Below are positions 1 to 64,000 of a stretch of 64,000 bases of DNA, piece by piece. Source of the stretch: a virus. Made by a program: the position numbers and the translations under genes. The DNA lies in IMG/VR virus record IMGVR_UViG_3300032296_003307, positions 186,001-250,000 of that record, one strand, 5' to 3'. Each line of letters begins with the position of its first letter. The first letter of the stretch is position 1. The notes below the pieces were generated by a model, which worked only from the letters and a program-made list of their open reading frames with translations, searched no databases and was not told the DNA's origin.

Positions 1-484
1 TCATTTTAACAGTTACTTTAACCGCCTTTTCAGTGATTTGGGTAGCTTTAATCATATCAACCAAGATTGGCATGAACTCCAAACCATACTCTTTTTTTAG
101 TTTCAGAGCGACACCACGTTTTATTTTGATGGACTCATTGTTTAAGGGTATGTTGATTTTTTGTGCGGGTGCTTTGTTTTCTTTTGCGATTTGTTTAACC
201 GCTGAGATTATTTGTTTATCAGACAAACGTCTCCAAGTTTTGTATTGTTCTTTAATTTTGAGAACAAATTCGTTGGGTCCTTGATAATTCACGATTGATT
301 TCAGGTCGTCAGAAAGTTCGTCAACGTTAATATCGTTAACCTTTTCTTCTTGGATAAGAATTTTTTCTGCAATTTCAAACTGTTTTGAGGTCAAGCGACC
401 GTATTTGTGTAATCCGGGTTGGATGTTACGAATGAAAGAATTGTTTCCGTTGTACTCTCTTACTTTTTGTTCTACTGTTTTCAT
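1..484 (-). CDS. Uncharacterised protein, N-terminal part (runs off the window)
   Basis: Open minus-strand frame from an ATG at 484-482 to the window edge, about 161 residues visible. It holds two copies of one module, around residues 15-43 (NSFIRNI..YGRLTSKQ) and 70-98 (NEFVLKI..RRLSDKQ), each an N-x-F-(I/V) start followed by RL(T/S)xKQ and a helix. This short module recurs in phage and bacterial proteins but gives no specific function. A TAnnTTTG box (TATCTTTG read on the minus strand, 505-512) lies 20 nt upstream, so unlike many genes here the transcript would have a leader. Divergent from the next gene. Function unknown. Confidence 0.75.
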   Translation of the reverse strand, partial: MKTVEQKVREYNGNNSFIRNIQPGLHKYGRLTSKQFEIAEKILIQEEKVNDINVDELSDDLKSIVNYQGPNEFVLKIKEQYKTWRRLSDKQIISAVKQIAKENKAPAQKINIPLNNESIKIKRGVALKLKKEYGLEFMPILVDMIKATQITEKAVKVTVKM

Positions 485-554
485 GGTGGTTGTTTTTAAC
501 AATACAAAGATACGCGCTTTTTTCGATTGCACAACTATTTATAAAGAAAAAATT

Positions 555-1865
555 ATGAACGCATATTTTTTCAATATGACTCCTGAAGAAAGAGAGTCAA
601 TCTTAGACAAACATAAACATGTTTACAACGGTTATCAAACTTTGCAAGCAAATATCCCAAATCCCCAACCATTATATGTTCAGGATTATGCTAACGACAA
701 AGAAGGGATAACAGTGTCCAACAAAGGTAAGGTAATGTCATACAGAAACCAAAACATAAATGAAAGTATTCAAGAAGGTAATATGTGTGAGCAGTGTGGT
801 AGTATGATGAACGAAGGTGAAACGTGTGAACAATGTGAAAGCAGATATGAAAGTATAAAAGAAGGTGAAATGTGTGAACAATGTGGAGGCACAATGTCTG
901 AAGGTAAATGTAAAGTGTGTAGTAAATACAAAAAATACGACGTTGATATATATGATGTTGAAGATTTAAATCCAAAAAACAAATTTGATTATGTTGAAGG
1001 TATGGAAACTTCAGAGTTAGATGAAATAAGAATTGGAGATTTAGAACTTGACAAACCATACAGTATGAAATTTACGAAATTTGACGAACCAGATTTTCCA
1101 AAATACGACAAAAAAATGAAGTACACAGGTAAAATACAATATAAAGACGGAAAACCTATGCATGGATTCTCATCAATTGAGGACGAACCAAGTTGGGCAA
1201 GTTTTACAGGAGATGATGACGAAGAATTAAGAGATGTATACCCTATTGATTTAGAAGAAATGGAATCAAATTATGACTATAAATTACCTGCATACCAATT
1301 CAAATCACATGGACCAATAGACGCTTACGATGAAAGCGATAAGAATTATTTTGAGGATTCTGTTGATGTGTTTGATGATGAAGATTTACAGGCGGGAAGA
1401 GCTTTTTCAGACATGGGAGACAAAAGTGATTGGTCGGATGAAAAAATATTAATGAGTTTAAGAAGTGATTCTGATAAATCTATGGGAACCGATACATCGA
1501 TAGATATGGATTTAAGTGACGTTAAAGAACCATATACTTTTGCATCAGGAGGTCCCGGTAGAAGTATTGGTGTATATGAAGAATTGGAAGAGGAATCTTC
1601 GGCAAAAATAGGTCCATACGCGAACAAATCTTTAAAAGAACTTCAAAATGAGTTGGCTAAATTAAACGCCAAAGCAGACGAACACAAAGAAAAAGATGAA
1701 AACTTACCTGTAGATATTAAAATGAAACTAAATCAAGTACGTAACGCAATTCAGGCTAAAAGAAAATCAAAAGTTGAAGAAGATGTTAATGAAGATTTAC
1801 GAGAGTCGTTCATCAAACAAAAAAATAAAATAACAGAAATGTTTAACAGAATACAAAAATACTAA
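555..1865 (+). CDS. Acidic protein with Cys-rich zinc-ribbon-like repeats, probable virion component
   Basis: 436 residues from the ATG at 555; an upstream in-frame TTG at 405 would read through the promoter region and is unlikely. TATTTATA (535-542) lies upstream as at other virion-type genes. The N-terminus (MTPEERESILDKH) resembles the helical termini of other predicted head-packaged proteins in this window. Residues ~75-125 carry three CEQCG/CxVC-type pairs spaced by EG-rich linkers, suggesting one or two zinc knuckles. The rest is very acidic (Asp/Glu, Tyr, Lys) with a helical C-terminal end. A strong terminator follows at once. Function unknown; packaging is inferred. Confidence 0.7.
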   Translation: MNAYFFNMTPEERESILDKHKHVYNGYQTLQANIPNPQPLYVQDYANDKEGITVSNKGKVMSYRNQNINESIQEGNMCEQCGSMMNEGETCEQCESRYESIKEGEMCEQCGGTMSEGKCKVCSKYKKYDVDIYDVEDLNPKNKFDYVEGMETSELDEIRIGDLELDKPYSMKFTKFDEPDFPKYDKKMKYTGKIQYKDGKPMHGFSSIEDEPSWASFTGDDDEELRDVYPIDLEEMESNYDYKLPAYQFKSHGPIDAYDESDKNYFEDSVDVFDDEDLQAGRAFSDMGDKSDWSDEKILMSLRSDSDKSMGTDTSIDMDLSDVKEPYTFASGGPGRSIGVYEELEEESSAKIGPYANKSLKELQNELAKLNAKADEHKEKDENLPVDIKMKLNQVRNAIQAKRKSKVEEDVNEDLRESFIKQKNKITEMFNRIQKY

Positions 1866-1870
1866 AAAAT

Positions 1871-1894
1871 AGGTCCCATTTGGGACCTTTTTTA
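1871..1894 (+). terminator. Rho-independent terminator
   Basis: Perfect 8-bp stem AGGTCCCA/TGGGACCT with a TT loop, followed by six T. It closes the preceding gene. Confidence 0.85.
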
Positions 1895-1950
1895 TTTCAT
1901 ATATTTCTTTTTGTAAATTTGTAGATATTTCTTATAAAAATAAAATTATT

Positions 1951-2247
1951 ATGGAAGTAAAAGAAATTGTGGACGTATTCGTTCACGAAAATGTTGTTGA
2001 GGTTCATTTCAGGATGGTAAATGATGAAGAAGACACAATCAGGGTAGATGAGTTTGAATTCGATATTTTTGATGAGTATGGATATCCGGTATTGTCGGAT
2101 GAGCAAACAATTTTGGAATATGATGATGAGAACGATTCTTTTGATTTAGATTTTTTAGATATTGAGGTCAATGAAAGTGAATTGGTTTCATTTATGAATG
2201 AATATTATATGGTAACAAATGATATTCCTAATTCAGAATTTTTTTAA
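1951..2247 (+). CDS. Small acidic protein, function unknown
   Basis: 98 residues, strongly acidic (Asp/Glu-rich throughout), beta-strand-like at the N-terminus, no Cys motif, signal or membrane segment. It starts after an AT-rich leader with no clear ribosome site. The next gene starts 19 nt later behind its own TATTTATT box. No family recognised. Confidence 0.6.
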   Translation: MEVKEIVDVFVHENVVEVHFRMVNDEEDTIRVDEFEFDIFDEYGYPVLSDEQTILEYDDENDSFDLDFLDIEVNESELVSFMNEYYMVTNDIPNSEFF

Positions 2248-2266
2248 GTCGTTAGTATTTATTGTT

Positions 2267-2527
2267 ATGATAAAATTATCCATTGATGACCTTATAAGTA
2301 CATTTGAACGATTGAATAATAAGTCCAGTGACAATGTGTCAGAATTGGGCGAACAGGATGCTGGTGGAGGTTCTACAGGTGGAGGTGGGGGTTCTACAGG
2401 GTATCCCGCACCTACAAAGTGGAACTCACTATATAAAATAACAAGGGGAAAGGCAAATCAAATTGGTAATACAAAATGGAAAGACACCCATACAATTACT
2501 AGAGGTCCTGCAAACACGTTATATTAA
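2267..2527 (+). CDS. Small Gly-rich protein with duplicated ITRGxAN motif
   Basis: 86 residues from the ATG at 2267; the longer frame from 2219 overlaps the previous gene and lacks a promoter. TATTTATT (2256-2263) ends 3 nt before the ATG. The N-terminal helix IDDLISTFERLNNK leads to LGEQ, which fits the (L/I)xE cleavage-type pattern seen in neighbours. A Gly/Ser linker and two copies of TKW..ITRGxAN follow. Probably a head-packaged or structural small protein (inferred). Confidence 0.55.
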   Translation: MIKLSIDDLISTFERLNNKSSDNVSELGEQDAGGGSTGGGGGSTGYPAPTKWNSLYKITRGKANQIGNTKWKDTHTITRGPANTLY

Positions 2528-2563
2528 CTTTTTCAAAATAAAAGATATTTATACAAAAAAGAT

Positions 2564-3682
2564 ATGAAAGATAATTTAGCAAAAGAAGCACTTAAAAGAA
2601 GTCTTCTTCTTATGAAGTACGATACGTCAAAAACCTTGACAGAAAATGAGGTTAAAACAAATAAAAGATTACTAATGGAAGGTCCTGAAGAAAGTATACG
2701 TAAAGTATTAGGTGCGTGTGCTAATAGACCCGCAAGAGAAGGAACTTTAAATGATGCCGAAATTGCGGGTGGGTTTAACCAAGCCTTTAATTACGAGACG
2801 TTAGGGTTTCTTGGAGGTACGGATGACTCTAAAGAAACTGGTTGGAGAAAATACGCTGAGATGATGAAAGTTGGTAATTTGGATGATTTGTGTAATATTA
2901 ACAACAGATTTAAAGAAGCAGGGTACGGTGAATTTGCCAGTGAAATTATTGACGATTTGGATGACGAAGAAATGTCTGAATTGGTTACTGTTTTTGACAT
3001 GATGAAACGTAAAACAGACAAAGAGGCTCGATTGTCTGTTGACAACACAGAACAAATGACGATTGATTTTTGGAAAAAACAGTATAGTTGTGTTTTTGTA
3101 AATGGTGATAACGTGGATAGTCAACCAAGACAAGATAGAAATAACCAAGTATATATCCTTATAAAGGGTAGTTCAGGTGATGTCTATAGATTGTATACCG
3201 AAGGTAGATTAAAGAAAGACAGTTCTACGGATGAAAAATTATTACCTGTTAGATTAAAATGTGCAAATGACGGCTCTACTGTTGTTGAATCTGTGTTGTC
3301 AAAAAAAAAACATTTAAGAGAATTTGATGATACCAAAATTAAAAATCCTAACAAACCATCACCAACACCAACAGGAGGAGGTGGTGGAGGCGGCGGAGGC
3401 GGCGGAGCGACTTATGACCAATCCGTAGCAAACCTACAACAACAACTCCTAAATTATGGTTTTTATCTCGGAACTTCAGGACCAAAAAAAGATGGTGTCG
3501 ATGGTATAAGAGGTTCAAAAACAAATGCAGCACAACAAGCATTTAGTAACGGAGAAAAATGTGGTGATTACAACAAAAAGAATAACTACCCAAATCCTGC
3601 AACATGTAAAGATGGCGGTGATGGCGGAACACCAAAACCACAAGACCAAGAAATAAAAATGATAGACCCAAGTACATTCTAA
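2564..3682 (+). CDS. Predicted virion protein with C-terminal peptidoglycan-binding domain
   Basis: 372 residues. Residues 1-45 form a Lys/Leu-rich helix ending RLLMEG, an (L/I)xE|G site like the capsid-protein cleavage site. The middle is unrecognised. A poly-Gly tract near residues 270-280 acts as a hinge. The last ~90 residues look like a PG_binding_1 domain (VANLQQQLLNYGFYLG, DGVDGIRGSKTNAAQQAF), which binds cell-wall peptidoglycan. TATTTATA (2546-2553) precedes the ATG by 10 nt. The next gene starts 1 nt after the stop, so they are cotranscribed. A role in entry or lysis is inferred; no catalytic domain was seen. Confidence 0.7.
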   Translation: MKDNLAKEALKRSLLLMKYDTSKTLTENEVKTNKRLLMEGPEESIRKVLGACANRPAREGTLNDAEIAGGFNQAFNYETLGFLGGTDDSKETGWRKYAEMMKVGNLDDLCNINNRFKEAGYGEFASEIIDDLDDEEMSELVTVFDMMKRKTDKEARLSVDNTEQMTIDFWKKQYSCVFVNGDNVDSQPRQDRNNQVYILIKGSSGDVYRLYTEGRLKKDSSTDEKLLPVRLKCANDGSTVVESVLSKKKHLREFDDTKIKNPNKPSPTPTGGGGGGGGGGGATYDQSVANLQQQLLNYGFYLGTSGPKKDGVDGIRGSKTNAAQQAFSNGEKCGDYNKKNNYPNPATCKDGGDGGTPKPQDQEIKMIDPSTF

Positions 3683-3683
3683 A

Positions 3684-4727
3684 ATGAAAAATAAAAGATT
3701 AATTAAAGAGCAAACCGTGTCAGGTTTAGATAAGTTTTTTTATCCTGGTTGTTTTACTGCGGGCGATGCGGATACCGACCCAACAATGGCAGCAAAAACA
3801 ACAATTACTATAAACCAAGTAAAAACACCCGCTATCAAGAAAAAAAATAGCCAAGGTAAGATGGTTTATTATACCGAAAATGGTAAGGCATATACTTTAG
3901 AAAATGGAACAATGACTTACATGAGTGATTGGTCTTGTAAAGACGCCCCAGGAAAAGCAACCGCCAATCCTGCGGTTACTTATTTTAATAAATTAGGTTT
4001 AGATTTAACTCAACCTAGTGCAATAATGGATATTAATGATGCGATTCGTGAAATATCATTAGCGGTTAAAAATGGTGGAACAGGAAAAGATATTAGAAAC
4101 TTTATCTACTATGTTAAACAATTAAAAAAAGACCCGACATATGCAACAGAAATAGAATCCGTTACTGAAACACCTGACGGTCCTATTGAGGCTCAATTTG
4201 AGGCTCAAATGGGTAGAAAATGGGTATTTGCTGACCCTGCGGACACTGAAATGCCAAGGTTCACCAAAAAAACAATGAAGGTTGGAAACAGTGGAATCAC
4301 ATATTATTCATGGAACGCCGGTCGTACTGTAACCAAGGCGGCAAGTCAATACAGTTCAACAGAGTGTTATCAGTTTTTAACTGACTATATTGATAGAGTT
4401 GACAGGGGGGAAATTTCAAACATCGATGAATTGGGTGCCGAAAAACAAACCCTATTTGCATGTTACAATCCATTTTGGTATGATAATAAGTTGAATGACG
4501 AAAATAGAACTGGCACCAGAGAATTGGGTGTAAAAGGAAAACAAAGAAGATATTTGGAAAAACTTCTACCACAATTACTGCAGTCAAGAGGTGAAACAGG
4601 TGTTGGATTTGGAGATGGAACTCAAAAAGGTAGAGCTTTACAGTACGAATCTTTAGAATCAAGACTAAGAAAGGCTCTTTTTGAAGCGGTAGATTTAAAA
4701 AAAAAGAGATTATTGAAGAAGAGATAA
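3684..4727 (+). CDS. Predicted virion protein; 5' part of a probable -1 frameshift pair
   Basis: 347 residues. It starts MKNKRLIKEQ, with an IKE|Q cleavage-type site, and continues with a Gly/Thr-rich body of unknown fold. Near the 3' end a run of nine A (4697-4705) is read AAA AAA AAG, so it holds the classic A_AAA_AAG slippery heptamer. The zero frame stops six codons later (4725-4727), while the -1 frame stays open through helical sequence (EIIEEEIIKNRFSFLIDE) into the next ORF. This is either a programmed frameshift or a homopolymer error. Confidence 0.7.
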   Translation: MKNKRLIKEQTVSGLDKFFYPGCFTAGDADTDPTMAAKTTITINQVKTPAIKKKNSQGKMVYYTENGKAYTLENGTMTYMSDWSCKDAPGKATANPAVTYFNKLGLDLTQPSAIMDINDAIREISLAVKNGGTGKDIRNFIYYVKQLKKDPTYATEIESVTETPDGPIEAQFEAQMGRKWVFADPADTEMPRFTKKTMKVGNSGITYYSWNAGRTVTKAASQYSSTECYQFLTDYIDRVDRGEISNIDELGAEKQTLFACYNPFWYDNKLNDENRTGTRELGVKGKQRRYLEKLLPQLLQSRGETGVGFGDGTQKGRALQYESLESRLRKALFEAVDLKKKRLLKKR

Positions 4728-4762
4728 TCAAAAATAGATTTTCTTTTCTTATTGACGAATCG

Positions 4763-5335
4763 GTGGATTACACCAAAAAGGGAAACTTCCATAAACTCAT
4801 AGACAATTCAATTGTTGAGATGAACGATTTGAAGGGGTTTGGTTACAACGAGGAATTAATCAACGAAAACTTTTTTAGTTGGTTATCAGGACTTGTTGGA
4901 GGTACGTTAGGAGGTATTCCTGGTTCAGTTCCTCAATTAGGAAAAGAATATATTGTTGATTGGTTTTTAAAAACGTTAGGTCTTGACAAAACATCTTATT
5001 TGTCAAGTGTAATTTCAACAACAATAGGTAACATACCAATAGATGAATACGGAAGATTATTTACGGATTGTAGATTCACATCCGAAACGATTTCAAAAAG
5101 TATTGTTGAAGCATTTTTCAAACAAATGAGAGAAAAAGGAAATATGTCAGGAGTTGGTGGAGTTTTAACTGACCTTTTAAGAAACAGTGTTGCTGACACA
5201 TTATTTAAAGATAAAGAAGGTGTTATTGGTAGTGTTTCTGAAGGTATAAACGATTTCATTTGCGGTAAACTAAGTTCAGTTAATTCAAAAATGGAAAACG
5301 TAAAAAAAGAAATTACCGACAAAGCAATGTCGTAA
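4763..5335 (+). CDS. Predicted virion protein; 3' part of the -1 frameshift pair
   Basis: 190 residues if started at the GTG at 4763. No ATG or ribosome site supports an independent start, and the frame is open upstream to the A9 run at 4697-4705, so it is more likely expressed as a -1 extension of the previous gene. It contains EELINENFFSWLSGLVGGTLGG, a Gly-rich possibly membrane-active stretch preceded by an INE site, then a helical domain. Two hairpins and a terminator follow. Function unknown. Confidence 0.6.
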   Translation: MDYTKKGNFHKLIDNSIVEMNDLKGFGYNEELINENFFSWLSGLVGGTLGGIPGSVPQLGKEYIVDWFLKTLGLDKTSYLSSVISTTIGNIPIDEYGRLFTDCRFTSETISKSIVEAFFKQMREKGNMSGVGGVLTDLLRNSVADTLFKDKEGVIGSVSEGINDFICGKLSSVNSKMENVKKEITDKAMS

Positions 5336-5396
5336 TTGGTCTCAGATTAGAATCTGAGAAATAAACATAAATTGTAAAGGGGGTGTCTTTATCTAG

Positions 5397-5422
5397 AAAG
5401 GGTATCGAAAGATACCCTTTTT
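5397..5422 (+). terminator. Rho-independent terminator with GAAA loop
   Basis: 10-bp stem AAAGGGTATC/GATACCCTTT with a GAAA tetraloop and a T tail. A second small hairpin (CTCAGAT/ATCTGAG) lies at 5342-5359. Confidence 0.85.
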
Positions 5423-5445
5423 CTGTTAATTGATATTTATATTAT

Positions 5446-6045
5446 ATGTTATTAAATGAATCTAAGTGGGATGCTCCTGTGCGTAAGATGGTACGTGACC
5501 TTGTAACTATTATTAAAAAAGATGACACGGGTAGTTGGATGTTACCATCTGAAATATCAGATGAGGACGAATATTCATTTCATAACGTACCAGGATTTCA
5601 AATATATTTTGATTGGGATTACGAGTATAATTTAGAAGAACCATATTATTTAAATGGTGATTACGACAATGATACTGACACAATGAATATTGTTTTGTTT
5701 ATTAATCCAAAATACTTCCCACAAACTATGTATGATATTGTTGCTGATTTAAATGATATTGTTAGGCACGAGTTAGAGCATCATTTACAAGAATGGGGAT
5801 ATGAAGAAGGTGAAGAAACGGGTAAAACAAATAAGTTAGGAATAAATTACTATCTTAAGAAGATGGAAATTCCTGCAGAAATTAAAGGTTTTAGACGGAT
5901 TGCTAAACTTAGAAAACAACCAATAGAAAAAGTCATTACAGATTGGTTTGAAAGACATAAAAATATCCACAAGTTTTCGGAAAAACAATTAAAAAAATTA
6001 ATTCCTATACTTGTGGATTACTATAACAAATACTACCCTAATTAG
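5446..6045 (+). CDS. Putative zincin metallopeptidase, predicted head-packaged
   Basis: 199 residues. RHELEHHLQ near residue 110 is an HExxH zinc site, and the downstream MEIPAEIKGF offers the Glu usual in zincins of phage origin. The N-terminus MLLNESKW has an LNE|S cleavage-type site, consistent with processing by the prohead protease. TATTTATA (5434-5441) ends 4 nt before the ATG. It may cleave a host protein or cell-wall peptide after delivery (inferred). The exact family is uncertain. Confidence 0.7.
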   Translation: MLLNESKWDAPVRKMVRDLVTIIKKDDTGSWMLPSEISDEDEYSFHNVPGFQIYFDWDYEYNLEEPYYLNGDYDNDTDTMNIVLFINPKYFPQTMYDIVADLNDIVRHELEHHLQEWGYEEGEETGKTNKLGINYYLKKMEIPAEIKGFRRIAKLRKQPIEKVITDWFERHKNIHKFSEKQLKKLIPILVDYYNKYYPN

Positions 6046-6131
6046 TACTCGGGACGGGAATCGAACCCGTACGAACCCTTCGGTCCACTGAATTTTAAGT
6101 CCAGCGCGTCTACCTATTCCGCCACCCGAGC
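6046..6131 (-). tRNA. tRNA-Leu (TAA)
   Basis: Full cloverleaf with long variable arm. Anticodon loop CTTAAAA, T-arm ACGGG-TTCGATT-CCCGT, acceptor GCTCGGG/CCCGAGT with a G-U first pair. CCA is not encoded. Confidence 0.95.
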
Positions 6132-6252
6132 GTAATTTTTACAATTCATATAGTTTGAGTTTGGAGGGATAACGTCACCGTCCTCAAACCCCCTTCACCA
6201 GTGATTTCTTTACGGGGTGAATTGTTATACAAATATACGACAGTTTTATTCA

Positions 6253-6744
6253 TCAGACAAATGAAACTTTAAAATTTTCCCAAATTTCTTCAACGTCGTC
6301 ATGAACGACAAATGAAAAAACAGACGGGGCAAATGGTTTCTTTTTCATTTTAAAACCAATCTCATCTACTGACTTGTTACCTTTACGCAAGTTACAACCT
6401 GAGCAACATGTTACCAAGTTGTCCCATGTGTTTTGACCTCCTTTTGAACGAGGAATAACGTGGTCAATAGTTAAATTCTTTTTGGAGCCACAATAAACAC
6501 ATTCAAAGTTATCCCTTTTGTATATTCGTTTCCTGTTCAGTTTAATTGGTTTAACCTGATGTCTAACATAGTTCAACAAACGAATAATAAGGGGTCTGAT
6601 AAAGTCCCCAATACTTGTCAGTAACGGTTTGTCGTCTTTTTTAACTACTTCCGCCTTTCCTTTATATACTAATTTGAAACCCCGATTTAATGAGGTTACA
6701 TTCAGTGGAGTATAGTCAGCGTTTAATACTAATACTTTGCTCAT
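6253..6744 (-). CDS. HNH endonuclease
   Basis: 163 residues. CVYCGSKKNLTIDHVIPRSKGGQNTWDNLVTCC is the HNH core with its CxxC...CxxC zinc ribbon (about residues 80-122) and the DH dyad; the matching CSGCN follows. The N-terminus (KVLVLNADYTPLNVTS) is the form common to stand-alone phage and bacterial HNH proteins. It nicks or cuts DNA and could act as a homing nuclease or in DNA processing. A TAAATTTG box on the minus strand (6762-6769) lies 17 nt upstream. It is isolated from tRNA-Leu by a 120-nt spacer with no gene. Confidence 0.9.
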   Translation of the reverse strand: MSKVLVLNADYTPLNVTSLNRGFKLVYKGKAEVVKKDDKPLLTSIGDFIRPLIIRLLNYVRHQVKPIKLNRKRIYKRDNFECVYCGSKKNLTIDHVIPRSKGGQNTWDNLVTCCSGCNLRKGNKSVDEIGFKMKKKPFAPSVFSFVVHDDVEEIWENFKVSFV

Positions 6745-6781
6745 GTCATATATTTTTTACAAATTTATACTTTTTATGTGT

Positions 6782-6811
6782 AAAAAAAAAGGTCCTGATT
6801 GACAGGACCTT
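6782..6811 (-). terminator. Rho-independent terminator for the small gene at 6827-6937
   Basis: Stem AAGGTCCTG/CAGGACCTT with a 5-nt loop. On the minus strand it is followed by about nine T, 16 nt after the small ORF's stop. Confidence 0.8.
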
Positions 6812-6826
6812 CTTAAAACACGTTTT

Positions 6827-6937
6827 TTAGGCTTTTCGGCGTTTTAAAAAGGTCATTTTATTATCATTGTATAATGAAGTGACAATTCCCATTTGGGATG
6901 CCAAAAATAACGTTTCATTAAAACACCAATGTTTCAT
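6827..6937 (-). CDS. Small protein (36 aa), unknown
   Basis: Reads MKHWCFNETLFLASQMGIVT and ends MTFLKRRKA. Support comes from context: TATTTATT lies just upstream on the minus strand (plus-strand AATAAATA at 6943-6950) and a strong terminator follows the stop. No similarity recognised. The basic C-terminus is its only feature. Confidence 0.5.
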   Translation of the reverse strand: MKHWCFNETLFLASQMGIVTSLYNDNKMTFLKRRKA

Positions 6938-7000
6938 ACGTCAATAAATAGGTCTTAAAATTAAAAAAGTCAAACTTGTCATTATAAAAAGGTTTAGTTA

Positions 7001-7008
7001 TATTTATG
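7001..7008 (+). promoter_or_regulatory. Late-type promoter box TATTTATG
   Basis: Ends 2 nt before the ATG at 7011. It is a member of the recurrent TATTTAT(W) class found directly upstream of virion-type genes. Confidence 0.5.
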
Positions 7009-7010
7009 AC

Positions 7011-7196
7011 ATGGGAAATATGTATTGTATTGTAAAAATAATTAAAACTTTAGACGGTAAACAGCTACCTGTAATTATGTTGGACTCTTATGACGAGGTT
7101 TGGGAGTTCAGTAACCCCGATGAGGCAATTAAAATGGCTGAAATATTAACAAAAAATTCTGACTCGGGACATAAGTATTATGTAAAAAAAGTATGA
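7011..7196 (+). CDS. Small protein (61 aa), unknown
   Basis: Compact alpha/beta-looking sequence (MYCIVKIIKTLDGKQLPVIM, then NPDEAIKMAEIL), like small phage proteins that carry a single ~60-residue domain. The stop overlaps the next ORF by ATGA, so the two are probably translationally coupled. Confidence 0.6.
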   Translation: MGNMYCIVKIIKTLDGKQLPVIMLDSYDEVWEFSNPDEAIKMAEILTKNSDSGHKYYVKKV

Positions 7197-7291
7197 TAAT
7201 AGATATTGTATTGATATTGGGATATACTATACTTATGATTTGGTTGGGTTCTGACGAAAAAAGGTTGGAAGATAGAAAAAATATTTTTTGA
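7193..7291 (+). CDS. Small membrane protein (32 aa)
   Basis: Reads MIIDIVLILGYTILMIWLG then a charged tail: one transmembrane helix of ~18 residues with a cytoplasmic basic/acidic end. It overlaps the preceding stop by 4 nt. Too short to assign. Confidence 0.45.
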   Translation: MIIDIVLILGYTILMIWLGSDEKRLEDRKNIF

Positions 7292-7326
7292 TATTAGATA
7301 ATACTTATTATCTTTGTTAAAGATAT

Positions 7327-7398
7327 GGTCCCTTAGTTTAATGGATAAAACTAATGCCTTCTAAGCATTCGATGGTGGTTCGATTCCACCAGGGACTA
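7327..7398 (+). tRNA. tRNA-Arg (TCT)
   Basis: Cloverleaf with anticodon loop CTTCTAA and T-arm GGTGG-TTCGATT-CCACC. A TATCTTTG promoter box sits about 12 nt upstream of the 5' end, so it may have its own promoter. Confidence 0.95.
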
Positions 7399-7402
7399 CA
7401 AA

Positions 7403-7528
7403 ATGAACGACGACTTTGATTGGCAAGGTAAAAGAAGAGACCAAGTTGAATCTTCTTATAAAATAATCGGTTATACCGTGTTGTCGTTTTTGTGTCTTGG
7501 TTTGATATATTTTCTATTCAAACTATAA
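7403..7528 (+). CDS. Small membrane protein (41 aa)
   Basis: A charged N-terminal half (MNDDFDWQGKRRDQVESSYK) is followed by one hydrophobic helix (IIGYTVLSFLCLGLIYFLF). It begins 4 nt after tRNA-Arg and is likely on the same transcript. Unknown role. Confidence 0.5.
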   Translation: MNDDFDWQGKRRDQVESSYKIIGYTVLSFLCLGLIYFLFKL

Positions 7529-7552
7529 CCCTTATTTGTATATTTATTATGT

Positions 7553-9190
7553 ATGAAATTGCTCTACGAAGGTAGGAAGGAAAATGTATTTAACAAATAC
7601 AGAAAAAAAATTGAAAAAGAACGAAAGTTAAACTCAAAGGTAGAGGAAACTTCTTTTTATGACCTATTGGTTGATGAAAATTTTATGCGTGAAACCGATT
7701 ATGCGTACTTGGATGATTTGTTGGCGTTATATTATAAAACAAATGCATTTACCGACTATGACAATATATACGATGTTGAACCAAATTCTTGGGATAGTGC
7801 CAACGATTTAATTAATTATAATGTTGGTCTTATACAAATGTTAATACCAAATTTGAGGTTTTTTCATCAAAATAAAGATAGGTTTGAAAATAGACAAATA
7901 AGAAACTACCATAATTTTGCCGAGTTCATGGATGTTGCCAGTAATCTGATGAACACACCAAGTAAAAAACAAGAGAAAAAATCATTAAAAAGTGGTAGTG
8001 TTAACATTTATAATTCAGATGACGTTAGTGTTGTAAAACCAATGACCCATGAATCGTCTTGTTATTATGGTAGTGGTACCAAGTGGTGTACCGCATCCAA
8101 AACATCATCTACCCATTTTGATAGATATTCCAAGATGGGTAATCTGTATTATGTTTTTCTAAAAAGGTACGAAAACAACAACAAATATTATAAAGTAGCT
8201 ATTCAAACGTATTTTGATTCTCCTTTTGATGGTGCGGTTTTTTGGAATGCTGAGGATAATACTATGACCAAGAACGAAGAAGAATTATTCAAAATGGTTA
8301 TACCTCAAGACGCGATGACCGCAATTAAAAATGATTTTGAAAGAACAAGACCAAATTTGATTAGCAAAATTTATGAAAAAATACAAAAATTACCTGACAA
8401 TAGTGGTGAATCGGCTATAATTACCACATACAACACATCAAAAGGTAGAGGTAAAATCATTATGACCATGTCAGGTTTTGATTGGGACATGGAAGATTCC
8501 GTTGAAGGAGAACAACCAATTATTTTTGGAACTTCAAGAATGCAAATTATTGATTCAAACGATAAAAAGGGAAATAAAGTTTTGGATTCGGTCTATCTAA
8601 TGATATCAATTTATCAAACAACCTCTCAATATTATACAACAACAGTTACTGTGGATATGTTTATTGATAGTGATTTATCAGTTCAAATGGAAAAAGATTA
8701 TTTTGATTATTGGAATAATGAAAAAAGTGTGAGATTTGACGTAACATCTTTGGATTTAGTTGGAAGAATAATAAGAAATATTCAGCTAAGTGTAATAAAT
8801 GAATATCGAAAGGCTTATTACGCAGAAAACACAAAAAATCTTGTAGATTATTTACTTAACACATACAATTACGAATACGCCAACTTTGGTCATGGTTATA
8901 CTTTACAAAAAGGTGGAAAACTTACCAAAAGGTTTGTTGAATATATGAAAAACAAGGGGGATGAGGAAGTGGTAACTAAAGTTCAGGTTCTACAAGATTT
9001 GGGAATACTTAAAAAATCTGAAGATGGTAAAACTTGGTTTAACTCAGCGGGTCGACCAATATCAATACAAGGATATTATTCGTCATTTTTCTCCGCAATG
9101 AATGCGTCAGGTATTACAAAGAGAGCCACAAAATCAGGATTTACAAAAGGTCCTAAGTTTGAAAAATATTTGAAAAAATATGATTTGTAA
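7553..9190 (+). CDS. TKWC-motif protein, predicted head-packaged (paralogue of 28878-30710)
   Basis: 545 residues. Signature SSCYYGSGTKWCTASK near residue 165, followed by HFDRYSKMGNLYYVFL. A second protein in this window has ACYYGRNTKWC in the same position, so they are paralogues with two invariant Cys. The N-terminus MKLLYEGRKE has an LYE|G cleavage-type site. TATTTATT (7541-7548) ends 4 nt before the ATG. The conserved Cys, Lys and Trp could form a catalytic or metal site, but I do not recognise an enzyme class. Possibly delivered with the DNA. Confidence 0.7.
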   Translation: MKLLYEGRKENVFNKYRKKIEKERKLNSKVEETSFYDLLVDENFMRETDYAYLDDLLALYYKTNAFTDYDNIYDVEPNSWDSANDLINYNVGLIQMLIPNLRFFHQNKDRFENRQIRNYHNFAEFMDVASNLMNTPSKKQEKKSLKSGSVNIYNSDDVSVVKPMTHESSCYYGSGTKWCTASKTSSTHFDRYSKMGNLYYVFLKRYENNNKYYKVAIQTYFDSPFDGAVFWNAEDNTMTKNEEELFKMVIPQDAMTAIKNDFERTRPNLISKIYEKIQKLPDNSGESAIITTYNTSKGRGKIIMTMSGFDWDMEDSVEGEQPIIFGTSRMQIIDSNDKKGNKVLDSVYLMISIYQTTSQYYTTTVTVDMFIDSDLSVQMEKDYFDYWNNEKSVRFDVTSLDLVGRIIRNIQLSVINEYRKAYYAENTKNLVDYLLNTYNYEYANFGHGYTLQKGGKLTKRFVEYMKNKGDEEVVTKVQVLQDLGILKKSEDGKTWFNSAGRPISIQGYYSSFFSAMNASGITKRATKSGFTKGPKFEKYLKKYDL

Positions 9191-9203
9191 TTATACTTAA
9201 ACC

Positions 9204-9557
9204 ATGGCGCATCCTGAAGTACATGCCAAATCATCTGTTAGAAAGTTTGGTGGAAAGTTTGAAGATTATTTACATATTCACAATTGGTTTGACGAAACAA
9301 AGGGTTGGGTTGGTCATTCTCATCACAGGTGTTTTAGACACCATTCAGAAGGAATTTTTGAATGTGAAAAGATATTTGGACAATCGTTTGTAAACTCTGA
9401 CGGTAAAACCGTTTATACAAGATACGTTGGAGAACAACACGTAAAAGAAGATTGTAACAACTACATACCAACGGCAAAAGAATGGGTTGACGCTTTCCAT
9501 GAACAAAAAAAACCTTCGTGGATGATGAAAACAATGAAAATCGAATTAGAAGATTGA
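9204..9557 (+). CDS. DUF6915-like His-rich protein
   Basis: 117 residues. The pattern HPEVHAKSS.RKFGG.FEDYL.IHNWFD, HHRCFRHHSEGIFECEKIFG, NSDGKTVYTRYVGEQHV.EDC and IPTAKEWV matches a small family widespread in phages and bacteria (DUF6915). The many conserved His suggest metal binding. It starts 13 nt after the previous gene. Biochemical role unknown. Confidence 0.7.
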   Translation: MAHPEVHAKSSVRKFGGKFEDYLHIHNWFDETKGWVGHSHHRCFRHHSEGIFECEKIFGQSFVNSDGKTVYTRYVGEQHVKEDCNNYIPTAKEWVDAFHEQKKPSWMMKTMKIELED

Positions 9558-9565
9558 TATTTATT
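9558..9565 (+). promoter_or_regulatory. Late-type promoter box TATTTATT
   Basis: Ends exactly 4 nt before the ATG at 9570. Same spacing as before 5446, 7553, 11801, 26431, 27070, 28022, 35688 and 36288. Confidence 0.55.
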
Positions 9566-9569
9566 ATTT

Positions 9570-10259
9570 ATGGATGATAAAACAAAAAAAATATTAGAGC
9601 TGGCGGCAAAATTTATAGAAAACCGTGGTTGCGTTTGGGCTGAGTTTGATTTAGATTCGTGGAATTATAGACCATGGGGCGAACCAAGAAGATTTCAATG
9701 TAGTACAGATGGACAAAACAAAGGTGGTTACCTAAATCTACCATTTGATATTTCAAACGTATTGACAGAACTTTGCGAAGAAAACGCATCTGAAATCGCA
9801 GAAGAATATGAGGGTTATGACGGGTATTTTAGTATTAGCTCTCTTGAATGTAAATTTATACCATCAGAAAGAACACTAAGATTTATTGGTATTTATCAAG
9901 GATACGGTGAAGGTGCTGAAGTGGTCGTAGACAAGGAAATTGATAGTGAAATTTTAGAAAAATTAAAAGAAAGAGGGATTTTAAAAGCCACCGTAGAATT
10001 TCATGGTGGTGGCGATAGCGGATATTTTGAAAATTTATATGGTGAAGGTGAAGACCAAAAAGATATACCTCCTGACAGCATCCATCCTGATTTTGACGGT
10101 TTTTTAGAGAGAGTTCTTGATAATTATGGTGATTGGTACAATAATGAAGGTGCTAATGGAAATATAGTAATTGATACTGAAGAGGGTATGGCAACGGCTC
10201 ACGTATATCCCCAAGAAGAAATTTATGAAGATGTTCCACTTTTTTCTGTGACTTATTAA
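9570..10259 (+). CDS. Uncharacterised acidic protein
   Basis: 229 residues, acidic, aromatic-rich, no signal or membrane segment. Contains FHGGGDSGYFENLYGEGEDQ, with a Gly-rich loop, but no catalytic motif I can name. Promoter box at 9558-9565. Independent unit between the DUF6915-like gene and the HAD gene. Confidence 0.65.
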   Translation: MDDKTKKILELAAKFIENRGCVWAEFDLDSWNYRPWGEPRRFQCSTDGQNKGGYLNLPFDISNVLTELCEENASEIAEEYEGYDGYFSISSLECKFIPSERTLRFIGIYQGYGEGAEVVVDKEIDSEILEKLKERGILKATVEFHGGGDSGYFENLYGEGEDQKDIPPDSIHPDFDGFLERVLDNYGDWYNNEGANGNIVIDTEEGMATAHVYPQEEIYEDVPLFSVTY

Positions 10260-10270
10260 AATTATTTCAT

Positions 10271-10278
10271 TACCTTTG
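10271..10278 (+). promoter_or_regulatory. Early-type promoter box TACCTTTG
   Basis: Bacteroidota -7 element TAnnTTTG ending 4 nt before the ATG at 10283. This implies transcription starts at or next to the AUG. Confidence 0.65.
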
Positions 10279-10282
10279 TGAA

Positions 10283-10870
10283 ATGAAGGTAATTTTTTTG
10301 GATAACGATGGTGTAATCTGTCTTGCCAACAATTGGGGTTCTAGATACAAAAAACAACGTAAGGCAAACATTCGTAGAATATTTTCTTCTACACCTGAAA
10401 TGCCCGTAGAGTTTCGATTTGACAATTTTGACAAAAAGGCAATCAAAGTATTAAATGAAATCATCCAACTCACCGATGCTGAAATTATCGTATCTTCTGA
10501 TTGGAGGTATCACGCATCCGTTGAAGAATTGGGTGATTATTACACATCACAAGGGATTTTAAAAAGACCAATTGCGGTTACAAGTAGAACTCAAGACATT
10601 GACCCAGAACTTTGGAACAGACATTTTAGTTACTACTCAAAATTAGAAGAAGAAAGAGCGTTTGAAATCAGACACACTTTAGGACTGTATCCATCAATCA
10701 CCAAATGGGTTGCCATTGACGATTTGTTTATGGGAACACACTTAAAATCACGAGGATATACCATAGAACAGGATTGGGGTTTGAGTAATTTTGTTCATAC
10801 TCCCAAATCAAGGGAAGGAATCAAACAATCGGGAATCAAAGAAAAAGTACTTAATTTTTTAATGAAATGA
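10283..10870 (+). CDS. HAD-superfamily phosphatase (HAD_SAK type)
   Basis: 195 residues. Motif I VIFLDNDGVI (Asp nucleophile and DxD), motif II EIIVSSDWRYH, motif IV WVAIDD. The SSDWR form is typical of the HAD_SAK_2 family linked to RNA/DNA end repair in phages. Likely a 5'- or 3'-phosphatase on nucleic acid or nucleotide ends in the cytoplasm (family knowledge; substrate not shown). It overlaps the next ORF by 4 nt (ATGA). Confidence 0.8.
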   Translation: MKVIFLDNDGVICLANNWGSRYKKQRKANIRRIFSSTPEMPVEFRFDNFDKKAIKVLNEIIQLTDAEIIVSSDWRYHASVEELGDYYTSQGILKRPIAVTSRTQDIDPELWNRHFSYYSKLEEERAFEIRHTLGLYPSITKWVAIDDLFMGTHLKSRGYTIEQDWGLSNFVHTPKSREGIKQSGIKEKVLNFLMK

Positions 10871-11145
10871 TAAAAAAATTTAAAACAAGATGGGGTAAAA
10901 TTAATTTTGTCCTACGTCACATATGGGAAAAAGGTGATTGGGTGGAAAATTATGAAAAACACCAAATGAGAAAAGAAATCAGATTAGGTGTTTGGGTTAG
11001 AACTTACATTGCCGTTGGGAATAAAAAGGGACCTGTAAAAGTTGTTTTCAGTAAAAACAATCATGTTAGGGGTTATATGGTTGGAATTAACCTAATTGTT
11101 TGTAACATGTGGGTTGATATTAGCGGACCAACATTTGGAATGTAA
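10867..11145 (+). CDS. Small basic protein, unknown
   Basis: 92 residues, Trp- and Lys-rich, starting inside the HAD stop codon and therefore coupled to it. The C-terminal half is hydrophobic beta-like (GYMVGINLIVCNMWVDI). No family recognised. Confidence 0.6.
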   Translation: MIKKFKTRWGKINFVLRHIWEKGDWVENYEKHQMRKEIRLGVWVRTYIAVGNKKGPVKVVFSKNNHVRGYMVGINLIVCNMWVDISGPTFGM

Positions 11146-11188
11146 GTTGACAAATTTAAAATTATTTATTAATCTTGTTTAGACAAAT

Positions 11189-11710
11189 ATGACTATGAAA
11201 AAAATGATTATAGACGCATCCCACTCAGAAGTGGGATTTAAGGTGAAACACCTTATGATTTCTTCAGTAAAAGGTATCTTTGGAAAATTCTCAGGAAGTG
11301 CTGAAGGCGATGTTGCTCAAAACATAAACATTAACTTTTCGTTGGAAACCGCATCGGTTTCAACAAACGATGAAGGACGAGACGGACATTTAAAAGGTAC
11401 GGATTTCTTTGACGTTGAAAACTATCCAACGATTGATTTTGTTGCTCAAGGTGCGAATCCTAGCAACGGTGTAATTGCCGGTAACTTAACAATCAAAGGA
11501 GTTACCAAAGAGGTTATGTTCTCTTGTGATTACAATGGTTTTGGTGTTGACCCTTGGGGTAATAAAAAACATGGATTTGAGGTTAGAGGAAAAATTAACC
11601 GTTCTGATTTTGGTTTGACTTGGAACGCTCCTTTGGAAGCTGGTGGAGTTTTGGTAAGTGATGAGGTTAAATTGACCGCAGACTTACAACTTATTGAAGT
11701 TGCGGAATAA
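11189..11710 (+). CDS. YceI-family protein
   Basis: 173 residues. IIDASHSEVGFKVKHLMISSVKGIFGKFSG, YPTIDFVAQG, GNLTIKGVTKEVMF and NRSDFGLTWN match the YceI lipocalin-like barrel, which binds isoprenoid-type lipids. Cellular YceI is usually exported. This copy has no signal peptide, so it would be cytoplasmic, as are many Bacteroidota paralogues. Probably host-derived auxiliary gene; the role in infection is unknown. A terminator follows. Confidence 0.85.
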   Translation: MTMKKMIIDASHSEVGFKVKHLMISSVKGIFGKFSGSAEGDVAQNININFSLETASVSTNDEGRDGHLKGTDFFDVENYPTIDFVAQGANPSNGVIAGNLTIKGVTKEVMFSCDYNGFGVDPWGNKKHGFEVRGKINRSDFGLTWNAPLEAGGVLVSDEVKLTADLQLIEVAE

Positions 11711-11731
11711 TTCAAACATGTCCGAAAAACT

Positions 11732-11761
11732 AACCCCGACTGTAAAAGGTTGGGGTTTTTT
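11732..11761 (+). terminator. Rho-independent terminator after YceI
   Basis: 9-bp stem AACCCCGAC/GTTGGGGTT (one G-U pair) with a T tail. Confidence 0.85.
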
Positions 11762-11800
11762 ATTGGACATTATTATTAAAATGTCCGATATTTATTATCA

Positions 11801-13018
11801 ATGAAGGATTTAATCAAAAAATTATTACGAGAAGCCGTTGGTGTTCCCGCAAACATTGACGTTGCCGCTGAAAATCTATACAACGCCCTTATATCAAAAG
11901 CCAAAAACGCCACCCCCGAAGAATTAGAAAAAGGTTTTGTCTTTCTAAATCGTTCAGGAAAATATAATATCGCCGATTTTAAACCAAAAAAAATAATATT
12001 AAGTGTTCGTTTTGGTGAATTTCCTTTAGACAATAACGATAACCTAACAGGACCCGTAGTGCCTGGTATGCAAAATTATTTAGATGCGAAAGTAACCGAA
12101 AAATTTAAAATTACAAACATAGATACCGACCAAATTAAATTAAAAATTACTTTTGCGGTTCCTGAAGGTTTTGGTAATATCCAAGGTTCGGATTTTGTGA
12201 ACACTCTGATAAAAGATAAAGCAACACTTTTACCTTCTTTGGCTCACGAATTAATGCACGCTTATAACAACACAAAATATAAAGGTGAAGATATTGGTGC
12301 AAGAGCCGAATACGGACAAAAGTCAAATTTAAGAGTTGGGTTAAGACCTATGGACCATTTTATATATGGTCTTTACTTGATTCACAACATTGAAAATATT
12401 GTTAGACCAACAGAGGTGTTTACTAGTTTAAAAGGAACTGATAAAAAAGAATTTCTAAAAAATTTTCAAAATTTAAAAATTGTTAAAGAATTGATGGAAT
12501 ACAGAAATTATAGTTTGGAAGATTTAAAAAATGGGTTAAAGTCCAATATTAAATCTGTTAATGCGTTTTTAAAGGGGGTTAAAAATTACCCAACTAAACC
12601 AAAGACAGATGATGAAAAAGTAAATGCGGTGTTAGATATTGTTCATAATATGTTTATAAGCAATGTTTCTTCTGAAATAAAAAGAATGCAAAGAATGGGA
12701 CAAGCCGCAGCGGCTCAAAACCCGTTTGACATTTTCAGAGCGATGTTTTCAGGATTGGGAATAACTAGCGATGATTTTGAAAAAATCAGAAAAAGGTCGT
12801 TGAAATTTGGTGACGATTATGAAAGTTGGTATAAATATGAAATAAAAAAAATGAATAAGGCGGCGGATGAAGTTATTAGAAAAGTATCCAAAGTTTATTC
12901 ATTAATGGGTGAAGAGAAAAAAATACAAACCTTTGAAATATTTGACCCATCAAGTTTTGAGATGGACCAACTTTATAGAAAATTAAAAAAACGCTCAAAT
13001 ATTGAGATAAAGAAATAA
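11801..13018 (+). CDS. Putative zincin metallopeptidase, predicted head-packaged
   Basis: 405 residues. LAHELMHAYNN (about residue 146-156) is an HExxH zinc site, with candidate third ligands in the following GARAEYG. The N-terminus MKDLIKKLLREAVG is a short amphipathic helix ending LRE|A, the same type of site as in the capsid protein. TATTTATT (11789-11796) ends 4 nt before the ATG. This is the second HExxH protein in the window with such a terminus. Target unknown. Confidence 0.7.
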   Translation: MKDLIKKLLREAVGVPANIDVAAENLYNALISKAKNATPEELEKGFVFLNRSGKYNIADFKPKKIILSVRFGEFPLDNNDNLTGPVVPGMQNYLDAKVTEKFKITNIDTDQIKLKITFAVPEGFGNIQGSDFVNTLIKDKATLLPSLAHELMHAYNNTKYKGEDIGARAEYGQKSNLRVGLRPMDHFIYGLYLIHNIENIVRPTEVFTSLKGTDKKEFLKNFQNLKIVKELMEYRNYSLEDLKNGLKSNIKSVNAFLKGVKNYPTKPKTDDEKVNAVLDIVHNMFISNVSSEIKRMQRMGQAAAAQNPFDIFRAMFSGLGITSDDFEKIRKRSLKFGDDYESWYKYEIKKMNKAADEVIRKVSKVYSLMGEEKKIQTFEIFDPSSFEMDQLYRKLKKRSNIEIKK

Positions 13019-13038
13019 TTTTTTATTATACTTGCAAC

Positions 13039-13296
13039 ATGAAACCTTATTTATTTTGGATTGTAATATACCTCACCAAGTCAGGTGAGAAGAAATGGAT
13101 GTACGTCAAAACCGAAGACGATACAAAAAAAGAAGATGTATCCAACTTGTTCCCATACAAGTGGGTTAAAACCAACGTTGAAAAATTTGTTGATACGATT
13201 GAATGCGACTTCCAAGATGAAGTTGAATGGGACTTGGCGGACGATGAAAATTGGGAAATGGATTTTTTTTCTGAAAATAATTTGTCTTCTGAATAA
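13039..13296 (+). CDS. Small acidic protein, unknown
   Basis: 85 residues: a beta-strand-like N-terminus (YLFWIVIYLTKSGEKKWMYVKT) and an acidic Trp-rich tail. A TATACTTG box lies just upstream, ending 6 nt before the ATG. No family recognised. Confidence 0.6.
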   Translation: MKPYLFWIVIYLTKSGEKKWMYVKTEDDTKKEDVSNLFPYKWVKTNVEKFVDTIECDFQDEVEWDLADDENWEMDFFSENNLSSE

Positions 13297-13342
13297 TCTT
13301 TTGTATCTTTGTATCATATTTAATAGGAAAGGAAAAAATAAA

Positions 13343-13438
13343 ATGACACTCGTACACAAACATATGGTCAAGAATATGATTCAATTCTGTCAGAATTGGT
13401 ATATTCGCTTGTCCGTGAGTTCGGGTGTTGTTTCGTAA
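13343..13438 (+). CDS. Leader peptide (31 aa) of the first tRNA-array attenuator
   Basis: ATG preceded by AGGAAAGG, a real Shine-Dalgarno site rare in this genome, and by a TATCTTTG promoter box near 13307. Its 3' codons contain GTGAGTTCGGGT (13415-13426), which pairs with 13462-13473 and so competes with the terminator stem. Position and overlap suggest a regulatory leader rather than a functional protein. Confidence 0.5.
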   Translation: MTLVHKHMVKNMIQFCQNWYIRLSVSSGVVS

Positions 13439-13490
13439 CAACCAAAGCCTATAAAAAGGAAACCCGAACTCACAAGGTTCGGGTTTTTTT
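13415..13490 (+). promoter_or_regulatory. Attenuator upstream of the first tRNA array
   Basis: Three segments: GTGAGTTCGGGT (13415-13426), AACCCGAACTCAC (13461-13473) and GTTCGGGTT plus T8 (13477-13490). Segments 1-2 form a 12-bp stem enclosing a GTTGT/ACAAC hairpin. Segments 2-3 form a 9-bp terminator. The two are mutually exclusive, as in classical attenuation. Confidence 0.6.
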
Positions 13491-13491
13491 T

Positions 13492-13508
13492 GTTCTTTGA
13501 CATATTGG
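13492..13508 (+). promoter_or_regulatory. boxA-like motif GTTCTTTGACATATTGG
   Basis: Identical 17-mer to 22128-22144; variants precede 17610 and the tmRNA. It resembles the antitermination boxA leader element of rRNA operons. It sits 11 nt before tRNA-Phe. Confidence 0.6.
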
Positions 13509-13518
13509 TAGCAAAATT

Positions 13519-13591
13519 GGACAGGTAGCTCAGGTGGTAGAGCACTGGACTGAAAATCCAGGTGTCGCGGGTTCAACTCCCGCCCTGTCCA
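13519..13591 (+). tRNA. tRNA-Phe (GAA)
   Basis: Acceptor GGACAGG/CCTGTCC, anticodon loop CTGAAAA, T-arm GCGGG-TTCAACT-CCCGC. First tRNA of the array. Confidence 0.95.
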
Positions 13592-13599
13592 CAAATTGA

Positions 13600-13767
13600 T
13601 TACTTTTTCTTCAGGTATATTGACCAGAATACACCTGCCAAAGTCATCGATGCGCCTATAACTTCAGCTAAACTTGATTCGTCAATGTAACCCTTGGAAA
13701 CTAAGATACCACCAATAAAGGTTAATCCGTGTCTCACAATTCCTTGTACTTGTTCTTTTGTCATCAT
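13600..13767 (-). CDS. Holin-like small membrane protein (Pam3_gp28-like)
   Basis: 55 residues: MMTKEQVQGIVRHGLTFIGG with hydrophobic segments ILVSKGYI and IGASMTLAGVFWSIYL, then a KKK tail. The pattern (RH.LT..GG.L..KG.., GA..TL.G..WS...K) matches the small phage holin family named after Pam3 gp28. It would permeabilise the inner membrane at lysis. Oriented against the tRNA array and placed between two tRNAs. The start could be either of two adjacent ATGs. Confidence 0.7.
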   Translation of the reverse strand: MMTKEQVQGIVRHGLTFIGGILVSKGYIDESSLAEVIGASMTLAGVFWSIYLKKK

Positions 13768-13808
13768 GTTTTAATTATTTAATGAGGTTTATTTCTATAT
13801 AAATATCT

Positions 13809-13883
13809 TGGGATATAGCTCAGTTGGTTTAGAGCATTTGTCTGATACGCAAAAGGTCACCGGTTCAAGTCCGGTTATCCCAA
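13809..13883 (+). tRNA. tRNA-Ile (GAT)
   Basis: Acceptor TGGGATA/TATCCCA, loop CTGATAC, T-arm ACCGG-TTCAAGT-CCGGT. One of the few here with CCA encoded (13884-13886). Confidence 0.95.
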
Positions 13884-13891
13884 CCATAAAT

Positions 13892-13962
13892 TACCCCCTC
13901 GTCTAACGGCAGGACAAGTGGTTTTGGTCCACTTAATCGAGGTTCGAATCCTTGGGGGGTAA
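13892..13962 (+). tRNA. tRNA-Gln (TTG)
   Basis: Acceptor TACCCCC/GGGGGTA, loop TTTTGGT, T-arm CGAGG-TTCGAAT-CCTTG. Ends are certain to within 1 nt. Confidence 0.92.
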
Positions 13963-13968
13963 CAACAT

Positions 13969-14043
13969 GACTTCGTAGCTCAATTGGTTTAGAGCACCTC
14001 ACTTTTAATGAGGGGGTTTCGGGTTCGAGTCCCGACGGGGTCA
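13969..14043 (+). tRNA. tRNA-Lys (TTT)
   Basis: Acceptor GACTTCG/CGGGGTC, loop CTTTTAA, T-arm TCGGG-TTCGAGT-CCCGA. Confidence 0.95.
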
Positions 14044-14051
14044 CAAAAGGT

Positions 14052-14151
14052 TGATTGGGGAAAGATTAACGATGGTGGTAACATTAGAAACAGTCGTTAA
14101 TTCGGAGGGGTATAGGCTGAAACGGTCTTCAAAACGAAGTAATGCCAATCA
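14052..14151 (+). ncRNA. Structured, tRNA-sized RNA element without cloverleaf
   Basis: 100 nt between tRNA-Lys and tRNA-Val closed by TGATTGG/CCAATCA. An inner 8-bp helix ATTAACGA/TCGTTAAT and a CTTC/GAAG hairpin are present; no TTCGA-type T-arm. Followed by CAAA as the tRNAs are. Nature unknown. Confidence 0.4.
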
Positions 14152-14194
14152 CAAAAACAGATGTCCACAGACCCATCTTTTGTTTTCCTTAATT

Positions 14195-14268
14195 CCCACC
14201 TTAGCTCAGTTGGTTAGAGCACCTGCCTTACATGCAGGGGGTCGTTGGTTCGAGTCCAACAGGAGGGA
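14195..14268 (+). tRNA. tRNA-Val (TAC)
   Basis: Loop CTTACAT, T-arm GTTGG-TTCGAGT-CCAAC. Acceptor CCCACCT/AGGAGGG has one A-A mismatch. Confidence 0.9.
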
Positions 14269-14274
14269 CAAAAT

Positions 14275-14356
14275 GCCAGTATCGCATAGCGGCAATTGCA
14301 CTTGACTGTAAATCAAGCCTCTTTTGAGTTCGTAGGTTCGAGTCCTACTGCTGGCA
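14275..14356 (+). tRNA. tRNA-Tyr (GTA)
   Basis: Loop CTGTAAA, long variable arm, T-arm GTAGG-TTCGAGT-CCTAC, acceptor GCCAGTA/TGCTGGC. Confidence 0.95.
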
Positions 14357-14370
14357 CAAAACTTATAATC

Positions 14371-14403
14371 CTCCAAAACTCGATTTTTTTATTAGTTTTG
14401 GAG
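14371..14403 (+). other. 10-bp inverted repeat between tRNA-Tyr and tRNA-Cys
   Basis: CTCCAAAACT/AGTTTTGGAG with a T-rich 13-nt loop. The T run is in the loop, so it is not a normal terminator. It may be a processing hairpin. Confidence 0.4.
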
Positions 14404-14418
14404 AGTTATATAATATAA

Positions 14419-14492
14419 GTCCATGTGCCTGAGTGGTTCAAAGGGACGGTCTGCAAAACCGTTATTCGTCAGTTCGAATCTGACCGTGGACT
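14419..14492 (+). tRNA. tRNA-Cys (GCA)
   Basis: Acceptor GTCCATG/CGTGGAC, loop CTGCAAA, T-arm GTCAG-TTCGAAT-CTGAC. Confidence 0.95.
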
Positions 14493-14494
14493 CT

Positions 14495-14569
14495 GTGGTT
14501 GTAGCTCAGTTGGTTTAGAGCGTTGGTTTGTGGCACCAAAGGTCGTGGGTTCAAGTCCCATCAATCACC
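14495..14569 (+). tRNA. tRNA-His (GTG)
   Basis: Acceptor GTGGTTG/CAATCAC, loop TTGTGGC. CCA is encoded (14570-14572). The base at -1 is T, so the usual G-1 is not encoded. Confidence 0.93.
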
Positions 14570-14575
14570 CCAAAT

Positions 14576-14649
14576 GGTTCCTTAGCTCAATGGATTAGAG
14601 CGTTTCGCTACGGACGAAAAGGTTGGGGGTTCGAATCCCTCAGGAATCA
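14576..14649 (+). tRNA. tRNA-Arg (ACG)
   Basis: Acceptor GGTTCCT/AGGAATC, loop CTACGGA. A34 would need host TadA for inosine. Confidence 0.95.
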
Positions 14650-14655
14650 CAAATA

Positions 14656-14728
14656 CGTAAGTGTGGTGAAATGGTATCATCACGGTCTCCAAAACCGTTG
14701 TTGGGGGTTCGAATCCCTCCACTTGCGC
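14656..14728 (+). tRNA. tRNA-Trp (CCA)
   Basis: Acceptor CGTAAGT/ACTTGCG, loop CTCCAAA, T-arm GGGGG-TTCGAAT-CCCTC. Confidence 0.93.
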
Positions 14729-14732
14729 AAAT

Positions 14733-14806
14733 GGCGAGGTAGCTCAATTGGTCAGAGCATCTGTTTCATACGCAGAAGGTTGTCGGTTCGATTCCGACCC
14801 TCGCTA
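14733..14806 (+). tRNA. tRNA with CAT anticodon (elongator Met or Ile2)
   Basis: Acceptor GGCGAGG/CCTCGCT, loop TTCATAC, T-arm GTCGG-TTCGATT-CCGAC. One of four CAT tRNAs in the window; it lacks initiator features. Confidence 0.92.
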
Positions 14807-14807
14807 C

Positions 14808-15299
14808 TTATTTAGAAAAATGAAAAAACATTAAAAGTGTTGCAAAGAAATTGAATATACTACTAACAACAACATAGTCACCTCTTGTTCTACGTACAAC
14901 TCTTTCTAATTGGTATGAATTTGGGTCTAATTCCCACCTGTTTGTGGAATCAACCCAATTGTAGATTAAGTAATTTTCATCAGGAACCGCAAGGGCTGTT
15001 TTATGTGCGGGTACTTTTAACGAATCAACCACAACAATTTTAGTTGTGTCTATTATTGTATAACGACAAATTACAGTATCTGATTTTCTTTTAATTTTTG
15101 ACAATGAATCAATTTCTGATTGTTGTTGTTTTATTTTGTTTCTCTGTGATGCCAAAGTTTCATTAACTTTAACCGCTTGAGATTTTAACATTATAACAAC
15201 GGTATCTTTTTTTCTTACTTCTTGGAATGGGTATTCAGTTTGCGCTGTCAAGTGCGAAAACAAACCTATTAGGGTCATCGTTAAAAGTAGTTTTTTCAT
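14808..15299 (-). CDS. Exported coiled-coil protein with C-terminal membrane helix (spanin-like?)
   Basis: 163 residues. Signal peptide MKKLLLTMTLIGLFSHLTAQ, then a Lys/Gln-rich coiled coil (about 35-75), then a beta-type region and a C-terminal hydrophobic helix (IFNFFATLLMFFHF). It overlaps the next leftward ORF by 65 nt in another frame, like nested Rz/Rz1 pairs. A lysis (spanin) role is a guess from architecture and overlap. Confidence 0.6.
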   Translation of the reverse strand: MKKLLLTMTLIGLFSHLTAQTEYPFQEVRKKDTVVIMLKSQAVKVNETLASQRNKIKQQQSEIDSLSKIKRKSDTVICRYTIIDTTKIVVVDSLKVPAHKTALAVPDENYLIYNWVDSTNRWELDPNSYQLERVVRRTRGDYVVVSSIFNFFATLLMFFHFSK

Positions 15300-15573
15300 T
15301 AGAATCTTTTGATAGTTGGTTTAGTTTTTCTTCAGACAGTTTCAATTTTGTTTTTAATTGATTAATGTTTGATGATATTTGATTCACGGAATTGTTCTTT
15401 GCTTTTTCCGCATTTGCAAATGCCGTACTTGCCGCTCTCATGTTTTTATTGCTATTTTTTGACAATAACTCAATTTCATCAACTTTTGATTGAGGTTCAC
15501 TATTCAAGTTAGGTATCATATCAACAAACATGAAAAGAGCTGCGACTGCGATTATTTTTGATAAGTGGTTCAT
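15235..15573 (-). CDS. Membrane-anchored coiled-coil protein
   Basis: 112 residues. Hydrophobic N-terminus KIIAVAALFMFVDMI, then Ser/Asn-rich helical sequence with a Lys/Leu heptad region (NQLKTKLKLSEEKLNQL). Its start overlaps the upstream ORF by ATGA and its end overlaps the downstream ORF by 65 nt, so the three genes form one tight unit. Possibly part of a lysis or envelope complex. Confidence 0.6.
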   Translation of the reverse strand: MNHLSKIIAVAALFMFVDMIPNLNSEPQSKVDEIELLSKNSNKNMRAASTAFANAEKAKNNSVNQISSNINQLKTKLKLSEEKLNQLSKDSNEKTTFNDDPNRFVFALDSAN

Positions 15574-15893
15574 TTTGGGATTTTTCCTAACGTTGTTAAT
15601 ACCTCAATGTAAGAGTTGGCACTTGCCAAAGAACTATCCGATTTTTTCCAACCGTGATAAGTAAATTCTTTTTGAGATTCCAATTGTTCGATTTTCTTAT
15701 CTTTTAATTCTATTTGCTTTTCATAGTTTCTTTTGTTGTCTTGCCATAAATAAACCATTCCGATTAATAATAAAAATTGAACCGCTTTCCAAGGGTCTTT
15801 AGAAAACTGTTCAAATGAAATTGGAAGTGGACCTGGCACTTTTGCGTTTGTGATTTTTTTTGTTGTTCTAGGTTTTTTCGTAGTTTCACTCAT
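15570..15893 (-). CDS. Small membrane protein with coiled coil
   Basis: 107 residues. Basic N-terminus, one transmembrane helix (AVQFLLLIGMVYLW, about 38-51), then a coiled coil (YEKQIELKDKKIEQLESQK). First gene of the three-gene leftward unit. AT-rich upstream region with TATTTATC on the minus strand near 15916. Function unknown. Confidence 0.6.
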   Translation of the reverse strand: MSETTKKPRTTKKITNAKVPGPLPISFEQFSKDPWKAVQFLLLIGMVYLWQDNKRNYEKQIELKDKKIEQLESQKEFTYHGWKKSDSSLASANSYIEVLTTLGKIPK

Positions 15894-16003
15894 TTTAAAT
15901 TTATTTATATATGATAAATATTCATTTACTATTGACTTTGTATTTTAATTTGGTTATAATCGGTTTTTTTTTAAAAAAATTTGGCGGATAAAAATATTCG
16001 CAT

Positions 16004-16011
16004 TACCTTTG
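16004..16011 (+). promoter_or_regulatory. Early-type promoter box TACCTTTG
   Basis: Ends 4 nt before the ATG at 16016, implying a leaderless mRNA. Confidence 0.65.
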
Positions 16012-16015
16012 TGAC

Positions 16016-16492
16016 ATGGATAAAAAATTTATTTCATCTTCTGAAGCTATCAAAGGTTGTTCTGATTCGGTAATTGCCAAATCTGAAAGAAATGACTGTG
16101 TTGTTAGAGCAATTGCATCGGCGTATGATATGCATTATGATGCCGCACATCAATTGGTTAAAGAAAAATTTCACAGACAAAACGGTAAAGGTACTCGTGG
16201 GTTTATTTACGGTATGAATATGGCGTCCAAAAATGGTGAAAAAATTAACGGTAAATCTGTTGAAATTATTACTGAGGAACACAATACCATGTTGTACTAT
16301 GTAACTGTAAAAGGTAGAAAGACTCTTAGAAAAACTACAACAGGTCACTTTATGAAAAAATATTCAACCGGTGCGTACATTGTCACTGTTAGAGGACATG
16401 CCTTTACCATTAAAGACGGTGTCATTATTGGAAATTTTGACGACGGCAAAAAATTAAAAAAACATATCGAAGCGGCTTGGAAAATTGGGTAA
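16016..16492 (+). CDS. Papain-fold-like cysteine peptidase homologue
   Basis: 158 residues. ERNDCVVRAIASAYDMHYD offers the Cys nucleophile near residue 28. GAYIVTVRGHAFTIKDGVIIGNFDD near residue 125 gives the His and a following Asn/Asp. This spacing is that of small phage C39/papain-like proteins. Could cleave a peptide or act as an amidase/deubiquitinase-like enzyme; substrate unknown. It is followed by tRNA-Leu after 25 nt, so the second tRNA group may be cotranscribed from its promoter. Confidence 0.6.
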   Translation: MDKKFISSSEAIKGCSDSVIAKSERNDCVVRAIASAYDMHYDAAHQLVKEKFHRQNGKGTRGFIYGMNMASKNGEKINGKSVEIITEEHNTMLYYVTVKGRKTLRKTTTGHFMKKYSTGAYIVTVRGHAFTIKDGVIIGNFDDGKKLKKHIEAAWKIG

Positions 16493-16517
16493 TATTTTTT
16501 AAGTTTGTTAAACAAAA

Positions 16518-16600
16518 TACCGAAGTGGTGTAATGGTAGCCACGTTAGTCTTAGGAACTAATGTCGAAAGACGTGTGGGTTCGAGTCCCTCCTTCGGTAC
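16518..16600 (+). tRNA. tRNA-Leu (TAG)
   Basis: Acceptor TACCGAA/TTCGGTA, loop CTTAGGA, long variable arm, T-arm GTGGG-TTCGAGT-CCCTC. Confidence 0.93.
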
Positions 16601-16603
16601 AAA

Positions 16604-16686
16604 TATCAGTGTGGCGTAACGGTAGCCGCGGTCGTCTCAAAAGCGACTCTCAAAAGAGGTGTAGGTTCGATTCCTACCACTGATAC
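16604..16686 (+). tRNA. tRNA-Leu (CAA)
   Basis: Acceptor TATCAGT/ACTGATA, loop CTCAAAA, variable arm TCTCAAAAGAGG, T-arm GTAGG-TTCGATT-CCTAC. Confidence 0.95.
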
Positions 16687-16688
16687 AA

Positions 16689-16868
16689 ATGGAAAACATA
16701 AAAGTATTAACTGATGAAGAAAAATTGACTTTTATTACCAAAAATGAATATGAGATAGTAAAGGCAATCATCAATGGTCATAAAGCAACAGAAAACGACC
16801 AATTTGAAGAGCAAAGAAAGTTGATTAAACAATATAGGGAAGAATTGGGTTTAATAAAACCAAGATAA
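16689..16868 (+). CDS. Small protein (59 aa), unknown
   Basis: Starts 3 nt after tRNA-Leu and stops 1 nt before tRNA-Asn, so it is embedded in the array. Helical and charged (MENIKVLTDEEKLTFITKNE ... REELGLIKPR). No family recognised. Confidence 0.6.
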   Translation: MENIKVLTDEEKLTFITKNEYEIVKAIINGHKATENDQFEEQRKLIKQYREELGLIKPR

Positions 16869-16869
16869 A

Positions 16870-16943
16870 CTCCTCGATAGCTCAGCGGTAGAGCACTCGG
16901 CTGTTAACCGAGCGGTCCCAAGTTCGAATCTTGGTCGGGGAGC
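16870..16943 (+). tRNA. tRNA-Asn (GTT)
   Basis: Acceptor CTCCTCG/CGGGGAG, loop CTGTTAA, T-arm CAAG-TTCGAAT-CTTG. Confidence 0.95.
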
Positions 16944-16945
16944 AA

Positions 16946-17041
16946 AGTGGAAGATTAAGACACAGAAACAACACCAAGTCAGTGGAGGGGAAACCCATAG
17001 AAGCGTTATAACACTTGGTGAGTAAACAGATACTTTTCACT
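16946..17041 (+). ncRNA. Structured RNA element, ~96 nt
   Basis: Directly after tRNA-Asn and its CAAA trailer. Closed by AGTGGAAG/CTTTTCACT (with G-U pairs), with an inner perfect 8-bp helix CACCAAGT/ACTTGGTG and a GGG-GAAA-CCC hairpin. No cloverleaf. Not a family I can name. Confidence 0.5.
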
Positions 17042-17044
17042 TGT

Positions 17045-17179
17045 TAATCAGATGGGCGTAATGAGGGAAGGTCCCGAGTCCTGAAAACACCACGGTCCAT
17101 AATCATTTGGATGCGAGACGTTGTAAGGTTGTCTAATCCGTCCATGAACGGTATCCGGTTCGAGTCCGGCTCTGATTAC
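17045..17179 (+). ncRNA. Expanded tRNA-like RNA (~135 nt) with real T-arm
   Basis: Acceptor AATCAGA/TCTGATT and T-arm CCGG-TTCGAGT-CCGG are tRNA-like, but the middle is ~60 nt too long and holds several small hairpins (TCCA/TGGA, AGAC/GTCT, CCGT/ACGG) instead of a clear anticodon arm. It is the same size as 22233-22367. It could be an intron-bearing tRNA or a tRNA mimic. Confidence 0.5.
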
Positions 17180-17180
17180 A

Positions 17181-17346
17181 AATAATGGTAACAATAAGTA
17201 GGTGGAAAGCGCCGGGAGAGCGGTTTCTTAAGGGTACACACTAAGGACAGGTTGACATTCTTAAATGTATTGTCGTAAATCCCATCTCTCTAATGGTGTG
17301 TGAAGTTTAAATACGGGATTCCTGAAAAATTTCCACCACCATTATT
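17181..17346 (+). ncRNA. Structured RNA element, ~166 nt, followed by T run
   Basis: Two stacked closing helices, AATAATGGT/ACCATTATT (9 bp) and GGTGGAAA/TTTCCACC (8 bp), enclose AATCCC/GGGATT, CACAC/GTGTG, GACA/TGTC and ACAT/ATGT helices. A run of T directly after may terminate transcription. It fills the stretch between the tRNA-like element and the small gene at 17368. Confidence 0.55.
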
Positions 17347-17355
17347 TTTTTATTG

Positions 17356-17363
17356 TATCTTTG
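17356..17363 (+). promoter_or_regulatory. Early-type promoter box TATCTTTG
   Basis: Ends 4 nt before the ATG at 17368. Confidence 0.65.
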
Positions 17364-17367
17364 CACC

Positions 17368-17514
17368 ATGGAAACACAAAATAAAGATTGGAAACAGGGT
17401 ATGTCAAATGGACATATCGCCCAAATTGTTCGCAGGAAGAATGTTGTCCGTATTGTGCAATCAAAGAAAGTGTATAACAGAAAAAAAATTAAAAATAATT
17501 TATCGGAATATTAA
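17368..17514 (+). CDS. Small basic protein (48 aa), unknown
   Basis: Strongly basic C-terminal half (RRKNVVRIVQSKKVYNRKKIKNN), probably nucleic-acid binding. Own promoter box, apparently leaderless. Lies between two structured RNA elements. Confidence 0.6.
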   Translation: METQNKDWKQGMSNGHIAQIVRRKNVVRIVQSKKVYNRKKIKNNLSEY

Positions 17515-17525
17515 AATTTTTGTCT

Positions 17526-17582
17526 TATCTTTGTATCATGATTTAGGGGGGACGGTAAGTGGTTAGTTGGATACCGTCCCCC
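17526..17582 (+). ncRNA. Promoter plus short hairpin RNA with two-codon ORF
   Basis: TATCTTTG (17526-17533) ends 4 nt before an ATG that reads AUG AUU UAG. It is followed by an 11-bp hairpin GGGGGACGGTA/TACCGTCCCCC (17547-17582) without a T tail. Either a 5' leader element or a small stable RNA. Confidence 0.45.
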
Positions 17583-17592
17583 AGTCAAATTA

Positions 17593-17608
17593 GTTCTTTG
17601 AAAAAAAT
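17593..17608 (+). promoter_or_regulatory. boxA-like motif GTTCTTTGAAAAAAAT
   Basis: Shares GTTCTTTGA with 13492, 22128 and the tmRNA leader. It sits just before the next structured RNA. Confidence 0.45.
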
Positions 17609-17609
17609 A

Positions 17610-17688
17610 AAATCACGGGTGGCTCCCTTAATAGTTAAGGCTGACCTTAAGCATCCACCGAAAGGTATACAGGGGGCGAAAGTGATTT
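17610..17688 (+). ncRNA. Structured RNA element, ~79 nt
   Basis: Closed by AAATCAC/GTGATTT. Inner helices GGTGG/CCACC and CCTTA/TAAGG and a CC-GAAA-GG tetraloop; CTCCC can also pair with GGGGG as a pseudoknot. tRNA-sized but no T-arm. Confidence 0.5.
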
Positions 17689-17695
17689 AAAGATA

Positions 17696-17832
17696 TTGAT
17701 AGTGGTTTTCCCCACTCAACGGATGTCGACAATCCAGAGTGGAATCGGAATTCAGCACCCTCAGCCGAGGCCTTGTAAAACTATAATTAAGCTGTTAAGA
17801 TTGGGACGAGACGGGTATCCCATCACTATCAA
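17696..17832 (+). ncRNA. Structured RNA element, ~137 nt
   Basis: Closed by TTGATAGTG/CACTATCAA. It contains CCACTC/GAGTGG around a GGAT/ATCC hairpin with a 7-nt loop, and a CCTC-AGCC-GAGG hairpin. Ends 8 nt before a tRNA-like element. Confidence 0.5.
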
Positions 17833-17840
17833 AAATATTT

Positions 17841-17946
17841 AGTCAGGTGGCGGAATGGTAGACGCAAGGATAAGTGGTGAGGTGAGGCGGGTAATCCACC
17901 GTAGATACCATATCCACGATTACAGGTTCAACTCCTGTCCTGACTA
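17841..17946 (+). ncRNA. tRNA-Leu-like RNA with expanded anticodon region (106 nt)
   Basis: Acceptor AGTCAGG/CCTGACT, D-arm GCG...CGC and T-arm ACAGG-TTCAACT-CCTGT are normal. The GGATA/TATCC stem in the anticodon position encloses 38 nt instead of 7. Sister of 18118-18222. Anticodon not assignable. Confidence 0.6.
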
Positions 17947-17965
17947 CAAATTAAAAAAAAACAAT

Positions 17966-18112
17966 ATGTATTTAATAATAAAATTAGACGGTAGCAAAAC
18001 TTACATGAATGAAAGAATCATTATGAAAATAGAAGTTAATGAAGATGGTACTTTTACGCTATACCATTTTAATGATTCACGAGTTCAAATTAAAGCCTTT
18101 AGTAAAATATAA
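17966..18112 (+). CDS. Small protein (48 aa), unknown
   Basis: MYLIIKLDGSKTYMNERIIM ... RVQIKAFSKI, beta-rich. Embedded between two sister tRNA-like genes, 19 nt after one and 5 nt before the other, preceded by an A-rich leader. Confidence 0.55.
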   Translation: MYLIIKLDGSKTYMNERIIMKIEVNEDGTFTLYHFNDSRVQIKAFSKI

Positions 18113-18117
18113 AATAT

Positions 18118-18222
18118 AGTCAGGTGGCGAAATTGGTAAACGCAGTGTATGGGTCGCAACCATTGGGAGTACTCGTTCCAACAGACAAACGAGGTGTACA
18201 GGTTCGAATCCTGTTCTGACTA
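18118..18222 (+). ncRNA. tRNA-Leu-like RNA with long extra arm (105 nt)
   Basis: Acceptor AGTCAGG/TCTGACT, Leu-type D-arm, T-arm ACAGG-TTCGAAT-CCTGT. The middle holds ATGG-GTCGCAA-CCAT, whose 7-nt loop would read CGC, and an arm ACTCGTT/AACGAG with extra bulges. Body (Leu/Ser type) and apparent anticodon (Ala) disagree, so it is left unassigned. Confidence 0.6.
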
Positions 18223-18239
18223 CAAAGAGGAAAAAAACC

Positions 18240-18279
18240 GAGTGTAGCGGCCTCAAGGGACTGCAGCCCTACTACACTC
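18240..18279 (+). ncRNA. Mini hairpin element (40 nt)
   Basis: GAGTGTAG/CTACACTC closing stem with GC-rich interior. One of five 36-40-nt elements with an 8-11-bp closing helix scattered between tRNAs. Confidence 0.4.
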
Positions 18280-18282
18280 CAT

Positions 18283-18372
18283 AGCCGAGTGGTGTAAGTG
18301 GGAATGAATACCACCTTGGGAAACATCTCTATTTTAGATAGGGGGACACGGGTTCGAATCCCGTCTTGGCTA
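18283..18372 (+). tRNA. Type II tRNA (Ser-sized, 90 nt), anticodon unclear
   Basis: Acceptor AGCCGAG/CTTGGCT, T-arm ACGGG-TTCGAAT-CCCGT, CCA encoded (18373-18375), and a CTCTA...TAGGG stem. Length fits Ser, the only amino acid without a canonical tRNA here, but no Ser anticodon falls in a normal loop. Confidence 0.55.
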
Positions 18373-18377
18373 CCAAT

Positions 18378-18602
18378 ATGAAATACGTATTTAGAGGACA
18401 TGTTGTGTTTGAATATAAACCAAATGAGGAAGACCGAAAAAAAGGTGTTGTAGAACAACATCAAATAAATGATGTTATACCCGCATATGATTATTGTAGG
18501 TTTATTCCTGATGATTACCGAATGATTGGAGAATTTTTTACAACCGCATATAGACATATTCAAGGAGAAGACGTAAATTTGGAAGATATTGAAGTTTACT
18601 AA
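18378..18602 (+). CDS. Small protein (74 aa), unknown
   Basis: Starts at the ATG 3 nt after the CCA of the preceding tRNA. Mixed alpha/beta (KYVFRGHVVFEYKPNEEDRK, YCRFIPDDYRMIGEFF). The next gene starts 1 nt after the stop. Confidence 0.6.
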   Translation: MKYVFRGHVVFEYKPNEEDRKKGVVEQHQINDVIPAYDYCRFIPDDYRMIGEFFTTAYRHIQGEDVNLEDIEVY

Positions 18603-18603
18603 T

Positions 18604-19281
18604 ATGAAACACTCTATTTTAATTTGGATTGGTATTCCTTGGCTTTTAGCTATGTGTATTTACATATCGTCTTTAAGGGCGTTTACTCACACAGAAATTA
18701 AGGACACTACAACCATCCCCGTAAAACAATTTGTGGACACAGTTGTTGATGTAAATGGACTATATGCTTTATTTATCGGTGATTCACATACGGCAAATCA
18801 CGAAAGTGGTTGGCAAACTGTTTTGTGTGAATCTACAGGAATGAAAATGAATAATATTTCCATAGGTGGTAAAACAACGTATTGGATGCAAATAACCGCA
18901 AAAACTAATGTGACATCACACTACGATTATTGTTTCATTTATGGTGGTGCAAATGACATGTATTCACAAGGTATTAAACCTGAAACCGCATTACATAACG
19001 TTCAAAAAATCGTTGATTTGTGTAATCGTATGAAAGTTCATGCCGTGGTTATTACAGGGTTTGACCCCGTAAAATGCACAAGAACAAATAACCCACAATA
19101 CCCATCAAGGTATTCCAAATTACAAGAGTTATTTATGGACTCAATCAAAGGTGCGGATGTTATTGACACAAGAGTTGTGGATAGAAAAGATTGTTGGGAT
19201 AACCTTTGTCATATGGCTCCATCAGGACACAAGAAAATTGCGGATAAAATTATTTTGGACATGAAATTTAAAAGAAAATGA
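18604..19281 (+). CDS. SGNH/GDSL-type hydrolase with N-terminal membrane anchor
   Basis: 225 residues. Hydrophobic N-terminus (HSILIWIGIPWLLAMCIYI) anchors or exports it. Block I FIGDSHTAN (Ser nucleophile), SIGGKTT (Gly), YGGANDM (Asn block III) and DNLCHMAPSGHKKIAD (Asp/His block V) give the full SGNH set. Likely an esterase/deacetylase acting on surface or cell-wall carbohydrate. It overlaps the next ORF by 4 nt. The ATG at 18604 is preferred to an in-frame TTG at 18589. Confidence 0.8.
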   Translation: MKHSILIWIGIPWLLAMCIYISSLRAFTHTEIKDTTTIPVKQFVDTVVDVNGLYALFIGDSHTANHESGWQTVLCESTGMKMNNISIGGKTTYWMQITAKTNVTSHYDYCFIYGGANDMYSQGIKPETALHNVQKIVDLCNRMKVHAVVITGFDPVKCTRTNNPQYPSRYSKLQELFMDSIKGADVIDTRVVDRKDCWDNLCHMAPSGHKKIADKIILDMKFKRK

Positions 19282-19682
19282 AAAAACTAATTTTCGTATT
19301 GCTCCTATTTCCAATCTTATGCTTTAGTCAACCAAGAATTTGTTGGGGAGGAACTGCGGGATATTCTACGGTTCCAACACAGGAGGTTTTTGTTTGGGGA
19401 ACATTTGTAAATTACGAATTTAATAAAAAGAATTTAGTGACTCCTTTACTTGGTATTGGAATTGTAAGTTGGAATAGTCCGACAGTAAATCAAAGATACT
19501 TTATTCCTCAGGCACAAGTTGGCGTGGCAACAAAAGACGGGTTAGTGTGTTTTTTTGGTATGACAGAAAAAAAAGAAGCCTCATTCGGGGTTGGGTTTTA
19601 TACAGGATATCAACAATTTAGAATAGAATATAGTGAAACATCAAAAACAATAATGTTTGGCACTGGTTACATATTGAAATAA
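19278..19682 (+). CDS. Exported beta-rich protein, outer-membrane-like
   Basis: 134 residues. Clear signal peptide (KKLIFVLLLFPILCFSQ). The mature part alternates Gly/aromatic strands (VNYEFNKK, LGIGIVSW, FGVGFYTGYQQFRIEY) like a small beta-barrel. Coupled to the SGNH gene. It might change the host surface, for example superinfection exclusion (guess). Confidence 0.6.
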   Translation: MKKLIFVLLLFPILCFSQPRICWGGTAGYSTVPTQEVFVWGTFVNYEFNKKNLVTPLLGIGIVSWNSPTVNQRYFIPQAQVGVATKDGLVCFFGMTEKKEASFGVGFYTGYQQFRIEYSETSKTIMFGTGYILK

Positions 19683-19690
19683 TTATAAAG

Positions 19691-20314
19691 ATGGAATATA
19701 CATTAAAAGGTTATGGTTGGTCCATGGAAGCCGTGGGTAAAGCAATCACAGATGAACAGATTGAAATCATTAAGAAAAAATTAGAAGAAGAAGGTAATCC
19801 TGAACTTTGGACAATCCGACACGATTTTGACGAATTGCTCGGAATTGATATATGGGATGGCGATTTATTTCACATATCAAAACCTTTGGATAATGGTACT
19901 GCTCGTTTTGAATTAGTCGGTACAGACGATAAGGTCATTTTTGAGTTTGGTATTGAAGACGTATCAAGCATTTATGCCATTATGGACAACTACGATGAAA
20001 TATATGGATTAGAAGAACAAGACGCATATCCAAAACCTAGTGGTCCAAAACACGTATATTTGTCTATTGACGAAAGTAAGGGTGGTTTGATGAGTTGGGT
20101 TTTTGAATCAGATGAAGAACCAAAAATTGAAGATTTCCATTTTTCTACAGGATGCGTGGCAACACCTAAAGGTGATTGGGACTATCTTGATAAGGTTTTC
20201 TTTAAGGGTCAACCAATTGAAGTTTACGATTGGCTTGATAATTGGGGTAAAGGTGCGACTATCGAGATTTACTCTTGGGATGACCAAGACGGTGATTACT
20301 CAACAATTTCTTAA
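19691..20314 (+). CDS. Uncharacterised acidic protein
   Basis: 207 residues, acidic, Trp/Asp-rich C-terminus (YDWLDNWGKGATIEIYSWDD), no recognised domain. Its 3' end overlaps the convergent gene 20259-20867 by 56 nt. Confidence 0.6.
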   Translation: MEYTLKGYGWSMEAVGKAITDEQIEIIKKKLEEEGNPELWTIRHDFDELLGIDIWDGDLFHISKPLDNGTARFELVGTDDKVIFEFGIEDVSSIYAIMDNYDEIYGLEEQDAYPKPSGPKHVYLSIDESKGGLMSWVFESDEEPKIEDFHFSTGCVATPKGDWDYLDKVFFKGQPIEVYDWLDNWGKGATIEIYSWDDQDGDYSTIS

Positions 20315-20867
20315 TCAAAAATTTTGTTTCATTTTCACTTAGATTTGTAACAAAATTTTTGATACTTTCTTGTTGGACTTCGCCAATCTCCCACACTTCA
20401 TCAACATCTTCATCATTAACATCACTATCGTGATAATCGGTATCAACCAAATCACCGTAGTCATCTATGTATCCTTCACTTATTAGATAAAGTAGATTTG
20501 CCTCTAATTGAGTTGAATCCATAAAATAACCGTCAATTTCTTGTTCATAATATTTTGTGGACCATTCAGATTCATCTCTTTTGATGCGAGCGCCAAATGT
20601 TTTTTTAACAGGTACTTTCATGCTGTCTACCGTTAATGTGTCATCTTCTAAACGTTCTTTGTTTTCCGCCATCATGTTGTACCAAAAAAACATATCATCC
20701 ATGTCTTCAGAGTTGGCATTTATTAACTTACCTCGTTTTTGTAAAAAATAATCAAAATCAGATTCACCCAAATCCCCATAAAAATCATCAACACTGGCAT
20801 CCCCGTAGTCTTTTTTCCAAAGATTGAATAAGGTTTTTAATTCTCTAAATAATTGTTCTTTATTCAT
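20259..20867 (-). CDS. Uncharacterised acidic helical protein
   Basis: 202 residues, helical and acidic. The ATG shares its last base with the stop of the GH19 gene, so it is translationally coupled to it. The C-terminus (LSENETKFLIKKLLSNHR) is an amphipathic helix reminiscent of the packaging-type termini of neighbours. Convergent 56-nt overlap with 19691-20314. Confidence 0.6.
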   Translation of the reverse strand: MNKEQLFRELKTLFNLWKKDYGDASVDDFYGDLGESDFDYFLQKRGKLINANSEDMDDMFFWYNMMAENKERLEDDTLTVDSMKVPVKKTFGARIKRDESEWSTKYYEQEIDGYFMDSTQLEANLLYLISEGYIDDYGDLVDTDYHDSDVNDEDVDEVWEIGEVQQESIKNFVTNLSENETKFLIKKLLSNHRLGHPKSKSR

Positions 20868-21661
20868 TACGCAGTTGTTGCAATATCAAATTTTGGATTC
20901 ATAGCCAATGCGGCTTTTCTTGACCAATCTGACCTTCTATTTCCGGCGTTTATATCTGTAAAATAAATTGTTGCTGATTCTTTATCTTTAAAATCAGGTA
21001 ATTTTTTTGGGTCTTTACCATTCAAGAAAAATGAGATGGCAACTTTTGCAGATATTTCCGGTTTTTCCAATAATTCAGGATTGTTTTCCAAATCCACGCC
21101 CGCTAATTTACCGTAGTGTCTATAATTTGCTCTTCCGGTAATTCCATTTAAACCACGCCCAACATATTTCCACCCATCACCTGGTTGAGTATTTCCCAAT
21201 GGAACACCCGAATCCTTACCGTACACACAATCAAAAAACTTTGGGTCATCACATTTTAAAGATTTGCACTTGGTCCCTCTAGCACCAAAAATACTAACAA
21301 TTCTACTATCACTTGTGGTACAATAACCAAATTCTTTAACAGCAACAAATCCTGATTCTTTACCAATAACAGATAAAATACCAATCTGTGCATATGGGTT
21401 TGTAATACCCATTTTTTCCATTTCTTGGATAGTCATATCGACCATTTTTGCGGCTTGACCTGAATAACTGTGTTTAATTTTTCCTGTTATTTTATTTTTT
21501 CCGATTGATTCGTTTTCTTTTGTTGATGGTGATGTTCCTCCACTATTGTTAGAAAATCCAAACATTTTTTTCGCCATACCCAACAAACTATCTTCAGGTT
21601 GTTCGTTGACACTCATGAGTTCTCTAACTCTATTTACTTCTTCAATAAGATTTTGTCTCAT
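20867..21661 (-). CDS. GH19 chitinase-like lysozyme, predicted head-packaged
   Basis: 264 residues. Residues ~70-250 match GH19: GKESGF with catalytic Glu, then YVGRGLNGITGRANYRHYGK and NPELLEKPEISAKVAISFF. This family in phages cleaves peptidoglycan. The N-terminus NLIEEVNRVRELMSVNEQ is the EEVxRxxELM module also seen at the C-termini of 25041-25823, 24383-25039 and 27070-27699, ending in VNE|Q. CTATTTATTGTT precedes the ATG on the minus strand. Probably a virion-associated rather than a late lysis enzyme (inferred). Confidence 0.8.
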   Translation of the reverse strand: MRQNLIEEVNRVRELMSVNEQPEDSLLGMAKKMFGFSNNSGGTSPSTKENESIGKNKITGKIKHSYSGQAAKMVDMTIQEMEKMGITNPYAQIGILSVIGKESGFVAVKEFGYCTTSDSRIVSIFGARGTKCKSLKCDDPKFFDCVYGKDSGVPLGNTQPGDGWKYVGRGLNGITGRANYRHYGKLAGVDLENNPELLEKPEISAKVAISFFLNGKDPKKLPDFKDKESATIYFTDINAGNRRSDWSRKAALAMNPKFDIATTA

Positions 21662-21697
21662 AACAATAAATAGCTTGTTTGTTTAAAAAATATTCAA

Positions 21698-21705
21698 TAC
21701 CTTTG
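21698..21705 (+). promoter_or_regulatory. Early-type promoter box TACCTTTG
   Basis: Ends 4 nt before the ATG at 21710. Confidence 0.65.
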
Positions 21706-21709
21706 TATT

Positions 21710-21877
21710 ATGATGCCACCAAAATATCTACAAGACCTACTTGAAATGTATGACAAGAATCTAACAATGTTCGTAGGCGACGTACCTGTTTTGTTTTTCA
21801 CCACCACAATTGTACGTGAGGAAGAAGAACCAACAAAAGCACCAAAAGATAATATTTTACAATGTTCAGCGGGATAA
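21710..21877 (+). CDS. Small protein (55 aa), unknown
   Basis: MMPPKYLQDLLEMYDKNLTM then FVGDVPVLFFTTTIV and a Glu/Lys tail. Own promoter, apparently leaderless. No family recognised. Confidence 0.55.
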   Translation: MMPPKYLQDLLEMYDKNLTMFVGDVPVLFFTTTIVREEEEPTKAPKDNILQCSAG

Positions 21878-21932
21878 CTTGACGCTTTTTTAAAATTGGA
21901 TATATTTATATCAAAACAAATTAAAACTTTCA

Positions 21933-22001
21933 ATGAAAACCATTTTCATATTCGGGACACCAGCAACAGAGGGTGATACTTCCAAAGTGGAGATGGGATA
22001 A
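21933..22001 (+). CDS. Leader peptide (22 aa) of the second tRNA-array attenuator
   Basis: MKTIFIFGTPATEGDTSK... ending at TAA 21999-22001. Its last codons contain GAGATGGG (21990-21997), segment 1 of the attenuator. A TATTTATA box lies at 21903-21910. Confidence 0.45.
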   Translation: MKTIFIFGTPATEGDTSKVEMG

Positions 22002-22054
22002 TATTGTCTTTAAGACCTTAAGAAAACCCATCTCAAAAAGATGGGTTTTTTTTT
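21990..22054 (+). promoter_or_regulatory. Attenuator upstream of the third tRNA array
   Basis: Segments GAGATGGG (21990-21997), AAACCCATCTC (22024-22034) and AGATGGGTTT plus T run (22039-22054). 1-2 pairing (8 bp, enclosing a GTCT/AGAC hairpin) excludes the 10-bp 2-3 terminator. Same layout as 13415-13490. Confidence 0.55.
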
Positions 22055-22127
22055 GGTTTAATTTGGCAAATCAAAAATAAAGTTGTAATTTTGTATCGTT
22101 GTTGAAAGAAACATCTGAAACAACAAA

Positions 22128-22144
22128 GTTCTTTGACATATTGG
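22128..22144 (+). promoter_or_regulatory. boxA-like motif GTTCTTTGACATATTGG
   Basis: Exact copy of 13492-13508, 10 nt before tRNA-Glu and downstream of a TTTGTATCGTTG promoter-like stretch (22091). Confidence 0.6.
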
Positions 22145-22154
22145 AAAAACACAT

Positions 22155-22226
22155 GGCCCCTTCGTCTATCGGCTAGGACATATCCCTTTCACGGATAAAA
22201 GACGGGTTCGATTCCCGTAGGGGCTA
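22155..22226 (+). tRNA. tRNA-Glu (TTC)
   Basis: Acceptor GGCCCCT/AGGGGCT, loop CTTTCAC, T-arm ACGGG-TTCGATT-CCCGT. Confidence 0.95.
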
Positions 22227-22232
22227 CAAAAC

Positions 22233-22367
22233 ATCTCCGTAACTGTTAAAACGGTGAGTGGGTAAATGATGGTTGATTGGTCTGACACTACTTATACTAG
22301 TTTGTAGAGAAAAGTCAGAGCACTAAACAAGTAATTTACAAGATGGGTTCGATTCCCATCGGAGATT
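22233..22367 (+). ncRNA. Expanded tRNA-like RNA (135 nt) with anticodon-like tip TAT
   Basis: Acceptor ATCTCCG/CGGAGAT, D-stem ACTG/CGGT and T-arm ATGGG-TTCGATT-CCCAT are intact. The anticodon arm is replaced by a long helix stack: GTAAAT/ATTTAC, TCTGAC/GTCAGA, then ACTA-CTTATAC-TAGT. The tip loop CTTATAC is identical to that of tRNA-Ile(TAT) at 26228. Confidence 0.6.
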
Positions 22368-22373
22368 CAAAAT

Positions 22374-22447
22374 GCCACCATAGCTTTAATTGGTAGAGCA
22401 CCTGACTTGTAATCAGGGGGTTGGCGGTTCGAATCCGTCTGGTGGCT
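22374..22447 (+). tRNA. tRNA-Thr (TGT)
   Basis: Acceptor GCCACCA/TGGTGGC, loop CTTGTAA, T-arm GGCGG-TTCGAAT-CCGTC. Confidence 0.94.
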
Positions 22448-22452
22448 CAAAC

Positions 22453-22494
22453 TCAAGGAGTAATTAACCTTGAACTGTCAGGTTCGAAACTGAC
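22453..22494 (+). ncRNA. Double hairpin with T-arm-like second stem
   Basis: TCAAGG/CCTTGA hairpin, then GTCAG-GTTCGAAA-CTGAC, which has a TTCGAA loop like a tRNA T-arm. Immediately followed by the next tRNA-like element. May be a remnant of a tRNA 3' half. Confidence 0.4.
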
Positions 22495-22496
22495 GA

Positions 22497-22588
22497 TTGA
22501 TTATGGTGTAATAGGGCACACTGGCCTTAGTTGCTTCTTAACAGAAGTGGACGGGGCTGGGGATTGGGTTCGATTCCCTTTAATCAGC
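22497..22588 (+). ncRNA. tRNA-like RNA (92 nt) with expanded anticodon loop
   Basis: Acceptor TTGATTA/TAATCAG, D-arm GTGT...GCAC, T-arm GGG-TTCGATT-CCC. The anticodon-position stem CTGGC/GCTGG encloses ~30 nt containing a CTTCT/AGAAG hairpin. No normal anticodon. Confidence 0.55.
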
Positions 22589-22589
22589 A

Positions 22590-23121
22590 AATGACCCCAC
22601 AATTAACAGTAGTACTCGACTGTTATGGTGTGTGAACCCGACTTGAAGTCTTCGGGGCTATGGGGGATAGATACACTTGACGTGAAATTTGTATAACCTC
22701 TTATAAACGGGGTTAACCGACATGGGGAAGTTCAGTCGGGTACATCGGGAACAAGTATGACTGAGTCCCCCATTATGGATTAAGGGGGTTAGGGGCTTTA
22801 ATTAGTCGTAATACAATCCACAAGTTGTAGAAACACTGGACAATTCTACAATATACACTCTTCTTCCGAGTGAGACCAGACACGTAACTATGTGGTAGGG
22901 TGAAGATGTCCTGAGGGTAATATCGTTGTTAATTGTAAGGCTTATGGTCCGAAAGGATAAGTTGAAACCCAAAGGCACAACGGTATGATAGTACAGACCT
23001 ACCTTGGATGGTTACTATGTTCTGACGAATCTTGGAAATATAGGTAGGGATATTAATTCGCCAACTATTAAAACTTAAAGGTGTTCCTATAATGGCGTAG
23101 GGATGATTCAACACCTTTTTT
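22590..23121 (+). ncRNA. Large ornate structured RNA (~530 nt) with its own terminator
   Basis: No ORF over 60 codons fits, yet it is rich in long-range helices: CACA/TGTG around AACAGT/ACTGTT; ATGGGGGA/TCCCCCAT; CCGAC/GTCGG; TTGTAGAA/TTCTACAA; CACTC/GAGTG; CTTA/TAAG capped by TCC-GAAA-GGA; CCTACC/GGTAGG. It ends in a terminator AAAGGTGTT/AACACCTTT plus T6 (23077-23121). Size and place among phage tRNAs resemble the GOLLD and ROOL ornate RNAs; family membership is not shown. Confidence 0.55.
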
Positions 23122-23125
23122 ACAT

Positions 23126-23200
23126 CGCGGGATGGACTGGAGATGGTACCAGCTGAGTCTCATAAGCTCAATCACGGGGGTTCGAATCCCTCTCCCGCTA
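23126..23200 (+). tRNA. tRNA with CAT anticodon (elongator Met or Ile2)
   Basis: Loop CTCATAA on stem TGAGT/GCTCA, T-arm GGGGG-TTCGAAT-CCCTC, acceptor CGCGGGA/TCCCGCT with a C1-U72 mismatch. CCA encoded (23201-23203). Confidence 0.9.
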
Positions 23201-23206
23201 CCAAAT

Positions 23207-23277
23207 CGTGGATTGGTGTAATGGTAACATATTGGGCTCATAACCCAAAGTTCCGAGTTCGAGTCTCGGGTCCGCAA
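23207..23277 (+). tRNA. Initiator tRNA-fMet (CAT)
   Basis: C1-A72 mismatch (CGTGGAT/GTCCGCA) and three G-C pairs in the anticodon stem (TTGGG-CTCATAA-CCCAA), the two hallmarks of bacterial initiator tRNA. Confidence 0.85.
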
Positions 23278-23283
23278 CTAAAT

Positions 23284-23319
23284 GCCGGAGGACTCCCATG
23301 ATAGTCCCATGGGTCCGGC
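23284..23319 (+). ncRNA. Mini hairpin element (36 nt)
   Basis: GCCGG/CCGGC enclosing CCCATG-ATAGTCC-CATGGG. An alternative GGACT/AGTCC pairing is possible, so it could switch. Confidence 0.4.
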
Positions 23320-23324
23320 TCCAT

Positions 23325-23396
23325 GCGGGTGTCGTATAAAGGCTATTACTTCAGCCTTCCAAGCTGAAGATGGGAGTTCGATTCTCCCCACCCGCT
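23325..23396 (+). tRNA. tRNA-Gly (TCC)
   Basis: Acceptor GCGGGTG/CACCCGC, loop CTTCCAA, T-arm GGGAG-TTCGATT-CTCCC. Confidence 0.95.
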
Positions 23397-23401
23397 CAAA
23401 A

Positions 23402-23474
23402 GCGAGAGTGGCTCAGTTGGTAGAGCATGACCTTGCCAAGGTCAGGGTCGCCAGTTCGAACCTGGTCTCTCGCT
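23402..23474 (+). tRNA. tRNA-Gly (GCC)
   Basis: Acceptor GCGAGAG/CTCTCGC, loop TTGCCAA, T-arm CCAG-TTCGAAC-CTGG. Confidence 0.95.
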
Positions 23475-23477
23475 CGA

Positions 23478-23539
23478 ATGTGAATCTTAAAAAGGGCACT
23501 TCCGTCTCGTTGAGCGGCACGCTGAGCCCGGATTCACAT
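23478..23539 (+). ncRNA. Structured RNA element (62 nt)
   Basis: 9-bp closing stem ATGTGAATC/GATTCACAT, inner GGGC/GCCC, and a CCGTCTC-GTT-GAGCGG hairpin. Confidence 0.45.
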
Positions 23540-23543
23540 ATCA

Positions 23544-23617
23544 CGGTCTCATAGTTAATCGGCTATAATATCGCCCTGTCACGGCGAAGTGCCGGGTTCG
23601 ATTCCCGGTGGGACCGC
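23544..23617 (+). tRNA. tRNA-Asp (GTC)
   Basis: Acceptor CGGTCTC/GGGACCG, loop CTGTCAC, T-arm CCGGG-TTCGATT-CCCGG. Confidence 0.95.
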
Positions 23618-23620
23618 AAA

Positions 23621-23659
23621 ATTCAGTCAGGGTCGAGCCACGTTGTGCCACGACTGAAT
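23621..23659 (+). ncRNA. Mini hairpin element (39 nt)
   Basis: 8-bp closing stem ATTCAGTC/GACTGAAT directly after the tRNA-Asp CAAA trailer. Confidence 0.4.
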
Positions 23660-23663
23660 GATA

Positions 23664-23703
23664 GGTAAGGAAGGACAAGAGGTGGCCGTGACTACTCCTT
23701 ACC
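23664..23703 (+). ncRNA. Mini hairpin element (40 nt)
   Basis: 8-bp closing stem GGTAAGGA/TCCTTACC, no T tail. Separated by 4 nt from the previous one. Confidence 0.4.
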
Positions 23704-23725
23704 GTTAATTTATGTATTTATTGGT

Positions 23726-23812
23726 ATGTTTAAACGACTACTAAAATACTTGGAATCAATAGAACAACACAGAATGAACGCCATTATTTTTGGTGGAAAA
23801 GGGTTGTTGTAG
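23726..23812 (+). CDS. Small protein (28 aa)
   Basis: MFKRLLKYLESIEQHRMNAI then IFGGKGLL. Support is weak: TATTTATT lies 3 nt upstream of the ATG, as at late genes, and the ORF fills the gap before tRNA-Ala. Confidence 0.35.
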   Translation: MFKRLLKYLESIEQHRMNAIIFGGKGLL

Positions 23813-23814
23813 TT

Positions 23815-23888
23815 GGGCTGTTAGCTCAGATGGCTAGAGCACCTGCCTTGCACGCAGGGGGTCGAGAGTTCGAGTCTCTCACGGTCCA
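23815..23888 (+). tRNA. tRNA-Ala (TGC)
   Basis: Acceptor GGGCTGT/ACGGTCC, loop CTTGCAC, T-arm GAGAG-TTCGAGT-CTCTC. Confidence 0.95.
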
Positions 23889-23891
23889 CAA

Positions 23892-23968
23892 GATGAGTTT
23901 CCCTACACCTTTGGGTTAGTAACTAGTTAAAGGGGGACAAAAGTGGTATACAAGTCCACGACTCATCC
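23892..23968 (+). ncRNA. tRNA-sized RNA lacking a T-loop (77 nt)
   Basis: Closing stem GATGAGT/ACTCATC exactly like an acceptor. CCTTT/AAAGG and, in the T-arm place, GTGG-TATACAAGT-CCAC without TTCGA. Likely a tRNA mimic or decayed tRNA. Confidence 0.45.
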
Positions 23969-23972
23969 ACTT

Positions 23973-24049
23973 CGGGATGTTGGGGAGCCCGGTCACCCCG
24001 CCTGCTTTGGGAGCAGGAGAACTCGCAGGTTCGAATCCTGCCATCCCGA
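23973..24049 (+). tRNA. tRNA-Pro (TGG)
   Basis: Acceptor CGGGATG/CATCCCG, loop TTTGGGA, T-arm GCAGG-TTCGAAT-CCTGC. Confidence 0.95.
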
Positions 24050-24081
24050 CAAAATTTTTTCAATATGTCAAAAACTTTTCT

Positions 24082-24089
24082 TATCTTTG
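24082..24089 (+). promoter_or_regulatory. Early-type promoter box TATCTTTG
   Basis: Ends 4 nt before the ATG at 24094. Confidence 0.65.
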
Positions 24090-24093
24090 TAAT

Positions 24094-24402
24094 ATGAAAC
24101 AAAAAATTAATAAACTCGGTGCTTTGGTATCTGTAATGATATGGTTTGTTCTTATAACCATCTTAGGTATCTTTTTGACTTCTTGTGGTAAGCCAAAGAA
24201 CAGGATTGAAAAAGGTGATATTGTTCAGAAGTGTCAGATTGATTCTATTAATGTTTTACCACAGCATTCAACAATCGAACCTGACAGGAAGTGTGAATAT
24301 TTTACAAGTTGTGGAAGTAGAATTGTGTCACATGAAGGCGCTTTCAGGGTTGGTGATACTGTGACTTACGTATATAAGAAATCTAATAGTCAGAAAAACT
24401 GA
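24094..24402 (+). CDS. Lipoprotein, function unknown
   Basis: 102 residues. N-terminal hydrophobic segment (VSVMIWFVLITILGIFL) ends in lipobox LTSC, so it is a predicted lipoprotein. The mature part has three more Cys (KCQ, KCEYFTSCG). Could alter the host envelope or block superinfection (guess). Its 3' end overlaps the convergent gene by 20 nt. Longer in-frame extension through tRNA-Pro is rejected. Confidence 0.7.
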   Translation: MKQKINKLGALVSVMIWFVLITILGIFLTSCGKPKNRIEKGDIVQKCQIDSINVLPQHSTIEPDRKCEYFTSCGSRIVSHEGAFRVGDTVTYVYKKSNSQKN

Positions 24403-25039
24403 TTAACTTTTTTATACGGTTCATAGATTCTGTCATACCGTCTTGGTAATCATATTTTCCAACATAAACGTCAGGATATTGTACGGTAATTGGATATTTT
24501 TTGCCGATTCTTTCCATAATATCATCCTGAATCGCTTCAGGACTATTCTCACTTAAATCGTCAAGTTCTGATTGAAACATACTTACTTTTTCTTCAAATT
24601 CAAAATCACCAAATTCTAAATTTGGGTAATATTTTTCAACCACTTCATCCATTTTATTTGTATTTAAATCTCCAATAGTAACTACCGTTCCGTCGGCCAT
24701 TTTTACAGTGCTGTTTGGATAAATTAAAACAGAATCTAATTCTAAATCGTACGAAATTAAAATAGATGAAGTACGTATTGGTTCAATAGCATAATTCGTA
24801 ACTTTATAAATTAATTTGGCGTAAGGGGTTTCTACAATTCCGGGGTTTTCAATTACCTCAGAAATAAGTTTAAAATAGTTTTTTTCACCACCGTAATATT
24901 CAACAATATAAGGTAAAAAATCTTCCAAGCCCCAACTTTCTTTCCCTATAAATCTTGAAACTTGATTTAAATTATATACATCAACACCTCTGGCATCCCA
25001 AAGTTTAAATAGTACTTTTTTTTCTTGGTCTGTTAACAT
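24383..25039 (-). CDS. Predicted virion protein with C-terminal RIKKLI tag (paralogue of 25041-25823)
   Basis: 218 residues. LTDQEKKVLFKLWDARGVDVYNL and YYGG align with the adjacent upstream gene. The C-terminus ESMNRIKKLISFSDY matches the neighbour's ESVIRIKNLISFSDY, a terminus far better conserved than the rest. The same E-x-x-x-R-(I/V)-(K/R)-x-L-(M/I) motif occurs at other termini in the window. Probably a packaging tag; body function unknown. Confidence 0.65.
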   Translation of the reverse strand: MLTDQEKKVLFKLWDARGVDVYNLNQVSRFIGKESWGLEDFLPYIVEYYGGEKNYFKLISEVIENPGIVETPYAKLIYKVTNYAIEPIRTSSILISYDLELDSVLIYPNSTVKMADGTVVTIGDLNTNKMDEVVEKYYPNLEFGDFEFEEKVSMFQSELDDLSENSPEAIQDDIMERIGKKYPITVQYPDVYVGKYDYQDGMTESMNRIKKLISFSDY

Positions 25040-25040
25040 A

Positions 25041-25823
25041 TTAATAATCTGAAAAAGATATTAAATTTTTTATTCTAATTACTGACTCGTTCAGATTTCC
25101 CAAATCAAAATCAACAATTTCAACTTTTGGTATATTTGGTTTTGGTGTAGGTGATGTTTGAACAAAAAATTTTTCTCGGGCAATTTTATTTAAGTAATCA
25201 CTGGCGTTTTCTTTAATAGTTTCAATTAGTTCCTTAAAATCTCCGTATATTTCTTTTTGATATTGTATATATTCTTCGCTACCAACTTCAATTTGAGGTA
25301 AATATTTTTCCATAAGTTGTTTGATTCCTAAATTTTTGATTTCCAAAACAGGAATATATGTTGTTTCCCTGTTAAGGGTTGTGAACTTAAGAGTTGAACT
25401 TGGATGTAAATAAATTTTTTTCAAATACATTTTTGTGTTTTTAGGAACGCCATTATCATAGTAGGTTTGTACTAATTGTATGTCACCTAATTTTAAAAAA
25501 ATGGTACCCATTGGGTTAATTAACGAACGGTCTTTTTTTGTTTCCTTTTTATAGACACCAAACTCCTGTAATATTTTTTCTTTGTATTTTTCTAATCCGC
25601 CGTAGTAATCAAAAAATAAATCGGTATAATATTCAGGTTGTAATTTATCTTTTGTGTAATAACCCACAAAACGTAAATCGCTTTCTAACCTATTTGGGTC
25701 AAAACCTTTTTTATTCCAAATAATGGATAGGATTTTTTTCTGATTTGGTGTTAATCTAGGTTCTCTTAAACCAAAAATTTTTTTTAGGTCAAATTCGTTA
25801 ATTAGAGAAATTTTATTACCCAT
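25041..25823 (-). CDS. Predicted virion protein with C-terminal RIKNLI tag
   Basis: 260 residues, paralogue of the next gene downstream (LTPNQKKILSIIWNKKGFDPNRL, FDYYGG) and only 1 nt from it: a tandem duplication. AATATTTATAAAATC precedes the ATG on the minus strand. C-terminus RIKNLISFSDY. No catalytic motif seen. Confidence 0.65.
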   Translation of the reverse strand: MGNKISLINEFDLKKIFGLREPRLTPNQKKILSIIWNKKGFDPNRLESDLRFVGYYTKDKLQPEYYTDLFFDYYGGLEKYKEKILQEFGVYKKETKKDRSLINPMGTIFLKLGDIQLVQTYYDNGVPKNTKMYLKKIYLHPSSTLKFTTLNRETTYIPVLEIKNLGIKQLMEKYLPQIEVGSEEYIQYQKEIYGDFKELIETIKENASDYLNKIAREKFFVQTSPTPKPNIPKVEIVDFDLGNLNESVIRIKNLISFSDY

Positions 25824-25888
25824 GATTTTATAAATATTTGTTTTTTTAATTAAACTGATATATATTTGTAAGGTAATGTAATAAAGAT

Positions 25889-26017
25889 ATGGGAAAGTTC
25901 AGTTATGATGACTTTAACGAGGAAGAACAACCACGTAAAGGGTCAAGAAACGACAAAAAAGAGAGCAAGAAACCTAAACTTACAGACAAAACAAAAAAAC
26001 CTAAAAAACCGAAATAA
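25889..26017 (+). CDS. Small Lys-rich protein (42 aa)
   Basis: MGKFSYDDFNEEEQPRKGSR then a Lys/Pro tail (TDKTKKPKKPK). Disordered and basic. A TATATTTG box lies upstream near 25861. The next gene starts 2 nt later. Confidence 0.5.
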   Translation: MGKFSYDDFNEEEQPRKGSRNDKKESKKPKLTDKTKKPKKPK

Positions 26018-26019
26018 CA

Positions 26020-26220
26020 ATGTCAAACAAAGAAAAAAAACCAATTAATGCGGAAAATCTACAGAAGATTTCAAACGGAAATGAAATCCACATTAATATT
26101 GGAAAAAAATTCTTTGATATGGGTGATGTTGAGGTCATAGAAATACAAAGACCCAAAGAACCCGTCTACGGTGAAGATGAGTGGGATAATATACACGGAG
26201 ATATAGTACACTTCACCTAA
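26020..26220 (+). CDS. Small protein (66 aa), unknown
   Basis: Charged, with IHINIGKKFFDMGDVEVIEI as probable strands. Cotranscribed with the Lys-rich ORF and followed 7 nt later by tRNA-Ile. No family recognised. Confidence 0.6.
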   Translation: MSNKEKKPINAENLQKISNGNEIHINIGKKFFDMGDVEVIEIQRPKEPVYGEDEWDNIHGDIVHFT

Positions 26221-26227
26221 TCAATAT

Positions 26228-26301
26228 AGACGGGTGGCGCAATAGGTTAGCGCAGGATTCTTATACAATCAAGGTTACGGGTTCAAGTCCCGTCTCGTCT
26301 A
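26228..26301 (+). tRNA. tRNA-Ile (TAT)
   Basis: Acceptor AGACGGG/CTCGTCT, loop CTTATAC, T-arm ACGGG-TTCAAGT-CCCGT. Reads AUA. Confidence 0.9.
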
Positions 26302-26305
26302 CTTC

Positions 26306-26379
26306 GGGCCTTTAGCTCAGTCGGTCAGAGCAGGACACTCATAATGTCAAGGTCGTAGGTTCGAACCCTACAAGGCCCA
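26306..26379 (+). tRNA. tRNA with CAT anticodon (Met or Ile2)
   Basis: Acceptor GGGCCTT/AAGGCCC, loop CTCATAA, T-arm GTAGG-TTCGAAC-CCTAC. Fourth CAT tRNA. Confidence 0.93.
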
Positions 26380-26430
26380 CAAATTATAATTTTATTCCTT
26401 TTTTTATTGAGTTATCCATATTTATTTATT

Positions 26431-27057
26431 ATGGATTTTACTCAGATTATTATTACCCTGTTAACTTCAATTACTTCTGTTATTGTTGCACTTATAACCG
26501 CAGGGTTTATTCGTAGAAAAGATGACAAAGCAAAGGCGGAAAAATCTAAAAAACAATTAATAGACCAAATTCAAAAAGACGAGTTGATTCACGCAACTCT
26601 AAGGGAAATAAGAAGAAAATATAACGCTGATAGAGTATTCATAACTCAGTTCCATAACGGAGGTACGTTTTATACTAATTCACCAATGCAGAAAGCGTCG
26701 GTAACATACGAAAGATGTTCAGATGGATTAAAAAGAATTGCTGACCAATTTCAGAATTATTTGGTGAGCAATCTTTCTTGGTACGCATCTAAAGTACTTA
26801 AAAACCAAGCTTTTTTTTATGACATTGATGAAGTTGTTGACGATATAATAATGAAAAGTGTTTTTAAAAATTACTCTACGTGGGCACACGCCGCGGTTCC
26901 AATAATGGATAATAATAAAAATCCCATAGCGGTACTTGCCATGGATTGGGTCATATCAGAACTACCTGTTGAGTATGTCGATGATGAAGATTTTAACGAT
27001 GAGTTTACCGAAGAATTTACAAAAGACGGAAATTCCTTAAAAACATACTTAATGTGA
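26431..27057 (+). CDS. Membrane-anchored GAF-like domain protein
   Basis: 208 residues from the ATG at 26431. TATTTATT (26419-26426) ends 4 nt upstream; the in-frame start at 26407 precedes that box. N-terminal transmembrane helix (IIITLLTSITSVIVALITAGF), a Lys-rich juxtamembrane coil, then a GAF-like fold (ADRVFITQFHNGG, AVPIMDNNKNPIAVLAMDW). This layout is common among phage membrane proteins of unknown role, perhaps holin or signalling. Confidence 0.65.
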   Translation: MDFTQIIITLLTSITSVIVALITAGFIRRKDDKAKAEKSKKQLIDQIQKDELIHATLREIRRKYNADRVFITQFHNGGTFYTNSPMQKASVTYERCSDGLKRIADQFQNYLVSNLSWYASKVLKNQAFFYDIDEVVDDIIMKSVFKNYSTWAHAAVPIMDNNKNPIAVLAMDWVISELPVEYVDDEDFNDEFTEEFTKDGNSLKTYLM

Positions 27058-27069
27058 TATTTATAATAT

Positions 27070-27699
27070 ATGTCTGACATTATTGCAGGAAATTTTCAGT
27101 GGAAGTCTAACGGAGGTCCTCGTAATCACCCATCAGGTTCTTGGAAATTATCTAATGCGTGGGATTTAGAGTCCAGAGAGGGTAATGATGTGTTTTCCGC
27201 TGTTAATGGAATGGTAACCGAAAAACAAAGTCCGTCAACACCAGGTCATCTGTATGGTACATCGATAACTATAAGAGGTGAAGGTTCCTACCCAACTATT
27301 TTTTATAGTAATTTAAGTTCTGTAAATGTTAACGTAGGGTCACAAGTTAGAGTCGGTGATAAACTAGGTGAAATTGCAAACGCGCCGGCAGGTACATCCC
27401 CTTATATACACATAGCTCTACCAATTGGAAAAGATATAACATCGATTATAAGTAACAACGGTTCTTTTGTATCTCCATCTGGTTCATCTTCAGGTGTTGA
27501 GGATGCCGCGGTCGCCGCAGGAGCCGCAGGAGCGACTGCGTTGGCTAGTGGTGATGGTAAAAAAGATAATGGAGATGGTGGAAGTTTTATGGACAAATTT
27601 TATGGTACTTTAACCAAAGGTTTATTACCCTTTGGATTAGTTACGGGTGTTGCCGGTATGAAAGAAGAGGTCGAAAGAATTAAAGAACTTATGAAATAA
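27070..27699 (+). CDS. Degenerate M23 (LytM-fold) protein with C-terminal packaging-type tag
   Basis: 209 residues. RNHPSGSWKLSNAWDLES...GNDVFSAVNGMVTEK and PAGTSPYIHIAL follow the M23 metalloendopeptidase layout. The metal ligands are changed: NAWDL in place of HxGxD, and YIHIAL in place of HxH. It is probably a non-catalytic structural or wall-binding M23 fold. Ala/Gly linker, then KEEVERIKELMK, a terminus matching other predicted packaged proteins. TATTTATA (27058-27065) ends 4 nt before the ATG. Confidence 0.7.
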   Translation: MSDIIAGNFQWKSNGGPRNHPSGSWKLSNAWDLESREGNDVFSAVNGMVTEKQSPSTPGHLYGTSITIRGEGSYPTIFYSNLSSVNVNVGSQVRVGDKLGEIANAPAGTSPYIHIALPIGKDITSIISNNGSFVSPSGSSSGVEDAAVAAGAAGATALASGDGKKDNGDGGSFMDKFYGTLTKGLLPFGLVTGVAGMKEEVERIKELMK

Positions 27700-27726
27700 A
27701 AAAACCCACTCAGAGTGGGTTTTTTT
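27698..27726 (+). terminator. Bidirectional terminator
   Basis: AAACCCACTC/GAGTGGGTTT stem with A and T flanks. Serves the rightward M23-like gene and the leftward lipoprotein. Confidence 0.85.
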
Positions 27727-27744
27727 AATGTTGTTAATTACTGA

Positions 27745-27930
27745 TTACTTTTTTGTTTCTTCTTTTTTTACTTCTTTAGTACACGTGTCTTTACAAGTAG
27801 AATCTTTCTTACAAGTATCAACACATTCTTTCTTCGTTGTTGTGTCTACAACGGCTTGTTCAGTTGAGTTCGAACATGAAACGAAAGTTAACATAGTAAT
27901 TGTTACGAATGCGATAAATAAATTTTTCAT
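27745..27930 (-). CDS. Small Cys-rich lipoprotein
   Basis: 61 residues. Signal MKNLFIAFVTITMLTFVSC ends in a lipobox; the mature part has five Cys in a Lys/Thr-rich repeat (CVDTCKKDSTCKDTCTKE). Likely anchored in the envelope. Unknown role. Confidence 0.7.
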   Translation of the reverse strand: MKNLFIAFVTITMLTFVSCSNSTEQAVVDTTTKKECVDTCKKDSTCKDTCTKEVKKEETKK

Positions 27931-28021
27931 TTTTCTTTTTATTAATTATACAAAATTAAATATATAAAAAAAAGGTAAAGTTCGCCATATTTATTGTGTA
28001 TAGTAAAAATATTTATCATTT

Positions 28022-28378
28022 ATGGAACATTTAAAAAAAATTATACACGAAAGTTTGGGACGTGTTCTCAAAGAACAAATGGCTGCCCCAATGGAGGGAC
28101 AAAAACAAGCGACGCAACAACCTCAAAAATCTATTAAACCTAAAAAAGACGAAATTAAAGTTCCTGAAAATTGTTTTGGCGGACCTAAAAAACAAGCCGG
28201 TGGTTTAGTCGCTTTAATTCAAGTATTAATGAAGGATAGTGATAGAAACGGTGAAAGAGCGGTTGAGGAAATTAAAAGATTCTCAGAAGGTAAATCTAAA
28301 CCTGACCCTAAAGAAGTGGTACAAATTTTAAACAAATACAACAAACAAAAATATTTGGGATACGCAGGTTGTTTCTAA
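28022..28378 (+). CDS. Predicted head-packaged small protein
   Basis: 118 residues. N-terminus MEHLKKIIHESLGRVLKEQ is an amphipathic helix ending in LKE|Q, the strongest example of the module. Pro/Gln/Lys linker, then a small helical domain with two Cys (ENCFGGPKKQAGG ... LGYAGCF). TATTTATC (28010-28017) ends 4 nt before the ATG. Function unknown. Confidence 0.65.
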   Translation: MEHLKKIIHESLGRVLKEQMAAPMEGQKQATQQPQKSIKPKKDEIKVPENCFGGPKKQAGGLVALIQVLMKDSDRNGERAVEEIKRFSEGKSKPDPKEVVQILNKYNKQKYLGYAGCF

Positions 28379-28400
28379 TTTAAAAAATATTAAAAAGAAA

Positions 28401-28427
28401 AGGTGGTCAATGACCACCTTTTTTTGT
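28401..28427 (-). terminator. Bidirectional terminator between 28022-28378 and the tmRNA
   Basis: AGGTGGTCA/TGACCACCT stem flanked by A and T runs, directly downstream of the tmRNA 3' end. Confidence 0.85.
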
Positions 28428-28430
28428 TTG

Positions 28431-28811
28431 TGGAGGTGGAGGGTATCGAACCCTCGTCCAGTCTACCTTGACTGTAAGGTACTACACGTTTAGGTTAACA
28501 TTTGCTAATGTTCCAAACTTCACAATTCCCTTATTTTATAGTGGTTCGGTTTACTGAGAACTAATCCTCCACTTGTTTCTTTTAAGATAGAAACCACACC
28601 TCTAAAGGACTTATGTTCCTAGGTTAATGTCCTCCCGACCTGAGTGTTATAGCGATTAGGCTACAACTGAAGCCTCTTCACGGAACAAACCGCAAGCTGC
28701 CATGTTATTTAAAACGTTGCCGTCTAATTGGTTAAATCAGTTTTTAATGAGTTAATTCAGCTCATACGTGCACCTTACCTTCAAAAATACCTGTCAAATC
28801 CAGTCACCCCC
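28431..28811 (-). ncRNA. ssrA: Phage tmRNA
   Basis: 381 nt. Acceptor 5' GGGGGTG pairs with 3' CACCTCC; T-arm GAGGG-TTCGATA-CCCTC; GGTGACTGGATTTGACAGG is the conserved tmRNA 5' end. Resume region TTAGAC then GGC at 28721-28719 and stop TAA at 28658-28656 give a 21-residue tag starting GNVLNNMAACG and ending LFREEASVVA. This is unlike the ALAA-ending ~9-residue tags typical of Bacteroidota. A TATATTTG box and boxA-like GTTCTTTGAAATAT precede it. It rescues stalled ribosomes and tags the products. Confidence 0.9.
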
Positions 28812-28837
28812 ATATTTCAAAGAACACTACAAATATA
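28811..28837 (-). promoter_or_regulatory. tmRNA promoter box and boxA-like motif
   Basis: Minus strand: TATATTTG (28837-28830), then GTTCTTTGAAATATG (28825-28811) running into the tmRNA 5' end. The motif is shared with the tRNA array leaders. Confidence 0.6.
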
Positions 28838-28877
28838 CTAACACTATAAATATATTCCAAGTATTTATAAGAAACAT

Positions 28878-30710
28878 ATGAAACTTTTTTCAATACTGAC
28901 CGAGTCAAAAAAATCTGACGTAAAAAAAGAATTACTGTCTAAATTTCCTGAAGCCGAAATGTATATTGACCGTGCGATTAATTCTGACCCAACAGGATTC
29001 AAATATATGGATTACATTAAACGTTCATTTATTGATTTATATCCTATTTCTAAAAGTTGGGGTAATGAAGAAAGTCTTGTTGAATATTTTGACGATATAT
29101 CTTGGTTTGAAAACAATTATAAAAGATTATCTATTGATGATATTGATTCAATATATGAAGACGCTAAGGCGGACAACGCATCGCAAAAAATGTTGAGAAG
29201 CATTGTATCAATAAATCCAAACAAAATAAGGGATATTAATTCTTGGGACATTAGGACGTTAAAATATGTTAGGGATTATGTTAATTCTAAAAAAACAAGA
29301 AAACAAATGGAAAAAGAAGCCAAGGAAGGTGCTGACTTGGTTTATGAATCCCCAAACAAAAAAGTTTTAGTTTTCAAAGTTAAAACACATGCCGCCGCTT
29401 GTTACTATGGTAGAAATACCAAATGGTGTGTAACAACCGCAGGACAACCTGGTCATTTTCAAAGGGAAACCCAAGATTACGATATGTATTTTGTTGTTGA
29501 TAGAACAGGTGAAAGGGAAAAATTGGCGGTACAGAAACCAAAAGACAGACGCAAATCAAACTTCTTGAAAGTATGGAATGAAAAAGACGTTGAAAAGGGT
29601 CCTAATCATTTATACGATTTGTATCCTGAAGTACATGATGTATTTGTTGGTGATTCAATGAACGAAACAATTAAGTTCTTAAAATCATTAACAACAGATA
29701 ATTTGGGTAAGTACCGTTGGGATTATCCTGATGATTTAATTACTGATATGTATTTGGCGGGTTCTACTGAAGAGGGTAATTTAAGGATAATAATTGAGAT
29801 TACCTTTTCAGATAAAAGTTTTTGGGAAATGTATGATATAAATGAATATGATAGTACATTAATTCAAACTGTCTATTCTCCTTACAACAGTTGGGATTTT
29901 TGGGACACATACACAATAAAAGAAGATTTTGAAGAAGGTTATTTGTGGAACTACGCAACCAACGAGCAACAAGAAGAAATATCAAGGTTATGTCAAATTT
30001 TATTTCCATCATATCTTGTACAATTAAAACAAAATACATTGGACGAAATGCCTAAGGAATTTAATCAGTTAGTAGAAAAAACTTTCCCAAGAAAAATTGA
30101 TAGTATGGTCTATGAGTACACAGCATCAAAGAATAATGAAGCCGAACACAACGTTAGAGATGGATTAGAAAGTGAATATTGCGACATATTCAAAGAATAT
30201 AATGGTAAGGTGATGTCTTGTTTTTATAGATACGCCTTTAATGTTAATGACCTTATCAGGTTATTAGAAGATTACAAAGGTGGTGATGTTTTTGATTCTT
30301 TAAGAGCATATGTAAATAGAGTGTCTGACGCACCATATGAAATTAGTGATTGGGCTTACCAAGGTGGGGGGTCATCTGACGAATACAATGGTATGGAAAA
30401 CGAATTTGACTCTTTAATTAACGCGATGCAAGAATCGGTTGATAGTAGTGAAGATGTTGAAGACATTACCCGAAAAACAGAGGAGTACAACAACTTCAAC
30501 AAATTTTTAGAAAAAAATAAAATAACTGTTGGAGATTGGAATACATTACCATCGGACAATAATTTTTCCTTTAGAATTAATACAATTGACTTTAAAGAGG
30601 GTAAGGTGGACCTTCAAATCAAATCAAACGATACGGGCAACATGAAAGAATATTTCCCCACCTACGAAGAATTTACAAGTTTATTATACAATTATCAACT
30701 TTTTAGATAA
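28878..30710 (+). CDS. TKWC-motif protein, predicted head-packaged (paralogue of 7553-9190)
   Basis: 610 residues. ACYYGRNTKWCVTT near residue 175, followed by HFQRETQDYDMYFVVDR and EKLAVQKPK, matches the signature of the 545-residue protein at 7553. The N-terminus MKLFSILTESKK closely resembles a T4 capsid-targeting sequence with LTE|S. TATTTATA (28862-28869) precedes the ATG. The long acidic C-terminal half has no recognised domain. Enzyme class unknown. Confidence 0.7.
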   Translation: MKLFSILTESKKSDVKKELLSKFPEAEMYIDRAINSDPTGFKYMDYIKRSFIDLYPISKSWGNEESLVEYFDDISWFENNYKRLSIDDIDSIYEDAKADNASQKMLRSIVSINPNKIRDINSWDIRTLKYVRDYVNSKKTRKQMEKEAKEGADLVYESPNKKVLVFKVKTHAAACYYGRNTKWCVTTAGQPGHFQRETQDYDMYFVVDRTGEREKLAVQKPKDRRKSNFLKVWNEKDVEKGPNHLYDLYPEVHDVFVGDSMNETIKFLKSLTTDNLGKYRWDYPDDLITDMYLAGSTEEGNLRIIIEITFSDKSFWEMYDINEYDSTLIQTVYSPYNSWDFWDTYTIKEDFEEGYLWNYATNEQQEEISRLCQILFPSYLVQLKQNTLDEMPKEFNQLVEKTFPRKIDSMVYEYTASKNNEAEHNVRDGLESEYCDIFKEYNGKVMSCFYRYAFNVNDLIRLLEDYKGGDVFDSLRAYVNRVSDAPYEISDWAYQGGGSSDEYNGMENEFDSLINAMQESVDSSEDVEDITRKTEEYNNFNKFLEKNKITVGDWNTLPSDNNFSFRINTIDFKEGKVDLQIKSNDTGNMKEYFPTYEEFTSLLYNYQLFR

Positions 30711-30717
30711 TTTTTCG

Positions 30718-30725
30718 TATCTTTG
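30718..30725 (+). promoter_or_regulatory. Early-type promoter box TATCTTTG
   Basis: Ends 7 nt before the ATG at 30733. Confidence 0.6.
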
Positions 30726-30732
30726 TATTCAA

Positions 30733-31602
30733 ATGGAAAGATTACAATTATTAAAAGACGTTCTGTCTGTACGCACTTGCACATATCAAGAAGATTATTT
30801 GGTTGAGTTTTTGAGAAATTACTTAACAGAAAAAAATTATGATTTTTTCATTGATGAGTTCAAAAACGTATATGTCACAAAAACTTCACCTGAGTTTGAA
30901 GGTCAACATTTTCCTTGTGTGGTTGCTCATACCGACACCGTACATTGGGGAATGAAATCAATTAATATCAAAGAAGAGATTAAATTGGATTACCAAAAAA
31001 GGGAAAAATTGTCATTAAAAGCATACGATGACGAAGGCAATCCATCAGGTATTGGTGGCGATGATAAAGCCGGTGTATTTGGATGTTTGAGTTGTTTGGA
31101 GGATTTACCACATATCAAAGTTGCGTTGTTTGTTTCAGAAGAAACAGGTTGTCACGGTTCAAAAATGGCTAATTCTGAATTTTTTTCTGATGTTGCCTAC
31201 GCCATCCAATTTGACGGACCTGAAAATTATATGATTACCGAAGTTTGTTCAGGTATCAGATTGTTTGACCGTAATAGTTACTTCTTTGATGTTATTGATG
31301 GTGTTTTTACCGAAAAAATGGAATATCACCAATACATGATTCACCCATACACAGATGTGTCAATGCTCAAAATGAAATTTGACTTCGCATGTGTGAATAT
31401 ATCAATTGGGTATTACAACTACCACACCGCTCATGAATACGTTGTTTTGGACGACGTAGAACGTGGTATTGATGTTTGTAAAACAATCATTGAAAGGTTG
31501 GGTTACGAAAAACAACTTTACGAATACAAAAAACCAACTTACAATCGCCATTTCTACGTAAAAGACGAAGATGAAGATTTTGTTCAAAGGTATTTGTTCT
31601 AA
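30733..31602 (+). CDS. M20/peptidase-T-like metallopeptidase
   Basis: 289 residues. PCVVAHTDTVH (zinc His and Asp), GIGGDDKAGV (bridging Asp), VSEETGCHGS (catalytic Glu pair), QFDGP and a C-terminal TAHEYV His give the di-zinc site of the M20 clan. The dimerisation domain is short, as in a compact exopeptidase. Likely cytoplasmic peptide hydrolysis. It has an early-type promoter, so it is not in the packaged set. Confidence 0.8.
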   Translation: MERLQLLKDVLSVRTCTYQEDYLVEFLRNYLTEKNYDFFIDEFKNVYVTKTSPEFEGQHFPCVVAHTDTVHWGMKSINIKEEIKLDYQKREKLSLKAYDDEGNPSGIGGDDKAGVFGCLSCLEDLPHIKVALFVSEETGCHGSKMANSEFFSDVAYAIQFDGPENYMITEVCSGIRLFDRNSYFFDVIDGVFTEKMEYHQYMIHPYTDVSMLKMKFDFACVNISIGYYNYHTAHEYVVLDDVERGIDVCKTIIERLGYEKQLYEYKKPTYNRHFYVKDEDEDFVQRYLF

Positions 31603-31630
31603 TTAATTATTTCGGCATATTTATTTAATT

Positions 31631-33037
31631 ATGCCAAGATTTATTCTAACAGAACAAGAAAGAAAAAGGATTCTTGAATTATATCTAAATGAACAAGTGG
31701 CTCAAATACCATACCCAACTGGTGTTACTAAAGCCGCGGTAGACAAAATACTATCTATTTCGGCACAAAATAAAAAAGGTTTAAGAGGTTCTTATTTGGC
31801 TCCTTTACAACAACAAGAAATAGACAAAGAATTTGGTAAAGATACTTTTAAGAAATTTTTTGATGGTGGCGGTAGAGACGTTTTAGACGGAAAAAAAACA
31901 TTCAAAGATAGTTCTATACCGGAAATTTTAAATTGTGTAAGATTTGATGAAAAAGATGGAGACACAATGGGAACCTATACTAACGGTAAAAAATATGTTA
32001 GAGTTTTTAATCCAAACAGTATTCAAGTTTTTTGGGAGACAGGGGCTTTTCAACAATTTGTACGTAAATCGGATAACTCTGCAGGTTCATTAACTAAAAG
32101 TGGTACATACGCATGTAACGCACAAAAGAACGATGTGGTAATTAGCGCCACCGATACAGGTGCAAATACCGGTTCAGTAAATCTTGATTGTGTAAGATTT
32201 GATGAAAAAGATGGAGACACAATGGGAACCTATACTAACGGTAAAAAATATGTTAGAGTTTTTAATCCAAACAGTATTCAAGTTTTTTGGGAGACAGGAG
32301 AATTTCAACAATTTGTGCGTAAAGCAGACAACTCCGCAGGTCCATTAACTAAAAGCGGAAAATGGTCTTGTAACGCAACAAAAGATAACGTTGTAATAGA
32401 CACCAACCAAACCGGTTCTACATCAAACAAGACTGAGTGGATGACATATTTAACTGACTCAGTTTTTAATGGTAAATCAAAACAATATCTAAAATATAAA
32501 GACCAAGACTCTGTTTATTTCCCTGATTCTAAAACATATTATACTGAGAAAGAATGGTTTACCGTTGATGATTCAGGAAATGTGACAAAATCAGGATATT
32601 GGTTCCAAGACAAAAATAAACCTCAAAACAGCCAGTTTACGCAAGGTGAAGGTAAAAATCCAAATGAAAAAACTGTTACAGTTGCACCTCCTTTAGAAAA
32701 TGTTGCAAAAGGAACCGCAAGTATGAAACAGGGTAACCAAGGTGATTCTGTAAAAACATTACAACAAATGTTAATAGATAAAGGATATTTAAAAATCAAT
32801 AATCCAACTAATTACTTTGGTAATATGACCTACAATGCGGTTCTACAGTTCCAAAAAGACAGTCTTTTGAAAAAACAAGATGGTATCGTTGGTTATGAAA
32901 CATATACTGCCTTGTATAGAGCCCCTGAAGTTCAAAAAACACCTGATGTGAACATACAACCAAAAGGAATACAAGCTCAACCACTTTCGTCCGAAACCCC
33001 AAAGACACCTACCCAAATAACAATACCCAATAGATAA
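31631..33037 (+). CDS. Predicted virion protein: duplicated domain plus peptidoglycan-binding domain
   Basis: 468 residues. N-terminus FILTEQERKRILELYLNEQ holds LTE and LNE|Q sites. Two nearly identical domains (from about residues 100 and 185: CVRFDEKDGDTMGTYTNGKK) come from a recent 255-nt duplication. A third diverged copy may follow (SKQYLKYKDQDSVYF). Residues ~365-435 are PG_binding_1 (GDSVKTLQQMLIDKGYL, YNAVLQFQKD, DGIVGYETYTAL). Pro-rich tail. TATTTATT (31618-31625) lies upstream. Confidence 0.75.
   Translation: MPRFILTEQERKRILELYLNEQVAQIPYPTGVTKAAVDKILSISAQNKKGLRGSYLAPLQQQEIDKEFGKDTFKKFFDGGGRDVLDGKKTFKDSSIPEILNCVRFDEKDGDTMGTYTNGKKYVRVFNPNSIQVFWETGAFQQFVRKSDNSAGSLTKSGTYACNAQKNDVVISATDTGANTGSVNLDCVRFDEKDGDTMGTYTNGKKYVRVFNPNSIQVFWETGEFQQFVRKADNSAGPLTKSGKWSCNATKDNVVIDTNQTGSTSNKTEWMTYLTDSVFNGKSKQYLKYKDQDSVYFPDSKTYYTEKEWFTVDDSGNVTKSGYWFQDKNKPQNSQFTQGEGKNPNEKTVTVAPPLENVAKGTASMKQGNQGDSVKTLQQMLIDKGYLKINNPTNYFGNMTYNAVLQFQKDSLLKKQDGIVGYETYTALYRAPEVQKTPDVNIQPKGIQAQPLSSETPKTPTQITIPNR
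31932..32298 (+). repeat. Direct repeat, two identical 112-nt copies 255 nt apart
   Basis: 31932-32043 equals 32187-32298 with no mismatch, in frame (85 codons), inside the preceding gene. Confidence 0.95.
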
Positions 33038-33038
33038 G

Positions 33039-35045
33039 TTAAACTTTTTCTATCTTAATTATTTCGTCAAATTTCAAGACGTAATTTTCACCTTCAATTA
33101 CATTACCAACCAAGTATTCTTCTGAAATATAATCTTCAACTTCATCTTGAATCGCTCTTTTAATCGGTCTGGCACCGAATGTTTCGTCAAACCCGACTTT
33201 GGCAATATGTTCAATTATGGTATCGTCAAATTCAAAGTTAAGTTTTAATTCTGTTAACCTGTCTTTAAGTTTTACTATTTCCAATTTAACAATTTTTTCA
33301 ATTTCGGGTTGTTTCAAAGAGTTAAAAACAATAACTTCATCAATACGATTTAAAAATTCAGGAGAGAAATAATTTTTCATTTCTTTTTGAAGAATTTGAC
33401 GCTTGTACTCTTCTTGTGTTGAAGAGCTTGATGCGGTTGAAAAACCAATCTGAGTTCCAAAATCTTGTAATTTTTTAACCCCTAAGTTTGAAGTCATAAT
33501 AATCAAACAATTTTTAAAGTTGATTTTTCTACCTAAAGAATCAGTTAAATGACCTTCATCTAACATCTGTAACAATGTGTTAAAGATTTCTTTGTTTGCC
33601 TTTTCAACTTCATCAAACAGAATTACCGAATAAGGTTTGTTCTTAACTTGTTCGGTTAACTGTCCACCTTCATCGTAACCAACATAACCAGGAGGAGCAC
33701 CAATCAATTTGGAAATGGTGTGTTTTTCTTGAAACTCAGACATATCTACACGGATAAGATTGTCTTCACTACCAAAGATTTGTTTTGCCAATTGTTTTGC
33801 CAAGTGAGTCTTACCAACACCTGTTGAACCCAAGAAAATGAATGAACCGATAGGTTTATTTGGGTCTTTAATTCCCAACCTATTTCTGCGAATTGATTTT
33901 GCAATTTTGGTAACCGCCTCATCTTGTCCAATAACTTTGTCCATCAGAGATTTGTCTAAGGCAATTAAGTTTGTTTTATCATCAACAGATATTTTAGAAA
34001 CAGGAATTTTAGTCATAGAAGAAACGACATCCAAAACAAGTTCAGGTAAAATCTCGCGTTTCTTTTCTGACATTTCTATCTCATACCTTTCCTTTTCATT
34101 TTCTAACTTACTGGCAATTTTTTTCTCTTTGTTCCGTAATTCTGCCGCCTCTTCATATTTTTGTCTTTTCACAACATCTTTTTTCTTTTCACTTATTTCT
34201 CTGAGTTGTGCGGTAAGTTTTTCTATGATTTCAGGTACTTTGGCCTCTACTTGTGCACGAGCACCAACCTCATCCATAATGTCAAACGCTTTGTCAGGAA
34301 ACTCTCTGTCGGTAATGTATCTATCAGCCAAATTAACACAAAGCTCAAGTACTTCATCAGAATAACTTACTTTGTGATATTCTTGATACTTTGTTCTTAG
34401 ATTTTTAAGAATTAATAATGTTTCTTTTTTTGATGGTGAATCAACAACTACTTTTTGAAATCTGCGTTCTAACGCACCGTCTTTTTCAAAGTTTGTTCTG
34501 TATTCATCTAGTGTTGTTGCTCCGATACATTGAATTTCACCACGAGCAAGGGCGGGTTTAAATATATTAGAGGCGTCCATAGAGCCCGATGCGTTACCCG
34601 CACCAACTATAGTATGAATTTCATCGATAAAAACAATAATTTCGGGGTTTTTTGACAATTCTTCAATAATTACTTTTAATCTTTCTTCAAACTGACCACG
34701 ATATTTTGTTCCAGCAACAATTGATGTCATATCCAATAGAACAATCCTCTTACTCAATAAGTTACGTGGACAATCACCATTAAAAATTTTCATGGCGAGA
34801 CCTTCAACAATTGCGGTTTTACCACAACCTGGCTCTCCTATGATTATTGGATTGTTTTTCTTTCTTCTTGAAAGAATTTGAGCAATTCGTTGTATTTCAC
34901 GTTCTCTACCAATTACAGGGTCTAATCTACCTTCTGACGCCAATTTTATTAGGTCTTTTGAGAAGTTATCCAATACGGGTGTAGATGAACTGTTACGTCT
35001 ACTTTGCGGTTTTACATTTTCGTTGTCGTCCATTGATTCAATCAT
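33039..35045 (-). CDS. ClpC/ClpB-type AAA+ unfoldase lacking the N domain
   Basis: 668 residues. D1: GEPGCGKTA Walker A, FIDEIHTIVG Walker B. Short M domain with a UVR-like motif (KRQKYEEAAELRNKEKK). D2: GSTGVGKTHLAK, LFDEVEKA, FLNRIDE. The Clp N-terminal repeat domain is absent. IGF sits in the D2 loop region (TQIGFST), where ClpP-binding unfoldases carry their tripeptide, so it may dock on host ClpP. TATATTTG lies 4 nt before the ATG at 35045; the longer TTG start is rejected. Divergent from the UVR protein. Confidence 0.9.
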   Translation of the reverse strand: MIESMDDNENVKPQSRRNSSSTPVLDNFSKDLIKLASEGRLDPVIGREREIQRIAQILSRRKKNNPIIIGEPGCGKTAIVEGLAMKIFNGDCPRNLLSKRIVLLDMTSIVAGTKYRGQFEERLKVIIEELSKNPEIIVFIDEIHTIVGAGNASGSMDASNIFKPALARGEIQCIGATTLDEYRTNFEKDGALERRFQKVVVDSPSKKETLLILKNLRTKYQEYHKVSYSDEVLELCVNLADRYITDREFPDKAFDIMDEVGARAQVEAKVPEIIEKLTAQLREISEKKKDVVKRQKYEEAAELRNKEKKIASKLENEKERYEIEMSEKKREILPELVLDVVSSMTKIPVSKISVDDKTNLIALDKSLMDKVIGQDEAVTKIAKSIRRNRLGIKDPNKPIGSFIFLGSTGVGKTHLAKQLAKQIFGSEDNLIRVDMSEFQEKHTISKLIGAPPGYVGYDEGGQLTEQVKNKPYSVILFDEVEKANKEIFNTLLQMLDEGHLTDSLGRKINFKNCLIIMTSNLGVKKLQDFGTQIGFSTASSSSTQEEYKRQILQKEMKNYFSPEFLNRIDEVIVFNSLKQPEIEKIVKLEIVKLKDRLTELKLNFEFDDTIIEHIAKVGFDETFGARPIKRAIQDEVEDYISEEYLVGNVIEGENYVLKFDEIIKIEKV

Positions 35046-35049
35046 ACCA

Positions 35050-35057
35050 CAAATATA
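35050..35057 (-). promoter_or_regulatory. Early-type promoter box TATATTTG of the Clp gene
   Basis: Ends 4 nt before the start codon on the minus strand. Confidence 0.6.
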
Positions 35058-35182
35058 CAACTATGTTTCATATTATCAACTATGACAATTTGTCTTTATT
35101 ATATGACAAAATGTCATATTTTCTTTTTTGGTATAATTTTATATAATTGTAAGGAAAATAAAAGAAATAAAAAAATAAAAAT

Positions 35183-35641
35183 ATGTTTAACAGAAATTTT
35201 AAATTAAAAGATTGGTTAAAAGAATTTGACGACATTTATGAGTCATTAAGTAAATCCGCTTGGGAAATTAAAAACGAAATGGGTTTAGAAGAAAACACTG
35301 AATCGGGTGAAAATGAAAACGGTAAGTGGAAAAGAACTACCTATACCACACCTGGTAAAAATGGTATAACATACACAGTGACAACTTATCATGTTGGTTC
35401 TGATAAAACCGAAACAACTGAAAAAGAAACCGAGATTTATATGTTGAAAAAAGAACTTGCTCAGGTAGTGGAAAAACAAGATTTTGAAAAGGCGGTAGAG
35501 TTGAGAGATAAAATTAAAAAACTTGAAACATCAAACAAAGAAATCACTAAATTAGAATCTGATTTGAAATCTGCAATTGACAAAGAAGATTTTGAAACGG
35601 CAATCAAACTACGGGACAAAATCAAAAAAATGAAATCCTAA
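35183..35641 (+). CDS. UVR-motif protein (McsA/UvrB-like repeats)
   Basis: 152 residues. Two C-terminal UVR motifs, KQDFEKAVELRDKIKKL and KEDFETAIKLRDKIKKM, as in UvrB, McsA and the ClpC M domain. The N-terminal part is unique. Divergently paired with the ClpC-like gene, which itself has a UVR-like M domain. An adaptor role for that unfoldase is a reasonable inference. A terminator follows. Confidence 0.7.
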   Translation: MFNRNFKLKDWLKEFDDIYESLSKSAWEIKNEMGLEENTESGENENGKWKRTTYTTPGKNGITYTVTTYHVGSDKTETTEKETEIYMLKKELAQVVEKQDFEKAVELRDKIKKLETSNKEITKLESDLKSAIDKEDFETAIKLRDKIKKMKS

Positions 35642-35647
35642 TTTTAA

Positions 35648-35674
35648 CCCCCGACTTAGTTTCGGGGGTTTTTT
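35648..35674 (+). terminator. Rho-independent terminator
   Basis: ACCCCCGA/TCGGGGGT stem with T6, running directly into the TATTTATA box (35676-35683) of the next gene. Confidence 0.85.
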
Positions 35675-35687
35675 ATATTTATATTAT

Positions 35688-36062
35688 ATGAAACTTTGGG
35701 AAAAATATTTAGATACGACCAAAAAGGATTTGGCCATTCTGAATGAATACAGAAAAATGAGAAAAATTTTACAGGATTATGATACCGAAGAATGGCAATT
35801 ATCTAAAGGAATTAATATCCCAACAGAAGCATATTTTATTAGGTCTCAAATAGTTGAACGACTTACAAGCTTAAGAAGTATGTTAGAAAAATTGGGTTTA
35901 ACTAACACCGAAGAAGAACAGTCGGATTTTACTACCTACATTATGACTAAATTTTCAGAAATAGATAAAGAAATACCTTTACAAAAAGGAAATGAACCCG
36001 ATAATATAAGCGGAGAAAAAATATGGCAATCAAGAGTCAAACAATCGAAGGTACAAAGATAA
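35688..36062 (+). CDS. Small helical protein, unknown
   Basis: 124 residues, mostly alpha-helical and charged (MKLWEKYLDTTKKDLAILNE). TATTTATA ends 4 nt before the ATG. The 3' end overlaps the KTSC gene by 40 nt in another frame. Confidence 0.6.
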   Translation: MKLWEKYLDTTKKDLAILNEYRKMRKILQDYDTEEWQLSKGINIPTEAYFIRSQIVERLTSLRSMLEKLGLTNTEEEQSDFTTYIMTKFSEIDKEIPLQKGNEPDNISGEKIWQSRVKQSKVQR

Positions 36063-36265
36063 TTAATGAAATAGTTTCAACAAACTTGGTTAAAACTACG
36101 TATGACGTAGAAGAAAACAGTTTAATTGCGGAATTTAAAAATGGTGTACAGTACATATACGAAAAAGTTCCCCATGAACTATACGTAAGGTTTAGAAACG
36201 CAGAATCGCAGGGAAATTTTTTTAATACACAAATATCTAAAAAATATAAATACAAAAAACTTTAA
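36023..36265 (+). CDS. KTSC-domain protein
   Basis: 80 residues. TTYDVEENSLIAEFKNGVQYIYEKVP...YVRFRNAESQGNFFNTQI..KYKYKK is the KTSC domain pattern (named for lysyl-tRNA-synthetase-linked proteins; also found alone in phages). Suggested RNA or protein binding; role not established. Overlaps the preceding ORF. Confidence 0.75.
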   Translation: MAIKSQTIEGTKIINEIVSTNLVKTTYDVEENSLIAEFKNGVQYIYEKVPHELYVRFRNAESQGNFFNTQISKKYKYKKL

Positions 36266-36287
36266 CATTTCCTTGTATTTATTATGG

Positions 36288-37040
36288 ATGGCAATTGATA
36301 AAGAAATAATTAACTCTTTTGAACCCAAGGATAAATTAAATCCAAAAATTTGGTATACACCAAAAGGGGAAGATACACCAAAATTACAACCTGAAGTTAG
36401 AACCGCATTACTTAAATCGGCTCAACTTTTTATTGAGTACGTAAAAGTAGATTTTTTCTTTTCGGATATTATTATGCCTGGTTCTTTAGCAAATTACAAT
36501 TGGTCAAAGTATTCAGATGCGGATGTTCACATCATTGTTAATTTAGACCAATTTGATAGAGATGAAATTCCTTTATACCAAGAGTTATTTAAAATTAAAA
36601 AAACACTTTTTAATAATACTCATAACATTAAAGTTAGGGGATATGATGTTGAAATGTATATCGAAGATAGTTCTGTCCCAAGATTTTCAGAAGGAACATA
36701 CTCAATAATGTTTGATGAATGGATTTCGGTTCCAAAAAAAGAAGAATTTAAAATAGATAAAGAACTTTTAAAAAAGAAAACTAAGAATTGGATGGACCAA
36801 ATTGATTTGGTAATTAGCCAAACAAAAAAAGAAGATGTTGATGATATACGTGATTTGTTTAAAAAGATTGATGATAAGTTAAAAAAATATAGAACGGAAG
36901 GTCTTAGACAAGGTGGTGAGCAATCTTATGAAAATTTAGTATTTAAAATTTTAAGAAGAAATGGGTATATTGGAAAGATGAAAGACTACGAAACTGAATT
37001 CGTTGATAAAAAGTTATCGGTTGAACAAACTGAAGAATAA
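36288..37040 (+). CDS. Nucleotidyltransferase-fold protein
   Basis: 250 residues from the ATG at 36288; the upstream TTG would start inside the promoter box 36276-36283, which ends 4 nt before this ATG. PGSLANYNWSKYSDADVHIIVN gives the GS...DxD metal site of the Pol-beta nucleotidyltransferase superfamily, with a possible third acidic residue at VEMYIED. Could transfer a nucleotide to RNA or protein. Helical Lys-rich C-terminal half. Confidence 0.7.
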   Translation: MAIDKEIINSFEPKDKLNPKIWYTPKGEDTPKLQPEVRTALLKSAQLFIEYVKVDFFFSDIIMPGSLANYNWSKYSDADVHIIVNLDQFDRDEIPLYQELFKIKKTLFNNTHNIKVRGYDVEMYIEDSSVPRFSEGTYSIMFDEWISVPKKEEFKIDKELLKKKTKNWMDQIDLVISQTKKEDVDDIRDLFKKIDDKLKKYRTEGLRQGGEQSYENLVFKILRRNGYIGKMKDYETEFVDKKLSVEQTEE

Positions 37041-37080
37041 TTAAATATTCATTAAGTAACGCATATTTATATAGAAAAAA

Positions 37081-38097
37081 ATGGCTTTAGTAACATATAC
37101 CATAGCACCATGTGCAGGAGGGAGCACATTAGATGTTGAATTTAGTGGCTCATCTTTACCCGTGGTCGGCGGGAATTATTATTTAACCTTTACAGGTGCG
37201 ACAACTCAAGGTTGTTATGAAATTGTTGATACTTCAGAACCAGGAACTGGTTCGGATAAAGTTGATACTATGTCAACAAATTATGGTGATTGTGCGACTT
37301 GTTTGACGGCAAATCCAACCCCAACCCCAACACCAACAGTATCCTTGACTCCATCGGTAACCAAGACACCAACCAATACCCCGACTCAAACCAAAACACA
37401 GACACAAACACCAACTAAAACACCAACCCAAACTAAAACACCTACAAACACTCCAACACCTACCACAACACCTTCTACTTGCTTTTCAGCAATAACCGAC
37501 ACTACAAATTGGTATTATACAGATTGTTGCGGTAACTTTCAAGGAGGAAATGAAATAGGTATTACTGTTTGTGTTGATAGTACTAAACCTAATTCGGGTT
37601 TGGCAATTTTGGTAGATTTTCCGTGTAGTCAATCATGCCCTACACCAACACCAACAGCTTCAGTAACTAAAACACCAACAAACACACCAACTAATACACC
37701 AACTAAAACATCAACACCAACTAATACACCAACTAAAACTCAAACACCTACAAAAACAACAACAAACACACCAACACCTTCACAAACACAAACTAAGACA
37801 CCAACTAATACACCAACACCAACCAATACACCAACTAAAACATCAACCCCAACAATAACACCAACTAAAACCCCTACACAAACGTCAACACCTACACCCT
37901 CATTTACTCCCTTTTATTCGATTGAAACAGGTTCTGAGTATTTTATGTGTGTAATTTGTCCCGACGAAGGATTAACAGGTTATACCTATACACCAACAAC
38001 AGTTCCACATCCAGCAGCAGCAAACGCACAGGAAAACGTAACTATATACCAAAGAGGTGCAGTCGTAATTGGCGGACCTGATGGATTAAACTCATAA
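37081..38097 (+). CDS. Thr/Pro-repeat virion protein (mucin-like stalk)
   Basis: 338 residues. Two Thr-Pro repeat tracts (NTPTPT/TKTPT units, about residues 80-130 and 185-275) separate small Cys-containing domains (YYTDCCGNFQGGN; YFMCVICPDEGLTGYTY). Extended, stiff, possibly glycosylated stalk; likely a head or tail decoration that contacts the host. TATTTATA (37064-37071) lies 9 nt before the ATG. Low-complexity DNA repeats. Confidence 0.7.
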   Translation: MALVTYTIAPCAGGSTLDVEFSGSSLPVVGGNYYLTFTGATTQGCYEIVDTSEPGTGSDKVDTMSTNYGDCATCLTANPTPTPTPTVSLTPSVTKTPTNTPTQTKTQTQTPTKTPTQTKTPTNTPTPTTTPSTCFSAITDTTNWYYTDCCGNFQGGNEIGITVCVDSTKPNSGLAILVDFPCSQSCPTPTPTASVTKTPTNTPTNTPTKTSTPTNTPTKTQTPTKTTTNTPTPSQTQTKTPTNTPTPTNTPTKTSTPTITPTKTPTQTSTPTPSFTPFYSIETGSEYFMCVICPDEGLTGYTYTPTTVPHPAAANAQENVTIYQRGAVVIGGPDGLNS

Positions 38098-38121
38098 TAA
38101 AATAAAATAAAAAACTATATC

Positions 38122-39459
38122 ATGGCAGATTTAAAACCAATCGGTAGTGAAAAACTCCAAGGACAGGATAAAATTTCAAGAATTTTGCAAATTGCAAATT
38201 ATAAAGAAGTCCGCCCTTCAAATATAAACGAAACATCCAAAGATGAATATAGTAGAACTTTGGCTGATGGTAATGAATACCATATTGTAAAAGAAAAATT
38301 GGGTTACGTTATCAAGAAAAAAGTTAACGAGTCTTTAGAATACATAGACCAAATGCAAAATAGAAAGCATTACGACTCATATGGTTCCGCACTTAAAAGA
38401 CTAAACTTAATGATTAAAGAACAAAACATACTCCATGGTAATGATGAGGGTATCTCTTTGTTTGGTGAACAGAAAAAATTTGTACTAAAAACACCAAAAC
38501 CAAAAGCACCTGAGGGCGATGATACACCAGCACCACCAATGGCAGATGTTCCGCCAGCACCCGCAGAACCGGGCGGAGGAACAGGTCTATCATATGGCGG
38601 AGATACACCACCAACAGGAGGAGATGATATGCCACCTCCACCACCTGGTGACGAGATGGGCGGTGATTTAGCACCTGAACCTGGTATGGGTGATGAAGGT
38701 GATTTGGCTCCTGATATGGGTGGAGAAGAGGGAGATATTGAACCTGCGGAACCTGATGACGAAGGCGAGGTTACAATGAAAACGATTCAAAAATTAACAG
38801 GTAAACTTGGTCAAAAAATCAGAATGATTAACGATTCTGTCGGAATGACTTCTGATGACGTAAAGTATGTAATTAACTCAATATTATCGGCTTTAAATGT
38901 TTCTTTACTCGATGAAGACGACAGACAAGACATCATTGACAGATTAGAAGAAATGCCTGAAGATATGGGCGATGAAGGAGATGAATCAGGATTGATACCT
39001 GAACCTGACGGTATGGACATTGGTGATGAAGGAGATGAAGGAGGGTTAATTCCTGAACCAGAAGGAGAAATGACTGAAGAAGTCCCTACTTACGGTAAAG
39101 GATACAAACCCGGCGACAATCATCCTTACACTACAAAAGTTAGTAAAATAATGGATTCTGTTTTTGCAGAATCTAAAGTAGATAAAGTTCTTAAATCATA
39201 CTTCAATATTTCTGAGTCAGAAAAAAAATTCAAGAAAAATATTGAGATTCAAAAGGGTGTGGAAAGAGCGGATAAAATTAAAAGAACTTTAGGTCAGATA
39301 AAGAAACTTAGTGAGACCGTTGAGCAACAAATGGCATCTGAATTTATAATTAAAGAAAATTCTGAATTTACATTAGTTGGTAAAACCAATAAAGATAATT
39401 TAATTTTTGAACACGAGGGAACTCAAATCAAAATCACACCAAGAGGCGAAATTCTATGA
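38122..39459 (+). CDS. Acidic Pro/Gly-rich virion-module protein
   Basis: 445 residues. Basic N-terminal domain, then a Pro/Gly/Asp-rich disordered stretch (about 130-220) with GDEGDL-type repeats, then helical parts. Sits in the head module before the terminase. Overlaps the next ORF by ATGA. It may be a prohead core-like or internal protein; no homologue recognised. Confidence 0.6.
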   Translation: MADLKPIGSEKLQGQDKISRILQIANYKEVRPSNINETSKDEYSRTLADGNEYHIVKEKLGYVIKKKVNESLEYIDQMQNRKHYDSYGSALKRLNLMIKEQNILHGNDEGISLFGEQKKFVLKTPKPKAPEGDDTPAPPMADVPPAPAEPGGGTGLSYGGDTPPTGGDDMPPPPPGDEMGGDLAPEPGMGDEGDLAPDMGGEEGDIEPAEPDDEGEVTMKTIQKLTGKLGQKIRMINDSVGMTSDDVKYVINSILSALNVSLLDEDDRQDIIDRLEEMPEDMGDEGDESGLIPEPDGMDIGDEGDEGGLIPEPEGEMTEEVPTYGKGYKPGDNHPYTTKVSKIMDSVFAESKVDKVLKSYFNISESEKKFKKNIEIQKGVERADKIKRTLGQIKKLSETVEQQMASEFIIKENSEFTLVGKTNKDNLIFEHEGTQIKITPRGEIL

Positions 39460-39854
39460 GTCATCTAATCTATGTAAATGGTTTAGGACCTAATTACAAA
39501 GGTGATAATATGTATGAGTTCATATTTAGTGACGAATTTGATGTTTGGGGGGAAGGATGGGATAGAAAACCGGCACACGGAGCTCCTCTTCCCCCCGAAC
39601 TTAACTACATAAAAAAAGTTGGAGTTCTTAAAAATACCGAAATAATATTAGAATTAATTCAAAACTCCGATTATTTTGCGGTTACAGATGCTATGGAGGA
39701 TGTAATTGCATTAGCCTGGGAAACTGATGAATCATGTGAAAACGAAAAAAGATTAGTTTTTAAGTTTGGCGATTCGGAAGATACCATAAAAGACAAGTTG
39801 TACGAAAGAGATTTGTTAATACATTTTGAAAAAGAAGAAATCTATGAGAGCTAA
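39456..39854 (+). CDS. Uncharacterised acidic protein in head module
   Basis: 132 residues. MSHLIYVNGLGPNYKGDNMY ... DEFDVWGEGWD, then an acidic C-terminus. Coupled at both ends (4-nt overlap upstream, 11-nt overlap downstream). The compact alpha/beta look is shared with small phage proteins of Bacteroidota. Unknown. Confidence 0.6.
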   Translation: MSHLIYVNGLGPNYKGDNMYEFIFSDEFDVWGEGWDRKPAHGAPLPPELNYIKKVGVLKNTEIILELIQNSDYFAVTDAMEDVIALAWETDESCENEKRLVFKFGDSEDTIKDKLYERDLLIHFEKEEIYES

Positions 39855-40704
39855 TAAAATAAAATTTTTAATGGAAAACGGATTACCGTCAAATTTCCTA
39901 ATAAATTTAACTGACAGTCAGTTAAATACTTTACACAACAGATATTTGAGTGAACAACCCCAAACTAAGGGTACTCTAAAAGTGCCTGCCGGTTCACAAG
40001 CTGAAAAAGACGCTCAAGCAAAAAAAATACCTTACATGACTTATGAAGAAGAAATGAGAGAAACCGAAGAAGACCCAATGGACTTTGAAAAAGGGGCTAG
40101 AAGTCAAGATGCAAAACAAGTTGGTCCCGCATCTGATGACGGGTTTGGTAACTATGACGACGGTACGGGTGAGTTCACCGAAGGTAAGAAAAAATCCAAA
40201 TATAACGCTTGGGCAATCTGCACATCACAAATGGGTAAAGAGTTTAAAACCACTGAAAGAAGTCAGTGGTCAGCAAAACAAAAAAACAAATACGAAAGAT
40301 GTGTAAAAGATGTTAAGCAATCGTTGAAGGAAGGAAAAGACCCTTACGTATCTTTGTTGGAATCAAAAGTGATGAACATGGTACAATCAAATATCCTTCC
40401 TGGTATGACTAAAAATGATTTGATAAAAATGGTTAAAGAAAACATGCAAATGGTTAGTTTCAAAAAATTGGACAAACCAATTGGAAAAATGTATTCTTCT
40501 AAAAAATCAAATCCTATGGAGACAGTAATGGCGGAACCCGCAACAAAACCAAAAACAGCACCTCCTAAAATTAAACCAGGAACAAGACCAAAGACAACAC
40601 CAAATCCCTACCAACCACCAAAAGAAACACCAAAAGAAAAACCAAGAGCAGAAGACTATAAGTCAATGTTTATTCAGGCATTAAATCAATTATTGGGTAA
40701 GTAA
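39844..40704 (+). CDS. Predicted head-packaged protein
   Basis: 286 residues from the ATG at 39844. N-terminus IKFLMENGLPSNFLINLTDS...RYLSEQPQ holds LME and LSE|Q sites. A Cys-containing domain NAWAICTSQMGKEFKTTERSQW...YERCVKDVK resembles one recurring in phage proteins. Pro/Lys tail. Part of the head-module operon. Confidence 0.65.
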   Translation: MRANKIKFLMENGLPSNFLINLTDSQLNTLHNRYLSEQPQTKGTLKVPAGSQAEKDAQAKKIPYMTYEEEMRETEEDPMDFEKGARSQDAKQVGPASDDGFGNYDDGTGEFTEGKKKSKYNAWAICTSQMGKEFKTTERSQWSAKQKNKYERCVKDVKQSLKEGKDPYVSLLESKVMNMVQSNILPGMTKNDLIKMVKENMQMVSFKKLDKPIGKMYSSKKSNPMETVMAEPATKPKTAPPKIKPGTRPKTTPNPYQPPKETPKEKPRAEDYKSMFIQALNQLLGK

Positions 40705-40708
40705 TAAA

Positions 40709-42208
40709 ATGGCAAAAAAATTAAGAACTGAAGCACCTATGGATTTTGGGGATATGCCCGAAAGACCCGCAAGAGGAATCCAAAGAAGATTGGCTAGCGG
40801 AGAAACTATTTTCCAAGGTAATCCCGCAATTCCTCAAACAGGTGGGGATACTTCTTACCTTGAGAAAAATGCAAGTCAAAGATTTGCTGAAGTTATTCAA
40901 ATGGCGCGTAGATTTACAGGTAGGGATGACCTATCGTCAAGTGCGGTAATCAATATGTTGGCAATGCAATTGATGAGAGATGTTCAAACAGTGATTAACT
41001 TAGAAACATCAAATCAACAAACCGCACAAGAATTGATTAATTATGCTATAGATATTATCCAAAAAGAGTATAAGATAACCGATTGTTCTTACTTGTTTGA
41101 TGTTGGTTTTGTTGATTTATATGGAATCCCTTCGTCAACATTTAGAACAAGACCTGAACCAAGAAGACAACAACCTGAACCGGAACCTGAGGATGACGAA
41201 GAAGAACAAAATGAACCTAATTTTGATTTCCCTTCTTTTGAAACTCCCGAGATAGAAAGAACCGATGAAGATTTTGTATTGGAAAAACACAAAAGACAAA
41301 TTATTAACTCTTTAATTCAGGGAGCTGCAAAAAAATTCCATTGGATAATATTAGACCCAGAAGTTGCCACGGCATTAAATGCCATTAGCCCTCAATTACA
41401 ACCCGCATACACAAGAATTATGGCAATAAACGATTTGTTGTATTGGACTATGGACGATATGATACAACAAATGTCGGGTTCAGGTGAAGGCGCTGGCGGT
41501 TCTTCTGAAGCTAATTATGACGAAGAAGAAGGATATCCTGAATGGAGAGCCGGTCAAACATACAACAAAAGAGACATTGTTCAATTTAATGGTGCGGAAT
41601 ATTTGTGTAAGACAGAACAAGTAACATCAAATATAAATCCTGAAGATGATGACACAAATTGGTGTCCAAAACCAGGTGTTAAATTAACTGTTAGGGCAAC
41701 GACATTTGTAATTATGGTTCACGAATTAGGTAAGGCGGTTGAGTCTGCGTTGGGTAGATTTGGATTACCTGAAAATCCTATATTAGCGGCGGATGTTATG
41801 GGTCAAACTGATACTATGATGGCAGAACCTGACCAATTAAGATTGGGTCCAAAAATGGTTGAGAAGTTAAGGAGTTTATTGCCAAATGAACTATATGATG
41901 AAGATGCGGGAGATTTGATGAACTGGTTTAAAATGTATTTTTACAAAAAACCCGCACAGGAATTCTTAGAATTGGTTAAAAATGTTTTGTCTGACAATCC
42001 AAGAGATAATGATAAGGCGAAACGAGAGTTTGAATATGTTTTAAGGGATGCTAAAAAGGCTCGTGAGACTTATTTAAGTGGTGGAGACGATGAAGAAGAC
42101 TACTATGGTGATGATGACGATGAAACACCACCATCAGGTCCTGATGATGAAGGTTTTGATGACTTGGATTCAATGTTAAAAGGTCTCGGAATAGATACCT
42201 CCAAATAA
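40709..42208 (+). CDS. Head-module protein with inserted carbohydrate-binding-like domain
   Basis: 499 residues. Middle region YPEWRAGQTYNKRDIVQFNGAEYLCKTEQVTSN, with NWCP at its end, looks like a ChtBD3/CBM5-type fold (W..G..Y..gd.V.f.G..Y). The flanks are helical and acidic. Position just before the large terminase is where a small terminase or head-completion protein could be, but neither is recognised. Confidence 0.6.
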   Translation: MAKKLRTEAPMDFGDMPERPARGIQRRLASGETIFQGNPAIPQTGGDTSYLEKNASQRFAEVIQMARRFTGRDDLSSSAVINMLAMQLMRDVQTVINLETSNQQTAQELINYAIDIIQKEYKITDCSYLFDVGFVDLYGIPSSTFRTRPEPRRQQPEPEPEDDEEEQNEPNFDFPSFETPEIERTDEDFVLEKHKRQIINSLIQGAAKKFHWIILDPEVATALNAISPQLQPAYTRIMAINDLLYWTMDDMIQQMSGSGEGAGGSSEANYDEEEGYPEWRAGQTYNKRDIVQFNGAEYLCKTEQVTSNINPEDDDTNWCPKPGVKLTVRATTFVIMVHELGKAVESALGRFGLPENPILAADVMGQTDTMMAEPDQLRLGPKMVEKLRSLLPNELYDEDAGDLMNWFKMYFYKKPAQEFLELVKNVLSDNPRDNDKAKREFEYVLRDAKKARETYLSGGDDEEDYYGDDDDETPPSGPDDEGFDDLDSMLKGLGIDTSK

Positions 42209-42214
42209 TAAGAA

Positions 42215-42246
42215 TAACCCTATATTTATTGATATAGGGTTTTTTT
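42215..42246 (+). terminator. Terminator hairpin containing a late promoter box
   Basis: AACCCTAT/ATAGGGTT stem with T7, immediately before the terminase ATG. The loop region holds TATATTTATT. Terminator and promoter are the same DNA. Confidence 0.7.
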
Positions 42247-44019
42247 ATGGCAATAACTAAAGAACAGTTACTTTTAGAGAAAGCGAGATGTATTAAAAGT
42301 ACATACTACGCACTTAAAACGTACTTACAAACTTACGACAACACACAATCAAAATATGTTCCGTTGGAACTATTTCCTGACCAACAAAGGTTAATTGAAG
42401 ATTATGATAAATATAACGAAAACATTGCGTTAAAGTATCGTCAGGCGGGTGTGTCTACGGTAACCGCCGCTTGGGTGTCTAAAAAATTAGTCTTCGCTAA
42501 TTCACAACAACCTGAAAAAATATTGATAATCGCCAACAAGCTTGACACCGCAGTGGAAATGGCAAACAAAGTTAGAGAATTTACCGAACAATGGCCCAAG
42601 TGGTTGAATGTTGGTTTTTCTCCTGAAAAAAATGCAGCAAGACATTTTAAGTTAACAAATAAGTGTGAAGTAAAAGCGGTGGCAACATCAAAAGACGCAC
42701 TTCGTGGTTATACCCCAACCATACTTATATTTGATGAGGCGGCTTATATAGACGCTGACGATGATTTTTGGGCGGCTTGTATGGCATCACTTTCCACAGG
42801 TGGTAAAGTGATTGTAATTTCAACCCCAAACGGATATGACCCAATTTATTACAGTATTTACGAACAAGCAAACAAAGGGGTTAACGAATTTAAAATTTCC
42901 GACATGTATTGGTACCGTGACCCAAGATACACGAGGGATTTATACATGGTAAAAACAGAAAGTTTGGTTGATTATCTATTAGATAGAAACAATTTTCCAA
43001 ACACAGAAATACTGGATTTAAGTGGTAATCCATTTGAAAGGGATATTGAAAAGGTTCAAGAGTTAATTTCCCAAGGGTACAAACCATGTTCGGCTTGGTT
43101 CGAATCCATGGTTAAAAAACTTAAATTTGACAAAAGAAAAATATCACAGGAATTAGAATGTAATTTTTTGGGTTCAGGTGATAACGTATTTGATTCTAAT
43201 TTGCTTCACAAAATTTCCGAAACTATGATAAAAGAACCGTCATCAAAAATGATGACAAATAGTTTGTGGATTTGGAAAGAACCTATTATGGGTCACAAAT
43301 ATGTTATGGGTGTCGACGTATCTCGTGGCGACTCTGAAGACTTTTCATCAATCCAAATTATCGATTTTGATGAAAGAGAACAAGTATTGGAGTATGTTGG
43401 AAAAACACCTCCTGATATGTTGGCTGAAATTGCCTACAAATGGGCTACTATGTATTCGGCGTATATTGTAGTCGATATTACCGGTGGTATGGGGGTTGCC
43501 ACATCAAGAAAACTACAAGAACTTGGATATAGGGATTTATATGTTGATGGTGTTGAAATGGGAAATAAATGGAAATACGACCCAAAGACCGCTGATAAAA
43601 TACCTGGCATCAACTTCAATTCTAAACGTGTTCAAATTATCAGTTCGTTTGAAGAAGGAATTAGACATGGTTTTAAAATCTATTCATTAAGATTATTGAA
43701 TGAAATGAACACGTTTGTTTATATAAATGGAAGACCCGACCACATGAAAGGTCAGCATGATGACTTGTTAATGAGTTTGGCAATGGCGATTTATGTAAGT
43801 GAAATGTCATTCACTCAATTGAAAAAAGTGGACGATTTAACAAAAGTTATGTTAGAATCTTGGACAGTAAATAAACACGATAATTCCGCAATAACCGATT
43901 TTAATCCAAATATACCGGTATTTGTTAATGACGATAATAAGAATATTTTTAGAAATCAACCGACAAGACAAGATTATCAAGATTATAGATGGGTCTTCGG
44001 AGGAATGGGGTTTAAATAA
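42247..44019 (+). CDS. Terminase large subunit (T4 gp17-like)
   Basis: 590 residues. ATPase domain: KYRQAGVST (residues 63-71) is the Walker A variant of gp17 proteins; LIFDEAAYID is Walker B with catalytic Glu; VISTPNG is the coupling motif. Nuclease domain: VMGVDVSRGDSEDFS, VDITGGMG and HDDLLMSLAMA provide the RNase H-like acidic metal site. It powers DNA packaging into the prohead and cuts the concatemer. First of the T4-order head genes. Confidence 0.95.
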   Translation: MAITKEQLLLEKARCIKSTYYALKTYLQTYDNTQSKYVPLELFPDQQRLIEDYDKYNENIALKYRQAGVSTVTAAWVSKKLVFANSQQPEKILIIANKLDTAVEMANKVREFTEQWPKWLNVGFSPEKNAARHFKLTNKCEVKAVATSKDALRGYTPTILIFDEAAYIDADDDFWAACMASLSTGGKVIVISTPNGYDPIYYSIYEQANKGVNEFKISDMYWYRDPRYTRDLYMVKTESLVDYLLDRNNFPNTEILDLSGNPFERDIEKVQELISQGYKPCSAWFESMVKKLKFDKRKISQELECNFLGSGDNVFDSNLLHKISETMIKEPSSKMMTNSLWIWKEPIMGHKYVMGVDVSRGDSEDFSSIQIIDFDEREQVLEYVGKTPPDMLAEIAYKWATMYSAYIVVDITGGMGVATSRKLQELGYRDLYVDGVEMGNKWKYDPKTADKIPGINFNSKRVQIISSFEEGIRHGFKIYSLRLLNEMNTFVYINGRPDHMKGQHDDLLMSLAMAIYVSEMSFTQLKKVDDLTKVMLESWTVNKHDNSAITDFNPNIPVFVNDDNKNIFRNQPTRQDYQDYRWVFGGMGFK

Positions 44020-44045
44020 ATCAATATCAAATTATATTTAAAGAT

Positions 44046-45863
44046 ATGAGCGATAATTTAACAATATGGCAAAGGCTGAGTCAGACATTTGGTCCTGATT
44101 CACTTCTTGGTCAAGATTCACCAGTATACAAATACGATAAGAAAGAATTACTTAGAACTACAGATAGAGCTCAATATGAGTTAGAAAAACTACAGGCACA
44201 ACAAACTGCGTTTCTATCTAATCAATGGGCGAAGATTGAAAACAATCTGTATCAACAAGCCGTATATTACGAACCAACAAGACTTTCTGCGTTTTATGAC
44301 TACGAAAGTATGGAATATACTCCTGAAATTTCTGCGGCGTTAGATGCGTACGCCGAAGAATCTACTACTGTAGATGAAGATGGTTACATGTTACAGATTT
44401 ATTCCGAATCAAAAAGAATAAAATCAATATTAACCGATTTGTTTAACAATGTAATGGACATTAACACCAACTTACCTATGTGGACAAGAAACACATGTAA
44501 GTATGGTGATAATTTTGTGTTCTTAAAATTGGACCCTGAAAAAGGAATTGTGGGTTGTTTCCAACTACCTAATATTGAAATGGAGCGTATTGAGAGAGGT
44601 ATGACACCACAAACAGTGGCAACCGCAGAGAACGAACAAAAAGCCCTTAAGTTTGCGTGGAAGAACAAACAAATGGAATACCAATCTTGGGAGGTTGCTC
44701 ACTTCCGTTTATTGGGTGACGATAGAAGATTGCCTTACGGAACATCTATGTTGGAAAAAGGAAGAAGAACATGGAAACAGTTAGTATTGGCTGAGGACGC
44801 AATGTTAATTTACAGAACATCAAGAGCACCTGAAAGACGTGTATTCAAGGTTTACGTTGGTAACATGGATGACAAAGACGTTCAACCATATGTTCAAAAA
44901 TTTGCAAACAACTTTAAAAGAGACCAAGTTACCGATTCAAAAACAGGTAACGTAGACATGAGATTTAACCAAATGGCGGTTGACCAAGATTATTTTGTAC
45001 CTGTACGTGACCCTGCCGCGCCAAGTCCAATCGATACTTTACCAGGAGCGCAGAACTTGGCAGAAATTGCTGATATTGAATACATTCAGAAAAAATTATT
45101 AACCGCATTAAGAATTCCTAAAGCGTTTTTAGGTTTTGAAGAAGTTGTGGGTGACGGTAAGAATTTGTCTTTGTTAGATATTCGTTTTGCTCGTACAATT
45201 AACAGAATACAAAAATCCATGATTGCAGAACTTAATAAAATAGCAATTATACATTTATTCTTGTTAGGGTTCGAAGATGAATTAGGTAACTTTACTTTAG
45301 GGTTGACAAACCCATCTAAACAGGCAGACTTGTTAGCGATTGATGTTTGGAAAGAAAAAATGTTACTTTATAAAGATGCGGTAACACCAATTGAAGGTAT
45401 TGCACCAACATCACAATCTTGGGCTAAAAAACATATACTTGGTTTTTCTGACGATGAGATAAAATTAGATTTACAACAACAAAGATTAGAAAAGGCAGTT
45501 TCTGCTGAACTCACAAATACCGCAACTGCAATTCCAAAAACAGGTTTATTTGATAATGTTGACAAACTGTACGGTCAACTTAGCGGTAAAACAGGTGGAG
45601 CGGTTCCAACACCGGGAGCGGAATTAGGTGGAGCACCTCCTGATTTAGGTGGCGGAGCACCACCACCACCTCCGCCTCCACCTCCTCCTGGTGGTGAGGA
45701 ACTTGCTGCGGGTGGCGGAACGTTACCCGAAGAGAAAATGGATAAAATAAACATTCTATTGGAAGGAGACTTTTTGACCCCAAATGATTTCTTAGATTTG
45801 GGTAAAGCTAAAAATTCTCTGAATGAAATGGATGACGAATTAAACAGAATATTAAAATCGTAA
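44046..45863 (+). CDS. Portal protein (T4 gp20-like)
   Basis: 605 residues. YTPEISAALDAYAEESTTVDEDG, NMDDKDVQPYVQKFANNFKR and RFARTINRIQKSMIAELNKIAIIHLF are typical of gp20-family portals. The C-terminus has a Gly/Pro tract (poly-Pro near residue 545) then an LLE helix. Forms the dodecameric DNA gate at one head vertex. Follows the terminase by 26 nt behind a TATTTAA-type box. Confidence 0.92.
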   Translation: MSDNLTIWQRLSQTFGPDSLLGQDSPVYKYDKKELLRTTDRAQYELEKLQAQQTAFLSNQWAKIENNLYQQAVYYEPTRLSAFYDYESMEYTPEISAALDAYAEESTTVDEDGYMLQIYSESKRIKSILTDLFNNVMDINTNLPMWTRNTCKYGDNFVFLKLDPEKGIVGCFQLPNIEMERIERGMTPQTVATAENEQKALKFAWKNKQMEYQSWEVAHFRLLGDDRRLPYGTSMLEKGRRTWKQLVLAEDAMLIYRTSRAPERRVFKVYVGNMDDKDVQPYVQKFANNFKRDQVTDSKTGNVDMRFNQMAVDQDYFVPVRDPAAPSPIDTLPGAQNLAEIADIEYIQKKLLTALRIPKAFLGFEEVVGDGKNLSLLDIRFARTINRIQKSMIAELNKIAIIHLFLLGFEDELGNFTLGLTNPSKQADLLAIDVWKEKMLLYKDAVTPIEGIAPTSQSWAKKHILGFSDDEIKLDLQQQRLEKAVSAELTNTATAIPKTGLFDNVDKLYGQLSGKTGGAVPTPGAELGGAPPDLGGGAPPPPPPPPPPGGEELAAGGGTLPEEKMDKINILLEGDFLTPNDFLDLGKAKNSLNEMDDELNRILKS

Positions 45864-45874
45864 TATTTATTATC

Positions 45875-46582
45875 ATGAACTTCGGAGAAAAATTTAGTAA
45901 AATAGAGTTTTTGTTGTCAGAATCTTACGTTAACAAAAACTTAAAAAATGATATCAAAAAATTCCAAAAATTAGTTTTGGAAAATAAAAACGTTGCAAAA
46001 ATGTATTTTTTGTATTCGGAGCTATCTAAACAACAAGGATTTGATAAGAATTTTGCTGAAGATTTTATTACGGAATCTCTTTCACAAATTAAAGATTTAT
46101 CATCTAAAACAAACTTCAAATCAATCAATCCTTGGATTTCTAAAGTTGTTTGTGAGAATAGATATTCTGATATAGATAATTTGATAAACAATGACCCTCT
46201 GAAATTAAAAGAAAAAATATTAGCAAAATCAAAAATAGTTGAGTCGTTGACCAAAAAATCAATTCAAAAAGAAAGTGTTAATATTCCTTTAAGTTCAGTT
46301 GAGGTTATCAGAAAAAATGTGGTAAAAAACTATATCGATTCATTAGATGAATCCACTCAGAATAGTTTAAAAAATCTTTTATCTAAAGACGACAAAGAAT
46401 TAAAAAATTTATTTGAAGATGTTAAGTCAAAAACTTTAGATAAATTAATGGTCGTTTCTGAAGGTAACCACGACGAACTTACCAAGAACAAAATCAACGA
46501 AACTATTACGCATGTTAAGAAAGAAGAGTACAACAAATTCAACTACGTTAGATTAAAGAATCTATACGAAAATTTAGGTTGA
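45875..46582 (+). CDS. Head-module helical protein, possible prohead core component
   Basis: 235 residues, Lys/Asn/Ser-rich, almost fully helical. N-terminus FSKIEFLLSESY has an LSE|S site. Its place between portal and protease is where T4 has the small core genes 67/68, but sequence identity cannot be judged. TATTTATT (45864-45871) ends 3 nt before the ATG. Confidence 0.6.
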   Translation: MNFGEKFSKIEFLLSESYVNKNLKNDIKKFQKLVLENKNVAKMYFLYSELSKQQGFDKNFAEDFITESLSQIKDLSSKTNFKSINPWISKVVCENRYSDIDNLINNDPLKLKEKILAKSKIVESLTKKSIQKESVNIPLSSVEVIRKNVVKNYIDSLDESTQNSLKNLLSKDDKELKNLFEDVKSKTLDKLMVVSEGNHDELTKNKINETITHVKKEEYNKFNYVRLKNLYENLG

Positions 46583-46771
46583 TTAGTCGTTACTCTGTTT
46601 TGATTGTTTGTATTTCGCCTTTTTCATTTTTTCACGTTTCAAGGTCGTCTTTTTAACGTATTCTGTACGTTTTCTCAACTCCTCATTTTGTTTGGTTTTA
46701 ATAACCTTACCTTTTAACGTTTTTAAGGCTTTTTCTAAATTAGTGTTTTTGTCTATGTTTACTACTAGCAT
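46583..46771 (-). CDS. rpsU: Ribosomal protein bS21 homologue
   Basis: 62 residues. NTNLEKALKTLKGKVIKTKQNEELRKRTEYVKK matches bS21 (E..E.AL...K.k....g...E.R.R..y.K), with the usual basic tail. In Bacteroidota, bS21 helps occlude the anti-Shine-Dalgarno, and phages of this phylum often carry it. Encoded opposite to the head genes, ending flush with the previous gene's stop. Confidence 0.85.
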   Translation of the reverse strand: MLVVNIDKNTNLEKALKTLKGKVIKTKQNEELRKRTEYVKKTTLKREKMKKAKYKQSKQSND

Positions 46772-46868
46772 ATATACTAAATAATACGAAAAGTGGAAAA
46801 AGTTTGACTGATGAATATACTATGTGTATATTTTTAAAAAATAAACTTTTCTATTATGATATTTTTTA

Positions 46869-47312
46869 ATGAAAAAAGGCAAAACAGCAAAAATAATAGG
46901 TTTTGAATCTATTAAAGTTATTTATGGTACAGTTGATTCGAAAAACCTAAAATCCGTTTATCTAAACATTCAAACATGGGCAAATCCAATACAGACATCA
47001 GAAAATTGGGACAGAGTTGTAGCGAATTTAAGTAGAAACATAAAATTAAACATTTCAGATATTTTAGATACAACATTATTTAATACAAATTTTATTGTTG
47101 ATTTAGATTTAAGAACAAGCGGAATACAAACAGGTAAAAAAAGTTTTACAAATTTAGAGGTTACTTTTTTCTTAAATAAAGAAATTGATTTTAAATCTAC
47201 AGAACTAAAAGACAAATTAAAAAAATTGACAAAATACATTTATCAAGAAAATTTAAAGAAAAACACTCACTTTGATTTTACTATTTCTAAATCCGAAAAA
47301 CAAACAATTTAA
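46869..47312 (+). CDS. Head-module protein, unknown
   Basis: 147 residues. Beta strands in the first two thirds, then a helix (ELKDKLKKLTKYIYQENLKK). Located between bS21 and the prohead protease. Possibly a T4 neck/head accessory analogue; not recognised. Confidence 0.55.
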   Translation: MKKGKTAKIIGFESIKVIYGTVDSKNLKSVYLNIQTWANPIQTSENWDRVVANLSRNIKLNISDILDTTLFNTNFIVDLDLRTSGIQTGKKSFTNLEVTFFLNKEIDFKSTELKDKLKKLTKYIYQENLKKNTHFDFTISKSEKQTI

Positions 47313-47340
47313 TCTTCCATTATATTTATAACTAAAAGTT

Positions 47341-48051
47341 ATGAAGATTTTAGGACCAAACGATACGGGGCGTGGTATTTTGATTGAGTACGATGCGGGA
47401 TACATTTCCCCAACCGAAAAACACAACCTTCATTTGATGGAGCAAATGAAGAAGGACATGTTAGATTATTCAAAACCATTTGAATTCTATGCCGTACTAC
47501 AAAAATACAACACACCAAATAGAAACGGAAGAATATATCCTGAAAGGATTTTGAAAAGAGAATCGGAAAATTATAAAAAGATGATTCAAAAAGGTACCTC
47601 TTTATCAGAGTTGAACCACCCTGAATCATCTTTAATTGATTTGGACCGTGTATCACACATTATCACTGACATTTGGTGGGATGGTATAATTTTGATGGGT
47701 AAATTAAAATTATTGACTTCGCCAGGTTTTCATGAAAGAGGTATTGTTTCAACCAAGGGAGACCAAGCGGCTAACTTACTAAGACAGGGGGTTACTTTAG
47801 GTATTTCTTCTCGTGGAGTTGGTTCGTTAAAAAAAGTAGGTGAAAGAAATGAAGTGCAAGACGATTTTGAATTAATTTGTTTTGATTTAGTATCGTCACC
47901 GTCTACACCTGGCGCGTATCTATTCTTGGACCCAAAAGAAAGAAGTAATTTTGAAGAAAATTTGGAAGAAGAAATACAAAGGAAATCGCAAGGCTCAATT
48001 GATAAATCAGTTGACTTAATGAAGAAATTAACCGATTATTTATCAAAATAA
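47341..48051 (+). CDS. Prohead protease (T4 gp21-like)
   Basis: 236 residues. RNGRIYPE, SELNHPES (catalytic His), and GISSRGVGSL (catalytic Ser) follow the gp21/peptidase U9 pattern of the herpesvirus-assemblin fold. It cleaves scaffold and N-termini after (L/I)xE during maturation. TATTTATA lies near 47325. The gene sits between core and scaffold genes as in T4. Confidence 0.9.
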   Translation: MKILGPNDTGRGILIEYDAGYISPTEKHNLHLMEQMKKDMLDYSKPFEFYAVLQKYNTPNRNGRIYPERILKRESENYKKMIQKGTSLSELNHPESSLIDLDRVSHIITDIWWDGIILMGKLKLLTSPGFHERGIVSTKGDQAANLLRQGVTLGISSRGVGSLKKVGERNEVQDDFELICFDLVSSPSTPGAYLFLDPKERSNFEENLEEEIQRKSQGSIDKSVDLMKKLTDYLSK

Positions 48052-48061
48052 ATTAATTGAC

Positions 48062-48274
48062 ATGGACGAAAAATATTTTGTAGCAAAAATCACTTATGAT
48101 TTACCCGATGAAGAATCAGGAAAGATTAAAAAAATTAGAGAAGAAAAACTCGTTAAAGCATTCTCTGTTACTGATGTAGAAGCTAAAGTAACAAGTAGAT
48201 ACCAAGGGTTTCAACACGATTGGAGAATAACATCGGTATCTGAAAGTAAAATTGACGAAGTGATAGAAGCGTAA
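48062..48274 (+). CDS. DUF4494-like small protein
   Basis: 70 residues. YFVAKITYDLPDEESGKIKKIREEKLVKAFSVTDVEAKV matches the small DUF4494 family of Bacteroidota and their phages (one beta-rich domain, K.RYE...G..kkV.E.YLV.A.S.TEAE). Role unknown. Terminator directly follows. Confidence 0.65.
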   Translation: MDEKYFVAKITYDLPDEESGKIKKIREEKLVKAFSVTDVEAKVTSRYQGFQHDWRITSVSESKIDEVIEA

Positions 48275-48276
48275 TC

Positions 48277-48305
48277 AAAACCCCTCGAATCGAGGGGTTT
48301 TTTGT
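48277..48305 (+). terminator. Rho-independent terminator
   Basis: AAACCCCTCG/CGAGGGGTTT, AAT loop, T tail. Confidence 0.9.
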
Positions 48306-48385
48306 TTTTATTGGGTTCTTAAATCAAAGAATCTAACTTTTTTCAAGTTGGGGTATATTTATTATATACAATTTAATAACTTGAA

Positions 48386-50029
48386 ATGACTGAAAAAGAT
48401 TTAGTTCAGGAAGCATTACAACAAATGAAAAATTTGGAGGACGTAGTGCAAGAAAATGCAAAAGGAATACTTGGAGCAACAATGGCTCAAGAAATCTCAG
48501 AATTAGTAAAAGAGTCTTTAATTAAAGAGACTAAGAAAAAAGAGTCAATGGAACAGGATGAAGACGAAATGCCTGATGACACGGATGACATGGATGACAC
48601 TATGGATTCATTATCACCTGAAGGTGACGATGATGATTTAGGTGCTGATGATGACGACGTAGATTCGATGGGAATGTCACCTGATTCGATGATGGAACCA
48701 GAAGATGATGATGTAATTGACGCAACAGGATTAGACGGCGAAAAACTTTGGAACTTATTTAAGAAAATCGACCCTAACAAAGACCAAATTTTAGTTCAAA
48801 ATGATGGTGACAACATTCACATTAAAGATGATGAAAACGATGTTGAATACATCCTTAGAATGAACGAAAGTTATGACGATGTTTATGAAGATGATTATTC
48901 TAATGTAGATGATATTTATTCTGAAGTATTCAACGAAGACATGGGATATGATTTAGAAGAAGATGAAGACGGAATGGGTATTGAAGATGCCAATGTTGAT
49001 ATATTCAGCGAAGACATGGGATATGACCCCGAAGATTCAGAAACCGTTTACGAAATCACTATGGACGAAGAAATGGACGAGGAAATGGATGAAGACATGG
49101 GTTATGACTCAGGTGAGTTTGATGAAACCATCTATGAAATTACCATGGACGAAGAAATGGACGAAGAAATGTACGAAGAAATGGATGAGGAAATGGACGA
49201 GGAAATGGACGAAATGTACCACGATGATGTCAATGAAGCAAAATACATGATAAAACCTGTTATGGGTAAAATGAAGAATAAGGGCGAAGCTAAAGAAAAT
49301 AAAACCATGAAATCAGCAATGAGAGGTTTGAAGAAAGGTGAAACAAAAGAAGGTAATTATATGTCAAAACCAATAAAACCAACTAAACAAACCAAAGTTG
49401 ATGGATATAAAAAAGAAACTTTACCCGAAAAAGGAATCAGTAACGTTGTAAAGAAAGAAACTAAAGAAGGGTCATTTGTAACAAAACCAAAAGGTGTTGG
49501 TATGAAACCTGGACAAAAGAAATTCGAATACAAAGAAGCTGCAAGAACTTACGGTAATGGTTCTAAAGAAGGTCGTGGTTTAAGAAAAGGAATTACACCA
49601 AATAGAAATTTTGTTTATGAAAATGAAGTTTTACAACAAGAGATTGAGACTCTAAGAGAAAAAAATGAAGAGTACAGAAAAGCACTCAACGTTTTTAGAG
49701 AAAAACTTAATGAAGTTGCGGTGTTTAATTCAAACTTAGCATACGCGACTAGGTTGTTTACAGAACATTCAACATCTAAAACTGAAAAGATTAATATTCT
49801 TAGAAGATTTGATGATGTAGAAACACTTAAAGAATCTAAATCGTTGTATTCCGCTATTAAAAACGAGTTGTCACAAACAACAAACAATAAAGTTGTTACA
49901 GAATCTATCGAAAGAAAGATTGAAAAAACAGCATCAACAGGCTCAGCAACTAATTTGATTGAGTCTAAAACTTACGAAAATCCTCAGTTTTTAAGAATGA
50001 AAGATTTGATGGGTAAGTTACAAAAATAA
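48386..50029 (+). CDS. Prohead scaffold / core protein (T4 gp22-like by position)
   Basis: 547 residues. Highly acidic first half with MDEEMDEEM-type repeats, basic linker (KPIKPTKQTK), and a C-terminal coiled coil (VLQQEIETLREKNEEYRKAL ... REKLNEVAVFNSNLAYATRLF) like gp22 scaffolds. Lies between protease and capsid genes. Expected to fill the prohead and be degraded. TATTTATT sits near 48356. Confidence 0.8.
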   Translation: MTEKDLVQEALQQMKNLEDVVQENAKGILGATMAQEISELVKESLIKETKKKESMEQDEDEMPDDTDDMDDTMDSLSPEGDDDDLGADDDDVDSMGMSPDSMMEPEDDDVIDATGLDGEKLWNLFKKIDPNKDQILVQNDGDNIHIKDDENDVEYILRMNESYDDVYEDDYSNVDDIYSEVFNEDMGYDLEEDEDGMGIEDANVDIFSEDMGYDPEDSETVYEITMDEEMDEEMDEDMGYDSGEFDETIYEITMDEEMDEEMYEEMDEEMDEEMDEMYHDDVNEAKYMIKPVMGKMKNKGEAKENKTMKSAMRGLKKGETKEGNYMSKPIKPTKQTKVDGYKKETLPEKGISNVVKKETKEGSFVTKPKGVGMKPGQKKFEYKEAARTYGNGSKEGRGLRKGITPNRNFVYENEVLQQEIETLREKNEEYRKALNVFREKLNEVAVFNSNLAYATRLFTEHSTSKTEKINILRRFDDVETLKESKSLYSAIKNELSQTTNNKVVTESIERKIEKTASTGSATNLIESKTYENPQFLRMKDLMGKLQK

Positions 50030-50063
50030 AAAAAATAAACATAAAAATTAAATAAAAATAAAA

Positions 50064-51947
50064 ATGGGAGCATTATTAGATTCAGGTCTTGTAGGTAACA
50101 TTGGTCTTAAGCATCTTAAGGTTATCAAAGAAGACACTATTAACAAATGGGATAAACTAGGTTTCTTAGAAGGTCTAAGAGGTCACTTAAAAGAAAATGT
50201 TGCGCAGTTGTACGAAAACCAAGCGTCTTTCTTAATTAACGAAGCGGCTTCAACCACAGATTCAGGTTCTTTTGAAACAGTTGTATTCCCAATCGTGAGA
50301 AGAGTATTCTCTAAACTTTTGGCTAACGACATCGTTTCTGTACAAGCAATGAACTTACCTATCGGTAAATTGTTCTACTTTGTACCTAAAATTCAAGGTT
50401 ACTCAGGTGGTACTTTGACATCTCCAGCATGGGGTGATGCACAATCAGGTCAGCACTACGCACCAATGGGGTCTCCAGGAAACTACCCAGGTAATCCTGA
50501 TTCAGGTTATTTGGCGGCAGACAGCACAGGTGACTACAATCCTTACTACAAGAAAAATCTTTACGATTTATTCTATGAAGGTAACGAAGCTGACTTGGAC
50601 CCTCCAGGGTTGTTTGACTACTCTAAAGGTAGATGGTCCGCAATCACTTCAACTACTTTGACTCAGAGATGGGTTGGTAGCAACTTAGTTGATTGGGGTG
50701 TAAGTGCTAGCACAGAATATAGAAAAATTATTCTTAAGATGTGTGGATTTGCTGATACAGGCGCAGGTAAATTAATCGGTCCTAACGGTAACGAAATGGA
50801 CACTGAAGAATTCTTGGCTAGTTTACAAATCAGAACTTTGAAATCTGCAGGTTCTTCAGGAACAGGTTCTTTCTCAGGTCTTTCTATGTCAGACATCAAT
50901 GGTGTTTCTAACCCATTGTTATTCAGAGTTGTAACTCAAATCTACGGTCAAGGTATTGTACAGTACGGAGGTTACGCATCAACTTCATGGGCTTCTACAG
51001 GTTCAGGTGGAAAATTCTGGAATACTTGTGACGCTAACGGTTGTATTTACTTGGAAGTTGATTTACAACAACCAGTATGTATTGATTGTGCAACTAACTC
51101 ACTTGATGGTTACTCAGGTTACACTACAGGTGGTGAAGGGTTAGCACCTGACGCTTCATTCTTCGCAGTATTTAGAAGATATGAAGAGTTAGAATTTGAA
51201 GATAAAATTGGTGAAGTTTCTTTTGATTTGGAATCTGTAACAGTTTCCGTAACTGAAAGAAAATTGAGAGCTCAGTGGTCTCCTGAATTAGCACAGGACG
51301 TTGCAGCATTCCATAACATCGACGCTGAGGCTGAATTAACAGCTTTATTGTCAGAACAAATCGCGGCTGAAATCGACAGAGAAATCTTAAGAGATTTGAG
51401 AAAAGGTGCGGCTTGGAACTTAAGATGGGATTACAACGGATGGAAGAGACTTTCTCAGACTACATCATACACACAAAAAGATTGGAACCAAACTTTGATT
51501 ACCGCAGTTAACCAAATCTCAGCACAGATTCACAAATCTACTTTGAGAGGTGGAGCTAACTGGATTGTTGTGTCTTCTGAAATTAGTGCAATTTTTGATG
51601 ATTTGGAATACTTCCACGTGTCAAACGCAGCACCTGAACAGGACCAATATAACATGGGTATTGAAAGAGTAGGTACTTTGGCAGGTAGATACCAAGTTTA
51701 CAGAGACCCTTACTTCCCAGCTAACCAAGTGTTGTTGGGTCACAAAGGAACATCTTTGTTAGACACAGGTTACATATACGCACCATATGTACCTCTACAA
51801 TTAACTCCAACAATGTATAACCCATTCAACTTCACACCTATCAAGGGTATCATGACAAGATACGCTAAGAAGATGGTTAACAACCGTTTCTATGGTAGAA
51901 TTACAGTTGACGGCGTAAGAACATTTGACTTGAGAGAATTGAGATAA
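50064..51947 (+). CDS. Major capsid protein (T4 gp23-like)
   Basis: 627 residues. N-terminal NKWDKLGFLEGL...ENVAQLYENQASFLINE|AAS has the gp21 cleavage site (INE|A, after residue 60). The C-terminus IERVGTLAGRYQVYRDPYFPANQVLLGHKG...GYIYAPYVPLQ is the gp23 HK97-fold signature. Forms head hexamers after N-terminal trimming. Codon use looks more optimised than neighbours. Terminator follows. Confidence 0.95.
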   Translation: MGALLDSGLVGNIGLKHLKVIKEDTINKWDKLGFLEGLRGHLKENVAQLYENQASFLINEAASTTDSGSFETVVFPIVRRVFSKLLANDIVSVQAMNLPIGKLFYFVPKIQGYSGGTLTSPAWGDAQSGQHYAPMGSPGNYPGNPDSGYLAADSTGDYNPYYKKNLYDLFYEGNEADLDPPGLFDYSKGRWSAITSTTLTQRWVGSNLVDWGVSASTEYRKIILKMCGFADTGAGKLIGPNGNEMDTEEFLASLQIRTLKSAGSSGTGSFSGLSMSDINGVSNPLLFRVVTQIYGQGIVQYGGYASTSWASTGSGGKFWNTCDANGCIYLEVDLQQPVCIDCATNSLDGYSGYTTGGEGLAPDASFFAVFRRYEELEFEDKIGEVSFDLESVTVSVTERKLRAQWSPELAQDVAAFHNIDAEAELTALLSEQIAAEIDREILRDLRKGAAWNLRWDYNGWKRLSQTTSYTQKDWNQTLITAVNQISAQIHKSTLRGGANWIVVSSEISAIFDDLEYFHVSNAAPEQDQYNMGIERVGTLAGRYQVYRDPYFPANQVLLGHKGTSLLDTGYIYAPYVPLQLTPTMYNPFNFTPIKGIMTRYAKKMVNNRFYGRITVDGVRTFDLRELR

Positions 51948-51960
51948 TCATTCTTAACTT

Positions 51961-51991
51961 AAAAAAAGGGTCCAAAAAGGACCCTTTTTTT
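51961..51991 (+). terminator. Bidirectional terminator
   Basis: AAAAAAAGGGTCC/GGACCCTTTTTTT, between the capsid gene and a convergent small gene. Confidence 0.9.
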
Positions 51992-52231
51992 TTATTCTTT
52001 TTTTTCTTCATTATCAACATTTTCTTGATAAGAAATTTTTCTAATTAATTTAGAAACAATTTCGCTTTCTATCAAAGTAAACGCACCTCGAGTAAATGAA
52101 GATTCTAACGCTTTAATTATTAAAAATCTAACTTGTTCGTCATCCATGTTATCGATTAATTTATTTAACTGAGTTGACGATTCCCAACTAATTGTATCGA
52201 ATAACATATTTATATTTTTTTTATTGCTCAT
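51992..52231 (-). CDS. Small helical protein, unknown
   Basis: 79 residues from the ATG at 52231; longer frames read into the divergent promoter. MSNKKNINMLFDTISWESS, acidic C-terminus. Divergent from the next gene with 25 nt between starts. Confidence 0.55.
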   Translation of the reverse strand: MSNKKNINMLFDTISWESSTQLNKLIDNMDDEQVRFLIIKALESSFTRGAFTLIESEIVSKLIRKISYQENVDNEEKKE

Positions 52232-52256
52232 AATCTGATATTTATTAATATAAGAA

Positions 52257-52934
52257 ATGTCTAACAAAAAAACAATATCAGAGATAACGGGCACGGGCGG
52301 TTCAGGTTCTTTCAAAATTCCTTTGAATTTGGCACCTAGAATGTGGACAAAAGAACAGATGGGTGCGTTTACAGAACCAGTATCACACTACTTAAACCCA
52401 AACGTCGCATATGATAGTTATGACGGGACATTAAAAATGAGTAAACAGGAAATAAACAAACAAGAAAAAAAGGCTAAAAAAATGGCTAATTTTATGAAAA
52501 AAATTGAAAACGAGTTACCAAAGGGGACTCCTAAGTACATACAAACCCAAGCTAATTTACCCAAAGACGAATATAAACCCGTACTACAAGAAGATTTAGC
52601 GGTTTGGTTCGGTAAAAAGAAAAAAGGTAAAGGTAGCTCCCAACCACAAGGACCATGGGTTAATATTTGTAGAAAAAAAGAAGGCGGTGGTCATCCACCT
52701 TGTGGCAGACCAGATGCCGACCCTAAAGGATACCCAAAGTGTAGAGCTGCCGGAGTGGCGGCAAAAATGACAGATTCGCAAAAAAAATCCGCATGTGCTC
52801 AAAAAAGAAGAGAAGAAAAAAAGGACACACAATCAGGTAAAGGTCAAAAACCGGTTATGACCTCATACAAACCTAAAAATGAATCTTTAAGAGAAATTAT
52901 TGTTTCTATTCTTAGAGAAGAAACTTCTATTTAA
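52257..52934 (+). CDS. DUF5872-like Cys motif protein, predicted packaged
   Basis: 225 residues. WVNICRKKEGGGHPPCGRPDADPKGYPKCRAAGVAAKM is a Cys-rich domain recurrent in phages (DUF5872-like), followed by Lys-rich sequence. The C-terminus ESLREIIVSILREETSI is a packaging-type helix with LRE. TATTTATT (52236-52243) lies upstream. Role unknown. Confidence 0.65.
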   Translation: MSNKKTISEITGTGGSGSFKIPLNLAPRMWTKEQMGAFTEPVSHYLNPNVAYDSYDGTLKMSKQEINKQEKKAKKMANFMKKIENELPKGTPKYIQTQANLPKDEYKPVLQEDLAVWFGKKKKGKGSSQPQGPWVNICRKKEGGGHPPCGRPDADPKGYPKCRAAGVAAKMTDSQKKSACAQKRREEKKDTQSGKGQKPVMTSYKPKNESLREIIVSILREETSI

Positions 52935-53337
52935 TATTATCCGAAATAGTTTTAAGTGAGTGCTTAATGTTTGAAGTTATTTCGCTTTCAAATTTTTGTC
53001 TTCTTGTTTCTAACTCCGTATTAAATAAATTAGTAACCACCTCTATACCTTTTCCTTCTATTACTAAAGAATAACTATAAACGTGATTAATTATGTTTAC
53101 ATGCCTACCCTCAATAATTACATATATATCTAATTCATCATTTCTTATATACCTTTTGTTTGATAAGGGCGTTATTAATAACGTAGTTTGTTCTAATGGT
53201 ATTAGTTTTTTACATATTTCAACACATTGACGTTCGTGTTGACTTTTAACCAATCTTGTTGGGTCACTAATTTTGTGTAGTTTAATCCCTTGTTTCTGTA
53301 CAAACCTTTTTAGTTTGTGAAGTATATTTCTTGACAT
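52927..53337 (-). CDS. Uncharacterised protein
   Basis: 136 residues. Basic N-terminal helix (HKLKRFVQKQGIKLHKI), a central beta region (ELDIYVIIEGRHVNIINHVYSYSLVIEG), and a C-terminal helix. Convergent 8-nt overlap with the preceding gene. No family recognised. Confidence 0.55.
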   Translation of the reverse strand: MSRNILHKLKRFVQKQGIKLHKISDPTRLVKSQHERQCVEICKKLIPLEQTTLLITPLSNKRYIRNDELDIYVIIEGRHVNIINHVYSYSLVIEGKGIEVVTNLFNTELETRRQKFESEITSNIKHSLKTISDNIK

Positions 53338-53378
53338 ATGTTTAAAAACAAATGTAAATATAAGATAAAAAAATTAGA

Positions 53379-53858
53379 TTAACAATATGTACCTGAACAT
53401 CTTTTTTTTCCATCTAAACCAGGCATTTTTCCTTTACATACTTGAACCGCATATCCGTTTGCGTAAGCCGAAGGGTATACGTCAAATTTGGCTTTAGCTG
53501 CAGATTTACCTCTTGCACATAACTTAGTGCCTGTTTTTTTTCTACCCTCAGTCATAGTATCAATCATTTGGTCATCCATTTCTTCATCATCGGAACCTTC
53601 CGTTTCATTCATTAAAAAATCAAATACTTGGTCCATATTGTTTTTTGCTTCGGCAATATGGTCTTGAGCCCAATCATGACCATTATCTAAAATACCTTCA
53701 ATTACGGATTTATCCATATCAAGAAGTATTTCGCACTGTCTTTTCATTTGTTCTAAATTGGAAAAAAACATATACCTGTTTGATTCTACACCACCACCTT
53801 CATTAAGAAGTTTATTTATTATTCTTTTTAAATCGTTTTCTGATAATTTTGTTCTCAT
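53379..53858 (-). CDS. Predicted packaged protein with Cys-rich C-terminus
   Basis: 159 residues. N-terminus LSENDLKRIINKLLNEGG is the packaging-type helix ending LNE|G. C-terminal KLCARGKSAAKAKFDVYPSAYANGYAVQVCKGKMPGLDGKKRCSGTYC is a short domain with four Cys found in many phage genomes. Its start overlaps the tail gene's stop by 4 nt. Confidence 0.7.
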   Translation of the reverse strand: MRTKLSENDLKRIINKLLNEGGGVESNRYMFFSNLEQMKRQCEILLDMDKSVIEGILDNGHDWAQDHIAEAKNNMDQVFDFLMNETEGSDDEEMDDQMIDTMTEGRKKTGTKLCARGKSAAKAKFDVYPSAYANGYAVQVCKGKMPGLDGKKRCSGTYC

Positions 53859-55366
53859 TTTGAGTTTACTATTTGGAATTTTAATTGTTTTTTATAAGTA
53901 TCTACTTGACCACTAGAATTAACTTTTATATCTATAAAATATTCGTTTGGTATTTTGTCTCTAGTGTCAAAAATAAAATAATACTCATTTGGTGTTCTGT
54001 TTATATTTGTCCAATCTTGAACTAATACTTCAGTAGTGCCTTCCATTACGTATACCCTATACTGTGCGGATATCTTTTGTAATGTCTCTTGAGCCGAGTA
54101 TGCTTTTTTAATTGTTACCCCAACTTTTCTGACATCTGTATCTAATATTTTTTCACTTTGTTTTATACCGTAAAAATCAAACCCAAAGATTGATGGGTCT
54201 TTACTGTATTGACCAACAATACCAAAAGTAGTTATGGCTTTTAACGCAAATTGGTTTTCAATTGTCCCTAAATTCGCACCATCTAAAATAACATCTGACC
54301 ATTTGTCGTAAAATAAACATGGTGTTGTGTACCCTGTAATTGCCGGTACAGTTACTTCGTAAACCCCCTTTGTCTTTAGACATGTTGTGAGTCCACTTAA
54401 ATAAGAAGGTATATCTCCATAAGGGTCTTCAATATTAACAACAGGTTCAGTGTCTAAATTTGACAATTCTCCCGCATCATTATAAACATACAAATACAAT
54501 TTATTTTGTTTTTTTTCTACAAAATTATTTCTGTCATCGTCTATTAAGTCATCGTAAGTGGTTAAAAGATACGGTTCATAAAAAGTTTGTGTGTACTTAG
54601 TAAAAAAACCAACAGAATAATTTGTGGTTAAACCCGTGATTATTTCAAAAGCGGGTTTGTAAGCGATTATCCAACCAGTAACACCTGTTAAAGAACCGTT
54701 TAAAATGGAATTTATTTCGTTGGACATATCAAACTCAATATCCTCATTTCCTAATTCAAAATGTTGTGTATCAACAATTGTTAGGTTTTCATAATTCTGA
54801 CCTGAAAAAGACGATGTGTTTAAATTGCTGTAAATTCCCGGTGTTTGCCAATTTTCAATCGTACTCCTTTGGAAAAAATTACTTGGTCTGTCAGAATAAG
54901 TGTCTGTATCAAAAAAAGTGTTGTTAGTAAATGACGCTAAATAATTATTGTTTGTTTTTGTCAAATTATTAAAGTCGTATCCAACACCCTCGTCCCACGT
55001 TTGTGTGGTTCCACTACTTGTTAGTGGTATTCTGATTAATACTAAATCAAATGATGTTGCTCTTTGTGAACCTGTCGAAGTTGTGGTATTTAATAAAGCC
55101 TCGTCAAAAGAAGAGGTGTTTCTCATTTTTAATGTATGTGTCATAGAAGAAAAAGAGGTACATCCTGTTGAAATTTCTCCTGACGCAATTTTTTCTTCTA
55201 ATAAAGTTAAATCAATATCAAAAATAAATCTAGTGTAACTAATCGGTTCTAATGCGAGTTGATTTGACCCAAAAGTTAATTCAGTTACGGGGTTTCTAGC
55301 CGTATTGGTATATGCGCCAAATATGATAGTATTATTTCTGTTAAAATATGAATTTAAAATTGACAT
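53855..55366 (-). CDS. Tail/baseplate-module protein
   Basis: 503 residues, beta-rich, Thr/Ser/Asn-rich like virion proteins. No membrane or signal segment. GATATTTATAATAG precedes the ATG on the minus strand. Grouped with baseplate-type genes. Specific role not recognised. Confidence 0.6.
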   Translation of the reverse strand: MSILNSYFNRNNTIIFGAYTNTARNPVTELTFGSNQLALEPISYTRFIFDIDLTLLEEKIASGEISTGCTSFSSMTHTLKMRNTSSFDEALLNTTTSTGSQRATSFDLVLIRIPLTSSGTTQTWDEGVGYDFNNLTKTNNNYLASFTNNTFFDTDTYSDRPSNFFQRSTIENWQTPGIYSNLNTSSFSGQNYENLTIVDTQHFELGNEDIEFDMSNEINSILNGSLTGVTGWIIAYKPAFEIITGLTTNYSVGFFTKYTQTFYEPYLLTTYDDLIDDDRNNFVEKKQNKLYLYVYNDAGELSNLDTEPVVNIEDPYGDIPSYLSGLTTCLKTKGVYEVTVPAITGYTTPCLFYDKWSDVILDGANLGTIENQFALKAITTFGIVGQYSKDPSIFGFDFYGIKQSEKILDTDVRKVGVTIKKAYSAQETLQKISAQYRVYVMEGTTEVLVQDWTNINRTPNEYYFIFDTRDKIPNEYFIDIKVNSSGQVDTYKKQLKFQIVNSK

Positions 55367-55378
55367 CTATTATAAATA

Positions 55379-56902
55379 TCAATTCATTCTAATATTTTCA
55401 TTCAGTATGGTTTGGTTTGCATTGTTTAATTCAAATAAAATTTGTTGGACTGTTGTACCATCAGTACCTACGGGTACCGCAGCCAATCCATGATATGAGT
55501 GAACGTGAGATATCATAAATTTTATGACCAAATTAAGAAGACTTATTAATTCTTCACCTCTTACCATAGAACTTGTATTTGGTAAAATATTGTCTAAAAT
55601 TTGTGATTGGTTAATTCCATATATTGTGTTTTCAATATCTAACTCTTTTGCCAAGTGTGATAATAATAAAACATTATCGGCACCTAAAATTCCGTAAGTT
55701 ACAGGGTTTGTTGTGTTTTCAGTTTCTTGGATTTCACTAAAAACCGTTTTTGTTGGTTTTCCGGTTGCGTTTTCACTTAACACAATACCAAAACCATTGT
55801 CTTGATTACTTGGGTTATCGTAGTCGGCATCTAAAAAAGAAATGTTGTTGTAAAATCTATTAAAATTATTCTCAGATACATTACCATCTACAGAAGTAAT
55901 TGTTGTAATATTTGGTTTAAAAATAAAAGGAAATCTATTTTCTGATAAATCGGGACCGCTTTCACCTGTATCAGGAATTGTTAAATTATTCCAAGCAACA
56001 TCAGATATAAAATTATTTATTATTTCTACCGCATCGTCAAAACTTTCATTTTTAAATTGTTGTGTATAATATATTTGAGAAATAGAACTTAAATCAGAAT
56101 TAAAAACTATTGTTTCTGTGGTTGCACTTCTTGATAATGGTAATTTATATAAATTTACACTACCTGTAAACCTACCCAATAAATTATCTAAATTTTGTAT
56201 ATCCCATTCTACCAAATATCTAACAAATAATTCATCATCTTCTAATCTAAACGTTTTTCTTGGGGGTTGTTTAATTAAAGTTTCCTTAAAATTTGTTAGT
56301 TGTAAAAATGACCTCCTCGTGTACCCTATTGGGTAATCATGAACAGATAGATTTTGTGTTTTACCTGCTCTAACTAATACTTCTTCTGCCTTTACAATTA
56401 CATCCGCAGAACCTCTGCCTATAATACCGTAATCCTCAGGTTGAGGAAAGATTCCCTCTGATTGGGGGTTGTTGTATTCCCCTTCACTATTTTTAAGTTC
56501 TAATGTTGGTAAAATTTGAGGACCTTCACCTGTTTGTTGTTTCATCGCTTGGAAGTTCTCAAAAGGAATTGCCATTGGAGAGGAATATTGACCAGGAACA
56601 TAATAAGCGTCTTGCCAAGGATACAATGAGTTTTGATAAAAAATGTTAATCCTTTCACCCTCAATCATGGGTAAACTTAAAAACAGTGGAACCAAAGGTC
56701 TTACCACCAAAGGGTCTATGGGACCTTTTCTTGGGTCTGTATTCCATTTGTATTTTCCATCAATACCATAAGCCTCAATAACCGCTAATATTGATTTATC
56801 TTCAGGTTCGGCTCTTACCCTACCCAAATCCAATGGGTCTTGAACATCAACGACCAAAGCGGGAAATATTATTCGGTATTCGTTTTTAACTATATCAGGC
56901 AT
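55379..56902 (-). CDS. Baseplate hub/spike OB-fold protein (gp5-like N-domain)
   Basis: 507 residues. The first ~130 residues (VVDVQDPLDLGRVRAEPED ... PLVPLFLSLPMIEGERINIFY) look like the gp5/VgrG OB domain at the central baseplate spike. No lysozyme domain is seen, so it would be spike or hub only. Overlaps the next upstream ORF by 8 nt. Confidence 0.65.
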   Translation of the reverse strand: MPDIVKNEYRIIFPALVVDVQDPLDLGRVRAEPEDKSILAVIEAYGIDGKYKWNTDPRKGPIDPLVVRPLVPLFLSLPMIEGERINIFYQNSLYPWQDAYYVPGQYSSPMAIPFENFQAMKQQTGEGPQILPTLELKNSEGEYNNPQSEGIFPQPEDYGIIGRGSADVIVKAEEVLVRAGKTQNLSVHDYPIGYTRRSFLQLTNFKETLIKQPPRKTFRLEDDELFVRYLVEWDIQNLDNLLGRFTGSVNLYKLPLSRSATTETIVFNSDLSSISQIYYTQQFKNESFDDAVEIINNFISDVAWNNLTIPDTGESGPDLSENRFPFIFKPNITTITSVDGNVSENNFNRFYNNISFLDADYDNPSNQDNGFGIVLSENATGKPTKTVFSEIQETENTTNPVTYGILGADNVLLLSHLAKELDIENTIYGINQSQILDNILPNTSSMVRGEELISLLNLVIKFMISHVHSYHGLAAVPVGTDGTTVQQILFELNNANQTILNENIRMN

Positions 56903-57113
56903 TGTTTCTATTTCTGAATTCTTTATGTATTATATCATACATTGTTTCGATGTTGTCCAAATGATGTGTCAATTGAACTATGGTTTCTTTTGTTTGGTCA
57001 AAGTCTTCTCTTAAAAAGTCCATCGCCTTTATTAAGTCAGAGTTTGGTCTATCGTTAACTTCTTTGACAATTGTTGTCAATTCTTCCACTGTTATTTTTC
57101 CTAAGTCAATCAT
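56895..57113 (-). CDS. Small coiled-coil protein in tail operon
   Basis: 72 residues, helical (EELTTIVKEVNDRPNSDLIK ... HHLDNIETMYDIIHKEF). Overlaps genes on both sides by 4-8 nt, so it is translationally coupled. Possibly a small baseplate linker. Confidence 0.6.
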   Translation of the reverse strand: MIDLGKITVEELTTIVKEVNDRPNSDLIKAMDFLREDFDQTKETIVQLTHHLDNIETMYDIIHKEFRNRNNA

Positions 57114-59035
57114 AATATTATTCCTGATTTTGTTACAAACCCAACTTGGCTTATCAAACCTATATCTGCCGCGGTTATTAATTGTTTTGTTACTGAATTG
57201 GCATCTCTTTCCGCTTCAACGCCGGTGATTTCTGCTAATTTAGCCAAAAGACCAATATTTGGAGAACCATCGGGCATCGGTCCAGTTGGTATTCCAATTT
57301 TTTGATATTCTTCTAAAACATTCAAAAACGCTCTTGTGTTATCAAAACCTCCTCTGGCATCCGCCAACGCTAGAAGTGGTGCAGGTACGTTTATCAGACC
57401 TTGCCTTAGAGCAAGTCGTATTGCGTTTAGTATACTATCAATTAAATTTTTACACTTTCTATAATCACTAATAACGCCAGCAACAAGAACCCCCGCATCT
57501 ATAATCTGTAGTAATTGTAATATAACTTTTACTTTTTTGTTTTTTTTATTTTTTAAAATGTCTTTTGCAATGACTCTTAAAAGGTCCTTAATGTCTTTTA
57601 TTATTAAATCGTATAAAATTTTCACAAATAATGCACCCAATTTAGAAACGACATTTATAACAAGTGTTTTGAATTTTTTAGAAAAATCAACTAACCCTGT
57701 TATAGTGTCGACTACTGATTGTTGTAACGATTTTAACATAATCATCATAGGTAATAACACCTTGGGTGATAACATTGCCTTAAATATTGATATCGCAACT
57801 TCTTTAATAAATTTTGTATTGATAGATATTTTTAATGTCTCTTGCTTGGGCCAACCGGGACTATCTCCTATATTATCAAACACTTTATTAACTAATTCGT
57901 CTAACTTTCCTGGTGCCGCTTGGTCATCTAATAGTGTTAAATTTTTATAGATACCTTGTGTGTTTACCGGTAAATTTACAACGTCGCAGTCTTGAAACTG
58001 TATTACACCTAATTTTACATCGTTTATTGTTGCGTCTATGTCACGTAAATCTATATCAGTCATTTCAAAAAACTGCTCATCAACACCATCTAATTCAGGT
58101 ACTTTTGACGTTCCTGCAACGTCTATTTCTTTTCTATCATCAAAACATAATCCTAACACTCTTTGAAGAATTAAACTGAATTTTTTTTCTTCTTGTATTT
58201 TTTCAGAAGGGGCGTCCGAAACTATATAATCAAAATTTAATAGATTATTCAGAATAGATGTCCAAAGAGCTCTCATATCTAATATTTTAATTGTTTGAAA
58301 ATAGTCATTTATAAAATCACTAATTAAATTTTCGGAACCAATTCTGTCCTTTAAAGTGACTCTATAACTTTCAATTGAGTCTATGTATTGAATATCAAAT
58401 AACTCTCTACCTGTAAATCCATAATATATTTGTCCGTTGGTTACGGAGTATTCTTGTCCGGTCATGATTAACTCAAACAATTCACGATTCATCGCAAACG
58501 GTGTTTGTTGTACCACAATAGGATAAGTTTCGTAATGTAATGCGCCCACTTTAGAATCAGGAGCGTCGTATAACGCTCCGAAAAGGTCAATAGATTTAAT
58601 TGGTATATCTAAGACTTGTGAGTTGTATTTTTGTTGTTGGTCACACCCTAATAATTTTTTTAATTCTTGTAGAAATATTGTTTCCGCCTGTCCTTGGACC
58701 CTATTAACAGCCTCTACGTATTTATTTCTCAAAAAATTAGTGGTCTCACCCATGGTTTTTCCACTTACGTTGCCAGGTGCGCCTTGTAATTTCAATAAGT
58801 CAAAAAGTCTGTCTGATTGGGTTTTGACATCCCTCTCAAATCTTTTTTTTCCTGTCGCTTTTTGTAATTGGTCTATTTGAGTAACTAACTTTGTTTTAGA
58901 TTCTTGAAACTCTTTTTGTTTTCCGTTAGCATCTTCAATAGCCTCTTTATACGCAACTTTAACCTCCTTATAGGTTTTTGATGCAACTACTTTGGATTCT
59001 ACTTCACCATATGTTTCTTTTAAATCTATTGGCAT
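57110..59035 (-). CDS. Large tail/baseplate protein
   Basis: 641 residues. N-terminal coiled coil (residues 20-75), mixed middle, C-terminal helical and hydrophobic segment (FVKILYDLIIKDIKDLLRVI). Second gene of the tail operon. Wedge- or tape-like role possible; no domain recognised. Confidence 0.6.
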   Translation of the reverse strand: MPIDLKETYGEVESKVVASKTYKEVKVAYKEAIEDANGKQKEFQESKTKLVTQIDQLQKATGKKRFERDVKTQSDRLFDLLKLQGAPGNVSGKTMGETTNFLRNKYVEAVNRVQGQAETIFLQELKKLLGCDQQQKYNSQVLDIPIKSIDLFGALYDAPDSKVGALHYETYPIVVQQTPFAMNRELFELIMTGQEYSVTNGQIYYGFTGRELFDIQYIDSIESYRVTLKDRIGSENLISDFINDYFQTIKILDMRALWTSILNNLLNFDYIVSDAPSEKIQEEKKFSLILQRVLGLCFDDRKEIDVAGTSKVPELDGVDEQFFEMTDIDLRDIDATINDVKLGVIQFQDCDVVNLPVNTQGIYKNLTLLDDQAAPGKLDELVNKVFDNIGDSPGWPKQETLKISINTKFIKEVAISIFKAMLSPKVLLPMMIMLKSLQQSVVDTITGLVDFSKKFKTLVINVVSKLGALFVKILYDLIIKDIKDLLRVIAKDILKNKKNKKVKVILQLLQIIDAGVLVAGVISDYRKCKNLIDSILNAIRLALRQGLINVPAPLLALADARGGFDNTRAFLNVLEEYQKIGIPTGPMPDGSPNIGLLAKLAEITGVEAERDANSVTKQLITAADIGLISQVGFVTKSGIIL

Positions 59036-59036
59036 A

Positions 59037-59399
59037 TTATTTCATTTTAAAAGAGGTGTTTATGTCATCCAAATCTTTTTGAAGTAATGTTTTGAGCATT
59101 TCTTCATCGGAATCAGTTAACATTAACGATTCTTCTTGTTTTGATTTCTCCCAAATTGATGTTTGTAATTTAGCTAAAGTTAATTTTTTTTCTACAACTT
59201 CATTTATTATTTTTTGTTGTTTTTCTAAAACAGGACCAATAAGAGTCATATCTTCAGGTTCCTTTAGAAATGCTAACATTTTATTTTGAACTCTTAATGC
59301 GGTTGTTCTTTGTTCAACAAGTTCATTATATACTTCTTGAAGTAATGACAATATTGAGTCCTTTGAGGTATCAATTTCTTTCTTTTTTGGTCTTGGCAT
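59037..59399 (-). CDS. Coiled-coil protein, first gene of tail operon
   Basis: 120 residues, helical (SILSLLQEVYNELVEQRTTA ... KLTLAKLQTSIWEKSKQEE). GTATTTATAGAT precedes the ATG on the minus strand. Followed 1 nt later by the large tail gene. Confidence 0.6.
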   Translation of the reverse strand: MPRPKKKEIDTSKDSILSLLQEVYNELVEQRTTALRVQNKMLAFLKEPEDMTLIGPVLEKQQKIINEVVEKKLTLAKLQTSIWEKSKQEESLMLTDSDEEMLKTLLQKDLDDINTSFKMK

Positions 59400-59425
59400 A
59401 TCTATAAATACTTTTCCTACGATTT

Positions 59426-60169
59426 TTAATCTAACATACCATTTAAAACAAAGTAGTACATTTTTTTGAACTTTTTAATTGAGCCTCTTATTTCTTTGGT
59501 TGATAAGTTAGTCATTTCTCTTAAAGACAACAATATAACATTTTTATTAAACTTGTTATTCTCATTCCCTAAAAATATTTCTTTGTAATTCTCAAAAAGG
59601 TCTTGAAGTGCAAATCCTAATTTTTTTTCATTTTCAGTCAATTCATTTTGGTCCATCATTCTTTTTAATTCGTCTACAAATTTACCTATTACGTCTTGAG
59701 CATCAACAATTTCATACTCCAAATAATAAACCATGTCAGGTCTATTTTCTAAATTTGTTGATATGTCTTCATACGATACTTTACGATTAGTTTCTTTTTG
59801 GTCCTTAATGATTTGACCCATTAAATAATTCTTGCAAATTGTACCAAAATATGAATAAGCCTTCTTTTCTTTAGAAGGCTTAAACTTATCAATTTTGGTC
59901 ATTAAAAAAGAGTGAGTATCCGTATGAATTTCCTTAAAGTCCATGTCTTTACGATATAACTTGTATCTTCTTATTATTGAAGATATCATTTTATCTAATG
60001 GACCTCTTAGGTATTGATTGTAAATCTCGTTCTTTTCGTTAAATGTTGTTGCGGTTAGATACATTCTAACCGCCATTTCTTCTTCTACATCAAAGTAGTT
60101 TTCTTTTGTGGCTTTACGCCCCCTTTTTCTCGAAAGAACTGTCGTTGTAGTCGTTTCATACGTGGACAT
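59426..60169 (-). CDS. Sigma-70-family factor, probable late sigma (gp55-like)
   Basis: 247 residues. YLRGPLDKMISSIIRRYKLYR, DTHSFLMTKIDKFKPSKEKKAYSYFGTICKNYLMGQIIKDQKE is sigma region 2 (core binding and -10 recognition). The C-terminal LSLREMTNLSTKEIRGSIKKFKKM may be a degenerate region 4. Size and phage context match T4 gp55, which reads late promoters. It is the best candidate to read the TATTTAT(W) boxes. Confidence 0.8.
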   Translation of the reverse strand: MSTYETTTTTVLSRKRGRKATKENYFDVEEEMAVRMYLTATTFNEKNEIYNQYLRGPLDKMISSIIRRYKLYRKDMDFKEIHTDTHSFLMTKIDKFKPSKEKKAYSYFGTICKNYLMGQIIKDQKETNRKVSYEDISTNLENRPDMVYYLEYEIVDAQDVIGKFVDELKRMMDQNELTENEKKLGFALQDLFENYKEIFLGNENNKFNKNVILLSLREMTNLSTKEIRGSIKKFKKMYYFVLNGMLD

Positions 60170-60171
60170 TA

Positions 60172-60972
60172 TTATACTTGAGGTTCATATTTTATGCCTC
60201 TATCGTCTGTAAAATAAAATTCTTTCTTAGATGTTTCAATCCAAAATTTAACTTCATTTTCAGTCATGGGTTGAGTTCCGTTTTTGTAGTTCCAAAAAAT
60301 ACTACCCTCTCTCATGTTCAAGTGTTTGTACCCAAACTTAGGTATTGTCATAATACGTAAAGAATGATATGTCATTCTCAAGAAGAATTCATATCCAAAA
60401 GTCAATTTTACACTAGGCTTTAGTTTTCCGAATTCGACAAATTTATTTTTTTTCATAACCGCACCTGAGATTTGAAAGTTTTGATAACTTTGTAAAATAT
60501 CATTAGACAATATCCCTATTTCCTGTGCAAAATTAGCCGCAAATGTGGCTTCATTTGTAAAACCAGCAAAAGTACCTTTTGTATCTACGTCAATTACGAT
60601 AGGTAAAAAAATGTCAGTTTGTTCGTAGAAATTGTAATATTTTTCTACATTGTCCAACCAAATTGGTGATAATTCGTCATCAAATTCTAAAATAGTAAAC
60701 CACTCTGAGTTGCAATTTTCGACACCAAAATTAACTTGAGAACAAAAATTAGGTTCATCAGAATACTCTAATAGGTTTACCGTTAAACCTGAATAATCAA
60801 ATGATTTTAATTTTTCAATTAATGGTTCTTCTTTAGTATGTACAATTACTAACTCTTTAGGTTGTTTTCTTTGTTGTAAAACCGAGTTAACACAACTTTG
60901 TAAATAATCATCAAAACCTTTGGTTAATGCGGATTTTATGGGTAGTATAACTGAAATATCTATATTTTTCAT
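60172..60972 (-). CDS. Glycosyltransferase, GT-A (family 2-like)
   Basis: 266 residues. ISVILPIKSALTKGFDDYLQSCVNSVLQQRKQPKELVIV is the family 2 N-terminus; EFDDELSP gives the DxD-type metal site. Probably moves a sugar from a nucleotide sugar to a virion protein or DNA base. It starts 4 nt after the GT-B gene's stop, and the sigma gene starts 2 nt after its own stop. Confidence 0.8.
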   Translation of the reverse strand: MKNIDISVILPIKSALTKGFDDYLQSCVNSVLQQRKQPKELVIVHTKEEPLIEKLKSFDYSGLTVNLLEYSDEPNFCSQVNFGVENCNSEWFTILEFDDELSPIWLDNVEKYYNFYEQTDIFLPIVIDVDTKGTFAGFTNEATFAANFAQEIGILSNDILQSYQNFQISGAVMKKNKFVEFGKLKPSVKLTFGYEFFLRMTYHSLRIMTIPKFGYKHLNMREGSIFWNYKNGTQPMTENEVKFWIETSKKEFYFTDDRGIKYEPQV

Positions 60973-60976
60973 AATC

Positions 60977-62035
60977 TTAGTTTGTTTCTTTAATTCTGTT
61001 TAATTGTTCTTGGAAATTATTAAGTCTTGCGTCAAAAATATTCATAAAACAATCTAATACTTTTTCCTCAAAAACATTTTTATCCGAAAATTTATTTGCG
61101 GTTTCTTTTCCGTCTTGAATTAGTTTCGGTGAAATATTATCCTCCAACCAATTTAGGGTAAAATCTGCAATTACGTCTGTAAAATTTATTGGGTTGTCTA
61201 TCCACACTCCATTCTCTTCGGTCATCCAGTCATGTTTCAAATAAGGTATTTTACCAATTACAGGAACTCCAACTTTCATACTTTCCAAAGGAAATGAGCC
61301 CCAAGTACTTGTTGGGTCAATCCAAACAGACAAGAATGATTCTTTGATAGAAGTGGCGAAATCTTGTTCAGATAAACCTCTTAAATCTCTAAAAGTAATC
61401 CATCTATACTGAGGAAATTTTAAATAAAACTCTTTAATCAAGTTTATTGCATCTCTTTGGTCTCTTGAGTGTACACCAATTATTGGTTTTGCGGGAACCA
61501 CCTGCTCTTCAAATTTATCTGAAATCAAAGGTTCAATAATGTCGTAAGAAACATTTCTCATTACCTTAGATATTTGTGACTTAGCACTTTCACTTGTGGT
61601 AATACATTTTAAGAAACCAAAATCAGGCCAAGTGGCACCTGGTTGTAATGTTTCTAAAACATGGTCGTAAGCCTGAGCAATCACTATTTTACCACAAGGT
61701 AGGTTTTTTACCTGTTCCATTACGAAACCAAATATTTCGGGTAGAACTAACAAATCTTCAGGTGCCACTGACAAATTACCCCCCTCAATTGGTTGATGAG
61801 GTAAGTCATCATATTTAGCGTCTAACCAAGAAGACACAGGTGTGTAGTCAGGTTTTTCAGTCAACATTATTGCGTTGTAACCGTTGTTTTTTAATGTAAG
61901 TGCAAAATCATAAATGTATCTTATTGATGCCTTTGCGTTACCTTTTGTTTCTTGAACGAAGAAATAAATCCTTGCGTTTTTATTTACGATTTGTTCAATT
62001 GATTTTTCTAACTTTAAAACTAATTCGTTTTCCAT
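60977..62035 (-). CDS. Glycosyltransferase, GT-B type
   Basis: 352 residues. N-domain YFFVQETKGNAKASIRYIYDFALTLKNNGYNAIML; C-domain VWIDPTSTWGSFPLESMKVGVPVIGKIPYL carries the donor-binding E (family 4-like PLEAMA pattern). Works with the GT-A enzyme and the nearby GDP-mannose dehydratase in one sugar pathway (inferred). Confidence 0.8.
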   Translation of the reverse strand: MENELVLKLEKSIEQIVNKNARIYFFVQETKGNAKASIRYIYDFALTLKNNGYNAIMLTEKPDYTPVSSWLDAKYDDLPHQPIEGGNLSVAPEDLLVLPEIFGFVMEQVKNLPCGKIVIAQAYDHVLETLQPGATWPDFGFLKCITTSESAKSQISKVMRNVSYDIIEPLISDKFEEQVVPAKPIIGVHSRDQRDAINLIKEFYLKFPQYRWITFRDLRGLSEQDFATSIKESFLSVWIDPTSTWGSFPLESMKVGVPVIGKIPYLKHDWMTEENGVWIDNPINFTDVIADFTLNWLEDNISPKLIQDGKETANKFSDKNVFEEKVLDCFMNIFDARLNNFQEQLNRIKETN

Positions 62036-62036
62036 A

Positions 62037-62309
62037 TTATAAACTTTGTATCATTTTGTGTTTAAGAAGTGTGTTCCAAGCAATTCTGAATGGGATTGTT
62101 AAGTTATTAGATGCTCTTGACCCCAACATTTCGTCCGTCTCTTCTTGTTCTGTAAGAACAATCTCCATCATCATTTTTACCAATTCATATCTTACGATGG
62201 AAATACTTTGTTCTGTTTCACCTGTTGTAGGCTCTTTCGATTCAATATTCAAATACTCGTTGATATTGTTTAAATCGAAATAATAATTTTCACCCATTAA
62301 CTGTATCAT
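62037..62309 (-). CDS. Small acidic protein, unknown
   Basis: 90 residues, helical, acidic first half (NEYLNIESKEPTTGETEQ). Overlaps the HAD-like gene by 20 nt. No family recognised. Confidence 0.55.
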   Translation of the reverse strand: MIQLMGENYYFDLNNINEYLNIESKEPTTGETEQSISIVRYELVKMMMEIVLTEQEETDEMLGSRASNNLTIPFRIAWNTLLKHKMIQSL

Positions 62310-62895
62310 GTTCTGTTATTTTTTCTAAAATAATATCTAATTCCTTAAAATTAGAAATAGTAAATTCGGTATCAATGTCTTTATTATAGACCATATCATA
62401 TTTAATCATGGTTTTCCCATGATTATTTTGTAATAAATTTGGATTTGTAGTTACAATAACATCCATTTCAGACCAAACTTCATTTTCATTAAATTTGTTT
62501 ATGAATATTATTTTATCACACTGACACGCAAATTTTGAGATAAAAAATAATGTTGCGGGTTTCGCTTTACCGATGTCATCTGAAAACAAAATGAATCTAT
62601 GTTTTTCTTTGTATTTTTGATAGATTTCGTCATAATCATAAAAAGTTGACATTTCAGTCGATGGGGCGTGACCAAATATCTGCATTACAAATTCTTCATA
62701 TAAAAAACTATAAAATTCTTCGTCGTCTTTGAAGTTGAAATGATTACCGAATTCAAATGATGTTACAGGTAAATTCATCTCATAAACAAACTCAGGTTCT
62801 TCACCCATTTCATCAATTAAGTATTTTTGATAAACTTGTTCTATTTTGGCAACAACGTCCCTTAGAACCCCATTTATTTCTATTGCGATGTTCAT
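62290..62895 (-). CDS. HAD-like protein with altered motif I
   Basis: 201 residues. IAIEINGVLRD occupies the place of the HAD DxDGVL motif but has Glu-x-Asn instead of Asp-x-Asp. FILFSDDIGKAKPATLFF and later MDVIVTTNP keep the fold. Probably catalytically weak or dead. Coupled to PhoH by ATGA. Confidence 0.6.
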   Translation of the reverse strand: MNIAIEINGVLRDVVAKIEQVYQKYLIDEMGEEPEFVYEMNLPVTSFEFGNHFNFKDDEEFYSFLYEEFVMQIFGHAPSTEMSTFYDYDEIYQKYKEKHRFILFSDDIGKAKPATLFFISKFACQCDKIIFINKFNENEVWSEMDVIVTTNPNLLQNNHGKTMIKYDMVYNKDIDTEFTISNFKELDIILEKITEHDTVNG

Positions 62896-63617
62896 TCTTC
62901 GTATCTTTTAAGAATTTTAGTTATAAGAGGATTTCTTACAATATCTTTTTCATTAAATTCAAAGACACCTATATCATCCATATCTTTAAATTTATTTATT
63001 GCATCCCATAAACCTGATTGAGTTTTATCTTTGTACCTATCCGTCTGTTCCAAATCTCCTGAAATAAAAAATTTACTATTAAAACCAATCCTTGTTAACA
63101 ATAATTTCATTTGATTAGGTGTACTATTCTGACCTTCTTCAAAAATCAAAATTGTGTTATCTATGTTCCAACCTCTTATGTATGCCAACGCTTGAACTTC
63201 TATAAAATCAGATTGTATTAATCTTTCTCGTGTTTCTTTACCTATTAATTTATTTAAAAGATAATACGAGGGACTGATGTATGGGTCTAATTTTTCTTCT
63301 AACGAACCGGGTAACGAACCTAACTTTTCTTCCGCTTCAACCGCAGGTCGTACAATCATTAATTTTTCATAAGGACTGTTTGGGTCTGATAATAAATCTA
63401 CAGCGGCTTTCATGGCTATGTATGATTTTCCTACACCGGCGGGACCAGAACAAATAGTGATTTGATTCTTTCTAAGAATATCATAATAAATTTTTTGATT
63501 TTCTGTTAAGAATTTTTCTTTTGTTTGTTTTTTTAGAATTGTGACTAAAAGTTCTTTTTTATTTTTTTGTGATAATTCTTGTACAATCGGAGTTGTTACT
63601 TTTTTCTTTTTTTCCAT
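62892..63617 (-). CDS. PhoH-like ATPase
   Basis: 241 residues. CSGPAGVGKSYIAMKAA (Walker A), MIVRPAVEAEEKLGSLPG, TILIFEEGQN (Walker B, with E in place of D) and FISGDLEQTD are the PhoH/RhlB-like signatures. PhoH is common in large phages; it is an RNA-linked ATPase or helicase of uncertain role. Confidence 0.9.
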   Translation of the reverse strand: MEKKKKVTTPIVQELSQKNKKELLVTILKKQTKEKFLTENQKIYYDILRKNQITICSGPAGVGKSYIAMKAAVDLLSDPNSPYEKLMIVRPAVEAEEKLGSLPGSLEEKLDPYISPSYYLLNKLIGKETRERLIQSDFIEVQALAYIRGWNIDNTILIFEEGQNSTPNQMKLLLTRIGFNSKFFISGDLEQTDRYKDKTQSGLWDAINKFKDMDDIGVFEFNEKDIVRNPLITKILKRYEE

Positions 63618-63618
63618 T

Positions 63619-64000
63619 TTAGTTAGTTATTATTTTATTTTGATTTTGATTATAAAATTCAAACCAATAATCAATCATTTCATTCAACATCGTTTCAAAG
63701 TTGTACTTGGGTTCCCACCCTGTATGGTTTTTTAATTTTTCAGGACTACCTTTTAAATTGTTTAGTTCTTCCGGTCTTAAAAATTTTTCATCAATTACTA
63801 CATAATCTTGATAAGATAAATTAAGTCTGTGGAACACGTATTCGCACAAATCTCGAACGGTATGTGAAACGCCCGTTGCACAAACATAATCGTCAGGAGA
63901 TTCTAATTGTAGTATCATCCACATCGCTTCAACATAATCTTTAGCGTGACCCCAATCACGACTGGCATCTAAATTACCTAACGCTAATTTATTTGACAAT
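63619..64000 (-). CDS. gmd: GDP-mannose 4,6-dehydratase, C-terminal part (runs off the window)
   Basis: About 126 residues visible; the frame is open to the window edge, so the N-terminal NAD-binding domain lies outside. LALGNLDASRDWGHAKDYVEAMWMILQ and FLRPEELNNLKGSPEKLKNHTGWEP are diagnostic of GMD. Makes GDP-4-keto-6-deoxymannose, precursor of fucose/rhamnose-type sugars for the adjacent glycosyltransferases. Confidence 0.85.
   Translation of the reverse strand, partial: LSNKLALGNLDASRDWGHAKDYVEAMWMILQLESPDDYVCATGVSHTVRDLCEYVFHRLNLSYQDYVVIDEKFLRPEELNNLKGSPEKLKNHTGWEPKYNFETMLNEMIDYWFEFYNQNQNKIITN

Follow-up and report, generated by a model that had tools for sequence, protein, structure and literature searches.

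Interchangeable terminal tags suggest that many proteins are packaged in the heads of T4-like jumbo phages of Bacteroidota

Introduction

The internal proteins of phage T4 carry propeptides of 10-19 residues that target them to the core and are cleaved off by gp21, and T4 Alt is processed at both ends; in the review section consulted, the targeting peptides are described only as having core affinity (PMC9026906). For phage P1, the N-terminal 30 residues of DarB are enough to package a reporter (PMC9024508). Giant phages of the SPN3US/phiKZ type contain many head proteins, some of which have N-terminal propeptides that are removed by the prohead protease (PMC10052503).

The window, i.e. the whole stretch of 64,000 nucleotides analyzed here, lies within that part of a 268.7-kb record which is assigned to the bS21-encoding Bacteroidota T4-like jumbo phages. 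The window resembles the IPI-III/Alt system in its short terminal peptides, S77 protease and T4-like head (PMC9026906). T4 cargo comprises a handful of proteins, whereas about 40-47 strongly tagged proteins were counted per genome here; there are many interchangeable tag designs, P1' is often Gln, and cleavage is predicted. The Dar proteins of P1 are without a consensus sequence (PMC9024508), whereas one consensus heads 97 body clusters here. SPN3US/phiKZ-type phages belong to a different giant-phage lineage with nine substrates and mostly long propeptides (111-254 residues) (PMC10052503).

Results

The window encodes the features of its class: TerL, portal, S77 protease and gp23, all detected with Pfam, and a bS21-like gene on the opposite strand (Table 1). 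A head module with reverse-strand bS21 is shared with the bS21-encoding Bacteroidetes phages of Chen et al. (2022) (PMC9723584); searches within the text of that paper found neither terminal tags nor packaged cargo. The 268-kb record itself appears to be made up of sequence from two phages.

Table 1. Features of the window. A slash marks the predicted cleavage position.
Feature	Coordinates	Strand	Tag or site	Evidence
C-terminally tagged protein	555..1865	+	LRE/SFIKQKNKITEMFNRIQKY	relatives: KLNE/SLDMFKRFKKYN, KLNE/SLNMFKRIIK
Small protein, not on the earlier list	2267..2527	+	ELGE/Q at residue 29	family comparison
Endolysin-like protein	2564..3682	+	MKDNLAKEALKRSLLLMKYDTSKTLTE/N...LLME/G	phrog_1493 endolysin 1e-4
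Protein, weak case	3684..4727	+	MKNKRLIKE/Q	sequence
HExxH protein, short tag	5446..6045	+	MLLNE/S	orthologues LILE/T and LLLE/N
TKWC protein, weak case	7553..9190	+	MKLLYE/G	phrog_17056, function unknown
HExxH protein	11801..13018	+	MKDLIKKLLRE/A	orthologue comparison
GH19 lysozyme/chitinase	20867..21661	-	MRQNLIEEVNRVRELMSVNE/Q	PF00182 5e-6
C-terminal tag	24383..25039	-	MTE/SMNRIKKLISFSDY	sequence
C-terminal tag	25041..25823	-	LNE/SVIRIKNLISFSDY	sequence
C-terminally tagged protein	27070..27699	+	KEEVERIKELMK	relatives' C-terminal tags alike, e.g. LNEEIERIKNLIK
Small protein	28022..28378	+	MEHLKKIIHESLGRVLKE/Q	sequence
TKWC-family protein, short tag	28878..30710	+	MKLFSILTE/S	sequence; homology to 7553 protein
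PG-binding protein	31631..33037	+	MPRFILTEQERKRILELYLNE/Q	PF01471 8.7e-14
Large terminase	42247..44019	+		PF03237 E=1.4e-11
T4-like portal protein	44046..45863	+		PF07230 E=7e-78
Conserved head-module protein	45875..46582	+	N-terminal FLLSE/S (E16)	homologue comparison
bS21-like gene	46583-46771	opposite to TerL/portal/S77/gp23		sequence and position; homologue B_197 in G002
gp21-type prohead protease (Peptidase S77)	47341..48051	+		PF03420 E=2e-23
Acidic scaffold (gp22-like)	48386..50029	+	C-terminal NLIE/SKTYENPQFLRMKDLMGKLQK	C-terminus near-invariant, 10 genomes
gp23-like major capsid protein	50064..51947	+		PF07068 E=7e-72
C-terminally tagged protein, N-terminal tag not evident	52257..52934	+	KNE/SLREIIVSILREETSI	relatives
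Tagged protein g335, tag residues 1-20 (53799-53858)	53379..53858	-	MRTKLSENDLKRIINKLLNE/G, site LNE/G	orthologues

The capsid protein carries the maturation site LINE/A at residues 57-61, identical in 81 of 81 sequences, which bears out the INE/A site proposed in the initial annotation. In the scaffold, the site LIE/S precedes the C-terminal helix. Of 33 homologues of the head-module protein at 45875, 27 carry LxE[SAG] between residues 7 and 24. All eight records longer than 145 kb that were retrieved with the tag as sole query encode S77 and gp23 (8/8); the co-occurrence of tag and S77 is partly due to shared ancestry.

The ten sites listed in the initial annotation (at 31631, 53379, 28878, 28022, 11801, 2564, 3684, 5446, 7553 and 45875) were all located in open frames. 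Comparative support within the window was strong for 53379, 45875, 5446 and 11801, and additionally for 2267; 3684 and 7553 had little or no such support. In the g335 family (53379), [LIVM]xE stands ahead of the body in 24 of 24 orthologues, and E20 is the sole invariant tag column among 23 aligned sequences. The AF2 model of g335 has a helix at residues 7-19 followed by a low-confidence linker from residue 20 (residues 20-27, pLDDT <50). The orthologue of the 11801 protein, B_031, bears another tag, MGNIIITKNQLKLITE/A, with E/A unchanged. LGE/Q or IDE/Q was present in five of five members of the 2267 family, 2267 itself counted. The 2564 protein has two sites, LTE/N at residue 27 and LLME/G at residue 39, a layout that is similar in A_206, B_232, F_020 and H_087. 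At 124.7 kb, the record has another tag of the 31631 type, MGKRFIITEEEKKRILGLYEQ. The tag of the GH19 protein (20867) is absent from five homologues, one of them g255 of the same record. For the 28022 and 3684 proteins, homologue searches found none.

Of the TKWC proteins proposed as cargo in the initial annotation, 28878 bears a short tag and 7553 a weakly supported one; the family, homologues of 28878 included, is not tagged uniformly. A homologue of 7553, A_109, carries the tag MKTIIKKILKE. The AF2 model of the TKWC family (pLDDT 59) was too poor for a fold search, PDB sequence searches with the 11801 and 7553 proteins gave nothing useful, and PADLOC returned marginal matches only.

Tags were also seen at C-termini in the window (Table 1). 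Several relatives of the 52257 protein are tagged at the N-terminus instead, e.g. MNKLDQIIKKVIKE/S.

Site frequencies were assessed with a strict pattern, [LI]xE[AGSQN] within the first 34 residues, against composition-preserving shuffles and interior windows. In the window, 14 of 67 proteins matched (7.2±2.3 shuffled), and a second pattern gave 13 (7.6±2.4 shuffled). This excess is modest, and roughly half of the bare pattern matches in the window are thus expected by chance. The excess was large for the whole record, where 89 of 336 proteins matched while shuffled sequences gave 35±5 and interior windows 35±4; between 120 and 165 kb of the record the count was 40 of 74 (8.5±2.7 shuffled). 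The relatives G001 and G002 had 68 (34±6 shuffled) and 60 (31±5 shuffled) matches. TE-box tags numbered 21/75 against 0.9±0.9, 36/346 against 3.9 in G001 and 24/299 against 3.3 in G002. The tags do not sit on core genes: among genes common with the immuto lineage, three strong tags were found in 98 (shuffles 1.6), and among the remaining genes 75 in 547 (shuffles 10.7). An unsupervised motif search on N-termini returned the start Met first and then a helix motif, and anchored patterns were more informative. Most tagged genes sit in an accessory region distant from the head module, and the function of most is not known.

With about 40-47 strongly tagged proteins in each near-complete genome, and with C-terminal tags in addition, the set is larger than that noticed in the initial annotation. 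Its notion of unrelated proteins with a common short terminus was likewise confirmed. A single design, MKK[IV][VI][RK]LTESDLxRIVKRVIxE, is found at the N-terminus of 139 bodies that fall into 97 clusters. In the tag set, 42% of the identical residues are encoded by different codons, pointing to selection on the peptide. Conversely, orthologous bodies bear differing tags with the last Glu retained. One HExxH protein has three tags among its orthologues, MKKTFLYKEQINDLVLKVLCE/S, MNLQEQIRRILKE/E and MKIIITESQYKLLLE/A, and tags are also swapped in the pairs g206/A_172, g174/A_176 and g287/B_031. Comparison of these sequences supports the view that the termini are conserved, modular and interchangeable tags on unrelated proteins. 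A tblastn search of cultured phages with the bare 23-residue tag gave no match, a query too short to say much, and no description of such tags turned up in the open-access papers searched.

Two tags of the cultured sister phage immuto (a Flavobacterium phage, NC_055915), MKKQILSEQFRRMQKLAGIITE/S and MKKQILSEQFKRMQFLAGIITE/S, correspond to the end of the phage's own scaffold, VSEQVSRWQKLAGIIK. Predicted head cargo of immuto includes gp083 (YP_010114600.1) and gp230 (YP_010114453.1), whose mature forms would begin at Ser23, behind ITE22. The best score of this scaffold-tail match was higher than in all 400 shuffles (0/400) in each of three genomes of the immuto lineage; three other sets from that lineage (G000 0-113 kb, G038 and G041) gave no strong match. 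In the window's own lineage, the scaffold-tail match was not significant (183/400 shuffles, G002). LAG-core tags were found in 0 of 802 cases in the head-module flanks of 80 immuto-type loci, and we deduced that the cargo genes are located elsewhere.

Discussion

The dozens of tagged proteins suggest a large set loaded into the virus head. We consider it likely that they represent a much-expanded capsid-targeting-sequence system of the T4 type that acts at either terminus, with packaging, cleavage at the final Glu, delivery and effector function as its predicted elements. In this reading, a basic amphipathic helix, some 10-25 residues long, would dock onto a component of the prohead core, probably at a site also used by the scaffold's own terminal helix, and the protein would thereby be loaded ahead of DNA packaging. 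Once the shell is closed, the gp21-type S77 protease would most likely cut behind the terminal Glu of the helix; the mature protein would be freed within the head and then delivered along with the DNA. One body can bear any of several tag designs, N- or C-terminal, and unrelated bodies have a design in common.

The tags are probably trimmed by the prohead protease. The suggestion of gp21-type sites in the initial annotation fits the likeness to capsid LINE/A and scaffold LIE/S and the presence of an S77 gene. The P1' residues of the cargo are mixed: Ala occurs in 11801 (as in the capsid) and Ser in several (as in the scaffold), but Gln, Glu, Thr or Lys in most. Many tags contain two candidate sites, LTE/S and IxE/Q. 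Tags might instead target the prohead yet stay uncut at the last Glu, which would cap the helix, or be cut only at the canonical LTE/S within longer tags. P1' of the TE-box is Ser in 114 of ~140 (11.6-fold), as at the scaffold site, and P1' of the final Glu is mostly Q, S, E or N, as this alternative would have it. Tags without a TE-box nevertheless hold the last Glu (24/24), Gln is enriched 10-fold at its P1', conservation drops past this residue in the set of the 97-cluster design, and the linker predicted by AF2 begins there. We regard an uncut last Glu as unlikely.

Less probable still is a role of the tags as localization or interaction signals that have nothing to do with the head, e.g. 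in recruiting early proteins to sites of replication or to membranes within the infected cell. The accessory location of most tagged genes off the head module and the few known functions among them would agree with such a role. Against it stand the match of sister-lineage tags to the scaffold C-terminus, the like site in capsid and scaffold, and the like terminal helix and site on head-module genes 45875 and 53379 near the capsid gene. Chance or composition (K/E/L/I-rich N-termini in an AT-rich genome) is very improbable as an explanation. In its favour, the excess in the window is just 2-3 standard deviations and several listed sites are without comparative support; against it, the genome-wide count lies ~10 standard deviations above composition-preserving shuffles and interior windows and tag identity is kept across unrelated bodies despite divergent codons. 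For the set as a whole chance is contradicted; for the single sites 3684 and 7553 it is possible.

Returning to the expanded targeting system, the sister-lineage scaffold-tail match is a concrete candidate for what targeting peptides imitate. A wider proposal, which we put forward tentatively and at slightly less than even confidence, is that an open, interchangeable address code, partly copied from the scaffold terminal helix, directs at least 40 different proteins into each head of T4-like Bacteroidota phages, so that the virion would be a delivery vehicle for a large and fast-evolving effector repertoire. With a readable tag, head cargo could be predicted from sequence alone where most genes lack names, as in many uncultured phages, and candidate injected host-takeover and anti-defence proteins could be picked out; many natural tags would also be on offer for loading proteins into phage heads. 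The domains recognized among tagged proteins were PPK2, M23, GH108, GH19 and PG-binding, which renders an effector set plausible.

Modularity of the terminal tags

The central result is the modularity of the tags, i.e. short terminal peptides that end at hydrophobic-x-Glu and are swapped among unrelated proteins. In all orthologues of the protein encoded at 53379 with an alignable body start (24/24), hydrophobic-x-Glu was found upstream of the body, and the pre-body stretches were of several tag designs and 14 to 30 residues long. As evident from the alignment of this family (23 sequences), the Glu was the sole invariant tag column. In an AF2 model of the 53379 protein (mean pLDDT 63), residues 7-19 form a helix and confidence is low over residues 20-27, right at the predicted cut position; both features are indicative only. 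The tag of one HExxH protein differed in each of three phages, and tags were likewise swapped in other pairs. The tag-like helix of the 52257 protein is C-terminal, and in several relatives it is N-terminal instead. In C-terminal tags, the Glu site precedes the helix and lies on the body side. The GH19 protein is tagged; its homologues, including one of the same record, bear no tag.

The most frequent tag design was MKK[IV][VI][RK]LTESDLxR[IL]VKRV[IL]xE. A DNA pattern encoding its 12 N-terminal residues was used to scan virus records, and at least 120 stretches were retrieved. Among the matches listed (80 loci), at least 140 distinct proteins began with this tag, and 139 bodies fell into 97 clusters. 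Sequence conservation stopped at the Glu, except for Gln as the next residue at ten times above background. The copies shared 70% amino acid identity but used different codons at 42% of the identical residues, implying that the peptide itself is maintained by selection. Further designs were MNLQExIxRIL[KR]E, MKIIITESQ, MxxRFIITExEKKxILGLY, and short forms, e.g. MIKLLEVLNE|S (the bar marks the predicted cut bond), whose length is similar to that of the T4 tag. In protein A_153 of a large relative (G001), tags apparently stand in tandem on one N-terminus, MNLQQTIRKILREE...NLQETVRKVLREK.

Enrichment of tagged proteins

The initial annotation had listed (L/I)xE|(Q,G,S,A,N) sites on at least 14 unrelated proteins of the window. 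Every listed site was present, although those of 3684 and 7553 are supported by the pattern alone. In the window, 14/67 proteins carried the site pattern versus 7.2 ± 2.3 expected, an excess of two to three standard deviations; for the entire record (89/336 versus 35 ± 5) it was about ten. Enrichment peaked outside the window, at 120-165 kb of the record (40/74 versus 8.5 ± 2.7), where tags that hold a TE-box within their first 12 residues were about 23 times over expectation. Two large relatives showed the same excess. Genes common to the sister lineage were tagged no more than by chance, whereas other genes were tagged beyond chance.

Link to the phage head

The capsid protein site, annotated as INE|A, was kept as LINE|A in 81/81 sequences, and the scaffold carried LIE|S ahead of its final 20-21 residues in ten genomes. 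Records chosen by tag alone encoded the S77 prohead protease and gp23 in 8/8 cases above 145 kb and in 7 of the 19 shorter ones tested. In the cultured Flavobacterium phage immuto, two proteins, gp083 and gp230, begin with sequences (MKKQILSEQFRRMQKLAGIITE|S and MKKQILSEQFKRMQFLAGIITE|S) that match the scaffold C-terminus VSEQVSRWQKLAGIIK; the top score of 49 was above 400/400 shuffled tails, and in two further genomes of this lineage the best match likewise exceeded every shuffle. In the window's own lineage, the tag/scaffold-tail match was not significant in the shuffle test. A partial parallel exists in T4, whose scaffold gp22 starts MLKEQLIAEA; the T4 IP propeptide is close to this sequence.

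The sequences suggest that the tags may work like the T4 capsid-targeting system. Because the residue after Glu in most cargo tags is unlike that of the capsid and scaffold sites, many tags contain two candidate cut sites, and two listed sites are pattern-only, we claim T4-like working rather than membership.

Possible cargo

PPK2 (1.8e-71), an M23 peptidase, a GH108 lysozyme, PG-binding proteins, and the GH19 protein were among the tagged proteins, families that would fit the predicted host-directed role. The tagged HExxH proteins had no convincing family match. TKWC proteins (phrog_17056), proposed earlier as cargo, have several paralogues per genome; the members at 7553 and 28878 carry sites, and the family is not uniformly tagged. 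A tag was also present on L404, a 164-kb contig of a Bacteroidota metagenome-assembled genome, which is probably a phage binned into that genome.

Probable composite source record

The window spans bases 186001-250000 of a 268,739-base virus record. Its TerL, portal, S77 protease, scaffold, and gp23-like capsid genes make up a T4-like head module, with a bS21-like gene inside it on the opposite strand. This arrangement matches that of bS21-encoding phages of freshwater Bacteroidetes (Chen et al. 2022, PMC9723584). Gene order from 0 to ~118 kb of the record is that of immuto, and the remainder that of bS21-type phages. Both parts carry a separate set of terminase, portal, protease, scaffold, and capsid genes; no second gp23-like capsid protein was found among the other large records examined. 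The 268-kb record looks like a composite joined at ~113-120 kb, outside the window, probably by misassembly or natural genome fusion. As these origins are indistinguishable here, lineage statistics, where stated, were restricted to bases above 118 kb. Genes beyond ready-made ORF lists were predicted with our own simple caller.

Coordinates of features (window numbering unless a locus is named)
Feature	Position	Strand	Remark
TKWC protein	7553-9190		
TKWC protein	28878-30710		
GH19 protein	20867-21661		tagged
bS21-like gene	46583-46771	-	
Polyphosphate kinase 2	L013:17799-18920		head-type tag MWELLSEVKKMKGMMGLLKE
Phage-encoded tmRNA	28428-28811	-	Rfam RF00023, 1.2e-37
tRNA genes	6045-26380		28 by ARAGORN
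Additional tRNA genes	18118-18222, 18283-18372		2 by Rfam

Follow-up and report, generated by a model that had tools for sequence, protein, structure and literature searches.

Bacteriophage T4 carries small stable RNAs, rnaC and rnaD, within its tRNA cluster. These species 1 and 2 RNAs appear late, have been seen on Northern blot and have no known function (PMC9697503). GOLLD and ROOL are structured phage RNAs near tRNA islands, and their function is likewise unknown (PMC12286853). RNase P is able to cut hairpin model substrates and pre-4.5S RNA (PMC11143913). Here we describe a run of structured elements in the tRNA array of a phage. Judged from sequence comparison, this run consists of several distinct, previously uncatalogued structured RNAs that are common to many uncultivated phages. 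We consider it likely that they are independent noncoding RNA genes in the array, which would be excised together with the tRNAs; more tentatively, they may act in trans.

The window, i.e. the whole stretch of 64,000 nucleotides that was analysed, is part of a virus record of 268,739 bases. It encodes a T4-type terminase (PF03237), a portal protein (PF07230), about 30 tRNAs and, on the minus strand, a tmRNA (28428-28811). The source is a large, T4-like phage. Its terminase is distant from those of the nearest named phages, among them Flavobacterium phage immuto (25-29% identity); closer terminases are found in hundreds of uncultivated contigs. The promoter boxes read TAnnTTTG, which suggests that the host belongs to the Bacteroidota. 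A protein flanking the array (16016-16492) was used as a handle to relatives and yielded none. A small conserved protein with the sequence MTKEQxQGIVRHxLTFxGG (13597-13767, minus strand) lies directly after tRNA-Phe and occupies the same place in the related record G010. The array contains the following features:

14052-14187, plus strand: element A, a domain closed by TGATTGG/CCAATCA (14052-14151) with a conserved 3' hairpin reaching to about 14187
16946-17041, plus strand: element B, with a closing helix that includes G.U pairs; an unconfirmed orphan
17045-17180, plus strand: element T, a tRNA-like RNA with the acceptor TAATCAG/CTGATTA and a T-arm with TTCGA
17181-17346, plus strand: element C, a noncoding RNA family of about 140-190 nt, with a covarying closing helix (17181-17189 with 17338-17346) and a second helix of 8 bp (17201-17208 with about 17330-17337)
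17526-17533, plus strand: TATCTTTG, a -7 promoter box of the Bacteroidota type that precedes the hairpin, D and E, by direct reading
17547-17582, plus strand: leader hairpin of 11 bp before D, GGGGGGACGGTA..TACCGTCCCCC
17610-17688, plus strand: element D, a compact noncoding RNA with the core GGTGGCTCCCTTAATAGTT-hairpin-AAGCATC ... TATACAGGGGGCGAAAG; its helices are the closing helix AAATCAC/GTGATTT, GCTCCCT:AGGGGGC, a GGTG:CATC pseudoknot and a loop-to-junction pair
17696-17832, plus strand: element E, a noncoding RNA family of about 137-150 nt, with the closing helix TTGATAGTG/CACTATCAA, a long inner arm with conserved GATGTCGACAAT and two small hairpins
17841-17946, plus strand: class-II-like tRNA gene directly after E (RF00005, 41.3 bits, G000:203841-203946), missed by ARAGORN

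An earlier note on this DNA had described C, D and E as bounded by perfect end helices, and this was confirmed: C is closed by 9, D by 7 and E by 9 Watson-Crick pairs, the last becoming 11 pairs when G.U is counted. The same plan had been claimed for A and B. It applies to A (7 Watson-Crick pairs closing 14052-14151), whereas B is weaker, forming 8 bp only with G.U pairs and having 4 consecutive Watson-Crick pairs, a length reached by 4% of random placements. When stretches of equal length are placed at random in the window, 0.01-0.1% of them reach the Watson-Crick helix lengths of A, C, D and E. Acceptor-like closing helices of about 7 bp are present within the tRNA array, and the proposed absence of a cloverleaf agrees with ARAGORN and Rfam, neither of which calls one on A-E. 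The tRNA-like spacing was also borne out, as the start of C lies 1-2 nt behind a tRNA and its end mostly 4-7 nt before the next one. Both C and E sit tightly between tRNAs, in many cases only a few nucleotides apart from them. Comparison of folding energies with shuffled sequence gave z-scores of -2.72 for C, -2.46 for D, -1.89 for E, -1.96 for A and -1.00 for B, so that C and D passed this check, A and E were borderline and B failed. The z-scores of the elements are within the range of four tRNAs from the same array (-1.1 to -3.4) and folding alone thus decides little. A, C, D and E were instead settled by the comparative evidence of conservation and covariation; B was not.

The search of other phage arrays that the earlier note had suggested succeeded for A, C, D and E, which recur in viral contigs, but not for B, for which the fetched loci contained nothing except one weak 29-nt match. 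The idea that all elements form a single family of processed RNAs did not survive this comparison. The covariance model of D (R1) scores D with 96.6 bits and the rest of the array (13300-18400) with at most 8.1 bits, and the cores of C, D, E and also A differ, sharing neither sequence nor structure. Moreover, D is started by a promoter of its own in many phages and also lies outside tRNA arrays, and B is without a homologue. A was recognized by its motif in 11 distinct members, including that of the window. It lies directly upstream of a tRNA, 27-28 nt from GTCCAC, and the stem sequence of its 3' hairpin varies while pairing is kept. Eight of the nine members with a called downstream tRNA precede tRNA-Tyr; in the window it is tRNA-Val. 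In T, an enlarged domain replaces the D and anticodon arms, and homologues with 74-94% identity over 130-139 nt occur in several contigs, with partial matches in more. Four stretches of the array (T at 17045-17180, 17838-17948, 18118-18222 and 18283-18372) are tRNA-like, with T-arm and acceptor and enlarged or atypical D/anticodon regions, and were missed by ARAGORN. A further array element (L103:6779-6980), closed by AATGGAAA/TTTCCATT, is 81% identical in L118 and L131 and weaker in L139 and L105; it is probably another RNA family.

The first homologue of C was found in G010, and a gapped, exact pattern built from the copies of the window and G010 was scanned on viral contigs. It identified C in 36 of them, in all cases within tRNA arrays, and BLAST comparison of these loci found D, E, T and A to be recurrent as well. 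In 21 sequences (alignment A3), 21 of 45 pairs had undergone compensatory changes, including 8 of 10 in the outer closing helix and 6 of 7 in the second helix. AAGGACAGG and GATTCCTGA are conserved. The hairpin loop GGGAGAG can pair with CTCTC to form a pseudoknot and ACACACTA pairs with TGGTGTGT, but these pseudoknot helices are hypothetical, as the 21 sequences contained no compensatory change in them. A covariance model (R3) detected members that the pattern had not selected in records that had been retrieved for their E or D (143-190 bits). The nearest tRNA is on the same strand in 39/39 cases. For E, the pattern was found in 67 viral contigs, again with the nearest tRNA on the same strand in every case (67/67). 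Across 26 sequences 99.0% of cells were paired, and 16 of 34 pairs, among them 4 of 8 in the closing helix, were compensatory. Its model likewise found unselected members in records retrieved on account of D or C (83-162 bits), and in the held-out E of L161 the closing helix is GAACAACG/CGTTGTTC in place of TTGATAGTG/CACTATCAA. E sometimes begins at the expected start of a Bacteroidota-type promoter. Just 3' of E, a conserved ATTGTGTTGTTCC...GAGAAAGGAA is often seen (L118, L222, L224, L230, L260, L265).

D was detected in 78 viral contigs with a strict pattern and in at least 119 with a looser one. Across 39 sequences, 96.5% of cells were paired and compensatory changes affected 7 of 8 pairs of the closing helix, 3 of 6 of the inner hairpin and 3 of 3 of P3. 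The junction base N of TTAAYNG pairs with the loop base of CNGA in all 85 distinct sequences, as A-T in 59, G-C in 25 and C-G in one. The GGTG:CATC helix varies to GATG:CATC, ATTG:CAAT and AGTG:CATT with pairing kept in nearly all copies. Two strand connectivities exist: a:d with b:c, the type of the window, in 45 distinct sequences and a:b with c:d in 23, while 15, mostly copies within tmRNA, were unclassified. Record G032 contains one D of each connectivity. D occurs in several genomic contexts. In 37 of 81 segments it precedes tmRNA by 25-29 nt, and in 11 contigs it lies within tmRNA, where it aligns with the pseudoknot region that follows the tag; other copies stand at the start of tRNA arrays or between tRNAs. 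The tmRNA of the window has no D inside or upstream, unlike many relatives, and the D of the window is in the tRNA array. In L287, L298, L324, L327 and similar contigs D directly follows a gene ending in ..SPFECEGCGS or its relatives, which in L287 reads as nrdA-like from its protein, and in L185 it precedes a terminator; D is therefore not tied to tRNA processing. Of 53 distinct copies of D, 34 have TAnnTTTG upstream, usually at a distance of 6 nt from the closing helix, which fits a transcription start at this helix. In the window the promoter box is further away than usual, with the hairpin leader in between, for which the fetched loci contained no homologue. A motif common to leaders of stable-RNA transcripts, GTTCTTTGAAA/GTTCTTTGACATATTGG, is present at 17593-17603, before tRNA-Phe near 13494 and before tmRNA; it is possibly a boxA-like signal. 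Taken by its sequence and contexts, D appears to be a pseudoknotted module that is complete in itself and functions regardless of where it is transcribed.

Several controls concern the reliability of these structures. For each of C, D and E, all of 500 shuffles stayed below both the percentage of paired cells and the covariation score of the real alignment, and sliding the helix partners by 1-3 columns destroyed the covariation signal. Part of the core conservation in C, D and E stems from the search patterns themselves; members that were not picked by these patterns keep the closing helix with new sequence. G-C to G-U changes, together with the same-strand position of the nearest tRNA in 106/106 cases of C and E, fix the strand. 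Among the Rfam 15 covariance models, which include GOLLD, ROOL, ribozymes and RAGATH, none matched any element (chance matches in the window with E of at least 1.4), and the second topology of D had a best chance match at E 7.4. Blastn of C, D and E against 50,697 named phage records gave chance matches only, and the whole run matched named phages in its tRNAs only. Strict exact patterns of C and D were absent from 84,980 prokaryote genomes, D had only chance matches in plasmids, and no relevant paper carrying the core sequences was found in the literature.

Given the modest energy z-scores, and since neither B nor A with its 3' hairpin folds better than shuffled sequence, one might suspect chance structure in AT-rich spacer. 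For the run we give this next to no credence: it stands for B but is refuted for A, C, D and E by their conservation with compensatory change in many contigs. The acceptor-like helices and the adjoining tRNA-like T could also point to degenerate tRNAs or to decoys for tRNA-cutting host defences, and a role against defences that target tRNAs has been proposed for phage tRNAs (PMC10264068). Such a reading is improbable, as C, D and E have neither T-arm nor anticodon arm and possess covarying non-tRNA cores of their own, and so are not decaying tRNAs. Alternatively, the elements could act in cis on the untranslated tRNA and tmRNA transcripts by antitermination, pausing, processing or stability and have no function in trans. 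D begins the transcript ahead of tmRNA and some tRNA arrays, C of the window is followed by a terminator-like U-run, and C and E were found beside tRNAs only. We nevertheless regard a purely cis-acting role as unlikely: C and E stand mid-array and greatly exceed known terminators in complexity, one or another element is missing from most long records, and D occurs directly before the terminator in L185 and within tmRNA in contigs of the L152 type. The latter two positions also weaken D as an antiterminator.

Hammerhead, twister and pistol ribozymes have a small pseudoknotted core, variable outer stems and alternative connectivities, and hammerhead and twister occur as circular permutations. 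D resembles these self-cleaving ribozymes in all three features and possibly is a ribozyme-like module. If D were a small pseudoknotted catalytic core cleaving the transcript of which it is part, this would explain its location-independent spread and its two connectivities, and it would be consistent with the compact long-range pairs, the conserved core amid variable peripheral helices and the lack of a consistent adjoining gene across loci. On the other hand, D matches none of the known ribozyme families in Rfam at E<=10, no cleavage site is readable in its sequence, and cleavage would split the tmRNA in the 11 contigs where D lies within it, so that self-cleavage has a rather low probability. 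In a broader reading, which is conceivable though short of probable, D would represent a new catalytic or factor-binding RNA class, employed by many uncultivated phages, with two topologies (a:d/b:c or a:b/c:d) around one kissing core, inserted in tmRNA, tmRNA leaders, tRNA arrays and mRNA 3' ends, and C and E would be new phage RNA classes matured with tRNAs.

We favour the interpretation of C, D and E as trans-acting phage RNAs, by analogy with the T4 species 1 and 2 RNAs. Accommodated in the array as independent small noncoding RNA genes, C, D, E, A and T would be transcribed with the tRNAs and then excised to give discrete stable RNAs. Cleavage of the adjoining tRNAs, or of tmRNA in the case of D, by RNase P and the 3' tRNA enzymes would free the elements, whose closing helix would protect the RNA ends as in the T4 RNAs. 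Provided that the array forms a single transcript, C would be left with ends at its closing helix once the flanking tRNAs have matured, and the anatomy of C and E makes excision by tRNA-type processing likely. The released RNAs may act in trans during infection, with the translation or RNA-decay apparatus as the most likely target; we propose this tentatively, on the grounds that the genomic partners are tRNAs and tmRNA and that D lies within the tmRNA body in one phage group. Overall, the array carries several widely shared RNA genes that are absent from Rfam. A pseudoknotted RNA that is at times part of tmRNA and at times its leader is unusual and offers a handle on cleavage, binding and ribosome rescue.

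Compared with tmRNA (RF00023), D is a domain of this molecule in 11 contigs and elsewhere its immediate 5' neighbour; on its own, D lacks tag, T-arm and acceptor and, as in the window, also occurs far from tmRNA. GOLLD and ROOL have only their location in common with the elements, are several times larger and, as Rfam families, do not match them. A GOLLD RNA (319 bits) was observed at L136:9607-10019, in a contig that also bears C and D. As candidate homologues of C, D and E, rnaC and rnaD gave no above-chance match with models R1-R3 with filters off. The T4 species 1 and 2 RNAs (rnaC, rnaD; 139 and 119 nt) lie within a phage tRNA cluster like the elements described here, and C and E share with them the position on the same strand in such a cluster (39/39 and 67/67). 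rnaC contains a tRNA T-arm and acceptor, like T. C, D and E differ from the T4 RNAs in having no T-arm and in forming several families that are spread over many phages. The T4 species 1 and 2 RNAs are still unexplained, and with families that count dozens of members and have solid structures this question becomes testable.
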